NCBI GenBank assembly: GCA_963920705.1
Contig: OY987225.1
Span: 3,050,501 to 3,114,500 of the forward strand
From: Odiellus spinosus
Taxonomy: Eukaryota; Arthropoda; Arachnida; Opiliones; Phalangiidae
Direction: 5' to 3'
DNA length: 64,000 nt
Position 1 is the stretch's first letter. Each line of letters starts with the position of its first letter. The notes beneath the pieces are model-generated. The model ran no database searches. It was not told the DNA's origin and saw nothing but the letters and a program-made list of their open reading frames with translations. A program made the translations under genes and the position numbers. This document shows, one piece after another, positions 1-64,000 of this stretch.

Positions 1-510
1 TACTGCGTGGCAGTGGCCATTCGACAGCTGCTGACCCCTGTTGGCAGAGTCACGCTCGACTATTGAGAGTCTAGGGTTCATGGCGCGCCAAGAATTAAAC
101 GGCGTTGGCGGTGCGGCGAAAATATTAGATATCGGCGGCGGCGTCAAAAATATTGCAAAGTTAAACGGTGCGCCGGCGTGTTATCGGCGGCGTCGGAGTT
201 TATAAGTCACTGCGCTACTGGGAACCGCGCTACTGGCTCCATAGACGCGTACGTGACGTCACTGCTAGCTTAGTTTTTAAGAAATAAATTTCAACGGGAG
301 TTAAAAGTAATAAATCTCCAAGTTAGTCAAAACAGAAAGAAAAAATGTATATGACCTCTTCCAGATCAGTTGTTTTATAATTATTTCAATAATGAAAAAG
401 TGAAACTTTTTATACACGTTATTGATTGTAATTATACTTATTTACCTTTTTAACAAATATAAAACGTAAAAGGTTCAAATAAACATTTGCATTGTATTTT
501 AATTGGCCTC
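1..510. other. No gene recognised; GC-rich patch then AT-rich DNA
   Basis: Positions of about 85-250 are rich in GGCGGCG-type triplets and are much more GC-rich than the rest of the window. The remainder is AT-rich without a convincing exon. I see no coding signal. Confidence 0.4.
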
Positions 511-928
511 CGAGGGGCTAGTCACTCGAGAAATCAGGTGCACAAAACCGGGGAAATCGATATCCTGATTTCCAAAAATCACTGGCAATCAGAAAAATTC
601 TGGAAAATCAGAGGAAATCACTGGTAATCAAAATAAATCAGGGGAAATCAAAAGAAATCAGAGGAAATCAAATGGAAATCACAGGAAATCAAATGGAAAT
701 CAGAAATCATTTTGGGAATCACAGGAAATCACCGGAATGAAATGGAAATCAAAGGAAATCAGATGGAAATAACCAATTTTTTTGGAAATCAAAGGAAATG
801 AAATGGCAATCAGAACAAATCACAAACTTTTTTGTAAATCCAGGAATTCACTTGGTAATCACTAGAAATCACATATTTTGGAATCGGAAATCAGGTGTAC
901 AAAATATTTTGAAGTGACTAGCCCCTCG
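511..928. mobile_element. Family-A MITE with GAAATCA internal repeats, copy 1
   Basis: Bounded by perfect inverted ends reading CGAGGGGCTAGTCACT at the left and its complement at the right. The interior is almost entirely imperfect tandem copies of a GGAAATCA-like word (variants with AAATGGAAATCA). The same ends and interior recur at 54,318-54,976. No target duplication is visible at this copy, so it may be old or its flanks may be eroded. It has no coding capacity and must be mobilised in trans if it moves. Confidence 0.75.
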
Positions 929-1142
929 TTGTACAGTTCGTTTAACCTATTACAATGTAATAGCTCTACTGAACCTATAACCTATTTATTTTTACCTTAA
1001 GCATGTATTAACTGGAATTAAAGAATCTTCGTTTATGAATGATCTGAAGAGACATCGGTCCAGCATTTTTAAATGGTATTCCTCTCGGCTTAAAAGAGAT
1101 ATAGCATTGTCTCCCTTTGGTCTGTCCTGTATAAAATATTAA

Positions 1143-1749
1143 GGGGGAAGTGAGCGGTTAATTCTGAATTCCCGGTGTTTTTGTGAACTTGTTACGGAAA
1201 AACTAAAGCCCGTAAAAATAAACGGTAAACACTATTCAAAAATAACATAATTGAACTATTTGATGAATTATTATTTAACCGAAATTCTAAACGGAAATTA
1301 AAATACTAATCGTTAAAGGTTCGACTCTTTTTGTCGTTGTTACGCGATAACTCCTGGTCCGATTTCTATCGTTTGGATTTTAATTAATAGCGACGCGAAT
1401 GAAGTACGTAATGAATGTTTATAAAAGATGACGGACTACTTGAACTATTTTATAATTAGAAGAAAGCGGGTTTTTCGGTAGTTACGAGGAAAAATCAAAG
1501 ATGTCGCTGCCTATCGAAAATCGCGATTTCGCGAAATCGACGTCCTGTTTGCGATACGGGCAACGGAAAAAAGAAATAATTCGGCCGTTTCTAGGTTTAT
1601 TGACGTCATCTCGCGTGTTTTTTACTCACTATCTTCCACTTTATATTTGTTTAGCGAAAAAAAAAATGAAATTAAAAATTTTTTTAAGAGACCAATTTCA
1701 ACGCCATCTAGGATTTTTTTCTCAAAACACAAAACCTTTTACTTCCCCC
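1143..1749. mobile_element. TTAA-flanked MITE (piggyBac- or Kolobok-like)
   Basis: TTAA at 1139-1142 and 1750-1753 flanks a 607-bp segment with perfect 9-bp inverted ends (GGGGGAAGT at the left, ACTTCCCCC at the right). TTAA duplication is a hallmark of the piggyBac and Kolobok superfamilies; assignment to either is inference. No transposase is encoded; the open frame at 1501-1827 runs out of the element and resembles nothing. Confidence 0.55.
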
Positions 1750-1929
1750 TTAACAAATTTAGCTATAATTATTTATTTCCAGGTAGTTAGTACATGCAAT
1801 ACCTCTCGCGAACCTACCTTTATTTGACAATACTCTTGAGATAACTTGCACAAAAGTAAATCCAACAGGCTGAAAAATTGTGAAAGAAAAAAAATTTAAA
1901 TAAATTCAATACGCGTGTCTTTTCAATTG

Positions 1930-2349
1930 GAATGCAATCTAACAAGTGATTTTTTATCGATTCCTTATTGTTTAAATAGGCCTAATCCACTATCTAAAAA
2001 AATTACAAACAAATATTAAACTAGAAATAAATTTAAAACTTACCCTGAAAATAGGCTTAGTGGGATTCATGGAGGTCCTGTTTTCCTCGCGTGTAAGGTC
2101 TAGCGACCAATCGCACGCGACGTAAGTCTCGTGGAGATCTGGCGTGAACGACGGGCCTTTGCTCATTGGTCGCTAGACCTTACACGGACGCGATTCAGGA
2201 TCTCCATGAATCCCGCTAAGCCTATTTTCAGGGTAAGTTTTAAATTTATTTCTAGTTTAATATTTGTATTGTAAACTTTTTATCGGTGGATTAGGCCTAT
2301 TTAAACGATAAAGAATCGATAAAAAATCACTTGTAATTAGGTTGCATTC
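1930..2349. mobile_element. Foldback element with about 200-bp arms
   Basis: The left half (AATGCAATCTAACAAGTGAT at the edge) is repeated inverted in the right half (ends in ACTTGTAATTAGGTTGCATT). The arms run almost to the centre, where a CG-richer core near 2,070-2,200 also pairs with itself (GGTCTAGCGACCAAT and its complement). This is a noncoding foldback/MITE; no clear target duplication was identified. Confidence 0.65.
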
Positions 2350-3572
2350 TCCCTTTAAAGAGATTTATATAGAAAGAGATTAATATAGAAAGAGGACATA
2401 CAGTTTCTATTAAATTTTGGGTAGCTTGTCAATTTAAACGAAGCGGTGCTTAGTGCGTCTAAAACCTAAAGTCAACAGCGAATAAAACATTATACCAAAC
2501 AAATATGGTGTAAATCTGTTTAATGATCTAAATCCACCTATTGCAATAAACTTAGCTTTTTTTAAGTGCAATTATTTTACAATATATTTTGTATTACTTT
2601 AGTATTTTTTAAACTTTAATACAACTAACAAACTTTTGGCATAAAAGTCGTTATCGACTTAGCCTAATACAGAAAAAATGTTTCTTGATTAATAAGGGAA
2701 TGAAAATAAATTATTATTATTGATATTTGCCTTGGAAGGAAGGCCCACAATGTTATACTATAGGGAAATCGTCGAGCTGGATGTCGTTTAATTTGAGTTA
2801 TTTAGTGGGTTTTCTAGAAAGTTCGTCTCGTTCCACTCTCTCCTTTAGTTCGTTTATTTGTATTTGGACCGTTACTTCCATTTCCCTTTGTGTCAAAGGT
2901 CAGGATGGAAGACGTTTATCAAAGACGCATCTACTTGAAGAAAGTCAGTGAGGTGCAACAACAATCCTGATAGTATGCGGTGTTGCAGTAGAGCAAAGAC
3001 AGTTTGAAGGTGTCCATTGCCACCGCAATATGTCAGCATTCTGGAACGGTTAACTTACGAGGTATCCGCTTGTTTAGTGCCCTTGGGAAGGAATGACGGC
3101 ATTTTCGGGTTTAAACCCATATCTTGTAAACAATCGTCCGAGTCCCTATAACCGCGGTGACGTCTGCTAGCCCGACATCAATCGTTTTCAGTTCTGTTTG
3201 CTTTACAAGCGCGTGAGTGAGTATTCGGGCAACTTCATTGTTACCGTAGTAAAATACAATAATAAGGTCAACTCATATAGTATATGTTGCTGGTTGTTGT
3301 GAAAATTAGCATCGGATTGAGAACGAAAAAGATTTGTAGCACAATGTCTTTGTACTATTCAACTTGAATGTATGTTTCATCTTCAATGACTATAAGTCAG
3401 ACACTGTGCGCGTTTCCCACGAGTGGTTCTACCACGTAGTTTCATTAGCAAGATGCACAGTGCAGTTTTTGTCCATCGAACCTCGTTTTTTTAACTTTCA
3501 AGCGATGCAGTCGTCAAGAATGCCATATCTCAAATTCACTGAGGTTAACACCTTGCAGTCTATCATTTCTAG
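2350..3572. other. No gene recognised
   Basis: AT-rich in the first half, more balanced from 2,720 to 3,560. The balanced part adjoins the BEL/Pao gag relic and may be decayed retroelement DNA, but I cannot align it to a known domain. Confidence 0.35.
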
Positions 3573-3890
3573 TTAACTGCTTGAATTGTTGGAAACTGTA
3601 GCTGAGAAAAGGTCATGGAAGGGGAACCAATCTACATAGCTACCTCCAAACACCGGTAACTCCAACTTGGGTAACTCCGCTGTTGGTTGAATTACTGGAG
3701 CGTTGTTATTGATCGTAGTAAAGAGTATGACCAGTGTTTCAATGCGCGTGATAAACAGCTGGTACTCTCCTTCATGTACATCAAATTCCTCTGGTTTGCA
3801 TATTGCCATGATGTTATCTTGTACTGCTTCTAGTTCTTGAGTGAAAGCGGCTGCCTTTTCCTTGTACAACGCTGATGCGACAGAGATCAA
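3573..3890 (-). pseudogene. BEL/Pao retrotransposon Gag fragment
   Basis: The minus-strand frame of 105 residues has the DUF1759-type Gag signature of BEL/Pao elements: an acidic helical stretch followed by LPKLELPVFGGSYVDWFPF, then a DLFSATV motif. In intact elements this region continues for several hundred residues; here the frame stops right after the motif, and the DNA further along on that strand shows only short broken frames. No LTRs or pol were found beside it. It is a dead relic and is not obviously joined to the BEL/Pao integrase relic at 30.6-31.3 kb, which lies on the other strand. Confidence 0.7.
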
Positions 3891-5000
3891 TGGTGTATTG
3901 TTATGAGAATTGGCAACGGCTTCGAGTCTTGTAACTTAATAAATATATCTAATTTGATAAGCGTTAACTTTGCATAAAAAAAAAAACAAGGTATGACTGA
4001 GCACCCACATGCAATCCCACTGGTGATGCTCTGCGTTTTGAGGGCCTCGACTGCTGACCTTGCATCAGTATCCCGTTTCTATGGTGGTAGAGTCATTTCC
4101 GTTGCCTAAATCCTTTTGGTCCGAGACATTGGACGTATCGTTAGGAATAAAGATCGTTGTGTGACATTTATAAAATCTGGTATAACAAATAATTTGTTTA
4201 TTCCGAATTCGTTGGATTCGTCGCTTTCTTGGTCCGAATTTCCTTTGTTGCGGCTAGTAAATCTCCTTTATTGCTATAAATACCGTTGAAATAACTGTTC
4301 TTTGGCCTTGACGTTTGCCCTTGGTTATTTCTTAAAATAACTTCTTCGTTGACTTCTATAATTAACAGGGCTTCGGACTGAATGCTCACCACTATCCGCA
4401 GAACGTTGGAATTTGTCTTTTTCGTCGTTGAAGTTAAAAAAATCTCACTCTCATGAGGGCATCCTGAACTATCCATGAATCATTCGAGAGAATTCCCTTT
4501 AGTTATAGCGTTCCGATCCCACATTAAAAAGCTACCGCGTACTTAATTATCGGATATCATAGTCAGGGTTTAATTTCATTGAGGAGGTTTACATTACAAT
4601 GGGTGGTAGCTACGGCCGGCCGAGAATGAAGCCACGATGCTTCGCTGTAAACTCCGAGGTTTCGAACGAATGTATTGATATAGATAATCGGTGCATCTCT
4701 ATGCCCGATATAAGTGGATGGGTGCTAAATATGTAATTACTTCTCCTTAACTGTATATTTACTTTCCGCTGCACCGTAATCTTTTCTATGAAAAATTTTC
4801 CCAAAAAACTTATTTTAAAGGGTGAATAAAGAGTCGCAAGTGATATTACACCATTTTTTAATTGTTAATATATAAATTATTACTTGGAAATCAATTTTCA
4901 ACTTATAAGAAAGGTACGCTTAAGGCGTACGAATCATTGGAGACTATATTATTCTAAACAATGGACAGCTATCTTCTAGACTGGCGCGTAGGGACGTTTT
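3891..5000. other. No gene recognised
   Basis: AT-rich DNA. The minus frames at 4,198-4,476 and 4,610-4,804 have no recognisable domain and no splice context that I trust. Confidence 0.3.
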
Positions 5001-5004
5001 CGAG

Positions 5005-5230
5005 GTAAGGTTCCTTTTGCGCAGTATTTCATTTGCGCAGGTTTCCATTTCAGCAGTTTCCATTTGCCCTTTTCCATTTGCGCAGTCTTCATTTGCAGGG
5101 TATGTTAGGTTAGGTTAGTTAATCATTCGAACTAGCCTGTCCCTCTTGTGGACAGCTCGAATGGCAAACTGCGCAATTGGAACCGCGCAAATGGAAATGC
5201 GCAAGTGGGAAACTGCGCATACCGTTTTCG
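5005..5230. repeat. Clustered TTTCCATTTGCGCAG direct and inverted repeats
   Basis: The word CATTTGCGCAG and variants occurs several times on the plus strand from 5,030 to 5,095 and in inverted form from 5,165 to 5,220 (GCGCAAATGGAAA). A short TTAGGTTAGG run sits between them at 5,105. The arrangement suggests a small foldback element with repetitive arms. Confidence 0.5.
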
Positions 5231-5596
5231 ATGGTGGTAAATAATAAATTAGATTTTGGTGCCCCATGGAATTTATATGCGCTCAACTCGATCGTATTTG
5301 GCACCCTTTAAAAGATTTTGGTTGGGGTACTTTTTACCCTGTACCCCCGTTCCTACGCAACTGTTAATAGATAAAGATGAATAAAAAAGCGTCCTCTATC
5401 TGCCCAAACAGTCCGGGAATAAGAATGGCAGGCTTTATTATTCATTATCATCTATTAAGATAGTAGTTAGTTGCCATGATGGAGAATTTTAAATGGAGCT
5501 TAATCGGTGTTTCCGAGTTAGTACTATTTCAACGATTAAGAATCATTAAAAATCACTCGTTTGTATACATTAATTATCATTAAAAGGTGTTAACTA

Positions 5597-5900
5597 CTTA
5601 CAACTCATTGTAACAAACCGTGACCCCTGGAATTTTTAACTGGTGATCAATGACTACGTCGGCGTCTACTGAAGTTTTGTACGAGAAGTAATGATCCAGG
5701 AATTGCACTAGGTTGTAAGTGCATGTAGCGCTGCATATTAAGTACACGAGCAGCCTGGTTCGCTTTTGCAAAATATTTTCCTTTAGCCGCTTGTATTCTA
5801 AGGACATCTTTCCACGTTCCTTCCTCATCAGAAGTAAAAGGCCATCTCTTCCGATAAATAATAGCACTTTCCAAACAATGATACCCAATCCTAACAAACA
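5597..5900 (-). CDS. Probable DEG/ENaC sodium channel exon (N-terminal TM1 region)
   Basis: The minus frame encodes a hydrophobic segment (LLVYLICSATCTYNLVQFL), then a DHYFSYKTSVDADVVIDHQL stretch, then IPGVTVCYN. This is the pattern after the first membrane helix of the DEG/ENaC/ASIC family, where the consensus is a Y-x-Y entry into the extracellular domain followed by FPAVTICN. The exon is bounded on the minus strand by an acceptor (TTTGTTAG near 5,900) and a strong donor (GTAAGT just after CYNE). An upstream ATG at 5,933 in the same frame could instead be the start. These channels are trimeric cation channels of the plasma membrane. I did not find the cysteine-rich extracellular exons or TM2, which should lie below 5.6 kb or were lost; the gene may be a fragment. 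Confidence 0.55.
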
Positions 5901-6196
5901 AAAAAAAATGACAGCCACTTTAGGGACCGTCATTTAAGTATTTTTTTCTATCAATAGGTTTAAGTATTTGATGCAAGAATATATTTTATTACAACTCCTA
6001 ACCAGACTTCTAACCATAGCATTTAGAGTGTTATGATTCACCTAAACTATAGAAATTATACAGAATTAATCAAAGAGTAGACGATTAGTTTAATTTAGGG
6101 TTAAATTAACAATATGGTTCAGAAAGAGAATTTTGAAGAATGAAAATGTGTGTATGATTCATTTTTCTACAATAGTATTTTTAACTTGGATGAATT

Positions 6197-6300
6197 TATA
6201 GGTTAACACGGAACTTTCAATTTCGATGCGCGTATTTTCATGATGTGAACTAAAATGAGACTGATGCGAGTTCGTCTCACTAAAGAATGATCAGTGATGG
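6197..6300. repeat. Left copy of a 103-bp direct duplication flanking a MITE
   Basis: The segment from TATAGGTTAACACGG to GATCAGTGATGG is repeated nearly identically at 6,644-6,746, with the family-C MITE exactly between. Far longer than a normal target duplication; see findings. Confidence 0.8.
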
Positions 6301-6642
6301 AAAGAATAGATTCAACACAAGAATATCGAACCGTACGTTATACCTCTGGTATAACGCTAGTTACGAACGGGAGGAGCTTACTAGATTTGACGTTATACGC
6401 GTTATGATTTTCACCCTATCACGAGCTTTCGAGGTCGGCGACAGAGTTAGCTCTGCCGCCAACGCCTATCCCAGCAGCCTGATATCCTCCCCCCCCCCGC
6501 ACTTATCGTAGAAAACCGCCAATCGCTTCCTGCGCACGTGACATGAGGCGCGGCGTAAGACCTCCGTAGGCTCCACCCGCTTGAGACTAGTGCGCGGACA
6601 AAGGTATAGCTCTTCCATATTCTTATCTTAAATCTATTGTTG
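6301..6642. mobile_element. Family-C MITE, copy 1
   Basis: Shares ends and interior with the copies at 24,254, 35,739 and 62,830. The left end reads AAAGAATAGATTCAACACAA and the right end is its near complement. The interior has a GC-rich part (6,425-6,560) with a C8-10 tract. Noncoding. Confidence 0.75.
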
Positions 6643-6643
6643 C

Positions 6644-6746
6644 TATAGGTTAACACGGAACTTTCAATTTCGATGCGCGTATTTCCATGATGTGACTAAA
6701 ATGAGACTGATGCGAGTTCGTCTCACTAAAGAAGGATCAGTGATGG
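6644..6746. repeat. Right copy of the 103-bp direct duplication
   Basis: Near-identical to 6,197-6,300, with a few base changes and one missing base (GTGAACTAAA versus GTGACTAAA). Confidence 0.8.
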
Positions 6747-7964
6747 TAAACTTAGAAGAGAGCTAGAAGTTAGACTACTAATGAAAATGATACAAAATCT
6801 GTGCAACCTTATTTGGTTCAAAGTTGAATATTTTTTAAAAGGCTTAATATTGAATTCTAGTTCCTTCTAGTTATCCGTTATTAAATACTAGAAATTCATT
6901 CTTCATTATGGTTTCACTATCATCCGCTGACAGCAGTCAGAACTGCTTCTAAAATATAACACGCTTCAAGGCCCTTCATAAGGCGCGGCAAAACGTCTAT
7001 ATCACGGTTTTCAAAATCATTAAAGATGTTCAAAATCTTTTCGTCTGTACGCTGATAGTTTGTACGCCTTTTTGGTAGCTTTGATCCACTTATGTACTGC
7101 TCAAAGACAACATCTCGCCTCTTAGGTTTTTAGCAATATATAACATTGATAAAAAATTCCTAAACCCTTAACCATTTTTCAACAGATTTTTTTATTTTCG
7201 GGGTGTACGTTTAAAAATGAATTAAACAACAAACTGAACCGAGGACCAAATTGGCCAGCCTAAGAAAGAGCTCCACCCATCGATCCTAAACAAACCTTTG
7301 TAAAATGTTATTGTCTATTTCGAATTCACATTACTGACGGGAGAGAAGGAAAAACCTATTTTTGTTTGCTCGGTTACGACCATGGCTTCGCAGAATGGAA
7401 ATAAGGTCTACATTCCCCTTCCTACCCCCTACCATAAATGAAGTCACCAAAGCTCTTTAGCCTGTCTCACACTGGCCAGATTTTCATGTCAGTATCAGTT
7501 GCCATGGACATTTCAAATTTCCCTACAGAAAATTTGAAGGCAATGCAATGGCGAAAATGATGTTGAAGTTGGCGTTGTGTTGCTGAGGTGTGGAACGCTT
7601 CATCAAAAGAATACACCACTTTGCTCTTTTTTTTGTTAACAGCGCGTAACAGTGATGTTTTTGCACCCGTACGGGGGCTAAGTTCATATCCACAAGCGAT
7701 GGGGGGGTCAGTTGAGTTTTAGAAACTACGCAGGTATGAGGACTGGGAATTGCCCACGCAACGGATGTAGAAGGGAAAGGGGAAGGACCATACCGTCGCG
7801 GACCATTCGCAACACTCCCTATGGACAAGGGACCTGCGATTCGATCAGGGCAATACCCAGACCTTGCCACTGAGACGCCAGTTTACAGGAGTGCGCCACC
7901 ACTCCCGGCCACTTTGCTCTTCCACTGTGCGCATGCCCGCGCTCGAAACGCTTACTAGTGGCGA
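6747..7964. other. No gene recognised
   Basis: AT-rich to 7,500, then GC-richer. The frame at 7,523-7,870 (minus) has no domain. The GC-richer part grades into the family-E repeat and is probably mobile-element sequence. Confidence 0.3.
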
Positions 7965-8082
7965 AAAAAAACGTCCGCTAGGTGAGGCGCGCGTAGTGCC
8001 CTGCGTACTACCCCATGCAGGTTTTTTTTTCCCTGCCATTTTCACCAAGCGAAAGTTCGCCCTATATGCCGCTAATATACCC
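7965..8082 (+). repeat. Family-E interspersed repeat, copy 1
   Basis: The block containing CCCCATGCAGG, CCCTGCCATTTTCACC and GCGAAAGTTCGCCCTAT is found inverted at 19,896-20,010. The two copies are clearly homologous but diverged. Element type unknown. Confidence 0.65.
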
Positions 8083-9337
8083 CGCAGAATAAAACGGGGT
8101 AGGATTTTTGGGATAAATTTCCGAAAAACGGTTATTTTATAAAATCTCCACGAGGTGATATTTTTAATCGCGGTAGCTGAAAATGATATATTGGCTAAAC
8201 TCGAACTATTTTCTATAAAATTGATTTTTAATTTAGTGACTTAAATATTTTTATTGTATTAAAGAAACTGATATTCTACGAAGTACCAGTCACTTTACAA
8301 TAATTTCATTATAGAAATATACTTTAATATTTATTAATGAATGGGTATTTTTTTAGTACTAGTGGTTTTAGCCAAATGAGTTTTAAGAATTCCAAAGATA
8401 ATTAAACTAACAAAATTTTCGAGTGAATATGGGGCCAGAACAGTTGTTTCAGAATCAGTTCATGATCGAAAAAGCGTTAATTTTCTATATTTGTTATTTT
8501 TGTTACAATTCTTTAAGTTTTAAACAAAGATAAAACGTTATAAAAAATGAAAATAAATGCTAATTTACCGATACAATAAAATGATAACCGAGTATACAGA
8601 AAGATGCGCGCATCAGCAGTTGTTCGGAGCTCAGACCACTGGGCAGTGCGCGACACTCGAATTTTCTAAGTTGAGGCTAGCGCAAGCCTAAAGGAGAGGT
8701 CAACGTGGAAAACGAGTTTCTTAATTCATCCCAAGTTGAGACTGAGCTCATCTCCAAAAAACAGATAGTGTGCGTTAGCCTTTAGAGGACTTTTCAGAAA
8801 AATGGCTTACTGCAATTTGTTGAATCTTTTTGTCTGAACTTGCGAGAACGGGTTATGAACACGGTTAAATTTTAACCTGGTTCTCCACATGATAAAACTG
8901 GTTTAGTCGGAGTAAGTTGAATTTTGATGTTAAATGGAAGACCCCCAAATCCCATCTTTTGTGCAGTAAAAGCATTAGTAAATAGAATATTACGTGACAG
9001 TTTGATCGTTGTTGTTCGAGTTGCTCTCATTTTCACGTATCGAACGTTTTCTTTTCCCCGTAGCGATTAAAGAAACCTATCTTCTACTCTCTGAAATGCT
9101 GAATGTTGGTTTTATGTATCCTTTGATATAAAAACGATCGATTTCTGGTAACGGTCCTTTTATATTTTCTAACAAAGAATACGGTAGCAAATACAATATA
9201 GGTGCTTATTTTTCCGCGAATTTAAAAGCCACTCTGTCACTATAAAAATCGACTTTTCTCACCCGTATTATAAATAACACATTGAACATAAGTCTGACAA
9301 ACAATTTAAAAAAAATTATGATAGGCATAGAAGAAAT
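8083..9337. other. No gene recognised
   Basis: AT-rich noncoding DNA with one GC-richer stretch at 8,600-8,780. No open frame of note. Confidence 0.35.
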
Positions 9338-10040
9338 CCCATGTTTAAAGGAAGATTATTAGGTGAAAATTTCGTACCAATTTTAATTTTTTATCTGATT
9401 CCTTGCAATTAAATATATCCTGCTGAATTTTTTCACATTTTTTAAAAAATTATTTCGATGAGAATTAATTATTTAAAACTTAATTTTGCTTAGCTATGTG
9501 TTTGAATTTTTCACTGTTGCCAAAGGACCAATCAGAGCTAAGAGCCAATGACAGGAGACTCTATCGAAGTTAGATCGTAGAACTCCTAGCGACATCTAGG
9601 TGATAATATAAAGATCTTGGTTTTAATTGAAGATTTGAAATAGAATAGTTTACTAATTTTCTCCAAAAGAAGCAGCAGTAACTTTTTAAAAACTATAAGC
9701 TTTGCTAGTAACGAGCTTTGGATGATAATGATGCCTACAATCTTTTATAAACCTAATTTTCATAAAAATCAAATCCAAAATTTAAACTACGTTATCACCT
9801 AGATGTCGCTAGGGTTTCTTTTTATCTTAGTAAGTCGGGGGATGAGTCCTTGGTTCTGATTGGCTTCTTGGCAATAGCAGAAAAATTCAAATGCATGTTT
9901 AGGATATAAAACTTTAAAAAATATTTTCTAATAGTATTTGTACTTCAAAAATTATGAAAAAATTCAGGGGAGCATATTTTTACATAAGGAATCAGAAAAA
10001 AAATACTTCATTTCAGCTAATAGTATCCCTTTAAAATTCC
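9338..10040. mobile_element. Foldback element, about 0.7 kb
   Basis: The left arm from 9,338 (TTTAAAGGAAGATTATTAGG) pairs with the right arm ending near 10,040 (CTAATAGTATCCCTTTAAA). Inner parts also pair: CACCTAGATGTCGCTAG at the right with CTAGCGACATCTAGGTG at the left, and ATCTGATTCCTTG with AAGGAATCAGA. The arms are diverged, implying age. Noncoding. Confidence 0.65.
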
Positions 10041-10375
10041 AAAGTTATCGGCTAAATTTTGGTTCCGCCAATAATCACTGTACAAACGAATTATTATACA
10101 AAGTGGTTTAGATCAAAAAACTCAATAGCTTCAAGGGAAGGATAAAATTAACACTGAGGGCGTGCTAGTCTAATTAATTCATTCAAAACTCTCGCACTCG
10201 AGTTTGAATAATGAATGAATTAGCTTAACACGCACCAGACGCAAGCGTTCTATGTTAATTTTCTCCCTCGTTAGAAGCTATTGGTTGACAATTGTGGAAT
10301 ATCATGTTCCTAAAAGTATATTACTGATTTTAATAAAGGTGTTATCCTTTATTAACTTTCATCAAATATGTTATC

Positions 10376-10680
10376 AAGAATCCATTCAGGTTCCATAAGA
10401 ATATGGGAGGGCCGCGGTTCAATAACCATCCTTCCAAACTTTGTAGCAAAAGTTCGTCCGCTTCGAATCGATTTTTCAAGTAAATTATATTATTAACCCG
10501 CGCCACTAACGACCTTGACATAATATTTTGGGTAATAAAAATGGAGCCGACCGAAAAAAGATCTAAGCGTACAAATGTTGCGAAAATTGCGGACGAACTT
10601 TTGTTACAAAGTTTGGGAGGATGGTACCAGAGGCTAAAGCTATGCTCCCATATTCTTATGGAACCTGAATGGATTCTTGA
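10376..10680. repeat. Inverted repeat with about 90-bp arms
   Basis: 10,376-10,468 (CATTCAGGTTCCATAAGAAT through AAAAGTTCGTCCGC) recurs inverted at about 10,587-10,680. The right arm lies inside the open frame at 10,541-10,873. Confidence 0.65.
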
Positions 10681-10873
10681 TGTTACCTATTTCTTGGCAC
10701 TTTTTAGGATCATTACTTTCGCGGTCCAGGGTATATTAACTCGGGTAAATAAAGGATTCCAAGATTCGAATAAATCCTCACACTCTCAGTTCAAAAAGAG
10801 AGCCAGGATTGGTGGCAATACGGAACAATGTGACAAGACAATCACAAATATAAGTTCGCAGCAATTGAGTTAA
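10541..10873 (+). CDS. Unrecognised 110-residue open frame
   Basis: Starts with ATG after ATAAAA and has a basic N-terminus (KRSKR), a mid-section with possible hydrophobic helices (TYFLALFRIITFAV) and a polar tail. I recognise no family. Part of it is one arm of an inverted repeat, which argues for a repeat-derived or chance frame rather than a conserved gene. Confidence 0.2.
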   Translation: MEPTEKRSKRTNVAKIADELLLQSLGGWYQRLKLCSHILMEPEWILDVTYFLALFRIITFAVQGILTRVNKGFQDSNKSSHSQFKKRARIGGNTEQCDKTITNISSQQLS

Positions 10874-11032
10874 TTAAATTCACCCGAAAAACAAAAATAG
10901 TTTAGATTTATCACGCTCCGAACAATTACATGTTATTGCTAATGAAGTAGTGAGATTATATTTACCACGCTCAATATCGAAAATTTCTTTCTCAGTTTTA
11001 TTACATAAATGTTTTACCTATCACTGCTTATA

Positions 11033-11519
11033 CCCTCTTCAGACGATCATAAAATAAGCCGAGTTCGGTTTATTTTAAGCCAAAATAAACTGAAGTTTAA
11101 ACTGGTTTAAAAGCTTACGACCTATGTTTTCAGACGAGAAACAAAACAAGCTGAAATTTAATAGCAATATGTTTCCCGCCAAAAATATGGGATTTGATTT
11201 TTTGAAAGTAAATTACCTTTGAGATTTATTTTCCAATATTTTGAACCTTTATTTCATAATCAGTTCGTTCACAATCATTTTTTAAAAGCGGAGAAAAGGT
11301 TGAGGCGGAGAAATTAAGCCGCGCGCGCGGGAAGAGCTAAGCCTAATTTGACGTAATTAGGCTTAGCTTTTCCCGCGCGCGGATGGCGTTGGTTCATTTT
11401 TTAACCGCGGTTTCGGTTTGAATCTGGGTTTTAAATTTACACCGTCTGAAACACTAACCCTGGTTTAAAAATGAACTTTGGTTTACTAAACCCAGTTTTA
11501 TAGGCTCGTCTGAAGAGGG
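11033..11519. mobile_element. MITE with CCCTCTTCAGACGA ends and a GC hairpin core
   Basis: A 14-bp perfect terminal inverted repeat (CCCTCTTCAGACGA) is flanked by TA on both sides, as in Tc1/mariner-type insertions, although a PIF/Harbinger origin is not excluded. Subterminal parts also pair in inverted form. The middle (11,320-11,385) is a strong hairpin: GCGCGCGGGAAGAGCTAAGC pairs with its near-perfect complement around a short loop. Confidence 0.65.
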
Positions 11520-11521
11520 TA

Positions 11522-13960
11522 ATAGGGAACAATCAGTTGATATTCCGGATAGACATATATAAAATATTACGCTTCGATTATAATGGAAATATCAATTCAG
11601 ATTTCACGCATGACCCTTATTCATGAAAGCTATTACTTCTGGCTCAAACCCGAGTAAAATAACACTGGAAATGACGACATTCTGTACAACTGCAATAGAA
11701 GTTTTTTCCAGGCGAAATTGAGTTAACAAAGTGTCCGGTAAACGTGCGTAATACGAAAAGTGGATTATCAAAATAAGGAGTTAAATATTCAAAGGTGGCG
11801 ACTCCAAATATTATGAAGAACAGAGTATACTGTCATTTCCTTAAATGGCACTTAGTTGATGACTAAGACTCGCTTAAGCGATAAACCCACCATGTTGGTG
11901 TGAGGAAATCTTTTAAAGTCAGGCATTGACAAAGTTTTTTTAAGAGTAATTTGTGAAAAACCAAAATGCACGGGAAAAATGCAGTTAGGGTTACACTAGC
12001 TAGCTGCCAGAGTTCAAAGTCAAGAATCTTTGACCGCACTCTATTTGATATCGGGCTCAAAGCCATGTCCGGTTTATTTTTATTTGAGAATACTTAGTTT
12101 TGTTACGCTACTTATGCTCGTATTACCTATAATATATCCATTTTAGAGGACAAAAAACATTGCTCAAGGATTTTATTCCACAAATATGTAAATGGGTGTG
12201 AAAGTTTAGAGAATGAGCGTCATTCGATATCGATTCTCGATACCGTTATATTTCGTGCGAAAATATCACGTTTTTTCAGATGTTGTCTGGAAAAAACATA
12301 AATATGTTTTGAACGAAAGGACATTGTTCCAAATAAAAATGTTTATCTCAATAACAAGAAGTGTCAAAATTAAGTAAAGTTTTTAGAGTGATGCTCTAAG
12401 ACGTGGCGCTGCCAGGGGATGGACAAAGCGGGCTGTAGCCCGCTTTTGAAACAGGGCTCACATCGTAAGGTTGAGGGCTGAGCTATGTTATTAATGATTA
12501 CATAGGCTCTTATGATGATGCTAATTTATTTATACACATAGATTACCGACTGAAAAATAGTCTATGTGTTGGTACCTGGTTTATTTTACTTGGCTAGATT
12601 AAAAGAGACTGTCTCCGTGAAAAACATATTTATTTATTCCTCGAGCAGAACTCGCTGGGTTTAGACCTCCTCCTTTGGAGTTATTTTTGGAGAAGTGATT
12701 TTAAAAGAAGAAAGTTCTCCTTTTATAATACAAAAGGAAGCCACCATTTGGCCTAGGGAACGGGTTAGAGCATGGGGCAGTGCGAGCGTGAGAGAGTTTT
12801 TCCATGGTCAGGGCTTTGTTGTATCCCTTCGCGACCTTGTGGCGCTGGCTCTCCCTCTACCTGTCACTCAGACCACCCTGGACGCTTCCGTTCCCTTTAC
12901 AATTTATATTTACAAAGTATTTCAAAACTCGGGTTTTTACCCGAGTTTAAGAGAATAAAAATCTATATTCAGAAGAATATAAATTCACATAAATTAGTTT
13001 TAGGTACATTTTTTAGAGTTTAAATTTGATTTAAGTTAGGTTTAGATTTAATTTATAGCATATAATAAAATTCAACAGGGTGAACGGAAAAATCCGACGA
13101 TTTCATTGTCAAATGGCGCCGTTAGATGCCTCGGAATATTGATATCTGTCAATAAGAGATAATTTTGAACATGTAAGAACCTTCCAGAAATATAAACAGC
13201 GAGACTAAACCAGCAGTAAATGGCTTTTTCATTTACATACTAGTTCCTCTTCATCCACTACTTGATACTATTGCGTATTTTGGATATGAAATATCTGATG
13301 TTAAGGCTCTTCTTCCCTAAAAACGACGTTTTTGTGCTTTTTATACAGTTTATTACAGTTAGAAATACCAGGCTTTCAAATATTATAGAAAAATGTCTGC
13401 TTAATGTATTGGTGCTAGATTTTTTTCTTATGACATATCGGGATCATTAGTTATAATTATCCAAAGTCAATAAAGATTTGGCCTTACATGACTCCCTTTC
13501 ATCCTAACGTATCATCGTAAAAATAATCTCAAATCATAGATCGAAATCACACCTTTTGTTTGAGATGTTAATAGAAAATTACGCTTGATTAATTTTTAAT
13601 AAATTTAGGATGAAAGACACCCTTCTAATTTCTCCATTGTTTAATCCAGAGTCCAAGTTCCGAATGAAAACCGCCAGAGGTAGACGGTGTTTCCAAAACG
13701 GAGAAAATATTTTCTCCCACTTAGAAAGGGGAACTATGACCCTTTCTTTGCAATAGATAAGATCCATTTGTGTTGCGTGAGTTCCGACCGTCAGGTGTTT
13801 TCCTCTTCTCGGTATCCCAACGAAAAAGGGGATCCCTTGTTCGATGTTGAGTGCCGTCTAGTGTTTTAAATCGGTAAATTTTGGCGGAAAAGCAGCCTTA
13901 ATAGTAATAGCTTTTTGAAGGCATTGAGGTAGATGCCATTTCTAATCGTAAGATTAACTA
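11522..13960. other. No gene recognised
   Basis: AT-rich noncoding DNA with two short hairpins (AGCGGGCTGTAGCCCGCT near 12,427; ACTCGGGTTTTTACCCGAGT near 12,926). A GC-richer block at 12,750-12,900 is open in two frames but matches no domain I know; it may be mobile-element debris. Confidence 0.3.
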
Positions 13961-13968
13961 AAAAAGTC

Positions 13969-14807
13969 GGTGTATTCCTGTTGAACCGCCATCCATTCGA
14001 CCGACTCAATATCGATTGTATTTATCATTTATATGTATCGATATTTTCTGGGTCCCATTCGACCGATACAATATCGATTGAGGAAAATGTTGATGATGAT
14101 ATATTATAATAGAATGACTTTAAGTCACCGTGGCGTAGTGAAAGAAACTCGAGGTTAGTTTACGTTAAAGGTTAGTTTATATTTTTTGACTTTGGTGGAT
14201 TGTTTCTGTTATTTTATGTTGTCACTGTGGTGTAGTTTTACGATAATGGTTGGGTTAGGTTACAATTACTCATGAATATGAATTAAAAAAATAAATATAA
14301 ATCAGCAATTCACTTTATAAAAATAAGTTCCAGGGATCTGAAAGTATTTGGTTCTTCTAAACTAAATCTTGTGCTTAATATTTTACGAACTGTTCGAGTG
14401 TAGTGCTCATTTTACTTGGCCATTAAATTAATATAAGTGAATCAGATTTCTCACTTGCAAAGATTGAATCTTTGCGTTCCCGGTAATTTTATTTTTAATT
14501 CCAGCGGGTATATTCAAGCAGAGATTCTGGTCCCATTTAACCGAATCCCCCAAAAGTGCGGATTATTCGGTCGAATGGGATGTCGGTCGATTGGGATGTC
14601 GATCGAATGGGATGTCGACCCATTAGACCGACATCCTATTCGATCGACATAACACATTCGACAGAATGTCCTTCGACCGTCATTCCATTCGACCGACCAA
14701 ATATCGATTGCATTATTTTATAGTTATCGATATTGTGTCGGTCGATTGGGATTTTATTTTGGTGATTTATCGTGGCTAAAAATGTGTCGGTTCAATGGGC
14801 CACAATC
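13969..14807. mobile_element. Family-D element, 839 bp, with perfect 8-bp TSD
   Basis: The 8-bp direct repeat AAAAAGTC lies at 13,961-13,968 and 14,808-14,815. The element begins GGTGTATTCCTGTTGAACCG and ends GGTTCAATGGGCCACAATC, imperfect inverted ends that share the TTGAACCG core. Both subterminal regions are packed with CATTCGACCGA and TATCGATTG words in both orientations, candidate transposase-binding repeats. It has no transposase. It matches both ends of the larger composite at 40,480-51,043 and represents that insertion's empty state. An 8-bp duplication fits the P or hAT superfamilies. Confidence 0.85.
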
Positions 14808-14815
14808 AAAAAGTC

Positions 14816-15511
14816 TCGCGCTTTGCAATTTAATCTTCGGATTTTTTTTATTACTCATATTGAGTTTTCGTAGCGCAAACGATGAAGTACTCCGCATGAC
14901 GTCATTTTATGAGGGTCCTTCTACTTGGGTTTGGAGCTGGAGTAGAGTAGTGAAGGCCAAAATTTCTTCTGGATTTGACAAAATTAGATAGAACCAAACA
15001 GGAAAATCTCATTTAAATTTTACACAACTGTACCATAAAAGGATATGTTTCGCGCAAATCGTGGTCTATAAAATAGGGTAAACTTTAACATTAAAATATA
15101 TGATATAAGCGACAGTTATTATATCAAAAATGCTTTTATGAGCAAATACTTGAAATCGCCGATTACATACGGTAAATCCATTAACCGCCATATCTGCTCT
15201 AGAACGAGTACTTCTAAAAAGCTCTTGATTAATGTTCGCAACCATAACAAGGGGGTGAGACAAGCGGCTTTACGTAAATCACACATATTTCCTTTAACTA
15301 TATGTAATTGGAGTATTGCTTCTAAGATCTGTAAATCGGTGTCACTTGATGCGAGATAGTAAATAATTCCAGCCGTTCTACCATTTACAATTGACGAATA
15401 CTCACTTAACGAAGCTTAAAGTCTGATAAAATGAAAGATTAATGTTATATATTTTGAATGACGATCACCACGACTCAAGTCGTGGAAATTCATTCAATTT
15501 AGATTTTATAC
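14816..15511. other. No gene recognised
   Basis: The frames at 14,746-14,991 and 15,138-15,359 straddle repeats and show no domain. I see no splice-consistent exon. Confidence 0.3.
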
Positions 15512-16368
15512 AAAAAAGAGGTTGCTTCGCACCCTTAAAAAGGACTCTTTATCTTAACTCGGGTCAAACGCGTGAAGGGACACGAATTAATTGTTAGAGA
15601 AAGAGCGATTTAATATCTTTAAAATTATAATTTGTAGATTTAGTGTACTACTCCAAAGATTTTATTATTATTAAATATTTTCCAAAAAACGGATAGAGAC
15701 GACCTAGGAAACCTTCCCCTCTTATTGATGTTATTTTTAAATTCTTACAATATCAATAATAAACAAAGCTAAAGACGGGATTCCTTTAATGTATATATAT
15801 AATTACAATAAGTCATACTCAAGGTTATGTTTTAAATATTTTTGAAAGGCTAAATTACACAGGAAATTTTCATAGAAATTGTTTTTTAACGCTTTACGAG
15901 AAAGTGAAGCTTTTAATATACCTAACATATATCGAGGGGGATGTCATCTGAGTTCACGTGAGTCCAGCTTTGGTAGTGTTAAGAGTTCAGCTTTGGTAGT
16001 TCAAATTTTTTGTACATCTGAGTTCTCAAGTGTTTGCTTCCTCGTCACTTAAGTTTTAAATAATCATAGAAGTAGGAGAAGATTAATGAGGTTTCGCCTT
16101 ATATAATAATAATGTAAACTATCCATTTTATTAGTGTTATTTACTTTAGTTTAGAAAATTAACAATAAATGTATTTGAAATATTTTTCCTAGGTCGTCTT
16201 TATCCGTTTTTTTTTTAAATATTTAATAATAATAAAATCTTTGTAGAAAAGTAAATCTAACTATAATTTTAAGGATATTAATTTGCTCTTTCTCTAACAA
16301 TTAATTTGTGTCCCTTCACAGGTTTGACCGGAGTTAGATAAAGAGCCCTTTTTAAGGCTTTGAAGCAG

Positions 16369-16403
<35 letters not shown>
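15512..16403. mobile_element. Foldback element, about 0.9 kb, with about 190-bp arms
   Basis: The left arm (from AAAAAAGAGG at 15,512 to about 15,712) is repeated inverted at 16,185-16,375; for example TAACAATTAATT and CCTAGGTCGTC-type blocks pair. The right end runs into a T tract of about 33 bases. The loop is noncoding. Confidence 0.65.
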
Positions 16404-16408
<5 letters not shown>

Positions 16409-17070
16409 CTGTCCTTTTTACGAAAAATATACACCTTTTCCAAATTTCACTAGTTAGTTGTACCTTAATTCGTACTAATGCTGAATAAAACTTAAAGCGT
16501 TTAATTGATGCTTCAATCTGCATTTAATTAAAAGCCTGGTACAAATCTCGAAAAATAAACTAACCTAATTACCTTACCTAACGTAGTTAAAGGGATGGGC
16601 CATTTCGAGGGATTAACTAACCTAACCTAACATATAATCTTTTATTTTATTTATTAAACGTTTCTGGAGAGCTATCGGACGTACTAATCCTTTATCAATC
16701 CAATTCAAAAACAAGTTATGAAGATACGCGTTTCTTGTGGAAGCATGCACTAGATTTGTGAAATTCACCAAAGACTCGATTAAATCCCATGCAAACCAAT
16801 TTGAGACGTCCGAAAACTATTGTCATTACTGCATTTTTCAGTAAAGCAAAGTACAAAATGATGAGTAACATGTTCTCTGCATTTTGCCTGAAAACCACAA
16901 AACAGATGGGGAACCTAAAACTGGTTTTTCGACAAAAGTTCAGATAATATTTATATGCTAGTGCTTGGAATCGGATAAAAATTATTTTCTGTTATTTATA
17001 TTTTTTCTGATATTTTTTCTGATGAATTGTTTGTGATTAAAAATACGCGAATATTAAATTCAGATAATAG

Positions 17071-17407
17071 CAGAAGCCGATGAAACCCTCCTTTGAAGTC
17101 TATTGCTCCCGGGTCTTGTCTACCCCTCTCTGTATGGGTTAGTTTCAAAAAGCGTGATTCGTAGGTCTCCTAACGGTAGATATTTTCGGAGCGGGAGTTC
17201 ATCGAGCTGATATCTCTAGCAGCCTCGGAGTTGGTCAAAAAAACGTCGTCGTTTGTGGAGAGAGAGAATTTCCAATTTTCCGTAGACAGGGGGGATGAAG
17301 TAGGACCCCTTCTAAATCGTAAAATTGGGAATTTTACCCATACAGAGAGGAGCGCTATATGGAACATTGGAGTAGTAGACTTCAAAGGAGGGTTTCATCG
17401 GCTTCTG
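17071..17407. mobile_element. Family-B MITE, copy 1
   Basis: Inverted ends read CAGAAGCCGATGAAACCCTC and complement. The flanks ATAATAG and ATAATAT match at 6 of 7 positions, which fits a 6-7-bp target duplication. Subterminal regions pair further, including CCTCTCTGTATGGG. The core carries an AAACGACGACG-type word. Noncoding. Confidence 0.85.
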
Positions 17408-17613
17408 ATAATATTTATATGCTAGTGCTTGGAATCGGATAAACATTATTTTCTGTTATTTATATTTTTTCTGATGAATTGTTTGTGATTAAAAATACGC
17501 GATTATTAAATTCAGATAATAGATAAATGGATGTTGGGTTTATCCGAATATAAGGTGACAAGCTTTATCTTTTAACAAGTTACTCGTATTCAAAGAATGT
17601 TGTTAAGTTGAAG

Positions 17614-17947
17614 CAGAAGCCGATGAAACCCTCCTTTGAAGTCTACTACTCTAATGTTCCATATAGCGCTCCTCTCTGCATGGGTAAAATTCACAATTTT
17701 ACGAGATCGGAGGGGTCCTACTTCATCCCCCTGTCTACGGAAAATTGGAAATTCTCTCTCCACAAACGACGACGTTTTTTTGACGACCTCCAAGGCTGCT
17801 AGAGATATTCGCTTGACGAACTCCCGCTCCGAAAATATCTACCGTTAGGAGGCGTACGAATCGTGCTTTTTGAAACTAACCCATACAGAGAGGGGTAGAC
17901 AAGACCCGGGAGTAATAGACTTCAAAGGAGGGTTTCATCGGCTTCTG
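17614..17947. mobile_element. Family-B MITE, copy 2 (opposite orientation)
   Basis: Same ends as copy 1, interior inverted relative to it. Flanks GTTGAAG and GTTGAAT match at 6 of 7. The two copies are only about 200 bp apart and also share flanking AT-rich sequence (ATTTATATTTTTTCTGAT duplicated near 16,990 and 17,455). Confidence 0.85.
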
Positions 17948-18264
17948 GTTGAATCAAACTGATAATATGAGAATATAATTCAATAGATAAATCCAATTAA
18001 TAAAAGTTATACAAAGTTCGGTACAATGCCAATTGCACAATGAAAGTGGTTGGTGAAATAGACCCCTGTTGACAGACATTTCTAGGTTTATATGGATGGA
18101 CAAAATTAAGTAATTTTCCCTTTAACTGAAAATTCATTTTATTTAATTGGATTGCTAGACCATTCTTGCAAACCTCAGCTACTCATACGTGATTGAGTAC
18201 GATAAAATTGAAGCAATATGTGGAAAGAGAGGATGATTGATGTCTAAAGGACAAATTCCAAGTT

Positions 18265-18618
18265 TTATGTTTTACGAAGTCCAAAGTTGTAATTTCCGAC
18301 TAATTTGTAATCGTCGGGTATACTTCCAATTAGTTTTGATTGTTTTTCTTCGAATTGCGGTGTTATAAAAGTGTCCTGAAGAGTAGCCCTTATTATTGTC
18401 ACTATGCTCAAAACGATACCTACAATTAGATTGAAACTATGTTGGATTTTAGGAAAATGTTCAAAAATGGTACTAAGATTAACTTCAACCGTGTGTACGG
18501 TCGTATTGAGAGTGCCTAAAAGGTAAAAACGTTTGAATTGTACTTTATTCCTCATCTCACTATAAGTGAACCTATCACCGTTTTTATACAAAGTCAATGG
18601 GTATTTCAAACCAGCCAA
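18265..18618 (-). CDS. Possible exon of unknown protein
   Basis: A 117-residue minus frame with a plausible acceptor (AACTAG) at its upstream edge and one hydrophobic stretch (FNLIVGIVLSIVTIIRATL) that could span a membrane. I recognise no family. It could belong to a minus-strand gene, perhaps the one containing the DEG/ENaC exon at 5.6-5.9 kb, but I see nothing that links them. Confidence 0.2.
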   Translation of the reverse strand: MAGLKYPLTLYKNGDRFTYSEMRNKVQFKRFYLLGTLNTTVHTVEVNLSTIFEHFPKIQHSFNLIVGIVLSIVTIIRATLQDTFITPQFEEKQSKLIGSIPDDYKLVGNYNFGLRKT

Positions 18619-19130
18619 CTAGTTGGTTCAATTTGTAGGAACAACTTGCCGTTCACACGCGAATGCAAAATATTAAATTCCATTGCCAATTTTTACGAAA
18701 GTTGATTTATTATTATGGAGTCTTACTTAACGCACGTTCAGTTTTCATTCGAATAAAAATAGATTTTGAAGTTATTTTCTCTAGCAGTGAAAAATAATTT
18801 GCAATTTTCCTTCGCTATCAGAAATAAACTAATCAAAAAAGCACAAATTCTCAATTTCTCATACGAAAATAAAATGGTTACCAGAACACGCCGTTAAGCC
18901 GGAAGGAAAAGGTTATTTAGTACGGTGAAAATCAAATAGATGGCGACCTTGTACCATTATTATTTTCTGATTTTTATTAGCCATGGATTAATTGTAAGTG
19001 CACTCCATGTATTAGTGTTCCCTCGCCTTCCTTCCTTTTTCTTTTCCTTGGTAGGGCAAACATCTATTCTTCTCTCCTGTTCAATCGTCATCATAAAAGT
19101 CGCATTTGGGCTTTGCCTTTTTAGCCAGAA

Positions 19131-19162
19131 CATGGATTAATTATACGTATAATTAATCCATG
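19131..19162. repeat. Perfect 32-bp palindrome
   Basis: CATGGATTAATTATAC is followed directly by its exact complement, with no loop. Confidence 0.9.
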
Positions 19163-19895
19163 GCCAGAAGACCGAAAATATTTATTTTGCTTAGGGTGAC
19201 ATACTCGGCGAAATTAGGAACTAACACCAAAACATGGTTTTTAATCGATTTCTTCTCGGATTTCAAACCGATTTCAATGAAATTACTTTATGTCACTTTG
19301 AAATCCTCTTCGATTAATGTTCATTTCAATTTTTTCGGACTACTAGTTCGCTCTAATCAACGGAAAAACGATTTAAAAACCTACTCGTACAAATTAATAT
19401 TTTTCTTAAGTAAGGAGTACTACATTTTTTTTCATATTACTTCATGTCACAGAGGATAGGTGACGCCTAATTATCATGTAAACCACGATTTGAATGAGGA
19501 ATTTTACCTCCCCCTTAATATATCAGAATTCAGATTGGCCGAAAAATAATCCCTATACGTCATAGAAAGACTGTTATCGGTGAAATTTCTGTAGTTGGCG
19601 CGACAAGTGGCCTAGAAATGGGTTCAGCGCAACACATTTTTTCTGGAACAGTTTTAAAGTCTACATCTTGTATAATTTTTGTTCACACAAAATAACTAGT
19701 TGGGACAATTCGAGTTGTCCAATCTAGTTGAAGATAAAAATTGGCTAATATGAAAGGCCCTTTATTTTAAATCTTTGGGATTGCGGAATGTTAAGCTGCA
19801 AAAGTAAAAAAATCCAAATATACCAATTTTTCCACTTGAGTAGGACTTTCCGGTTAGAGCTTAGGTTACAATACACCATTTAGCCATTACTTGGG

Positions 19896-20010
19896 GCGCT
19901 ATAGCGGCATAGGGCGAACTTTCGCTGGGTGAAAATGGCAGGGAATAAAAACCTGCATGGGGTAATACGCGGGGTACTACGCGCGTTTCACTGAGCGAAC
20001 GTTTTTCCAA
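19896..20010 (-). repeat. Family-E interspersed repeat, copy 2
   Basis: Inverted, diverged copy of 7,965-8,082, ending about 130 bp upstream of the first recognisable chitin synthase exon. Confidence 0.65.
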
Positions 20011-20138
20011 GTATCTAGTGGTCTCCACCTGGCTGTTTTAAAAGAGATGTACTAGGCAAAAAGGCAAACGTTACTTCAATACGAATAAAGATCACATTTT
20101 CCTTGAAAATGCTCCCAATTTGGATCCCACTATTTTAG

Positions 20139-20313
20139 TCCCTATTCGACCATATATTTATGGAAGCCGTGCCATTATTATTTTGACCTTTAGGTTATTT
20201 GGAAAGAGTTTAAGAGGAGCCGTTATCCATCCATATACTAAAGTGTACGCATGCGCTACCATGTGGCACGAAACTGCCCATGAAATGATGGAAATGCTCA
20301 AGTCTTTTATGAA
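20139..20313 (+). CDS. CHS: Chitin synthase, first recognisable exon
   Basis: Encodes TKVYACATMWHETAHEMMEM preceded by a hydrophobic stretch. The YACATMWHE block is diagnostic of animal chitin synthases; it sits just before the catalytic GT2 domain. The acceptor is TATTTTAG at 20,131-20,138 and the donor GTGAGT at 20,314. The phase joins the next exon exactly (a split lysine codon). Exons for the N-terminal multi-helix membrane domain, expected upstream, were not found. Confidence 0.85.
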
Positions 20314-20371
20314 GTGAGTAACATATGAAAACAATGCATTTACAATTACTCATTTTTCTTATCAAATCTAG

Positions 20372-20433
20372 ACTTGATTTGGAAATATTGAATCAAAAAA
20401 AGGGGGCAATTCAAAACTTTCCAGAATTTGAAT
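20372..20433 (+). CDS. CHS: Chitin synthase exon
   Basis: A 62-nt exon that continues the MLKSFMK helix and ends in PEFE, corresponding to the EFE that precedes the conserved H-F-D-A block in other animal chitin synthases. The acceptor is ATCTAG at 20,366-20,371 and the donor GTGAGA at 20,434. It is too short to stand out as an open frame, and was recognised by phase and family pattern. Confidence 0.75.
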
Positions 20434-20551
20434 GTGAGATGCTACTTTTTTAATTTTAAAAATGAATGCTACTTTTTACATATTCCTATAATCTTGTTCA
20501 AGTGGATTTAACATTAAATTCCTCACTATAGATATAAATTATGAATCTTAG

Positions 20552-20889
20552 CAGAAGCCGATGAAACCCTCCTTTGAAGTCTATTACTCCCGGGTCTTGT
20601 CTACCCCTCTCTGTATGGGTTAGTTTCAAAAAGCGCGATTCGTACGCCTCCTAACGGTAGATATTTTCGGAGCGGGAGTTCGTCGAGCGAATATCTCTAG
20701 CAGCCTTGGAGTTCGTCAAAAAAACGTCGTCGTTTGTGGAGAGAGAGAATTTCCAATTTTCCGTAGACAGGGGGGTATGAAGTAGGACCCCTCCGATCTC
20801 GTAAAATCGTGAATTTTACCCATACAGAGAGGCGCGCTATATGTAACATTAGAGTAGTAGACTTCAAAGGAGGGTTTCATCGGCTTCTG
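20552..20889. mobile_element. Family-B MITE, copy 3 (in a chitin synthase intron)
   Basis: CAGAAGCCGATGAAACCC ends, with perfect 7-bp flanking repeats ATCTTAG at 20,545-20,551 and 20,890-20,896. Noncoding. Confidence 0.9.
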
Positions 20890-20896
20890 ATCTTAG

Positions 20897-21699
20897 ATGG
20901 ATCAAAACATTAACTCCAATTCGATGAAAGTATAGTTATATCGTATCGCTTTCCTCACAATAAATATAAATCAATAAAATAAAACGGATATTTTAATCCC
21001 TGGGAATCAATTAAGCGCCTTCAGTTCATCTTCATAAACCAATGTATTGTAGATAAATCTGTAGGTTAATGAAGGCGAATCGTTTTGAAAATGGTTCCCG
21101 AAGCACTTTCGAGAAATCGATGAAAGAAAAATGGTTTCCCGTTTACATGACTGCAGTAAAACGTTTTGAAATGGTTTTAAACGACTCCAAGGTATAGCAT
21201 GAACACACCTTCTGAGTACAAAGTTCCGAGAAACGTAAAACTAGGGGGCCGCAAAATGAGAAAACTCAATGCCAATGCCAGCCAACTTCAACGGGTAAAT
21301 GTTTTAAAAACGTCAATGCCACCCTAACGCCATTGTTAATCTTTACAAATCCTCCCAACTCCCATATTAAAAGAAAAATTCCCTGCCAAAGCCAATTAAT
21401 AAGTTTTACCCAATTCCAATTCTCTGCCAAAGCCAATTGATAATTTCCAATCCCTGCAAAGCCAACCCCTTTGAACTCGAAATTCTAATTTCTAAAGGAA
21501 CTCTATCAATTCGGGACCCAAAAGCTCCCTTCCAATGCCACCAACTCCATTTTGAACTAAATCCAGCCATAACCCAATCCCACCCAACTCCAGAATTAAA
21601 TATATTAAAATTTCCACTCCCTCCCGACTCCCGTTCATTTCAGAGACAGTAATCCCAAAGTCACCCAACGCTAGTTTTTAAATAGAGTAGCTGTAAAGC
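20897..21699. other. Intron DNA with degenerate CTGCCAAAGCCAATT repeats
   Basis: From about 21,260 to 21,600 a C-rich motif (GCCAATT, CCTGCCAAAGCC) recurs irregularly. It could be the leader of the LINE that follows. No coding exon seen. Confidence 0.35.
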
Positions 21700-23700
21700 G
21701 GACTATTTCTTAGGCCGATAGCCTCGCGTGGGTTAGTGTGTTCGTCGGGGATAGATGAGAACGCGAAAAAGGCAATTTGAGAATTAGGCGACTCTACCCT
21801 ACATTATGCAGTGAATGTGATTCTTCCCTGGAAGAATCGTCGGTTTTAAAGTGCGAGGAGTGTTCGCATTGGTGTCACGCGGTCTGTTCGGATCTGGCTC
21901 CTTTTGAAGCTCCAGCTTATACGACACAATAGGCAGATTAAGTGGTTTTGTAGGCAATGCAATCCTCGGTTTGAGCTTCGCCTGAAGGAATCGCTCGAAC
22001 TTCAGGAAAAAAAAACACGCCTATCGGTGCTAGAAATGGTTAAGGCACCTGCGGGTAAATCTGCTGCGACGCTCTCCAAAGAGATTTTGGATAAACCCCT
22101 ACGATTCCAGGAATCATAGGAGAAGATCTCCGACTTGCTGTAGCGGTTGGAGACACAAGTGGCCAAGTGTGAGTCACAGTTTCTGGAACATGTTGGTAGA
22201 TTAGAGCAACTAGAGGTGGAAATCCAAGAAATCCCGAAGTTAAGTAAAGAACAGATCGTTTCGAGTAACAAGCTGATAGGCTGAATCGCGCATCAAACGT
22301 TTTGGCCTTTAATATCCCAGAGTCGGAGGACTCCTCACCCCAAGACAGGCGTGAGGCGGACACACAGGTTTGGAAGAATTGTTTACGGACGTGTTACACC
22401 TGCCTGCCCATCTGCCGCGGTTTTTCACGGTTGTGTGGTTGGGCAAATACGCCCAAGGCCGTGTCCGACGTATACGATTTTCTTTCACGGACTGTATCGG
22501 CAAAATGTCACTTCTCGAAGCGGCTAAGTGTCTGAGAGCGAATTCACTGCCAGTAGGTCACCCTAAAGGCTCCACTTTCGCAGGATCGAACGGTCTCTGA
22601 GCGCGCCGCTGTTCGGTGGTCTTTGAAGCGTCGGGGACAGGACGCCGGTCGTTCTCCATCCCGTCGTACGGATTCCCATACCGGTGGTGATGTGAACCAT
22701 TGACGTGTTTGCCCCGTCAGCTTCGATTTTTGTGTAAATAATAACCATGTAAATAATATTATTATTCCTGATGAGCCTTGTAAGACATTGACTTTTCTAG
22801 TTGCCTATACTGAATCCCTGATTAGTAAACTTTTGGAATTACGCCTTTTAATTTGGGAACTAGTTCCTGATGCGATTGCGATCACCGAGACCTGGTTAAA
22901 TGGTGGTATTGGTGCCGAACTTTATCGTAATGACGTGTCATTTCGATCAGATAGTGATGTAACCAAATGTGGCGGCTGTGTAGTTTACTGTCGATACGAA
23001 CTTGCCGTAGCTCTCAATCGTACTCTTACTTCCCCCAACAATTTAGCAAGCCAATTTAAACTCAATGGTGCTTTATTCATAGTACTTTGCTGTTACAGGA
23101 GCCCGTCTGCTTCATTGGATTTTTTGAAGCGACTATTGACAACGATTGAGAGGACTTGAAAGTTAGCGGATATACTGGTAGTGGGTAGTTCAATGCCCCA
23201 GAGATTGATTTGTCTCGCTGCTCAACGCGTAGGGGGTGAGGTTGGTGGAGAGCAGACTGCTAACTGTATTGTCTAGCTGTAATTTGAGGCATCACATCCT
23301 CAAGCCTACTCGGCGCAGAGGAACGAATGTGCCTTCTCTTTTTTATTCGGTTATAACCTTTGACTGGGATGGAGTGCATTCGTTTTCCCATCTCCCGCCA
23401 CTGGGAAAAGGGGATCACGATGTTCTCTCCTTTTCCGCAACATAAACAAAGTCATAAGATATGCAACTTTAAAGGGGCTATACGCATATCACGGATACTT
23501 TCATTGACTATGAGTAATTGGATGTCTTCCTTAAAGAACAATTAATCGGTCTCTTCATGTTAAATCTGCTTATCGTGAATCTTATTGTGATAAATTCTAT
23601 TGACGAATTCGGAATGTCCATACTCATAAACCAACTTCTAGGGGCTAAGTACAAATATAATGATGAATTATCGCAATAGATGGCGCGCCTGCCCCTCACT
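21700..23700 (+). pseudogene. CR1-like LINE relic: PHD-finger ORF1 and endonuclease
   Basis: At about 21,795-21,905 a cysteine-rich segment reads as a PHD finger (CSEC, CEECSHWCHAVC), a domain typical of ORF1 in CR1-type non-LTR elements. It is followed by a coiled-coil-like charged stretch (21,960-22,260). From 22,788 to 23,159 the plus frame encodes an AP endonuclease fragment (PDAIAITETWL, then GGCVVYCR, then CCYRSPSAS). The endonuclease continues in broken frames to about 23,440, where GKGDHDVLSFS corresponds to the SDH motif. No reverse transcriptase follows, so the copy is both decayed and truncated at its 3' side. It lies within the intron between chitin synthase exons 2 and 3 (as numbered here). 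Confidence 0.7.
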
Positions 23701-24021
23701 CTATCTCTCGCTCTCGTACCTATCCACGCATTACACCCGCTGCTATGGGAAACGCGTAGAGGGGAGGAATTATCGATCGCCTAGTTTGTCTCTCTCGTCA
23801 TAGCGTAGCCAATCAGAATAGGATCAGAATGGGAACTACAATACTGACATCTCTTAAGAGATCGGTGCGTAAAGAGTGTACTGCAATGGAGGCTGCCCCT
23901 GCAAGTTCCTCTTCAATTCCGAATTCGTCTATTAACTTTAGGAAGCAACACCATTTTCTGGCTCAAACCAATTCTCTCCCTATATTATGACCGAATCCAA
24001 TTATTATTTCTCGTTATAAAG

Positions 24022-24157
24022 TTCATGTCTTCCTGGATGAAGCTTACATTTGGTGCACCGAAATAGGCGAGGTCGATGGACAGAAAAAAGAAATTAGGAT
24101 TAAAAGAGTCAATAACTACGTACAAGTCTTTCTTTCCTCGAAGATGCTAGCACTAAA
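24022..24157 (+). CDS. CHS: Chitin synthase exon
   Basis: Begins HVFLDEAY, the counterpart of the conserved HIFFDDAF block at the entrance to the catalytic domain. It continues through a variable linker to KMLAL. The acceptor is TATAAAG ending at 24,021 and the donor GTAAGC at 24,158. Joining to the 20,372-20,433 exon gives EFEFHVFLDEAY, in phase. Recognised by family pattern. Confidence 0.8.
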
Positions 24158-24253
24158 GTAAGCTTTTCGAAATAAATAGTTAACTTTTTTCCTGACGGCT
24201 CAGGCTTCTTGAAGAAAAGGCCAATGAAAATTTAACTTGTGTATTGTCATCAT

Positions 24254-24596
24254 CAAGAATAGATTCAACACAAGAATATTGAACCGTACGCTATACCTCT
24301 GTTGTAACGCTAGTTTCGAACGAGAGGAGCTTACTAGATTTGACGTTATATGCGTTTTGATTTTCACCCTATCACGAGCTTTCGAGGTCGGCGACAGAGA
24401 GCTAGCTCTGCGGGCAGCGCCTATCCCCGCAGCCTGATATCCTCCCCCCCCCGCACTTATCGTAAAAAACAGCCAACCGCTTCCTGTTCACGTGACATGA
24501 GGCGCGACGTAAGACCTCCGTAGGCTCCAACCGCTTGAAACTAGCGCGCGGACAAAGGTATAGCGCTTCCATATTCTTGTGTTAAATCTATTCTTG
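24254..24596. mobile_element. Family-C MITE, copy 2 (in a chitin synthase intron)
   Basis: Perfect ends CAAGAATAGATT and complement, flanked by perfect 7-bp repeats TCATCAT at 24,247-24,253 and 24,597-24,603. GC-rich interior with a C8 tract. Noncoding. Confidence 0.9.
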
Positions 24597-25324
24597 TCAT
24601 CATGAATAGTAAAATCGTTCAAAAGTCTTAAGAACATTACTCGGAAAGCTATTTAAAATGTTTTGCGTAAACATTATTCGTAGATACTGTACAAGAATAT
24701 ATTTTCAAAGATATACATAGACTCTGATAAGTAACTTTTTCTATTTATTTGACTGTTAAAATATGCTCAAAACCGTATGAAAACTCACCAAAGATTTTGC
24801 AATAATTTACAGTTAACTATCAAAGTTGCGAACTAGACTCGTTAAGAATAAATCCCTTGTTTGATTACAAATTTTCTTGGTAAAAAATAGTTTACTGGTC
24901 CTATTGAAATATCGTATAAAGATGGGGCGTGAACTCTAAAAAGCGCTGTTTCCAACAAATATCTCTTTCGGTTCACCCATGCCATTTCAAAGACAAACTC
25001 TCATTTGCATCAGCAACTGACTACTTTTGAAATAAATCGACAATTTCTTCGAGGCTAATTTTACGACTTTAATAATATACCACGAAACCTTTGACGAGTT
25101 TTGATAATGTGTTTAACCATATTTTAAGTCTAAATCTATAGAAAATAACTTTTTTCCAGAGTCTAGAATGCTCCAATTATTTCCGTTGGTAGTTTGTGTA
25201 TCCTGTATGGTCTTGGAAACCACTCTTTCTAGGTTATACCTCCGTGGTATCCTGCAAACCAAATGTTATTATTACGTATTCTGTGTTTGTTAAAACGAAA
25301 AAAGGCATTTTACGTTTATTTTAG

Positions 25325-25665
25325 CATTGTCTACGACAAAACCTGCACCTCATCTATCGAAACACCAGAGCTGAGTCCCACACCTTATGGTGGAAAAATA
25401 CATTGGAAATTGCCCGGTGGAACACCGTTGGTGCTTCACCTTAAAGATACGATGAAAGTCAGACGAAAGAAAAGATGGAGTCAAATAATGTACATTCGTT
25501 ACATCACAGAGTTTTCTAAGCCACGCGACGACCAAAACATCTTCATATTAGCCCTTGATGGGGACACGAATTTTGACTCGCTTGCCGTTATTCGGGCTTA
25601 CGACATTATAATGGCCGATAAAACAATAGGAGTGGTTTGCGGAAGAGTGCATCCAGTCGGCAAAG
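25325..25665 (+). CDS. CHS: Chitin synthase exon, GT2 catalytic core part 1
   Basis: Encodes TPYGGKIHWKLPGGTPLVLH followed by HLKD, KRWSQIMYIRYI and ALDGDTNF (25,551-25,574). The DGD holds the UDP-sugar/metal-binding acidic residues of the glycosyltransferase-2 fold. It ends with CGRVHPVGK. Acceptor TTTTAG ends at 25,324 and donor GTAGGT starts at 25,666. The exon joins the previous one through an asparagine codon and the next through a glycine codon. The enzyme polymerises UDP-GlcNAc into chitin at the plasma membrane. Confidence 0.9.
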
Positions 25666-27100
25666 GTAGGTAATAATTAAATTACTCAGTTCACGGATTT
25701 TTGGGTGTTCGGTTTATTTTCCAATCCCGCTGACAATACGTTTTCCTCCACTCCTAAGACAAAAATATCTTGAGGGACTGAAAGTAGTCTAAATTCCACA
25801 CAGTATTTATACTTGGATAGCTCCTTTTATGTTTAGAACTACGAGATCGTATGAAGAACTGTCGAGTTTTTACTGACTGTAGGTATCTCACACTTTGAAT
25901 CTTAAAACACTCGCTGCTTGTATTTTCCAATTATTCGTGGCTGGGCGTCTCTTCCTGGTGATAAATGGAAATAACAGCTTGTTGACTTCAAAATGGTGAT
26001 GATCTATACTCGCTTGGTCTTCACGAATTGTAACTGATCTTCAGTATTCCTCAGATTTATATATAACTATAATTTAGCAAGACGATAGTAACATACACAC
26101 ACAAATCAAACTCCAAAGATATTAGCAGTCAATTACTTGACAGCCTATTTTTACAATCCCAAAATTTCTAGTCTAATGAAAGAAAGTCTTTATAGCTCTC
26201 TTACAATCTCGTCTCCAGGTTTGGTCTCTAACGAATTTCACTTGACACGCCTGCTTTTAATTTCGCGCGTGGTCGCAGGTCGAGACATGAAAGTCGCTTA
26301 GACATTTATAGGCGTTCACGTCATAAAATGCAATCCTTTATAAATGATATATAAATGATATATACTGCAAATCCAGCGTTTCGCGTAAATTCGTAATAAT
26401 GCCTGACTACCCTGGCTCTATCTGAGTCTCTGCATACGCGATATTTTTGCGCGAAACAAATCCAAAATGGGCTAAAAATCAAACACATTTGCGCATACTG
26501 CTTAAGTCACGTTTGCAAACGTACGAGAATTCGAAAAAAAATAAAATTAAACCGAAAGCACGAGCTATTAACCGTTTATTTTTAACCAATTCCCATGGTA
26601 CTGTTCCAAACTTAGCTAAAGCTGCTTCTCACAAGAAGATCAAAATTGATATAATAAGTGTTTTTAATTTCACGCGGAAACTTGTTTCCAGTGAAATTTA
26701 TAAAACGGGCACAGAATCAAGGTCAAAAACGCTGTCGCCGCTGTCTCCGCTGTCTCCGCGTCGACGCGTTGCCGCGGTTGGATAGGTTACTTTTACGGAA
26801 TGTTTCATGCTATTTCGTTAGAGATAACCACGTTCCATCGCGGTCCGCTGTAGCTACTACTTTAGGATAATTCACCCTACTCGCCAGAGATAATATAGCG
26901 TCGGGAGTCTCTGGAACCCAAGAGCCGTTGCGGACATACGGTTTACGTTAGAAAATCTAAGAAACACACTATTACAGCATCATTTTCAGGAGTCATGTCC
27001 GAGACTATTACTAAGCGCCGAGTAAAATTTAACGGCCTCTCGTCTAGTGAATCTTACCGGGCTAGTGCATTTTTTTTACCTCTCCGAGTGAACTTTAGTT
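25666..27100. other. Intron DNA, no exon seen
   Basis: Start of the 8-kb intron between the two halves of the catalytic core. The plus frame at 26,447-26,785 has no domain. A GC-richer part at 26,700-27,060 may be transposon-derived but I cannot name it. Confidence 0.35.
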
Positions 27101-27121
27101 CACGGAGAGGTTCTGTCCTGA

Positions 27122-27197
27122 TCGTGTGTGTGTGTGTGTGGGTGTGTGTGTGTGTGTGTGGGTGTGTGTGTGTGTGTGTAGGTGTGTGTGTGTGTCC
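27122..27197. repeat. GT microsatellite
   Basis: Interrupted (GT)n tract with GGGT interruptions at regular intervals. A 12-bp inverted pair (CTCCGTGAACTA-type) lies just upstream at 27,080-27,113. Confidence 0.9.
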
Positions 27198-28385
27198 GTC
27201 GTTCGCCGTGTTCGCAATTACGTCATCGCAAGAAAATTCTATTTTAGTTCAAAACTCTTCTCATAGGTGGCGGTACAATTTCCAAATTCTGAAATTTTCA
27301 TTTCAAATAAAATCTCTCACAGGAGGTCTCCCTCCCAGTCACTGTCCGCGCTCGACGCTGTTAACTTTTGGGATAGCCATGCCAACGCGCTAGCGGTTAT
27401 GCTATAAGTACATGGTAGAATCTGAGATAAAAACATCTTAAATCTGTGATAGGTGCTTTACGGAAGCCAGGCCGTGTAATAGTAGCGTCGCGTATAATTC
27501 TTTATATATGTATCCAATTAAAAAAAAAATTTAAAAGCTTATTACTCGTAATTTACATTATAAAATAAAATATTACTAGTCTTAAACGATCATAATATAA
27601 TATTCAAATTTAATTATATTTATTAAATTAATTTGACGTTAACTTTTTGTCACAGGTGACGCTAGATTAGTAGGAAGTAGGACTACAGCAGTATAACGAA
27701 ATAAAGGCGTACGGTTTTTTTTAAAACTTTAATTATGCTTGATTTAAATTCTATAATAATTAGTTCTAGTCCTCTCTCAAAAAATCATATTTAAATTTAA
27801 TTATATTTTGTAAATTAACTTTCTATCTGTAAGCATGGAATAATTAGTAGCTTATGCTGTAGGTGACACTAGTTTCCCTCGAACTCGGCTTAAAGCTTAC
27901 CTTAATACCTTTCAGTCAAGGAAGGTCAAACTCATTAAGTCATTTTCTATAATTTGTTTAATCACATCATTCTCTTTAATTCAGTCTTAGGTTTAAATTA
28001 ATTAATAATAAATAATCTAGAAATTCAGTTGTGTTTATTCTTGTAAAATCCATTTCAACTACAATTTGTTTAATCATAGTTAATTGAATTCTATCATCAT
28101 TACGTTTAATTTAGTCCTATAGCTTGAAAATAATTTAATTATGGTTTTATTGTTTTACTTTTGGTTAGAATAATTTTAATTTAAGATAAACTTCAACTAT
28201 TATGTATCTGTAAAATAACAGAGGCTCGAAAATTAAGGTAGGTATGGCGCGTCCGTGCTTGCACGGAGCATGGGGTCTCTTCGTAGAATATTCGACTCTT
28301 TCGAGAGAGTGAAAATAAAACTAAACATGACCATGTAGCTGAATACGTCGCTCCTATTTTTAATTGTCATTAGAATTTGACTAAT

Positions 28386-28880
28386 TATTTTAATACGATT
28401 TTTTCGTATCATTTATGCTTAATAAAATAGTATTAGTCTTCTTCTATCATAATATCATATTTAAATTTAATTTCATTTTGGAAATAAATATGATGTAAAC
28501 GTTCTACCAACAGGTGACACTAGTTTCATCGTGCAAACAGTGTAGCGGCAAAAGTAACCTTATAGCAAAAAATGTGCCACTCCTCTTTCTTATTTTAACC
28601 CAAAAATTATAAAATAAATTTTTAACATCGTCTACCTGGTTTCATTAGTTTTCTTGTTATTTTAATACGATTTTTTCGTATCATTTATGCTTAATAAAAT
28701 AGTATTAGTCTTCTGCTATCATAATATCATATTTAAATTTCATTTTATTTTGTAAATAAATATGCTGTAACTTTCTACCAGCAGGTGACATAAGTTTCAT
28801 CGTGTAGTGTAGCGGCAAAAGTAACCTTATAGCAAGAAGTGTGCCACTCCTATTTCTTATTTTATATATATATATATATA
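28386..28880. repeat. Tandem duplication, unit of about 275 bp
   Basis: The block beginning TTATTTTAATACGATTTTTT at about 28,386 repeats from about 28,660, including the words GTGTAGCGGCAAAAGTAACC and GGTGACA. The end of the second unit resumes at 29,288 after a foldback insertion. Related GGTGAC...CTAG words at 27,652 and 27,860 suggest older, more diverged units upstream. Confidence 0.75.
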
Positions 28881-28891
28881 TATTTTAAATA

Positions 28892-29287
28892 TAAGGTAAG
28901 ATTATACTTTGAGTGGGATCAGCTGTAACAGGCGTAATTCACCGCCTATCTACCGGAAACTATTTTATAGTATATATCAGACCTTGACGACTTCCGGAAA
29001 CCAAAAAAAGTTTTTTTTTTTTTTTTTTTTTTTTTTCAGTTTTTTTTTTCAGTTTTTTTTACATGGGTTAGGTTGGGTTGGGTTAGGTTAGGTTAGGTCC
29101 CACCAAAAAAAAAAAAAAAAAAAAATGTAAAAACCTACCAAATAATTATTTATTTTTTATTTTTTTTTTTTTTTTGGTTTCCGGAAGTCGTCAAGGTCTG
29201 ACATATACTATAAAAATAGTTTCCGGTAGATAGGAAGTGAATTACGCCTCTTACGGCTGATCCCACTCAAAGTATAATCATACCTAT
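28892..29287. mobile_element. Foldback element with telomere-like loop
   Basis: About 115-bp arms pair (GATTATACTTTGAGTGGGAT at the left and its complement at the right). It is inserted in the second unit of the 275-bp tandem duplication, whose first unit shows the uninterrupted site. The loop holds long T and A tracts around a GGTTA/GGTTG run at 29,066-29,098. Confidence 0.75.
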
Positions 29288-29389
29288 TATAAAATCAATT
29301 TTTAACATCGACTACCTGGTTTCATTAGTTTTCTTAATTACAATTAGACTTGGGACGAGGAGAGGTAATATTTTGGTTTCCCAACTTGT

Positions 29390-29500
29390 TTTTGGTTTAC
29401 ATTTAGATAGTTTTTGATTTAACTTTTAGTTAGTTTTTGGTTTTAAATTATAGTTAGTTTTTGGTTTTAAATTATAGTTAGTTTTTGGCTCACTTTTAGT
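29390..29500. repeat. Short tandem repeat, unit of about 28 bp
   Basis: Repeats of TAGTTAGTTTTTGGTTTTAA, three to four imperfect copies. Confidence 0.7.
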
Positions 29501-29929
29501 TAGTATGTAGTTGTATTATGTAGCTGTAGTATGTAGCATGTGTAACAGTGTAAGAGTTTCAAGAGCAAATTACCGCGTGAAATTACTATTCCGGGCCCCT
29601 GCGGACCGTCTTGTTTGACTTATTTAGCACTTCTCGTGAGCGAGCTATACAGAGAAAAGCTCGCGTGCACGCATATACTCAATTTTAGGTCTGTCACAAA
29701 TTGTTGTAGCCTCATTTGCTTGAATTTCGTTATTATGCTTAACATTCTTTTACGCGCACTTATTTATTTTAGAAATTCAGAGAAATCTCACAAAATATTA
29801 GAACGTTCTTTAATTATTTTAGTTATTTAGTCCTGTCTAAAGTACCAGCGCGTTCTTCGTACGATTTCTCAATCTTTATATTGATATTTAGACTTGAATG
29901 CAATGGAGAAGAGTGCACCATTTGATATT

Positions 29930-30690
29930 CTTAAGTAAAATTTTCTCATTCTTAATAATGAGTTGAAATGGGTAAAATTCACAGAAAGACGCGAGAAAAT
30001 TATGCACGGCGGATTCAATAGTGCAATGACGCAACTAAATATATAAAACCCGTATGAACTCACGTTTATCTCTCACCTTTATGGTGATTAATTTTGGGTA
30101 TGTCTAAAATATAAATCTCGAATATCTTCTAAATTATCTATTGACTTAATTTTTCTGTTACATTATTCATTTGATTAAGTTAATCCATTTTAATTATAAT
30201 TAAATGCCTACTACTCTTCAATTTACTAAAAGAAATCACACCATAAGGCTAAAAGAGAAAAATTTTAAAAGGTACTATATATATTGTCCGAGGAGCTATG
30301 TTAGGTAGACCAAGGTTGCAACCTGAAAACCTGCTCCTTCAATCCTCCCACTTCATTCTAGACGTTTCTCGTAACCCGAAGCGCTTGGTAGTAGAGAGAG
30401 GAGACGAGGAGTTGAGCGGAAGATGGATGGTTTGCGTGTTGGGAATTAATTCGGATCACTGCAGGCCAGGTGGCTCGAAGTTATTGGCTGCTACATTCAA
30501 GAATATCTCAATTTACTCCATTTTTGGGTAATGTTCTTCTACGAATCGGAGGTCGACTGTAAAAAGCTAATCTGAAATTTACTGAAAAACATCCTGCCCT
30601 CAAAGCATAGCCTTACTGAATTAGATTTCACAGAAAGACGCGAGAAAACTATGCACGGCGGATTCAATAGTGCAATGACGCAGTTACGCG
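29930..30690 (+). repeat. About 62-bp direct repeat around a gene-free stretch
   Basis: TTCACAGAAAGACGCGAGAA through GTGCAATGACGCA occurs at 29,978-30,036 and again at 30,627-30,688. The second copy continues into the BEL/Pao integrase relic and encodes part of its zinc-binding region. The 590 bp between them hold no recognised exon. Confidence 0.65.
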
Positions 30691-31320
30691 AAACCTATTG
30701 GGTTTTACAAGGTCAACAATTAGTCAAGAAATGCTTTGTTTTGTCGAAGATATTTAGCTAAAGCAGGGAGGAATATATTTGCTCCATTGCCAAAAGATCG
30801 AGTGACGCAATAACTGGCGTAAAATTCGCCGGACCACTTTTCGTACACAATGACACAGCTAACGATCAATCCAAAGCTTATGTAGCGCTTTACACCTGCG
30901 CAGTCACACGAGCCCTGCATTTGGAGATAGTCATGGACGTGAGCGCGGAAAAAATTGTTTTATCCTTTCGACGTTTCGTGGCAAGAAGAGTTATTTGCCA
31001 TACAATGTATTCCGATAATGTAAAAGCATTCAAAGTATTTAGCCGATATGTTCCAGACAGTTTGATTACCGAGTCATAAAAAAATCCGATGGAAATATAT
31101 TCTCCCGCGAGCTTGCTGGTGGGGCGGATTTTGGGAACGCCTCGTTCGTTCAGTTAAAAGCTGCATGAAGAAAACTATTGGCCCAATAGTTATTGGCTGT
31201 ACAATTCTAAAACGAGCAATCCAGATGGCGTATAATCTCAAGTTATCACAAGATGACCGAGTCATCAGGCCGGAGGATGTTGCAAGCTAATCATGGAAAA
31301 TATCATTGAACTTATATTTA
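30625..31320 (+). pseudogene. BEL/Pao integrase relic
   Basis: Across several frames the plus strand reads as a BEL/Pao integrase: MHGGFNSAMTQLRETYWVLQ (zinc-binding region), then VKFAGPLFV with the first catalytic aspartate replaced in the usual D-F-A-G position, KAYVALYTCAVTRALHLEIV, RRFVARRVICHTMYSDN, and a region equivalent to the C-terminal GRLER-type block. Stops and frameshifts occur repeatedly. No LTR seen. It lies inside the long chitin synthase intron. Confidence 0.75.
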
Positions 31321-31596
31321 ACAAATAGTAGATCAATTTATGTTGTATATTCTGGAAATCTTATGCTCACCTAAAAAGCCTATCAAAATATTTTATAGTT
31401 AACGAGTTCATTCCATATTGTCGATCATGCTATTATTCACGAGGGACAGTTTTGACAACGCAGAGTTAGCATCGACCGAGTAGAGATATGGATAAGCTAG
31501 TGAAATCAAGGACAGCCCTCAAAGCACGTACTGATGTACTCCTTAAAAGGATTGAATAGGAACTCAACAACGAAGAGATCAACCATTCAAGAGAAG

Positions 31597-31785
31597 TCTA
31601 GTTAAATTGGAATCAAATTGACCGATTGGTTTAGTCAATGCTGGATGGACATGTTGAGTTGGCAGAAAGGTCGATTCCGCATGGAAGTCTGGTCTGTGGT
31701 CTAGTTAATTTGGAATCAAATTGCCCTATTGGTTTTAAATTAATTAGTCATGGATGGATATGTGGAGTTGGCAGGAGGTAGTGAA
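31597..31785. repeat. Tandem duplication, period about 105 bp
   Basis: TCTAGTTAAATTGGAATCAAATTG with GAGTTGGCAG recurs at about 31,702. Two diverged units, noncoding. Confidence 0.6.
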
Positions 31786-32289
31786 CTGATCAATCTTAGC
31801 CAAATTGGTTACGTTTACTACACCTTATGTGGTTCCTTTATGACATATGGTTGCTTCCCTCCCACACACGACCCTCTCGTGTGGTACTAGACACCGTCGG
31901 CTGTCTATGGGAAGTAAAACTGGGTCAAATAAGGCAATTATTATTTTCTCCGGAAGTGGCACACACACAGACAAGACCAGCGTAAAATCGCCCCATGAAC
32001 TAAAGTTCTGTCGGGGAGGTAAAACGTTCTTGACCATGGGTAAGAGGCGTTTAGAGCGGTGTTGGATATCGGCTCAAGGCTAAAATTAAAATTCAATGGC
32101 GCTGTTCATCAAAATATTGCAAAGAGGCTGATTGGAGATGCCACCTCGAGAAACCCATAAGAACGTTTATTTCATGATTATGATCATAAAATGGAAAACT
32201 ATCTAAAGTTTCGCGTAGTTTCATTAAGTCCATAAAGAAGCCACACCACGAGAGCTCATTGTGACGCTAAGTGTTATAACTATAAGCCG

Positions 32290-32475
32290 CTATGTCACTC
32301 GCGCAAAAAACCCATAATCCATATCATTCGCGTCAAAAAGTGTCGGACTGCATTCTACTTTTAAGTAGAGCCAAAAGACTAATCCAGTCATTCGCGCCAA
32401 AAAAAGATAATCCAAATCATCCGCGCAAAACACCGTAAATTGTTCGCACTGTATTCTACCTTTAACTATAACCAA
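32290..32475. repeat. Tandem duplication, period about 100 bp
   Basis: Two diverged units sharing TCATTCGCG, CAAAAA and GCATTCTAC words. Noncoding intron DNA. Confidence 0.55.
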
Positions 32476-33666
32476 AAAAGCGGGCAAAAGTATTAAAGTA
32501 CTAACAAAACCCCGTCTGCCCCTTTTTTACTCATAGCAACCACGCACGAGGTTTTGTTAGTTCCAACTTTTATCACTGTTTGCCCTAAGAGTACGCTTTA
32601 AAGGGAAAGGCAACCCAACTTTAAAAGTACTTCCATTGGAAAGAGCATGCTTAAAAACCTACAAATCAAAACACATTATAGTTATTTAAGTCTTGGTTAA
32701 TTTATAAATATCATTTTAAAACCGAAATTTACGTTCCTAGAAGAACGCCATATTTGCTTCCCGGCATTTCGAGTTTTATAAATAAGGATCCGCTTCAATG
32801 ATTGGCCTTTAAGTGACCCAATAAAGATTTGCGAAACGAAGGCCATTCGAGTCGGCTGCAGTCGGATCGTCTGTTCGTAACTTCGTAAGAAGACCCGTAA
32901 TTTTGTGATTTCTAACTTTCTACGAAAACATGCCTAGTTGCGTAATTAATGAATGCAGTTTAGTTCTTACCTTCTAATTCTTCAAATCAACTTAAGACTC
33001 GGTTAATACCTAGTACTGACTACTACTAGCTCAGCTGGCCGACCGACCTTCGAGTTAGTGTTCGCGCGCGGGATCCTTCGGAAGTAGCCTATGTTTCGGC
33101 CCGGCATATCTTATTTGACTCTAAAGAAATTGAGCGCGCTTATACCCACATCTATTTTCAGCTAGAGTCAAGTGATTTTAGGTGAGAAATAAACCAATCG
33201 GCGAAGCCGATCCTCAGCAGGCATCGAAATGGTATGAAAAAACTAAAATGGCGTTCACTAGAGATCACATTTTGCTTATAATAAACGCAAATATCTTAAT
33301 ATCTACTAACTATTAAATTTTTTGCGATATGATATTAGTCGTTTTAATATACGCTCTATAATTTAAGACACACTTTTTTTTATCCCGGTCTGTACCTTTA
33401 AGGTAAAAAAATATGTATACCACTATAATATTTTGTATTCTGCAAACATTATCTACAACTAAGCCGAATTGACTAACACTTGGAGGCTCTTCAAAAAATA
33501 TTGATGTCTAGATAATTGAATATTATAAAACAATACTGAGTGGTACTTATTCGTGTTAAGCATAATCTTTAATTATCTCTTCTATAATGTTTTTACCAAT
33601 ACAGTTTATTTTAATTATGTTTGAAATATTTGAAATGAAGTAGATACTTTAATTTTATAAATACAG
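32476..33666. other. Intron DNA, nothing recognised
   Basis: AT-rich sequence with a GC-richer patch at 32,840-33,120. No exon identified. Confidence 0.35.
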
Positions 33667-33861
33667 GTGCTTTGGTTTGGTACCAAAAATTTGAGTATGC
33701 CATAAGTCACTGGCTTCAAAAAGCCACGGAGGACGTCTATGGCGGCGTGCTGTGCTCTCCTGGATGTTTCTCGTTTTTTAGGGCTTCCTGTCTGAGAATG
33801 GTTTTGCAGGATTATGAAAGCGACGCAAAAGAAGCCAAAGACTATTTGAAATTCGATCAAG
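33667..33861 (+). CDS. CHS: Chitin synthase exon, GT2 catalytic core part 2
   Basis: Encodes [34 protein letters not shown] and ends DQG. These are the most conserved blocks of animal chitin synthase ([17 protein letters not shown]; CSPGCFSLFR). Acceptor AATACAG ends at 33,666. The downstream junction that restores the invariant DQGEDRW uses GCAAGT at 33,862, a GC-AG intron; using the nearby GTAAAA instead would insert residues and break phase. Confidence 0.92.
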
Positions 33862-34567
33862 GCAAGTAAAAACTTCAAAAGACTACTTACATGTACACCT
33901 AGATTCGATCATATACAAAAATTATATACATTATCGACGTCTATCTTTGTAATTGTTCATCGTAGTACTTTCCATGTGAAATAGATGGAAAGTGGGTTGA
34001 ATGGGAAACTGATACCATTGGCTACACTGCCGCCGCTTCCACTAAAGCCACGGAATTTACTCCCAAAGCTCAGTTCGACTCGGGTATTGTCAAATTGATC
34101 TCGTGCCAACCTCGGGAATGCTTCAAAAGTAGCTGAAAAAATGACTGAGGCTATTTAAACATACGCGTGGCGTCGGCTTTATTATTCATTTCAATATGTT
34201 CCCATAGAGCAACGAAAGAAATTAGCTTATACAATGAGGAAAAACTTCTAATAATGGTCTAATAAAGTGAAAAAACATGAATTCATCAAAGCTCAGCAAA
34301 ATAAAACAGGCCTTTGGTCCATTCTGTTGGAATTATCCAATTTGGAACATTTCTGATCAAACTAGGTGACTTTTTCTGATTGGTTAAGCTGATTTCATTA
34401 GTTACTTTAAGGGAGCATATTGAAATGAAAAGTAAAACCGATGCAAACTCTAGGTAAAAACAGCATCGGGATTATTTTATATTTCTTGTAATTAAAATCG
34501 TGAAATTTTAACGATTCAGATTGCATGTCCACTCTAACGGTTTGAAGACATACTTTTCTAATTCTAG

Positions 34568-35257
34568 GCGAGGACCGATGGTTAACAACTTTAGTTATGC
34601 GGCAAGGCTATCGTGTCAAATACAGCGCGAATTCCGTTGTTTATACGCAAGCCCCGGAATCGTACGACGAGCTTTTTAAACAACGTCGTCGCTGGGAACC
34701 ATCGACTTTAGTCAATAACATGGATATTTTGTTCAAGGAAACCGATATCCTACGCAAACGCACCTACTTATGGATTACGTACATATCACTAATAATCTTC
34801 AGCATCTTCATGGCACCAAGCAATATATTTTTAGTGATAACGCATATGACTTATTCCGTCTTGCAAATACCTTGGATAGTGTCTTTATACATTAACCTCA
34901 CGTTGGTTATGGCTTTCGTCGTAACCTGTTTTCGTGCTAAAAACCATCAACAAATACGTTTCGCGAAGATGTTAAGTTGCGCGTACGCTCTTTTAACATC
35001 TATATTCATTATCCAGAAGACGATAGAGTTCCAATTTCAGTTGCAATTTAGATTTTTGTTACCAATTATAGTGCTACAACTTTTATTCTTAGGTATTTTA
35101 CACCCGAATGATTTTACTAGTTTATTATACGCCGTTCCTTATTTCGTCTTAGTACCCACAATGCAATTCTTGGTACAGATATATTCTGCCATAAATTTGA
35201 ATAATGTCTCGTGGGGAACGCGGGAAGACACCAGTGATACAAACTCTTTTCTTAAAG
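34568..35257 (+). CDS. CHS: Chitin synthase exon: EDRW, QRRRW and membrane helices
   Basis: Starts GEDRWLTT (34,570-34,593), the catalytic-base block, followed by QRRRW at 34,681-34,695, the processive-polymer signature of chitin, cellulose and hyaluronan synthases. After that come at least five hydrophobic helices and the SWGTRE motif (35,209-35,226) conserved in animal enzymes. Acceptor ATTCTAG ends at 34,567; donor GTATAT starts at 35,258. Phase is consistent on both sides. From 34,858 onward this exon is repeated inverted at 63,600-64,000. The frame runs on past the donor into intron sequence with a 20-bp tandem duplication (35,281-35,320) that the right-arm copy lacks. Confidence 0.92.
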
Positions 35258-35738
35258 GTATATGCCACATTAAAGTAGACACGCCACCTGATTCGATAGG
35301 CACGCCACCTGATTCGATAGGATCCTTGTCGAATCGATTTTATCGATAGAAAATGAAAAAATTCCTAGGCGGTTTTACATACGCGTGACGTATGTGCTGA
35401 AATGAAAGAAATCGTCTATCCCCAATCAGGAAAAAATCTAATTTGGCCAAAAAGCGTCCAAATTGGTAAATTCTGACAGAATTCGATCAAACAGACCAAA
35501 TAAAATATCCTGAATTCAACAAAAGTCTAAAATGTCCTTGGTCCATTTTGAGGAAATTTTCTATTATTATAGATTAGTTACGCGAGCCTGGTGGGAGATA
35601 GATTAAACAAAGCTAGAATCGAGTTAGGTTGCGTGTCTACTTTAAAATAATTTTTGCTTATACACACATTTTAAAATAAAAATGCCTTAATATTTTCATT
35701 TAACAATAGTTAGTAAAAATTGTAATATACGCAAAAAG

Positions 35739-36062
35739 CAAGAATAGATTCAACATAAGAATATCGAACCGTACGCTATACCTCTGGTATAACGCTAGTT
35801 TCAAGCGGGTGGAGCTTCCTAGATTTGACATTATACGCGTTATGATTTTCACCCTATCACGAGCTTTCGAGGTCCGCGACAGAGAGCTAGCTCCGCCGGC
35901 AGCGCCTATCCCCGCAGCCTGATATCCTCCCCCCCGCACTTATCGTAGAAAACCTCCAATCGCTTCCTGTGCACGTGACATGAGGCGCGGCGTAAGACCT
36001 CCGTATACTCCATCCGCTTGAGACTAGCGCGCGGACAAAGGTATAGCTCTTCCATATTCTTG
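35739..36062. mobile_element. Family-C MITE, copy 3 (left palindrome arm)
   Basis: Perfect flanking CAAAAAG at 35,732-35,738 and 36,063-36,069. Its right end has lost about 17 bp between two ATTCTTG words relative to the right-arm copy at 62,830-63,149. Shared by both arms, so the insertion predates the duplication. Confidence 0.88.
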
Positions 36063-36295
36063 CAAAAAGTTCTGTTTGTACAACCCTCTTCCGTGACATG
36101 TTCTGAACATATTGAACTGACTGACTGGCTACTTTAACTGGAGCTAATGGTAAATTCCGTTACAGTTAACATTCATTTTTAATAGATGATTTCTAAAGTA
36201 ATTAACGTTAATTGAAGAAATAAGCAGTATGGCGTGTTTTTAAATGTGGTTTCTATTGGAAGACAGTTATTAAACAAGGATTTAACCTTTTTCAG

Positions 36296-36725
36296 ATAAT
36301 GGGCCAAGTGATTACGAGTTAATAACTAGTGAAGATTACTGGACTCGCCAGGCACCATTTAAAGAAGCTACGTTTACGGAATTACCAGCAGATGAGTTAC
36401 GATTTTGGGAAAATTTGCTTTTCAAATCGTTGACACCGATGGTATTAAATAGCGAGCAAAAACTTGAGCGTGAGCGATGCCTAATAAAGTACAGAAACTC
36501 CGTGGTTTTGTTTCTGGGTGTTGTTAGTTTCAGTTATATTCTCTCGAGGCAACTTGGAATGTATATCTCTTTACCATACTCGAAGGAATTCAACGTGCCT
36601 TTCTTTTGGACTGATTCGGCTGATGAGGACACCTTCTACGTTAAGTGGCAAATAGTAGACCTAATAGTAGTGATTGTGTTTATTTTAATCACATCAATGC
36701 AGAATTTGGGGCTATTAGTTCACAG
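36296..36725 (+). CDS. CHS: Chitin synthase exon, C-terminal membrane segments
   Basis: Encodes an acidic linker containing SDYELITSEDYW and FWENLLFKSL, a basic helix (EQKLERERCLIKYRNS), and then two membrane stretches (VVLFLGVVSFSYIL and DLIVVIVFILITSM) ending LGLLVHR. This matches the layout after SWGTRE in animal chitin synthases, where an FW-E-L segment is followed by the last helices and an HR before the tail. Acceptor TTTTTCAG ends at 36,295; donor GTAACG at 36,726. The inverted copy at 62,169-62,595 has three amino-acid changes and one missing codon, both frames open. Confidence 0.85.
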
Positions 36726-38534
36726 GTAACGTACTATAGATTTATAAAAATCCAAACCCGATTTACCAAACAAACCATCCTAGCCTCCGATTCCCGGCCT
36801 GCATTAGTGGCTTCGCGAAACCAAGTCCGGTAAAACGAAGGCAATCTCGGACGTTTCTACTTATACTCATGATCAATGTTTCCAACGCTTGATTTTAAAG
36901 ATATGTAAATAGAAGTAGAGTAGAAAAGTCACGTGGCATTTGGCAGTGGCCTGCCTTAGGTTACGGTAAATCCAAGTGAAGTATTTTTGGCTGTCTTGTG
37001 CCAGGTGCTATTGAGCCAAGGTGCCGAAACTATTTTCCAAGGGATGAGGTGCTAGCAAGAATTTTAAAAACAAATTGATAAGGTGGGAGAAACTCTCTCC
37101 AGTCAGACAGGCGTGGATTTTTTTCTTCCTATATACTTTTGATATTACGGTATGCTGGGCTGTCATCACCAACTGGTGGGCCTCAAACGACCCTAAATTA
37201 TTATTTTGATTCAGGGAGATTACTTTTAAGCTGCAAAACGGGCTATAGAACGAGTGGAGGAAATAGCCACGTGATGTAAAGTCAATAATAGTTTAAATGC
37301 TTCCTAAAGTCAATGAAAGCAGGATCGAGTAAGACGACTGATTCCTTGGGGCTTAAGCTGAAATAACTTTCATCTAGTTTGGCTTTCATGGTCATGTGAT
37401 TTTATCACGTGGATTTTCTCCTCAAATTATGTGTACTTCTGAGAAGTTGGTATTTTTGTCCCATTCCGATAAAACGGGAAAAATTAATATTGCGAATCAG
37501 ATGAGTCTACAACACACTTCCTGTGACATTTCTGTTTTGCAGAAAATATTGAAACGAGGCAGAGGATTTTTTTAAATCTGTTTACGCAAAATAACGATTA
37601 GGTCCTACTTTGGTATTGAACAACCTTAGTAGAATTCTTATAATTTTAACTTTATGCAAAATAAGCGAAACAACTGTTAAAAAAGCTGTTGTTGTTTCTA
37701 ACTTTATAGTTTCTGGGTCAATTTCAAGAGTTGTTTTATGTTGTGAGATTACACTGCATTGGATACATTTATCTTATTGGGAATTATAGTGTAACAAAAT
37801 ATGACATTAAGTAGATGAATAAGTAGACGACACCCTGAGGCCAACTGCGTAATAGTATATTTTCATTTAACCACGTGATCCAAGGATGAAACATTTCATT
37901 TGTCGAGTTCTCTTTCGCGTTCGTGGGTCTTTTGTAAAAGACGTCTGAAGAATGCATCAGAGATGGCGGACAACATTTCGAACTACTTTTGTAAGAGAAA
38001 TGGACAAATGCGAAGAAACTGTAAACGTCTCAAGTGGTATGGAACATACTTTGCATTCAAAACCGATTTAAAATAGTTTAGCCAAAAGGAGAAACGTTCG
38101 CCACCAGGTTCTTCTTGCTAAATGATTTAAGCTTTGTCGCAGCATCGCTATCATTTCGATTGTGAACAACAAGCGGAGCACGCCTTTTTCATTGATTTTT
38201 TCCCCAAGGTTTATATCGCTCATATCTCCGTGTGAGTTCAGATTAACTTTAGGACCATAGTTCTTTGGTGGACTTGTCATATTTCCCCCCGTGGAATGTA
38301 CCACGAATTTGCAACACAATCTCTTTGTAACACCCTGCATAAGATTATATTAAGTTAGTTTGAAAATAATTTTAGTTCGATTCTATCGATATCCGATTAA
38401 TCTCTTATTTTGTTTTATCCGTGAATAATTATGAGACTCATAAGCGAGTTTTCGATTAAATTATTGTAATTATGCAATTGGTGAAAAATGCAATTAATAT
38501 AGTTTCTGAAACCTATTTCCTTAAAATTTTCCAG
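36726..38534. other. Palindrome-arm noncoding DNA
   Basis: Present inverted in the right arm at about 55,930-56,560 and 61,215-62,168, where a Ty3/gypsy element interrupts it. The small frames here are not conserved between the arms. Confidence 0.5.
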
Positions 38535-38661
38535 ATATTCGATGATAAAGGATAATTTAACTTTAGTTCGAATAATAAAGAACTTCGTTGTATTGTTCAA
38601 AATAATTTGGTTTCTGTCCAATGGAGAAACGGTTAACCAAAAAAGACCAGGCTCTTTTTAA
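38535..38661 (+). CDS. CHS: Candidate terminal exon of chitin synthase, left copy
   Basis: After an acceptor (TTTTCCAG, ends 38,534), the frame that continues from the LVHR exon stays open for 42 codons to TAA: a short basic, hydrophobic tail with VVLFKIIWFL and QKRPGSF. The right-arm equivalent (55,282-55,405, minus) keeps acceptor, frame and stop despite several substitutions and a 3-bp indel. This frame-preserving pattern is the main support. No family match is claimed. Confidence 0.35.
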
Positions 38662-39889
38662 CGTTAAACAGTTTGTAAAAGCATCTTTTTAGGTAACTAG
38701 TTTCGGGTAACTAGTGAACATCGCTAAAGTAGCGGATAATTGATAATTCCGAGCACAAAGACGATAGGGGAGCGATGTTAGAATTGTTACCATCGACTTT
38801 TGTCTTCAGAAGCAGGGCTAAAAATTAAAAGGGGTCTTAACACTTTGCCGCTTTTATTTCCTACCTTTCTCTTTTCTAGCCATTCCTCAGAAGTCTTTAA
38901 AAGATGGCCAAAATATCCTAGTTAATTTTCAGTCAGTTGTTGAAGTCCTTAAATTGACGCTTTAAAAATAAATGTTTTGTATATTTATCAGATTTCTATC
39001 GAAATTACTGTCACACCGTTATATTTTACATTGCACGTTAACATATCTGGCGAGCGATTAAAATAACGTTAGCCAGTAACAACGTGACGAAAAATGCGAT
39101 GAATATACATTTTCATTTAGTCCTAAAACTTGGTACTTAAAAAGTTCGTTGACTTTCGGATGATCTTAGCTTAAACAAAATCAACTTGAGTCATTACTAC
39201 TTGCTCCAATTCAAGCAAAAAAAAAAAAAAAAAAAAATCGAATGTGATCTAGGCTGGATGGTATTCATTTTCAATACAATCGTATTCTGTCTAATAACAG
39301 AATATTATGGCCTTTCTTTTTTAGTCTACGAAATTATCTTAAATGCCTCAAAATACATAAATTTTTTTAGGTGCCGCTCACTATTGCTTCTGATTCAGGA
39401 AAGGAACCGTTATGCTTTAGAGCCTGTTTTAAGCTTACATGTATGAAGTCAACACAGATGTGGGGAGGACACAACAACAAAGACACTGGATGAAGAAGTA
39501 CGGATGTGCTCTGAGTACAAACTAGTGCTCTCAAACTTGATATAACTTAATATTTCCTAATCTAAATCAAAAATTAAAATAAAAATAATCAAATTTTGAT
39601 TAAAATTAATAATGTAATATTTACAATAAAAACACCGAATATGATTGCACTTGAATTTTGAGCCTTGGTAAATTTTATTTTGACCACATCGGTAGTTTAT
39701 TTGAAGATAAATTCTATAAGAAAGCGTTACGTAGCATTGTTAACTAGGAACGTTTCCTACGTTTTAATCAAAGCTCGTACACGCGAGGGCTCTTAGATTA
39801 CTTTTTGGCAATTTACAGGCAAAATCATAAAAACGGCAATTTTGCGTTTGACGCAAAACATTCATTTTTTTCTTTTTTCAATTTTTTTA
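38662..39889. other. Palindrome-arm noncoding DNA, inner part
   Basis: Matches 53,430-55,281 inverted, apart from the family-A MITE there. The frame at 39,186-39,446 starts in an A tract and is repeated exactly in the other arm, but looks like AT-rich noncoding DNA. The site at about 39,000-39,020 is the empty counterpart of the family-A insertion. Confidence 0.5.
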
Positions 39890-40471
39890 CAAGGGGTAGA
39901 ATAAATAATTAAAGATTTTACAAGGGGTACCCCTTGTAAAAAAAATAATACACCCCCTATAAAATAAATAACCAAAGATTTTACAAGGGGTACCCCTTGT
40001 AAAAAAAATAATACACCCCCTATAAAATAAATAACCAAAGATTTTACAAGGGGTACCCCTTGTAAAAATAATACACCCCTTGTAAAATAAATAATCAAAG
40101 ATTATACACGAGGTACCCCTTGTAAAAAAATAATACACCCCCTGTAAAATAAATAATACACCCCCTGTAAAATAAATAATCAAAGATTTTAAGAGGGGTA
40201 CCAATTGTAAAAACAAAAAATACACCCCCTGTAAAATAAATAATACACCCCCTGTAAAATAAATAATACACCCCCTGTAAAATAAATAATACACCCCCTG
40301 TAAAATAAATAATCAAAGATTTTAAGAGGGGTACCAATTGTAAAAACAAAAAATACACCCCCTGTAAAAAAATAATCAAAGATTTTAAGAGAAGTACCCC
40401 TAGTAAAAAAAAATAATACACCCCTTGTAAAATAAATAATCAAAGATTTTAAGAGGGGTATACCTCTTGCA
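39890..40471. repeat. Satellite array, left block
   Basis: Tandem units of about 60 bp built from a palindromic core TTACAAGGGGTACCCCTTGT, an A tract, ATAATACACCCCCTGTAAAAT and AAATAATCAAAGATTT. At 40,220-40,310 a 22-bp subunit (AATAATACACCCCCTGTAAA) is amplified on its own. Interrupted by the family-D insertion and resumed at 51,052. Minus frames through it are repeat translations, not genes. Confidence 0.92.
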
Positions 40472-41159
40472 AAAAAAATGGTGTATTCCTGTTGAACCGA
40501 CTTCCATTCGACCGACTCATTATCGATTGTATTTATCATTTATATTATCGATATTTTCTGGGTCCCATTCGACCGATACAATATCGATTGAGGAAAATGT
40601 TGATGATGATATATTATAATAGAATGACTTTAAGTCACCGTGGCGTAGTGAAAGAAAGTCGAGGTTAGTTTACGTTAAAGGTTAGTTTATATTTTTTGAC
40701 TTTGGTGGATTGTTTCTGTTATTTTATGTTGTCACTGTGGTGTAGTTTTACGATAATGGTTAGGTTAGGTTAGGTTAGGTTACAATTACTCCTGAATATG
40801 AATTAAAAAAATAAATATAAATCAGCAATTCACTTCATAAAATTAAGTTCCAGGGATCTGAAAGTATTTGGTTCTTCTAAACTAAATCTTGTGCTTAATA
40901 TTTTACGAACTGTTCGAGTGTAGTGCTCATTTTACTTGGCCATTAAATTAATATAAGTGAATCAGATTTCTCGCTTGCAAAGATTGATACAAGAGAGGAA
41001 TAGAAGGTCGTTTCCAAAACGACTCGAGCATCTTTTATAGTCCACTTCCGGTGGGATCGTGGGAGGAGTTATGATATTTCGTCCATGATTTCGTCTGCTT
41101 ACTACCCGTTTTTTTTTCGAATTTGAAATTCGGGGCGACGATCGTTTCCTGCTGTTGCC

Positions 41160-42105
41160 ATGAATCCCTTAAGGGCTGATCAGCTAAAAGGTTTGTAATT
41201 TTTTATTTAATTTTAAATATTTGAATATTTCTAAAAATTATATCAATTAAATTCTTTTAATATTTTGCAGTGCATTTACGTAAACTTTTATGTGAGACAT
41301 GTTCAGAAATTGAAGGGGAATCTGTAAATTCAAACGAGCAAGCTGTTTTTGGACGTTTTTCTAATATATTTAATATGAATCAGGATAATCTGGTTGAAGA
41401 TCATATAGGAAAACAATTAGAACTATTTAAAGTGGTGCAGAGTACCACAGAAAATGCGTATATTGAAAGTAGTTTAGCTATTTCTTTTCATGAAAGAAAA
41501 GAGGATTCGTTACTGTTGATAGTGTTGTCGCTAAATCCAGAGTTCGCAACATTATCAAAATGTGTTCAAAGAACATTCATTCAAAGAATTTATAGAAGGG
41601 TATTTTCTGGCTTAATTTCTGTTTTACAAATTGGATTAGAAGAATTAAGGAAACATACCCATGAAATGAAGGCAAAAAAAAACAGCTTTAGGTTTGGAAG
41701 ATACTTCAGTGAAAACAGAACGTTGGAAATTTAATGTTCAAAGAACCGAGGATGTACTTCGGTATGTCGCAGGGTTTTTAGTAAAAAAGCTGAAAAAGAA
41801 AGATTGCCCAAAAGAGATTTTGGATAAAATAGAAAGACAAGGACCGTCCTTATTAGATGAACTTGATAAATCTGAACAATGGATAGCAATGATCAACAGA
41901 GGAGGATTAATTCGAGTTGATGAAGTTTTTTTTAATCTAGTCATTAGGATGAAAGTTATTTCCGACAAGCATTATTCGGAATCTTTCCGCAATGTGAGAA
42001 ATAGTAATTTAAAGGAAAACGCAATAGATGAAATCATGATAGATACACTTATTGTAGGATACTGGAAAAAGATTGCAAACATCGACACGAATCACAAGTG
42101 GCTAA
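41160..42105 (+). CDS. Transposon-borne gene with P-transposase C-terminal-like domain
   Basis: Exon 1 (41,160-41,190) encodes MNPLRADQLK and ends at a GTTTGT donor. Exon 2 starts after TATTTTGCAG at 41,271, in phase, and runs to a strong donor GTAAGT at 42,106. The first part is unrecognised. The second (VLRYVAGFLVKKL; then MINRGGLIRVDEVFF) resembles the IAGY-K and RGGL region near the C-terminus of P-element/THAP9-like transposases. An A9 run at 41,674-41,682 shifts the frame by one between the two parts, so the copy needs a one-base correction or is mutated. It lies opposite in strand to the transposase, so it is not simply its missing end. The 3' exon after 42,106 was not found; the Penelope-like fragment may have displaced it. 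Confidence 0.5.
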
Positions 42106-42243
42106 AGTAAGTAGCCGATACATTTATGAATTATTAACGTTGAATTTTCTAATATAAGAGTCCATGGTAAAGTAATATTTAAAAATGTTTATAAAAGGAA
42201 GAAACGCATGGAGTAGATGGAGTTAAGTTTTTATTGATAAAAA

Positions 42244-42305
42244 CTGTAACTGTGTCGAGAAAGCTTTCGACTTCGTAAAGTCTTCTTCAGTCTAACTAGT
42301 TACAG
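42244..42305 (-). ncRNA. Hammerhead-ribozyme-like motif
   Basis: On the minus strand: CTGTAACT, then CTGAAGA, then a 5-bp stem with UACG loop (GACTT/AAGTC), then GAAA, then AGCT, then AGTTACAG. CTGAAGA fits the CUGANGA core, GAAA the second core block, and the outer 8 bp pair as stem I. Stem III would be only two pairs without loop, as in the minimal hammerheads described in Penelope-like elements. The stem I interior does not pair well. Confidence 0.4.
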
Positions 42306-42453
42306 AGCTCTACAAGTTTATATATAGCAAAAAAATAATAAAAAGTACACAAAAATAAGGGGTAAACTGACATTTCAAAACAAAATTACATTCATGTCAA
42401 TGTTGACGGCCGTGAGGGAGAAATACAATGAAAAGGAAGGGCGTGGTAAAGCG

Positions 42454-42790
42454 TCATTTAAGGATAGAACCCCAAAACTTTACGTTGAAACTTCCGGTGT
42501 CAAGATTTAAGGATGCGTGTTTTTCAATATACAAGGGTTCAACAAATTTTCTACGTGACCAATTAGTTTCTTTGTGCAAAATACTTGCCCCATGCCAGTC
42601 AATCACGCAGGTAGGGGTCCGGTTGTTCCAGAGGTGGTTCGCGATACCGTTAGTGAAATTTCTATCTCTTACGCAATTCTGATGTTCTTTTATTCGAACT
42701 TTGAGTTGGCGCTTAGTTTCACCCACATACGACTTTCCACAGTTACAATCAATTTTGTAAACAATCCCACGTTCAGTAAGGGGGGAAATT
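42454..42790 (-). pseudogene. GIY-YIG endonuclease fragment of a Penelope-like element
   Basis: The minus strand reads RGIVYKIDCNCGKSYVGETK and then RIKEHQN, the two halves of the GIY-YIG motif with the CxC insertion and the following R-x-x-EH block found in Penelope-like elements. The domain continues with WNNRT and a terminal TxLN-like helix to about 42,454. No start codon or RT, so it is a fragment. Confidence 0.75.
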
Positions 42791-42922
42791 GGTTTAATTT
42801 TTGAATTTAATACGGATTTTAAAGTGTTTTTATTAGAGCTTACTAGTTTTATTTGAAATTTACTTTTTAAAACTCCATCTACTCTATGCGTTTCTTCCTT
42901 TTATAAACATTTTTAAACATTT

Positions 42923-43759
42923 ATGAATACTCGTGGGAAGGTCCTTGTGGGTGACGTTTTACAGCAATATCAGCATGATATGAAAGAATCTCTAAAGGCC
43001 AAAAAGGCATTAAGAAAATTACTGGAAGAAAAATCCGAGGCTGCTGCTTCAAAAATTAAAGAAGTGTCACAAAACATAGACGTTAATGCTAGCAAATCCA
43101 CAGCCAGTCCTTCAAAAATTAATAAAACTCTGAAAAATAAAGAAAACTCCCCACTGAAACCAAGTACAAAAACATTATGTCGAAGTATTAGCTCTACTAC
43201 TGCGATAAAAAACCAAAAACTACAACCTTCTGTGATTAAAAACTCAAACAAATCTGCTAATTTAACAGCTACTACTGTGATTACGAAACATAACTTACCA
43301 GCTACTACTGTGATTACGAAATATAACTTACCAGCTACTACTGAGACTAAAAACCCAAAAACAGTTAGAAGAGCCATTCTAAATACACCTTTATTTAGAA
43401 ACGCGATAATTATTACTCCTGTTTATCAACAACCCAAGGTAGCTACTGCTGTAAACAGTAAGAAAGCGATAACTAATCCTGCAATTAGAAATTTATGTAC
43501 TAAACATCCCAAACTAATTACTAATGTAATTGGAAATGCAAAAAAATTCACTCCTTCCCATAAAGAAGAAAATGTACCTGATATGAGTGCAAGCTCCAAA
43601 ATACCAACTACATCTACCGTGATTAAAGCACCGGCTGCACTGCCTAGTACAAATAGCCGTCAAAACATTAATCAAACTATACAAAATAACTCAATCAAGG
43701 ATGATTTAAGCTTCTTAGAAAATGATCCTGACCAGGATTTATTTCTTCAGTATTTATAA
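42923..43759 (+). CDS. Transposon-borne 278-residue Ser/Thr/Lys-rich protein
   Basis: An intact frame from ATG to TAA. The first 50 residues form a charged, probably helical segment (QQYQHDMKESLKAKKALRKL). The rest is rich in Ser, Thr, Lys, Asn and Pro, with a duplicated TTVITK-NLPAT unit, and ends in an acidic-hydrophobic tail (FLENDPDQDLFLQYL). I recognise no family. It is convergent with the transposase gene, whose stop is only 45 bp away, and lies inside the P-type transposon, so it is probably a second element gene or part of the gene at 41,160. The high positive charge would suit a DNA- or RNA-binding accessory protein, which is inference only. Confidence 0.6.
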   Translation: MNTRGKVLVGDVLQQYQHDMKESLKAKKALRKLLEEKSEAAASKIKEVSQNIDVNASKSTASPSKINKTLKNKENSPLKPSTKTLCRSISSTTAIKNQKLQPSVIKNSNKSANLTATTVITKHNLPATTVITKYNLPATTETKNPKTVRRAILNTPLFRNAIIITPVYQQPKVATAVNSKKAITNPAIRNLCTKHPKLITNVIGNAKKFTPSHKEENVPDMSASSKIPTTSTVIKAPAALPSTNSRQNINQTIQNNSIKDDLSFLENDPDQDLFLQYL

Positions 43760-43804
43760 TTTTCAAACCAATTGTTTTTTACAATTAAAGTTTTTGTTTT
43801 TAAA

Positions 43805-44034
43805 TTAAACTATTTTCGTATTTCCACCAATAGCTTCTAATACAAATCCTTTTAAAGATTCTAATTTATCGATATTTGATTGGTACAGCCACACAGAGGG
43901 ATTGTTGTTTCTGCCTCCAGCTGACCTCATCCGTCCAAAGTATTGCTCTAGTGGATCCTGATTTAAGTGCCGCGTTAGCACATACGGTGTCCCCTTACTC
44001 AAAAGAAATTTGACAATTCCAACTGTTGAACGAG
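43805..44034 (-). CDS. P-type transposase, last exon
   Basis: Encodes ARSTVGIVKFLLSKGTPYVL then RHLNQDPLEQYFG and GGRNNNPSVW. The NQDPLE-FFG and NNNP blocks are diagnostic of P-element/THAP9 transposases; the glutamate of DPLE is the likely third catalytic acid. Acceptor ATCTAG precedes 44,034; the codon split with the previous exon is in phase. Ends in TAA 45 bp from the convergent plus-strand gene. Confidence 0.85.
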
Positions 44035-44107
44035 CTAGATTTTTTTAAGATTGTTCAATTAATTTCTGTTGATCATTAAAACTGTGTACAAAATGCACAA
44101 TGTATAC

Positions 44108-44203
44108 TAGGGCTTTAGTGGAGGACTCGGGTACTCGTGTGAGTCCTGGAAAACCGGTTTGCGGGTATTCCGACTCACATTTTCGAGTACTCATACACCC
44201 CTA
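44108..44203. mobile_element. Tiny hAT-like MITE, 96 bp
   Basis: Ends TAGGGCTTTAG and CACCCCTA, with GAGTACTCG-like and GTGAGTC words pairing inside. Flanks ATGTATAC and ATGTATAG match at 7 of 8. Lies in the last intron of the transposase. Confidence 0.6.
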
Positions 44204-44286
44204 ATGTATAGTGTACAAACTAGAGGATGGTTTTAGTTAATTTTGTTCAAGATTTTAAGGGTTGATGGATGTAGCCGAGTAGTTAC

Positions 44287-44422
44287 CAGTCATTTTGAGA
44301 CCATCAATTGTCTCATGGCTAAGAAGCATCTTTGCACGTTGCGTAGCTGTGTATTCTCCCTCTCGGCAAAAGACATTCGTTTTCCAATCATCCAAATACT
44401 TGATAAAATCGTACTCGAGCCA
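44287..44422 (-). CDS. P-type transposase, middle exon
   Basis: A 136-nt exon encoding WLEYDFIKYLDDWKTN and MLLSHETIDGLKMT. The YL-W and Q-A/S-x-ET-GL-T blocks are conserved between the insertion domain and the last exon in P transposases. Acceptor CTTTATAG and donor GTAACT; phases agree with both neighbours. Confidence 0.82.
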
Positions 44423-44482
44423 CTATAAAGAAAATAGTAGTAACTTTCACGAACTCTGAAGGAGAAAGCTTTGAATGTTTAC

Positions 44483-46404
44483 CTTCAGTCTTTCATCATT
44501 TATTGACCTGAAAGGGGCTTTGTCCTCATTTCTCCTCTGGAATCCTTCTTTACAGTTCTTCACATTGCATATGTCGAAAAACTTGTTAAATACCCTTATA
44601 AATTTAACCGTTTCAGGATATTTTTCTTTGCCGAAACAATTTTCGATGGCTGATGCGACCGTTTCACTGAGGACCTGTACAGCGTAGTTCACTTTCATCT
44701 TAGCGTAAGAATTCAAATAAACATGGCCATAAGTCAATTTTGGAACATGTTTAAATTCTCCCTTTTGACGTAGCTGATAATAATAGAGTTTTATAATTAC
44801 ATCCCAAGATATATTTTCATTGTTTTTCCACATTTGACGAACTTTTGATTCTTTTGAACTATTATAAAAACAATTTCTTGTGGTTTTTATGAGGTGGGGA
44901 GCATCCGAAAGAAAATATATATCTCTCTCCTCATCATTGGCAAACAAATTTGGGACCTTGAAAGAAATTGTAGAGTTATCTTCTTGAATTTGTCCCGCAG
45001 CTTGAGCACACATCTTGAAGTATTTACAATTGGCTGAACATCCATCCCCTACAATACCAAGAATACGAAACCCGTGAATCTCTAGCTTCTCAATTGCTTC
45101 TTGCAGGATAAAATAGATTTCGGAACTACTCACTCCAGTGGATGGAAAATGAGCAAAAGGGATTTTTATATTGTTAGTAATTCCTCTCAACATAAGTTGC
45201 AAAACTTGCGTTGCTAATGGAGGCGTTTCGACACCACTTATTTCCCTTTTCATATCATTTAAGATATTTAGGTCTTTGTTAATGTCTTTAAATCCAGTTA
45301 AAAATCCGGTATTTTTGTGACAAGTCAAATCTTCTTTAATTTTCATTTCATCCAGCAAAATCAAAAAATACCGATCCCAATTTGGTCGTTGTTGAAGTTT
45401 TGTTTTTTGAATCATGTCAATAAACACTTCTTCATTAAATCCAGATTTGGATGTTACCACATGGGCCTCATCATAGAGCGTTCTTGTACTTGGCAAATAT
45501 AAACATCCAGATTTTCTTAATGCTTCATACGATGATGTAGATTTATTTTTAAGATAACAACACCATTTCAAAAAGGTCTTATCCCACCTCAATCCATATT
45601 TTGATCGGTCCATTGCCTTCAATTGTTGTCGAATGAATACCGCCCCAAATGATCCAGTTGGCTCCATGTCTAATTTGTTCTTAAATATTTCTCTTATTGC
45701 GGAAATAGCTGCTTTGGTTTTTTCTCGATTTTGCAAACTACTTTTATGCATATTAATTACAGATTTCCCTTTTTTCTGTTTCTCTAATGCTTTAGTCTTT
45801 TTGACAGATCTCAGTTTTCTAAGGCATCCACGGTAACGCGCGCAATGGTGACATCTTTTTTTTCTGGCTGGAATTAATCTATGACAATCTTCACTGTAAA
45901 TGGATTGAACTTCCTCAGAATAGTACCCCTTTTTATGCCTTGATTGTTTTCTAAAATAATCAACCAAATCTGGATCTGGATTTCCACAACAGACGTTGTA
46001 CTTGTTTAATCTATTTAGAAAGGTATAGATATCTTCATTATTTTTCAAGACAAAGTTTGGGCAGATACTTTCAAGGTTCATTCGGTTACCGATGGATTCT
46101 ACTATCACTTCCTTATTCACTGTTATTGCGCACTCTAAAATCGCCGAACCTTTGCTAAGTTTACAAAACTTTACCTTGTTTTCAAATATTTCTGTTGACC
46201 AACACATTACGTTACTAATATTCTTTAAGTTAAATTCTGGTTTCTGCGTAGAACTTTGATTTGTAGGGTTTAGTTTAATACCCAAAGAAATAAACGGAAT
46301 GGGGTCTGGGTTTTCATTCGTCGGTCCTTGGAAACCTTCGAAGTGCCGATAACAAATTTGGCTAGACTTTGTTACGTCAGCCAATGAAAAATTATCGCGA
46401 CCAC
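44483..46404 (-). CDS. P-type transposase, main catalytic exon
   Basis: Open through about 640 codons. The upstream edge, directly after the LINE poly(A), encodes SGRDNFSLADV and then SQICYRHF, the second half of a THAP zinc finger (C-x2-H). The RNase-H-like transposase follows: LILLDEMKI (about 45,350), GDGCSANC (about 45,040), SDAPHLIKTTRN (about 44,900) and the GTP-binding-type insertion up to NDERLK at the donor GTAAAC (44,482). DEM and GDG are the probable first two acids of the catalytic triad by family analogy. A Cys/His-rich segment (RCHHCARYRGC) lies near residues 175-190. No stop codons. Confidence 0.88.
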
Positions 46405-46489
46405 TTTTTTTTTTTTTTTTTTTCTCTATTTTATTGACGAGCTAGGGCTAGTATAGCCTTACAGCTCCAGAAGGACCAACAATCACGCG

Positions 46490-46622
46490 CGAATGATAAC
46501 TTTAAAAGTTTTAACAATGATAACTTTAAAAGTTTTAACAATGATAACATTAAAAGTTTTAACAATGATAACATTAAAAGTTTTAACAATGATAACATTA
46601 AAAGTTTTAACAATGATAACAT
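46490..46622. repeat. 24-bp tandem repeat in the LINE 3' region
   Basis: About five copies of AACAATGATAACATTAAAAG plus TTTT, identical or with single changes. Its minus frame gives a MLSLLKLL peptide repeat, an artefact. Confidence 0.9.
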
Positions 46623-47233
46623 TGGAAAGTTAGTTAAACAATTAAGGAACCAGAAAAATCTCAATTTAGGAACTTGGAATTTACATTGTGGGAGGTAAAG
46701 ATTAAAATAGGTTTTGGAAGTTAATAATTAAATTAAGTACATCAAATAAACATCTGAGTTGATTATTTTCAAAACAGCAAAATAACTTTTGGAGTTATAG
46801 AGTTAGGAATTTTAAACCGTAGTGAATTTTGAGTAAATTTACATTTGAGTAATGGGTAGAATTTTTTAAATTATGGAATTCGAAAATTTAGTTGTGGGTA
46901 AGTTTAGATTAAGTTTAGGAAATTTAGGAAAGTTAAATTTAAATAAGATTAGGGATATCTAATTAAACGTGGGGAGTGGTAAAATTAGTAATTTGTAAAT
47001 TTTTTTTTTTTTTTTTTCCCTTTTCTCCTCTTCTTTAAACCATTGGGAAATTTGGAACCAGACTTAAATATGACATTTGAGAATTGGAACTAGGGATGGT
47101 AAACAAACAGAATCATAAAATTGGGAACAATAAGTCCTGTTTAAGTTGGGAACCATTGAGTGTATACAAATAATTATTGGACTGGGCCACTTAATTTAAA
47201 AATAGTAGTAAATTTAGAATAAAGACAGTTAAA

Positions 47234-50032
47234 TCAAATTTTGAAATGGGCACGAAGCTTAGATTTGAATTGATTGAAGAACCTGACCGTGACAACATCC
47301 TTAGGAAGAGCATTCCATAATGGGACGACTCTCCGAAAGAAGGAGTATTTCATGGGGTTCTTGCGTGACGAGTTAAGGAAGAGTTTACGGGAATGACCAC
47401 GAGTGACTGAGATCTTAGGTGGGATGGAGAAATAATTTTGGTCAGGGGAACTTAAGAGTTTGAAAAGACTGACTAACTCGAAGTAAGAGCGCCTCAGGGA
47501 GAGGGGGACCCAATTCAGTTTCTTCAATCTATCTGTACGAGAAAGCCGCTTAAGGGAAAGAGGGATACGAGAGGCGCGTCCCTGAACGTCATCTAAAAGC
47601 TTTATGTCCTGAGCCATGTGTGGGTTCCATATCTGGCAGCCAAATTCTAGGATGGGACGGACATAACATTTAAAAAGCCTACTTAGAAGTTGGGGTTGAA
47701 TACCCGGAAAGTTACCCCTAATGGTGGACAGAAGACCATTGGCCCGACCACATGTGATTTTGACGTGATTGTGGAACTTAAGGTCATGGGAGATTTGCAC
47801 CCCAAGGTCCCTACATTCATTCACACGACGTACGTTATTCCCACAAAGATAGTAGGGAGACGGAGAATTTAGGTCTGATTTATGGGGTTGGATCGAAAGG
47901 ACCATGGATTTAAGTTCATTGAAGAAAAGACCATTGAGGAGGGACCAGGTTTCAAGTCTAGATAGGTCTGTTTGAAGAGCACTAACGTCAGCATATGAAG
48001 AGATTACCCGAAATAATTTAAGATCATCCGCAAAGAGACAAAGGGGAGAGGATATTGTGTCAGGTAGATCATTGATATATAGGACAAATAGAAGGGGACC
48101 CAGAACACTACCCTGGGGAACCCCACTTGTGACCGGGAGTGGTGAACTAAGGTATTCCCCTACGCGTACAGACTGAGTACGGTGGAGCAGGTAGTTACTA
48201 ATCCATTTGTGGAGATTATTATTAAGTCCGAAAGAACTAAGCTTAGCCAAGAGCCTCTCATGGGGGACCGAATCAAAGGCCTTGGCAATGTCAAGGTAGA
48301 TTACGTCAACTCGGTGACCACCATCAAAGGCTTCCAGCCAAGTACTCATGGCAGAAAGTAGGTTAGTCTCAACCGAACGGTGATTAAGAAAGCCATGTTG
48401 AAATTCACTTAAGTAGGGTAAGACATGGAGAAGTATAGAGGAGCGTATACATTTCTCGAGGACTTTGCATATTGCAGAAGTCAAGCTAATAGGCCTATAG
48501 TTCTGTGCATCGCAACGTTTACCCTTACCCTTATAAATTGGGGTTACGTGGGCTACCCGCCAATCCAAAGGAAGGGAACCTTCAGCTAAGGAGATGGAAA
48601 AAAGGATATGGAGGGGCTTAGCTAAGCTCGATGAGCAGTTTTTGAGTAGGCGATTGGGTAAACCATCAGGACCAGAGGCACTTTTAGAGTCAAGTTTTTT
48701 CAAAATTAGTTCAATTTCCTTAGCAGAAGGGAAAAAGTCAGCCATTTGGGGGGCTAGACTTGCGGGGACATTTGTAAGATTAGGGGGGGCCGAATTAAAG
48801 GATTTAACCAATGTTTCATTTAATGTTTCCGCCATGTCAAGGTCGGAGTCAGTCTTAGTACCATTAGATAATTTGATGTTGAGGCGTGATGGGAGACGAC
48901 GGATTTGTTTTCGAACAAATCTGTAAAAGGCACGAGGATTATGTTTAACATTTTTAAGTTTGCGTTGCTGCGCGGAAGACTTAGCCTTCAAGAGAAGGGC
49001 TTTAACCAGTTTACATTGGTCCTTATAGAGGGGTTGTAGACGGGCATAAGATTGGTGGTTGCCAGAACTCTCAGCATGCTTGAGTTTATTCCACAATCGT
49101 TCCTTACATCTAACTGCACGTTTAGTATGGGGTGGGATCCAAACACGATTAGAGGGGGAGGCAGTATGGTCAAAAAGAGGAACAGTTTTTTGAATATAAT
49201 CGAATAGATAGTCCTTGAACAGAACCCATGCTTCGTCAACGGGGAGACCTTCTAAAGGGGACCAGTCGGTAGCTGCCAGAAGGGAGTTTAAAGCGATATA
49301 ATCACCTTTTGAGTAGTTATAGTCATGTCTAAAGCGTAAACGTGGGGGAGGGGTGAGAGAGGGTGGGTAAGTAATTTCAACGACTACATGATCACTTCTA
49401 CCTAAGGGGAGATGGGAATCAACTACAGGTTTAATAGTGCCATGAGTTATAACTAGGTCTAGAATATTAGAGCTTAGAACACGAGATTGGGAAAAACGGG
49501 TAGGAAAATTCACATGCTGAGTGAGAGAGGCAGAATGAATTAAATCTAGAAGGAGGCTATGCACCTGAGAAGCGGTTGGTTGGATGGTGAGGGTATCCCA
49601 GTTGATAAGAGGGAGGTTAAAGTCACCTGTAATGATTAGTTCAGGGTGGGCACACGCAATATCTCGAATATTGTCAAAAATGATCCCTGACAGATCAGGA
49701 GATAGTGATGGAGCTCTGTAAATACAGCCTATAGTTATCCAGTCAGGACAACGGGGGGATTTAACTTCGACCCAAATAGATTCTGTAAACTGGTTGGGCA
49801 GACTAAGCTCATGAAAAATGCAGTCACTTTTAAGATATAAAAATACCCCTCCGCCCACACCAACAAGTCTATCACTTCGGAGAAGGGTATAGCCGGGGAG
49901 GTTTAAAATAGCATCATCCTGTGAGGGATTTGCCCACGATTCAGTGATGCATAAGCAATCTGCCCTCCAGTCATCAGAGCGAGAGATAAGTTCTGAGCGT
50001 TTACCATACAAACTTTGGGCATTAAAATACAT
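47234..50032 (-). CDS. LINE ORF2: AP endonuclease and reverse transcriptase
   Basis: 932 residues without stops. The N-terminal endonuclease shows ITESWANPSQ (metal/active-site Glu), YRAPSLSP, ITGDFNLPLINWDT (about residue 137) and GRSDHVVVEI. Reverse transcriptase follows, with PDGLPNRLLKN, WRVAHVTPIYKGKG, YRPISLTSAICKVLEK, FDSVPH, SGVPQGSVLGPLLFVLYIND and the catalytic FADD at residues 667-670 (48,023-48,034). It ends with the C-terminal helical region typical of CR1/L2-group elements (LRRSYFELVSLFKL; PLWNALP). The intact frame implies recent activity. The endonuclease nicks the target and the RT copies the element RNA at that nick. Confidence 0.92.
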   Translation of the reverse strand: MYFNAQSLYGKRSELISRSDDWRADCLCITESWANPSQDDAILNLPGYTLLRSDRLVGVGGGVFLYLKSDCIFHELSLPNQFTESIWVEVKSPRCPDWITIGCIYRAPSLSPDLSGIIFDNIRDIACAHPELIITGDFNLPLINWDTLTIQPTASQVHSLLLDLIHSASLTQHVNFPTRFSQSRVLSSNILDLVITHGTIKPVVDSHLPLGRSDHVVVEITYPPSLTPPPRLRFRHDYNYSKGDYIALNSLLAATDWSPLEGLPVDEAWVLFKDYLFDYIQKTVPLFDHTASPSNRVWIPPHTKRAVRCKERLWNKLKHAESSGNHQSYARLQPLYKDQCKLVKALLLKAKSSAQQRKLKNVKHNPRAFYRFVRKQIRRLPSRLNIKLSNGTKTDSDLDMAETLNETLVKSFNSAPPNLTNVPASLAPQMADFFPSAKEIELILKKLDSKSASGPDGLPNRLLKNCSSSLAKPLHILFSISLAEGSLPLDWRVAHVTPIYKGKGKRCDAQNYRPISLTSAICKVLEKCIRSSILLHVLPYLSEFQHGFLNHRSVETNLLSAMSTWLEAFDGGHRVDVIYLDIAKAFDSVPHERLLAKLSSFGLNNNLHKWISNYLLHRTQSVRVGEYLSSPLPVTSGVPQGSVLGPLLFVLYINDLPDTISSPLCLFADDLKLFRVISSYADVSALQTDLSRLETWSLLNGLFFNELKSMVLSIQPHKSDLNSPSPYYLCGNNVRRVNECRDLGVQISHDLKFHNHVKITCGRANGLLSTIRGNFPGIQPQLLSRLFKCYVRPILEFGCQIWNPHMAQDIKLLDDVQGRASRIPLSLKRLSRTDRLKKLNWVPLSLRRSYFELVSLFKLLSSPDQNYFSIPPKISVTRGHSRKLFLNSSRKNPMKYSFFRRVVPLWNALPKDVVTVRFFNQFKSKLRAHFKI

Positions 50033-50174
50033 AACCTTGAAGGGGGTAATAGGGTCTGGGGGGGATAAGGGATGCGAGGGGGAATTGGTGGTAAGTGGGG
50101 ATGGGGCTAGTAGTTTTTTGGGGGAAAGTTGACATTAAAGGGACGAGGGGCAACATCTGTAAGGAAGGGGCTGA

Positions 50175-50321
50175 AACCCATCGTTCACATTTTTCTCTTT
50201 CAATTTTAGAAGATGGGAAACGTACAAACTTATCTTGAGAAGGAAGAGGCTTCTTTTTACTACTAGTAATTCCTTTTTTAGTGCATAGTCCATAACAACA
50301 CATATACCTTGGTGAGGACAT
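50175..50321 (-). CDS. P-type transposase, THAP zinc-finger N-terminus (interrupted)
   Basis: Starts at ATG 50,321 and encodes MSSPRYMCCYGLC, a linker, KFVRFPSSK and KCERWV. This is the first half of a THAP domain: the C-x3-C pair, the FP pair and the invariant W. The second half (C-x2-H) is at the start of the 46,404-44,483 exon; the LINE separates them by 3.77 kb. THAP domains bind the transposon ends. As it stands, the frame runs on into the LINE and gives an aberrant tail. Confidence 0.8.
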
Positions 50322-50655
50322 TTTTAAAAGAGGAACCTAAGAGGAGAATTCATTACAATCAATCGAAAAGAAATTGATAGCCCAGAAAAAATATACTATA
50401 TAGATATGCTTGCTATATTAAAAAAATATATTTTAAAGAAATTAATGTAGTTCAAAATGCAATACATACCTTATGTGATGATGTGATGCTAAGCCTAAAA
50501 AACCAATATTCTTTTGTAAAGCAGACGATGCTTTTCAACCAGTTACACTTGGAAAAAATCGGCCAATTGGGAGACACCGGAATTGGAGACTAAAAATAAA
50601 TCGAGCTATTGGCAAATGCCTTGGGAAAGGCTAGACCTTCTATTCCTCTTTTGTA
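50322..50655. other. Upstream/terminal region of the P-type transposon
   Basis: Holds the transposase 5' region (a TATATAGATATG-type AT-rich stretch about 75 bp upstream of the ATG) and the right terminal inverted repeat at 50,634-50,655. No further gene. Confidence 0.4.
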
Positions 50656-51051
50656 TATTTTCTATGATTGAATCTTTGCGTTCCCGGGAATTTTAATTTT
50701 TATTCCAGCGGGTATATTCAAGCAGAGATTCTGGTCCCATTTAACCGAATCCCCCAAAAGTGCGGATTATTCGGTCGAATGGGATGTCGGTCGATTGGGA
50801 TGTCGACCCATTAGACCGACATCCTATTCGATCGACATAACCCATTCGACAGAATGCCCTTCGACCGACATCCTATTCGACCGACGTCTCGTTCGACCGA
50901 CATCCCATTCGACCGACCAAATATCGATTGCATTATTTTATAATTATCGATATTGTGTCGGTCGATTGGGATTTTAATTTGGTGATTTATCGTGGCTAAA
51001 AATGTGTCGGTCCAATGGGATGTCGGTTCAATGGGCCACAATCAAAAAAAT

Positions 51052-53160
51052 AATACACCCCCTGTAAAATAAATTATCAAAGATTTTACAAGGGGAAACC
51101 CCTTGTAAAATAAATAATCAAAAATTTTACAAGGGATACAACTTGCAAAAAAAATAATACACCCCCTGTAAAATAAATAATCAATCAAAAATTTTACAAG
51201 GGGAACCCCTTGTAAAACAAATAATACACCCCTATAAAAAAGGTACCCCTTGTAAAAAAATAATACACCCCATGTAAAACAAATAATCAAAGATTTTAAG
51301 AGGGGTACCCCTTTGTAAAAAAAAAATTACACCCCCTGTAGAATAACTAATCAAAAATTTTACAAGGGATACCCCTTGTAAAAAAAATAATACACTCCTT
51401 GTAAAATAAATAATCAAAGATTTTACAAGGGGTACCTCTTGTAAAAAAAATAGTACACCCCCTATAAAACAAATAATCAAAGATTATGCAAGGGATACCG
51501 CTTGTAAAAAAATAATGCACCCCCTGAAAAATAAATAATCAAAGATTTTACAAGGGGTACCCCTTGTAAAAAAAATAATCAAAGATTTTACAAGGGGTAC
51601 CTCTTGTAAAAAAATAATACACCCTCTGTAAAATAAATAATCAAAAATTTTACAAGGGGTACCCCTTGTAAAAAAATAATATACCCCTGTAAAATAAATA
51701 ATCAAAAATTTTACAAGGGGTACCCCTTGTAAAAAAAAAAATAAAACACCCCCTGTAAAATAAATAATAGAAATTTTTACACGAGGTTTCCTTTGTAAAA
51801 AAAATAATACACCACCTTTAAAATAAATAATCAAAGATAATTCACGGGGTACCCCTTGTAAAAAAATAATACACCCCCTGTAAAATAAATTATCAAAGAT
51901 TTTACAAGGGGTATCCCTTGTCAAATAAAAAAATAATAAACCCCCTGTAAAATAAATAATCAAAAATTTTACAAGGGTACCCCTTGTAAAAAAATAATAC
52001 ACCCCCTGTAAAATATATAATCAAAGATTTTAAGAGGGGTACCCCTTGTAAAAAAAAATAATACAACCCCTGTAAAATAAATATTCAAAAATTTTACAAG
52101 GGATACCCCTTGTAAAAAAAATAATACATCCCTTGTAAAATTAATAATCAAAAATTTTACAAGGGGTACCTCTTGTAAAAAAAAATAATACACCCCCTGT
52201 AAAATAAATTATCAAAGATTTTAAGAGGGGTACACCTTGTAAAAAAATAATAAACCCCCTGTAAAATAAATAATCAAAAATTTTATAAAGGGTACCTCTT
52301 GTAAAAAAAAGAATACACCCCCTATAAAATAAATAATAAAATATTATACAAGGGATACCCCTTGTAAAAAAAAGAGTACACCCCCTGTAAAATAGTTAAC
52401 CAAAGATTTTACAAGGGGTACCCTTGTAAAAAATAATACACCCCATGTAAAATAAATCTATCAAAGATTTTAAGAGGGGTACCCCTTTGTAAAAAAAATT
52501 ACTCCCCTGCAAAATAAATAATCAAAAATTTTACAAGGGATACCCCTTGCAAAAAAAATAATACACCCCCTGTAAAATAAATAAACATTTTACAAGGGGT
52601 ATCCCTTGTCAAAAAAATAATCCACCCCCTGTAAAATAAATAATCAAAAATTTTACAAGGGTACCCCTTGTAAAAAAATAATACACGACCTGTAAAATAA
52701 ATAATCAAAGATTTTAAGAGGGGTACCCTTGTAAAAAAATATATCCCTTGTCAAAAAAATAATCCACCCCCTGTAAAATAAATAATCAAAAATTTTACAA
52801 GGGTACCCCTTGTAAAAAAATAATACACGACCTGTAAAATAAATAATCAAAGATTTTAATAGGGTACCCCTTGTAAAAAAATAATACACCCCCTGTAAAA
52901 TATATAATCAAAGATTTTAAGAGGATTACCCCTTGTAAAAAAATAAAACACCCCCTGTAAAATAAATAATCAAAGATTTTACAAGGGTACCCCTTAAAAA
53001 AAATAATACACCCCCTGTAAAATAAATAATCAAAGATTTTAAGAAGGGTACCCTTTGTAATAAAAATAATACACCCCTGTAAAATAAATAATCAAAGATT
53101 TTACAAGGGTACCCCTTAAAAAAAATAATACACCCCCTATAAAATAAAAATTTTAAAGGG
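51052..53160. repeat. Satellite array, right block
   Basis: Some 35 imperfect units of about 55-62 bp, same family as 39,890-40,471: A(A)GGGGTACCCCTTGT core, A tract, ATAATACACCCCCTGT and AAATAATCAAAGATTT. A higher-order copy of roughly 180 bp seems duplicated at 52,560-52,870. Degenerates after 53,160 but core words recur at 53,300-53,430. Confidence 0.92.
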
Positions 53161-54317
53161 GGGACCCTGTTATCATTTTTCTCATAGGAGTAGGTTCCAT
53201 GTGTGCTGTACCCGAAATCTGTATCTCTTTAAATAGATCTACTAAATTGTGTTAATCAGTTTGTTTAAAAATTGTAATTTATCATTCTAGAAAATAAGGG
53301 GTACCTTGTAAAAAATCATTTCTTTTCGATTGTAAAAAAATTGAAAAAAATGAAAAAAAAAAAAAAATTACCCCTTTTGTAAAAAAAAAACATTTTTTAT
53401 TGTTTTTTTACAAGGGGTACCGCTTGTAAAAAAATCGAAAAAAATGAAAGTTTTGCGTCAAAAGCAAATTTGCCGTTTTTATGATTTTGACTCTAAATTG
53501 CTAGAAATTAATCTAAGAGCCCTCGCGTGTACGAGCTTTGATTAAAACGTAGGAAACGTTCCTAGTAAACAATGCTACGTAACGCCTTCTTATAGAATTT
53601 ATCTTCAAATAAACTACCGATGTGGTTAAAATAAAATTTACCAAGGCGCAAAATACAAGTGCAATCATATTCGGTGTTTTTATTGTAAATAGTACATTAT
53701 TAATTTTAATCAAAATTTGATTATTTTTATTTTAATTTTTGATTTAGATTAGGAAATATTAAGTTATATCAAGTTTGAGAGTACTAGTTTGTACTCAGAG
53801 CACATCCGTACTTCTTCATCCAGTGTCTTTGTTGTTGTGTCCTCCCCACATCTGTGTTGACTTCATACATGTAAGCTTAAAACAGGCTCTAAAGCATAAC
53901 GGTTCCTTTCCTGAATCAGAAGCAATAGTGAGCGGCACCTAAAAAAATTTATGTACTTTGAGGCATTTAAGATAATTTCGTAGACTAAAAAAGAAAGGCC
54001 ATAATATTCTGTTATTAGACAGAATACGATTGTATTGAAAATGAATACCATCCAGCCTAGATCACATTCGAGATTTTTTTAACTTTTACTTTTAATGGAG
54101 CAAGTAGTAATGGCTCAAGTTGATTTTGTTTTAGCGTATGCTAAGATAAGCCAAAAGTCAACTAACGTTTTAAGTACCAAGTTTTAGGACTAAATGAAAA
54201 TGTATATTTATCGCATTTTCGTCGCGTTGTTACTGGCTAACGTTATTTTAACCGCTCGGCAGATATGTTAACGTTCAATTTAAGATATATCGGTGTGACA
54301 ATAATTTGAATAAAAAT

Positions 54318-54976
54318 CGAGGGGCTAGTCACTCGAGAAATCAGGTGTACAAAACCGGGGAAATCGATTTCCTGATTTGCAGAAATCAGAGGAAATCACT
54401 GGCAATCAGAAAAATATTCTGGAAAATTTGGAAATCACAAGAAATCAGAGAAAATCACAAGAAATCAGAGAAAATCACAAGAAATCAGAGAAAATCACAA
54501 GAAATCAGAGAAAATCACAAGAAATCAGAGAAAATCACAAGAAATCAGAGAAAATCACAAGAAATCAGAGGAAATCAAACGGAAATCTAAAGAAATCAGA
54601 GGAAATCAAATGGAAATCAAAAATCATTTTGGGAATCACAGGAAAACAAATGGAAATCAGAAATCATTTTGGGAATCACAGGAAATCAGAAATTTTGTGA
54701 ATCACAGGAAATCACTGGGAATCACGAGAAATCACCTGAATCAAATGGAAATCAAATGGAATCAGAGGAAATCAAATGGAAATCAAATGGAATCAGAGGA
54801 AATCAAATGAAATCAAATGGAAATCACCAATTTTTTGGGAAATCAAAGGAAATCAAATGGCAATCGGAGGAAATCACCAACTTTTTTAGAAATCCAGGAA
54901 TTCACTTGGTAATCACTGAAATATTTTGGAATCGGAAATCAGGTGTACAAAATATTTTGAAAGGACTAGCTACTTG
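54318..54976. mobile_element. Family-A MITE with GAAATCA repeats, copy 2
   Basis: Flanked by perfect 8-bp repeats ATAAAAAT at 54,310-54,317 and 54,977-54,984. The left arm of the palindrome shows the empty site (one ATAGAAAT at about 39,010). The left end CGAGGGGCTAGTC pairs imperfectly with the right end GACTAGCTACTTG. At 54,425-54,565 a 20-bp unit (AAATCACAAGAAATCAGAGA) is repeated seven times. An 8-bp duplication fits hAT or P mobilisation. The plus frames through it (RKSQEIREN repeats) are artefacts. Confidence 0.9.
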
Positions 54977-55281
54977 ATAAAAATCTGATAAATATACAAA
55001 ACATATAATTTTAAAGCGTCAATTTAAGTACTTCAAAAATTGTCTGAAAATTAACTAGGATATTTTGGCAATTTTCTAAAGACTTCTGAGGAATGGCTAT
55101 AAGAGAGAAACGTAGGGAACAAAAGGGGCAAAGTGTTAAGACCCCTTCTGAAGGCAAGAGTCGATGGTAACAACTCTAACATCGCTCTCCTGTCGTCTTT
55201 GTGCTTGGAATTATGAATTATCCGCTACTTTAGCGATATTCACTAGTTACCTTAAAAGATGCTTTTAAAAATTCTTTAACG

Positions 55282-55405
55282 TTAAAAAGAGCCTGGTCTT
55301 TTTTGGTTAACCGTTTCTCCATTGGACAGAAACCAAATTATTTTGAACATTACAACGAAGTTCTCTATTATTCGAACTAAAATTAAATCATCCTTCATCG
55401 AATGT
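55282..55405 (-). CDS. CHS: Candidate terminal exon of chitin synthase, right copy
   Basis: Inverted equivalent of 38,535-38,661, with acceptor TTTTTCAG, the same frame, the same stop and one codon fewer. See that entry; assignment is tentative. Confidence 0.35.
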
Positions 55406-55509
55406 CTGAAAAATTTTAAGGAAATATGTTTCGGGAACGATATTAATGGTATATTTCACCAATTGCATGATTGAAATAATTTAATCGAAAACTCGCTTAT
55501 GAGTTTTAA

Positions 55510-55846
55510 CAGAAGCCGATGAAACTCTCCTTTGAAGTCTACTACTCTAATGTTCCATATAGCGCTCCTCTCTGTATGGGTAAAATTCACAATTTTACGA
55601 GATCGGAGGGGTCCTACTTCATACCCCTTGTCTACGGAAAATTGGAAATTCTCTCTCTCCACAAACGACGACGTTTTTTGGACGAACTCCAAGGCTGCTA
55701 GAGATATTCGCTGGACGAACTCCCGCTCCAAAAATATCTACCGTTAGGAGGCGTACGAATCGCGCTTTTTGAAACTAACCCATACAGAGAGGGGTAGACA
55801 AGACCCGGGAGAAATAGACTTCAAAGGAGGGTTTCATCGGCTTCTG
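55510..55846. mobile_element. Family-B MITE, copy 4 (right palindrome arm only)
   Basis: CAGAAGCCGATGAAAC ends with perfect 7-bp flanks GTTTTAA at 55,503-55,509 and 55,847-55,853. The left arm lacks it near 38,410-38,440. Confidence 0.9.
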
Positions 55847-56566
55847 GTTTTAAACCAAAATAAGAGATTAATCGGATATCGATAAAATCGAACTAAAATT
55901 ATTTTTAAACTAACTTAATATAATCTTATGCAGGGTGTTATAAAAAGGTTGTGTTGCAAATTCATGGTATATTCCACGGGGAAAAATATGACAAGTCCAC
56001 CGAAGAACTAAGATCCTAAAGTTAATCTGAACTCACAGAGAGATATGAGCGATGGAAACCTTGAAATGGCCCATATACTGAAACGTTCAAGGCGTGCTCC
56101 ACTTGTTGGCCATTATTGTTCACAATCGAAAGGATAGCGATGCTGCGACAAACCTGGTGGCGAACGTTTCTCCTTTTGGCTAAATTATTTTAAATCGGTT
56201 TTGAATGCAAAGTATGTTCCATACCACTTGAGACGTTTACAGTTTTTTCGCATTTGTCTATTTCTCTTAAAAAAACTAGTTCGAAATGTTGTTCGCCAGC
56301 TCTGATGCATTCTTCAGCCGTCTTTTAACAAAAGACCCACGAACGCGAAAGAGAAATTGACAAACGAAATGTTTCATCCTTTGATCACGTGGTTTAAACG
56401 AAAATATACTATTACGCAGTTGGCCTCAGGGTGTCGTCTACTTATTCATCTACTTAATGTCAACTTTTGTTACACTATAATTCCCAATAAGAGAAAAGTA
56501 TCTAATGCAGTGTAATTTCGCAACTCAAAACCCCTCTTGAAATTGACCCAGAAATTATAAAGTTTG

Positions 56567-56763
56567 TGTTGTGTTTGTTGATTGAAGAATAATACCGGGT
56601 ATTTATCAAACGATAACAACTATTATTTATTATTGATGCAGGTAAGTTAAGAAATGGAGTTACAAGTTATGACTATTATACATGAGGGCCTGAGGCAGAA
56701 TGCCCTCCTCCTCTTTAGCCGCCTAGTTGGTAATGTCCCCTAGCGGCTTATCTAGTAACTAAC
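56567..56763 (-). repeat. 3' LTR of the gypsy element, 5'-truncated
   Basis: Nearly identical to 60,965-61,161 (few differences), so the element is young, but about 47 bp of the LTR are missing on the integrase side. Confidence 0.85.
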
Positions 56764-57723
56764 TAAAATGTACTTGTTTTCTATGGGGCCTGCAAAGTCT
56801 ATATGGACCCTCTGCCACGGTTCCTTTGGTCGTGGCCAAGATAGGTACGTGCTTCTTGGCATGGATGCATTGGTTTGGCAGGTGTTGCAACTTCCGGCTA
56901 TCTTTTCAATATCCGAGTTGATTTCCGGCCACCATATCTTTGATCTGGCTACGTTTCCTTGATGGGAGCTATGCAGTTCCGCGATCATTTCCTGTTGACC
57001 TGATTTTGGTATTATAACTTTATTGCCTCTTAGCAGGATATCTTCGTAGTGTGAGAGCTCTGATCTGACTCTGTAGTATGGCTCTAGTTCAATTGAGATT
57101 TTCCGCGTTGGCCAACCTTCTCTCATATGTTTTGATACCTGTTGCAGTACTTGGTCCTGTTGAGTGATTTGCTCAAGCTTCTTGACGTTTAAAGGACCCT
57201 TATCTATTTCTGTGAGTAACAGGACATATTCCATTGGGATTGGTGTCGTTACATCTTGTGTTGGAAGAGGTAAACGGCTTAATGCGTCCGCATTGCCGTT
57301 CAGCGAGCCCTTTCGGAATTTGATTTCGTAGCTGTATGACGCCAATAAAAGTGCCCAACGCTGGATGCGTGCTGCTGCCATCGGCGATATCTGTTTGTCA
57401 GCGCCGAGCAGTGTTACCAATGGCTGATGGTCAGTATGTAGGCTGAATTTCTTGCCATATTAGAAATCTCGGAATTTGACTACTCCAAAGATGATTGCGA
57501 GAGCCTCCTTTTCCAATTGTGAATAATTTCGCTCTGCGCTGGTGAGGCTTCGCGATGCGAAAGCGATTGGTTGGTCATATCCTTCGCTGTTGAGGTGAGA
57601 AATTACTGGTCCCAAACCAACCGGTGATGCGTCTGTGGCTAAATGTACCTCCTTATTGATATCGTAGTGGACTAGTAAATTTGAAGCTTTTATTGAAGAT
57701 TTTGCTTCCCGGAAGGCCTCATC
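56752..57723 (-). pseudogene. Gypsy RNase H and integrase remnant
   Basis: The minus strand reads HLATDASPVGLG, SLTSAERNYSQLEKEALAI and HTDHQPLVTLLG (RNase H), then ADALSRLP and, in integrase, LHSSHQGN, KIWWPEI, CNTCQ and HIDFAGP. A TAG stop lies just after KWNWTER (57,724-57,726) and a TAA interrupts the FRDF-YGKKF motif (about 57,461-57,463). Only the first catalytic Asp of integrase is left before the sequence runs into the LTR. Confidence 0.85.
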
Positions 57724-57726
57724 CTA

Positions 57727-58197
57727 GCGCTCCGTCCAATTCCACTTGGTGTCTTTATGAAGTAATTCATATAGAGGTGCCAATTTGGTTGCATTGATAG
57801 GTAAGAATCTGGAGTAGTAATTGAGCAACCCTAGAAATGAGCGCAGCTGCTCAATATTGTCGGGACGCGGAGAATCCATTATTGCTGTTATTTTGCTTGC
57901 CTGAGGGTGTAGCCCTGCATTTTTGTCCAGAATGCTCTCCAAATTGATGTTATCTTTCTCTTTCTGTCCTCCATCCGTCCTGTTTACTCTGGTGTGGTTG
58001 TAAATGGAAGGAAGTATGTTTAGCGAAGAGTATAACCACTTGCGTCCGCAAAGGTTTGGTCCTGGGCCCCGAACGATGAGTACTGGTAGAGTCGCAGTGA
58101 TATTATTGTATCTCACATTTAGTTTGGTGCGTCCTGTGATATGGAGGCTGTGGCCTGTGTATCCTTGCAGTGGCGCTTTCTCGAAAGGTTGAATATC
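57727..58197 (-). pseudogene. Gypsy protease end fused to the RT C-terminal end
   Basis: Encodes the latter half of an aspartic protease (LQGYTGHSLHITG, VLIVRGPGPNLCGRKWL). It then passes, after a short linker, straight into the end of reverse transcriptase (GLHPQASKITAI; QLRSFLGLLNYYSRFLP). The palm with YxDD is missing, so a deletion of several hundred residues has occurred. Confidence 0.8.
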
Positions 58198-59582
58198 AAA
58201 GAACAACCCAAACTGTCCATAGGAATTTGGGTAACGTAATGTTAAAATTTTTTGATTCGCCACTGGTAAAATTTTATTGTGATAGTAAACTAGGGTTGTG
58301 TCCTCACCTTTCTACCACAAAAATAATCATTTAACCATTATAGTCTGCGAATAAAAATCAATTGAAGTTTAGCTCCATAATGTTAAGGATAGGCCACATC
58401 GTTGGATTCGACAATGGAGTAGACTGTCTTCCCCCACCTGAAATCAGTTGAGATTTTGAATATTAATAGACACACGATAGATAAAGATTCTGGGAAAATA
58501 TAGTTTTGTAACTGCCATGGGATTTTTCTCAGCAACGATTTATATTACCCAGAATTTTGACATAATTTGATGTTCGGAAGAATAAAACGCCTGTGTAAGT
58601 GTTCAACCTGCCGAACAACAAAGTTTTGCAGCAAAGCAAATTCAAGGAGCGAGGCACTGACTATACAGCTAACTCGTATAGTCTTTGTGTTCTGAGAAAA
58701 CAAAGAGAAATAACACCGAAAAAGTATACTGTAGTGGTTTTTATTAAGAAACACTTTATGAGTAATTCAACGAAAAATAATTTTTTTGTAATGAGCGACT
58801 TTAAAGCAAAGCGCGCGGAGTCCTACGTCGCTTTGAAAATTGAAAAGTCCGGCTCTTTCAACGTTGACGTTTGTTGGGCTATAAACGACACGAAGATAGC
58901 GGTAGCTGGTATCAATCTAAATTGCGTGCAGTCTGCGACGATGCTGGTGATTTGGACCATTTACCTAACGTTGTTTGAAATATAATGTCAATAAAATTGC
59001 TATTTTTCGTCGAATTACTAATAATGTGTTTCTTAATAAAACCCCTACAGTATACTTTTTCGGTGTTATTTCTCTTTGTTTTTTTCAGAACACAAAGACT
59101 ATACGAGTTAGCTGTATAGTCTGTGCCTCGCTCCTTGAATTTGCTTTGCTGCAAAACTTTGTTGTTCGGCAGGTTGAACACTTACACAGGCGTTTTATTC
59201 TTCCGAACCTCAAATTATGTCAAAATTCTGGGTAATATAAATCGTTGCTGAGAAAAATCCCATGGCAGTTACAAAACTATATTTTCCCAGAATCTTTATC
59301 TATCGTGTGTCTATTAATATTCAAAATTTCAACTGATTTCAGGTGGGGGAAGACAGTCTACTCCATTGTCGAATCCAACGATGTGGCCTATCTTTAACAT
59401 TATGGAGCTAAACTTCAATTGATTTTTATTCGCAGACTATAATGGTTAAATGATTATTTTTGTGGTAGAAAGGTGAGGACACAACCCTAGTTTACTATCA
59501 CAATAAAATTTTACCAGTGGCGAAACAAAAAAATTTAACATTACGTTACCCAAATTCCTATGGACCGTTTGGGTTGTTCTTT
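58198..59582. mobile_element. Foldback inside the gypsy protease, with a loop ORF
   Basis: Two arms of about 585 bp (58,198-58,782 and 59,000-59,582) are close inverted copies, starting AAAGAACAACCCAAAC and ending in its complement. It interrupts the protease between the flap-side and N-terminal halves. The loop (about 217 bp) is GC-richer and encodes a 65-codon frame. No target duplication was identified. It resembles a long-TIR DNA element or a foldback. Confidence 0.75.
58791..58985 (+). CDS. Small frame in the loop of the foldback
   Basis: ATG to TAA, 64 residues, beginning MSDFKAKRAESYVALKIEK, with a hydrophobic end (MLVIWTIYLTLFEI). The base composition is unlike the AT-rich arms. It could be a captured host exon or element gene; I do not recognise it. 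Confidence 0.3.
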   Translation: MSDFKAKRAESYVALKIEKSGSFNVDVCWAINDTKIAVAGINLNCVQSATMLVIWTIYLTLFEI

Positions 59583-60660
59583 ATGTTTGAGTTTGATGAA
59601 CCATTCTTCGGTTATCATCGTGTGCCCGGATCCGTTATCCAGGTCGAAAGGTACAATAGTATCATTAACGTTGAATTCTATTACCTCCGCTGGTGGGACT
59701 TCATCATCTGTTTGCGTGAAGATAATTTTCGGTGTTTTTCCCGATATGTTGTAGACGGTCTCGTTGTATTCGGGGATATTCTCTGTAACTGTATCTTGAA
59801 TATGGTGACTTGTCTGATTTTTCATCTTATGATGTCCCTTTGGCTGTTCTTTCTTATGGTCTGCTACTTTGCTTTGGCATACTGCCCGTAGATGACCTGT
59901 CTTGTTACATCCGTGGCATACATTGTTGATGTAAGGGCAATCCCACGGTTTGTGCCCGGATTTTCCGCATCTGATGCCCTTGATATTGTTATGTGGAGTA
60001 TAACTAGAGATCTGGTTTCTCTTGGTGGAATTATTGCGATGTTGCTGCTGATGGTGTTGATAGTGTTTAACAGCATTGACGCCTGCGTCACTTGCTGCAC
60101 TCTGGCCATTCTGTGCTTTTATTTCCGAAGTATTCCTGGATGCTGTTTCCATGGATGCTCTTATGGCAGTCTCAAGAGTGACTTCTTCATCTTTTTCGCA
60201 GGACTTAGATTTTATTTTGCATTGCAGTATCCGCTATTCCTAACACTAACTGTTCCAATAAACGTTCATTCAAATTGTTCCCTTCGAACTTGCAGTACCT
60301 TGCCAGTCTTTTCAGTTCTACCACGTATGTAGCGATTGATTCTCCCGGTTTCCGATGTCTGGTTGCGAGATGGAATCTTTCCACGTATTTGCATGGTTTA
60401 GGGTTAAAATGAGAGTTCATTTTGTTCATCAATGTGTCGAAAGCCACCGTTTTTATATCTTCTGGCAGTACCAGATTGGTAAGAAGAGAAAGTTCGTCCG
60501 CTCCTAAGATAGTGAATAAGTAGTGCGCTTTCATTTCCTCCTTAACACCATTTATAGCGAAGTAAGATGTTAATCTTATGGTGTATTGTGACCATGATTC
60601 GTTCTTGCTTTCATATAATGGTAACCTTGTTCCTGGATTCCTTTCTATCTGTTGGACCAT
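59583..60660 (-). pseudogene. Gypsy Gag with zinc knuckles and start of protease
   Basis: From ATG 60,660 the Gag capsid-like part (RLPLYESKNESWSQYTIRL; RHRKPGESIATYVVELKRLA) is open to 60,205. A frame break (about 60,150-60,205) follows, then the nucleocapsid with two CCHC knuckles (CGKSGHKPWDCP; CHGCNKTGHLRAVC), and then the protease start, where the expected D-T/S-G reads DNGSG. The frame is cut at the foldback. Confidence 0.82.
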
Positions 60661-60964
60661 GTTTTCTTTTGTTTGGAAAATTGGTTGTGCAGATAGTTTT
60701 CTTTCCTTTATAATTTCGTTATATGGCGAAATTACAATCCACTTAACTGTGTAACCTTCCTAAGGTCTGTAAACGTGAGGTGAAGTTAAGCCTCTGCTTC
60801 AGGTTTGTTAAGGCAAGGTGATTCTAAGCCTTTGCTTCCTCATGGAGTTCTCATGCTGGTGGTGGTGCTCTCTGGTTTCTCATTCTTTGCCTCATGGGTA
60901 ATTTGGATTTCAGTTGAGGTGGTTTTAAATCTTCTTACATCCAGATCCTATCTCCGTCGCCATT

Positions 60965-61208
60965 TGTTGTGTTTGTTGATTGAAGAATAATACCGAGTAT
61001 TTATCAAACGATAACAACTATTATTTATTATTGATGCAGGTAAGTTAAGAAATGGAGTTAAAAGTTATGACTACTTTACATGAGGGCCTGAGGCAGAATG
61101 CCCTCCTCCTCTTTAGCCGCCTAGTTGGTAATGTCCCCTAGCGGCTTATCTAGTAACTAACGCCATCTAGTTAGAGTATTTACTACTACTATTATTATGG
61201 TTACAACA
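60965..61208 (-). repeat. 5' LTR of the gypsy element
   Basis: 244 bp, TGTTG...CAACA ends, full length. Confidence 0.85.
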
Positions 61209-62168
61209 GTTTGAAACAAGTTTTAACAGTTATTTAGCTTGTTTTGCATAAAGTTACAATTATAAGAATTCTACTACGGTTGCTCAGTACCAAAGTAGGA
61301 CCTAATCGTTATTTTGCGTAAACAGATTTAAAAAAATCCTCTGCCTCGTTTCAATTTTATCAGCAAAACAGAAATGTCACAGGAAGTGTGTTGTAGACTC
61401 ATCTGATACGCAATATTCATTTTTCCCGTTTCATCGGAATGGGACAAAAATACCAACTTCTAAGAAGTACAGATAATTTGAGGAGAAAATCCACGTGATA
61501 AAATCAGATGACCATGAAAGCCAAACTAGATGAAAGTTATGTCAGCTTAAGCCCCAAGGAATCAGTCGTCTTACTCGATCCTGCTTTCATTGAGTTTAGG
61601 AAGCATTAAAACTATTGTTGACTTCACATCACGTGGCTATTTCCTGAACTCGCCAGTTTTGCAGCTTAAAAGTAATCTTCTGAATCAAAATAATAACTTA
61701 GGGTCGTTTGAGGCCCACCAGTTGGTGATGACAGCCCAGCATACCGTAATATCAAAAGTAAATAGAAAGAAAAAAATCCACGCCTGTCTGACTGGAGAGA
61801 GTTTCTCACACCTTATCAATTTGATTTTAAAATTCTTCCTAGCACCTCATCCCTTGGAAAATAGTTTCGGCACCTTGGCTCAATAGCACCTGGCACAAGA
61901 CAGCCAAAAATACTTCACTTGGATTTACCGTAACCTAAGGCCGGCCACTGCCAAATGCCACGTGACTTTTCTACTCTATTTCTATTTACATATCTTTAAA
62001 ATCAAGCGTTGGAAACATTGATCATGAGTATAAGTAGAAACGTCCGAGATTGCCTTCGTTTTACCGGACTTGGTTTCGCGAAGCCACTAATGCAGGCCGG
62101 GAATCGGAGGCTAGGATGGTTTGTTTGGTAAATCGGGTTTGGATTTTTACAAATCTATAGTACGTTAC

Positions 62169-62595
62169 CTGTGAACTAATAGCCCCAAATTCTGCATTGC
62201 TGTGATTAAAATAAACACAATCATTACTATTAGGTCTACTATTTGCCACTTAACGTAGGTGTCCTCATCAGCCGAATCAGTCCAAAAGAAAGGCACGTTG
62301 AATTCCTTCGAGTATGGTAAAGAGATATACATTCCAAGTTGCCTCGAGAGAATATAACTGAAACTAACAACACCCAGAAACAAAACCACGGAGTTTCTGT
62401 ATTTTATTAGGCATCGCTCACGCTCAAGTTTTTGCTCGCTATTTAATACCAACGGTGTCAACGATTTGAAAAGCAAATTTTCCCAAAATCGTAACTCATC
62501 TGCTGGTAATTCCGTAAACGTAGCTTCTTTAAATGGTGCCTGGCGAGTCCAGTAATCTTCCCTAGTTATTAACTCGTAATCACTTGGCCCATTAT
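62169..62595 (-). CDS. CHS: Chitin synthase second copy, C-terminal membrane exon
   Basis: Inverted equivalent of 36,296-36,725 with acceptor TTTTTTCAG and donor GTAACG intact. It differs by three residues (Met to Leu, Val to Met, Ser to Ala) and lacks one Phe codon in the DEDT-YVKW loop. Open throughout, so this copy may still be functional. Confidence 0.85.
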
Positions 62596-62829
62596 CTGAA
62601 AAAAGGTTAAATCCTGGTTAAATAACTGTCTTCCAATATAAACCACATTTAAAAACACGCCATACTGCTTATTTCTTCAATTAACGTTAGTTACTTTAGA
62701 AATCATCTATTAAAAAGGAATGTTAACTGTAACGGAATTTACCATTAGCTCCAGTTAAAGTAGCCAGTCAGTCAGCTCCATATGTTCAGAACATGTCACG
62801 GAAGAGGGTTGTACAAACAGAACTTATTG

Positions 62830-63149
62830 CAAGAATAGATTTAACACAAGAATATGGAAGAGCTATACCTTTGTCCGCGCGCTAGTCTCAAGCGGATGTA
62901 GCCTACGGAGGTCTTACGCCGCGCCTCATGTCACGTGCACAGGAAGCGATTGGAGGTTTTCTACGATAAGTGCGGGGGGGAGGATATCAGGCTGCGGGGA
63001 TAGGCGCTGCCGGCAGAGCTAGCTCTCGTGATAGGGTGAAAATAAAAACGCATATAACGTCAAATATAGTAAGTTCCACCCGCTCGAAACTAGCGCTATA
63101 ACAGAGGTATAGCGTACGGTTCGATATTCTTGTGTTGAATCTATTCTTG
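62830..63149. mobile_element. Family-C MITE, copy 4 (right palindrome arm)
   Basis: Inverted counterpart of 35,739-36,062, with both full ends. Flanks CTTATTG and CTTTTTG match at 6 of 7. Confidence 0.85.
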
Positions 63150-63599
63150 CTTTTTGCGTATATAACAATTTTTAATAACTATTGTAAAATGAAAATATTA
63201 AGGCATTTTTATTTTAAAATGTGTGTGAAAGCAAAAATTATTTTAAAGTAGACACGCAATCTAACTAGATTAGAGCTTTGTTTAATTGACCTCCTCCCAC
63301 CAGGCTCGCGTATCTAATCTATAATAATAGAAAATCTCCACAAAATTGGGCGAAGGACATTTTAAATTTTTGTTGAATTCAGTATATTTTATTTGGTCTG
63401 TTTGATCGAATTCTGTCAGAATTTACCAATTTGGACGCTTTTTGGCCAAATTAGATTTTTTCCTGATTTCTTTCATTTCAGCACATACGTCACGCGTATG
63501 TAAAACCGCCTAGGAATTTTTTCATTTTCTTGCGATAAAATCAATTCGACAAGGATCCTATCGAATCAGGTGGCGTGTCTACTTTAATGTGGCATATAC

Positions 63600-64000
63600 C
63601 TTTAAGAAAAGAGTTTGTATCACTGGTGTCTTCCCGCGTTCCCCACGAGACATTATTCAAATTTATGGCAGAATATATCTGTACCAAGAATTGCGTTGTG
63701 GGTACTAAGACGAAATAAGGAACGGCGTATAATAAACTAGTAAAATCATTCGGGTGTAAAATACCTAAGAATAAAAGTTGTAGCACCATTATTGGGAACA
63801 AAAATCTAAATTGTAACTGAAATTGGAACTCTATCGTCTTCTGGATAATGAATATAGATGTTAAAAGAGCGTACGCGCAACTTAACATCTTCGCGAAACG
63901 TATTTGTTGATGGTTTTTAGCACGAAAACAGGTTACGACGAAAGCCATAACCAACGTGAGGTTAATGTATAAAGACACTATCCAAGGTATTTGCAAGACG
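63600..64000 (-). CDS. CHS: Chitin synthase second copy, membrane/SWGTRE exon (partial)
   Basis: Inverted equivalent of 34,858-35,257, cut by the window end. It keeps the membrane helices, SWGTRE and the GTATAT donor. Three residue differences from the first copy. The QRRRW and catalytic exons, if present, lie beyond the window. Confidence 0.88.

Follow-up and report, generated by a model that had tools for sequence, protein, structure and literature searches.

A probable inverted segmental duplication carrying the core of a chitin synthase gene in Odiellus spinosus

The DNA of Odiellus spinosus described here probably contains a genuine inverted segmental duplication, in which approximately 20 kb with the core of a chitin synthase gene is present twice, arranged tail to tail around a spacer of satellite and mobile elements. 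The window is a stretch of 64,000 nucleotides (positions 3,050,501-3,114,500 of contig OY987225.1, here C1, 35.4 Mb) from an assembly of 443 Mb in 286 contigs. It was analysed together with 40 kb to its left and 80 kb to its right on the same contig, 184 kb in total. Positions are counted from the first base of the window and continue past its end.

Geometry of the inverted repeat

When the window was compared with itself, 34,857-37,682 matched 64,000-61,221 in inverted orientation (93.75% identity in 2,848 columns). Closer to the spacer, three pieces (37,700-38,417, 38,436-39,000 and 38,991-39,878) matched 56,564-53,429, likewise inverted, at 87.4, 86.0 and 93.9%, respectively. Position 64,000 is only the edge of the window, and the inverted repeat extends beyond it. 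A giant imperfect palindrome around a 13.5-kb spacer had been proposed in a first-pass annotation of this DNA, and the extended comparison upholds that description with the following arms:

19,665-39,898, + strand: left arm, in collinear inverted blocks with the right arm; a probe across the left junction has no right-arm match before 19,665
53,418-76,857, - strand: right arm, in collinear inverted blocks with the left arm; 53,418-64,000 lies in the window and the outer end is C1:3,127,357

The left arm spans 20,234 bases (20.2 kb) and the right arm 23,440 (23.4 kb), of which 15,723 and 15,630 bases (~15.7 kb in each) are homologous, and the 13,519 bases between them consist of satellite and mobile elements. 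The same annotation had put the repeated sequence at about 5 kb and had limited the duplication to the 3' half of the gene; both estimates proved too small, because the window edge had cut the repeat.

For several of the blocks aligned between the arms, BLAST reports E-values of 0, well outside what chance would give. Searched against the whole assembly, the segment 34,858-36,500 has full copies in the two arms only, and every other match listed lies in a dispersed repeat of ~325 bp (query positions ~857-1,206), among the 40 of 1,416 candidate matches that were scored. The inner segment 37,690-39,890 has no match in the 90 kb of contig C6 (which carries the chitin synthase paralogues described below) or in the flanks. 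The locus thus has long collinear inverted copies, larger than dispersed repeats, between unrelated flanks, as is characteristic of a large inverted segmental duplication. At its outer edge the right arm abuts a dispersed element (76,848-77,027), and just outside it lies a 14-bp tandem array (77,378-78,818) of ~100 copies, which is ~99.9% identical to shifted versions of itself.

The satellite axis and the origin of the duplication

The spacer is occupied by the following features:

39,896-40,479, + strand: 63-bp satellite bordering the left arm on its inner side
40,480-51,055: mobile elements splitting the satellite
44,447-46,441, - strand: TNP-like transposase, 664-aa open frame
47,234-50,134, - strand: endonuclease and reverse transcriptase, 966-aa open frame
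51,056-53,148, + strand: 63-bp satellite toward the right arm, on the same strand as at 39,896-40,479

A large array of the same 63-bp satellite is present at 93,400-120,800, where its strand switches several times, and part of that array (114,428-120,150) has an 868-bp higher-order repeat that is ~99.6% identical.

Both arms run into the edge of the 63-bp satellite, and the alignment between them ends at GGTA, the dyad of the 26-bp palindrome TTTTACAAGGGGTACCCCTTGTAAAA (3,467 exact copies assembly-wide). This places the inner ends of a local inverted gene duplication, to single-base precision, in the middle of a palindromic satellite unit. Because arm homology stops at this dyad, fold-back priming there is plausible. 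Yeast offers documented cases of inverted duplications that arose by fold-back at short inverted repeats, including some whose centre is an 11-bp imperfect repeat (6-bp spacer) or a 5-bp repeat (35-bp spacer) (PMC10622511). The sequence shows the size and orientation of the arms, the exons that they share, the absence of others from the 60-67 kb searched, the unequal divergence and the lack of relationship between the outer flanks; the mechanism and the order of events are inferred from it, as would be any gene conversion and any enzyme made by either copy. The most likely route would be fold-back (hairpin) priming at the palindromic unit, or a similar form of break repair, through which ~20 kb with the core of a divergent chitin synthase would have been duplicated in tail-to-tail orientation about an axis lying in the unit or next to it. 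Satellite and mobile elements would have entered the axis later, and the arms would also have later received separate insertions and diverged unevenly.

Two observations weigh against fold-back in its simple form. Firstly, folding back within a long array would give satellite on opposite strands, whereas the spacer satellite lies on one strand at both sides, as judged from two 14-base words and from direct matches. Secondly, the coincidence of the dyad with the end of homology is one case and may reflect the usual ending of the 63-bp satellite. Inverted duplicates can also arise through staggered breaks. According to this explanation, the two copies would be by-products of a small inversion with staggered breaks, with the spacer being the inverted piece. 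This is a possible history, if a rather unlikely one, because a satellite running on one strand from end to end of the spacer, which it accommodates, does not follow simply from fold-back. Fragile breakpoints are the subject of a Drosophila inversion paper (PMC7584159). However, staggered breaks alone do not predict that homology should stop at the satellite dyad. Returning to fold-back priming, a broader version would have the 26-bp palindrome serve as a recurrent seed, with its arrays marking the axes of many gene-bearing palindromes in the species, and this we regard as very improbable. If other arrays of the 63-bp satellite had inverted flanks, the satellite sequence would be tied to a route of gene duplication, while a single case would amount to ordinary genome turnover.

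Chitin synthase exons and the state of the gene

Exons were located by tblastn with four paralogues from contig C6 as guides. These form a cluster of four more chitin synthase genes at C6:10,448,300-10,511,590, all on one strand and with N-terminal and last exons, and they resemble the chitin synthases of animals. The Pfam model Chitin_synth_2 gave nine matches over its cut-off in the assembly, five of which are on C6 (10.448-10.512 Mb); the other four are on C1, with two per arm. Six exons can be recognised per arm, in an order common to both (E1, E3, E4, E5, E6, E7):

20,195-20,314, + strand: left E1 (ATMWHE motif); right homologue 76,205-76,324, - strand, outside the window; tblastn with the C6 paralogues, HMM E ~1e-15 in both arms
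24,003-24,151, + strand: left E3 region, acceptor uncertain; homologue 72,245-72,393, outside the window; C6 exon comparison
25,323-25,667, + strand: left E4 (LALDGD); homologue 70,720-71,064, outside the window; C6 exon comparison, open frame
33,660-33,866, + strand: left E5; homologue 65,008-65,214, outside the window; C6 exon comparison, Pfam Chitin_synth_2 E 7e-10
34,564-35,238, + strand: left E6, compared part (GEDRW, QRRRW, WGTRE); C6 exon comparison; open frame 34,546-35,349 matches Pfam Chitin_synth_2 at E 1.1e-10
63,619-64,000, - strand: right E6, part within the window; the compared part reaches 64,293
36,307-36,726, + strand: left E7, C-terminal membrane part; C6 exon comparison, splice sites
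62,168-62,584, - strand: right E7, with one in-frame 3-bp difference from the left

All six recognised exons have open reading frames in both copies, and the splice dinucleotides that could be placed (those of E1, the E3 donor, and those of E4, E5, E6 and E7) agree between them, which bears out, apart from the uncertain E3 acceptor, the annotation's statement that both copies keep open exons and splice sites. The Chitin_synth_2 core is matched over the Pfam cut-off in both arms, including left E5 and E6, and left E4 has no match to this model. Among solved structures (E <= 0.001), the E6 peptide matches solely hyaluronan synthase 1 (E 1e-4). Near-identical chitin synthase copies do converge on a satellite-bearing spacer as first described. 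The dsRNA that the annotation suggested for such a pair, alongside chromosome rearrangement, would come from overlapping or hairpin transcripts; the distance between the two E7 exons is ~25 kb. Extending the contig to the right, as the annotation had advised, uncovered catalytic exons in the right arm as well. Since recognised catalytic exons are present in both arms in the same order, we reject the idea that the right copy is a 3' fragment alone, a case that illustrates how the edge of a window can lend a duplicated gene the look of such a fragment.

The recognised exons do not amount to the full set found in the paralogues. In the C6 genes, N-terminal membrane exons precede the ATMWHE exon, a short E2 follows it, and the final exon contains RFGTFSHIMADT or a sequence close to it. 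Neither the N-terminal exons, nor E2, nor the last exon with RFGTFSHIMADT was found near either C1 copy by tblastn with C6 exons across the 184 kb. HMMs were also run for six N-terminal blocks, for E1 and E2, and for the last exon, and from six-frame translations of the same 184 kb they recovered only E1, in both arms; these models were built on 3-4 paralogues, very diverged exons may escape them, and E1 is their sole positive control. One N-terminal query run against the whole assembly gave seven matches, all on C6. According to the excerpted text of a survey (PMC3942024), animal chitin synthases have conserved transmembrane patterns on both sides of the core, including several N-terminal segments. 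In the C1 copies, the part of the C-terminal transmembrane region encoded by E6 and E7 is present, whereas no N-terminal transmembrane segments were recognised upstream, over 60 kb for the left copy and 67 kb for the right. E1 retains an acceptor before RLF in both copies, at the position where an exon likewise begins in the C6 genes. As this acceptor lies only ~0.53 kb inside the outer arm edge, any exons farther upstream would be outside the duplication. Judged from the sequence, the two C1 copies seem to represent a single chitin synthase gene that was partial or strongly diverged when it was duplicated, and that gene was probably incomplete already.

Between E1 and E3, at 21,759-23,357, there are open pieces whose motifs we take to resemble those of a non-LTR retrotransposon. 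Because the stretch is homologous in both arms, these pieces apparently predate the duplication. The same interval is where E2 should lie, and tblastn for E2 in the left arm gave no line there at E up to 100.

Comparison of the copies indicates some constraint on the exons. Differences occupy 27 of 1,913 exonic sites (1.4%) versus 368 of 11,227 non-exonic sites (3.3%), and over the six exons dN/dS is 0.53, from 9 silent and 18 changing differences, with the codons around the 3-bp gap of E7 dropped. If both copies were neutral, 42.6 changing differences would be expected from block-matched introns, which differ by 2.83% (P 2e-5), versus 21.3 with one neutral copy (P 0.28), such that the count does not separate one constrained copy from two. 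Indels number 39 in 9,049 non-exonic sites and a single one, of 3 bp and in frame, in the 1,913 exonic sites. With one neutral copy, 4.1 exonic indels and 3.2 frameshifts would be expected, and the probabilities of seeing no more than one indel and no frameshift are 0.083 and 0.042, respectively. Changing differences are also unevenly spread, with 7 in 214 amino-acid-changing sites of E1 and E3 versus 11 in 1,292 such sites of E4-E7 (Fisher p 0.008, for a split chosen after the counts were seen). The same post hoc split sets the 11 in E4-E7 against expectations of 36.6 if both copies were neutral and 18.3 if one was (P 0.048). We take it as a lead that E4-E7 may be conserved relative to introns and E1 and E3 not.

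The conservation of E4-E7, the lack of frameshifts and the E1 acceptor kept in both copies are all features that would be expected if the locus held two complete, working convergent chitin synthase genes with remaining exons too distant or too diverged to recognise. We nevertheless find this doubtful, as neither tblastn nor the small HMMs located the N-terminal blocks, E2 or the last exon in the 184 kb, the assembly-wide N-terminal query reached only C6, E1 and E3 change at the neutral rate, and the six exons taken together are compatible with one neutral copy.

Divergence of the arms and comparison with known systems

Divergence between the arms is patchy. Across eleven collinear blocks it ranges from 0.6 to 10.6% (chi-square p ~1e-22), a spread that argues against a single date of duplication unless gene conversion or uneven mutation is admitted. 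Mismatches are clustered, with a variance/mean ratio of 4.38 compared to a maximum of 1.64 in 500 permutations. Such a pattern is compatible with gene conversion, and also with regional mutation. Conversion between the copies, as the annotation had suggested, may thus have contributed; the longest identical run (291) does not exceed the permuted maximum (306). In some species, haplotypes of one locus can differ by a few per cent. Differences of this size between the arms, together with a junction that would fall in a repeated satellite whose palindrome has thousands of exact copies, could suggest that two diverged haplotypes were joined end to end during assembly, but we judge this artefact unlikely, and more so than two complete genes, because joined haplotypes should match outside the arms, while here collinear homology ends at 19,665 and 76,857, the outer flanks (~60 kb left, ~67 kb right) have in common just scattered pieces of at most 461 bp (13 inverted, 7 direct), none of them collinear with the arms, and the 184 kb contains no Ns.

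The inverted segmental duplication at C1 is of a kind already known; what is new here, and appears real, is the pairing of partial chitin synthase copies and a suggestive palindromic junction. Like the fold-back duplications of yeast and cancer, as excerpted in PMC10622511, the locus has inverted copies, and a short inverted repeat may lie at its axis; unlike them, its axis is filled with 13.5 kb of satellite and mobile elements and the event is old. Mammalian sex-chromosome palindromes are likewise large gene-bearing inverted repeats with possible exchange between arms, and the excerpted reports give their arm identities as >99% or 99.9% (PMC3723533, PMC8981503, PMC6790999). In contrast, the aligned C1 blocks are ~83-99% identical, below the >99% arm identity of a palindrome maintained by conversion, and the arms have insertions of their own. 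Local duplication of chitin synthase genes is also seen in Lottia, where the excerpted text describes CS2-4 and CS7-8 as tandem copies (PMC3942024), and the present assembly has, in addition to the C1 pair, the four-gene cluster on C6. Unlike the tandem copies of Lottia, the C1 pair is inverted and both members are without recognisable N-terminal and last exons. A search of one open-licence literature collection found no apparently relevant paper that combines chitin synthase with inverted repeats and palindromes, nor any that brings together fold-back inverted duplication, palindromes, gene conversion and satellites, or false haplotig duplication and inverted palindromes in genome assemblies.

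The insertions specific to one arm are as follows:

56,565-61,220, - strand: retroelement in the right arm only, with 197-bp terminal direct repeats that are 98.0% identical
23,600-23,928: short element bounded by terminal inverted repeats, specific to the left arm; its empty site is visible in the right arm

The 98.0% identity of the terminal repeats, a short stretch on which to base a date, suggests that the retroelement was inserted after the duplication. Within it, at 58,198-59,582, is an internal inverted repeat of 583 columns that is 97.6% identical. Related AAATCA-rich arrays with units of ~10 and 20 bp are found at 576-873 and 54,432-54,894, the second being present in the right arm only. 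Short GGTTA arrays, of the TTAGG type that forms the telomere-like unit of arthropods, occur at the chromosome-internal positions 29,066-29,098 and 40,758-40,782.
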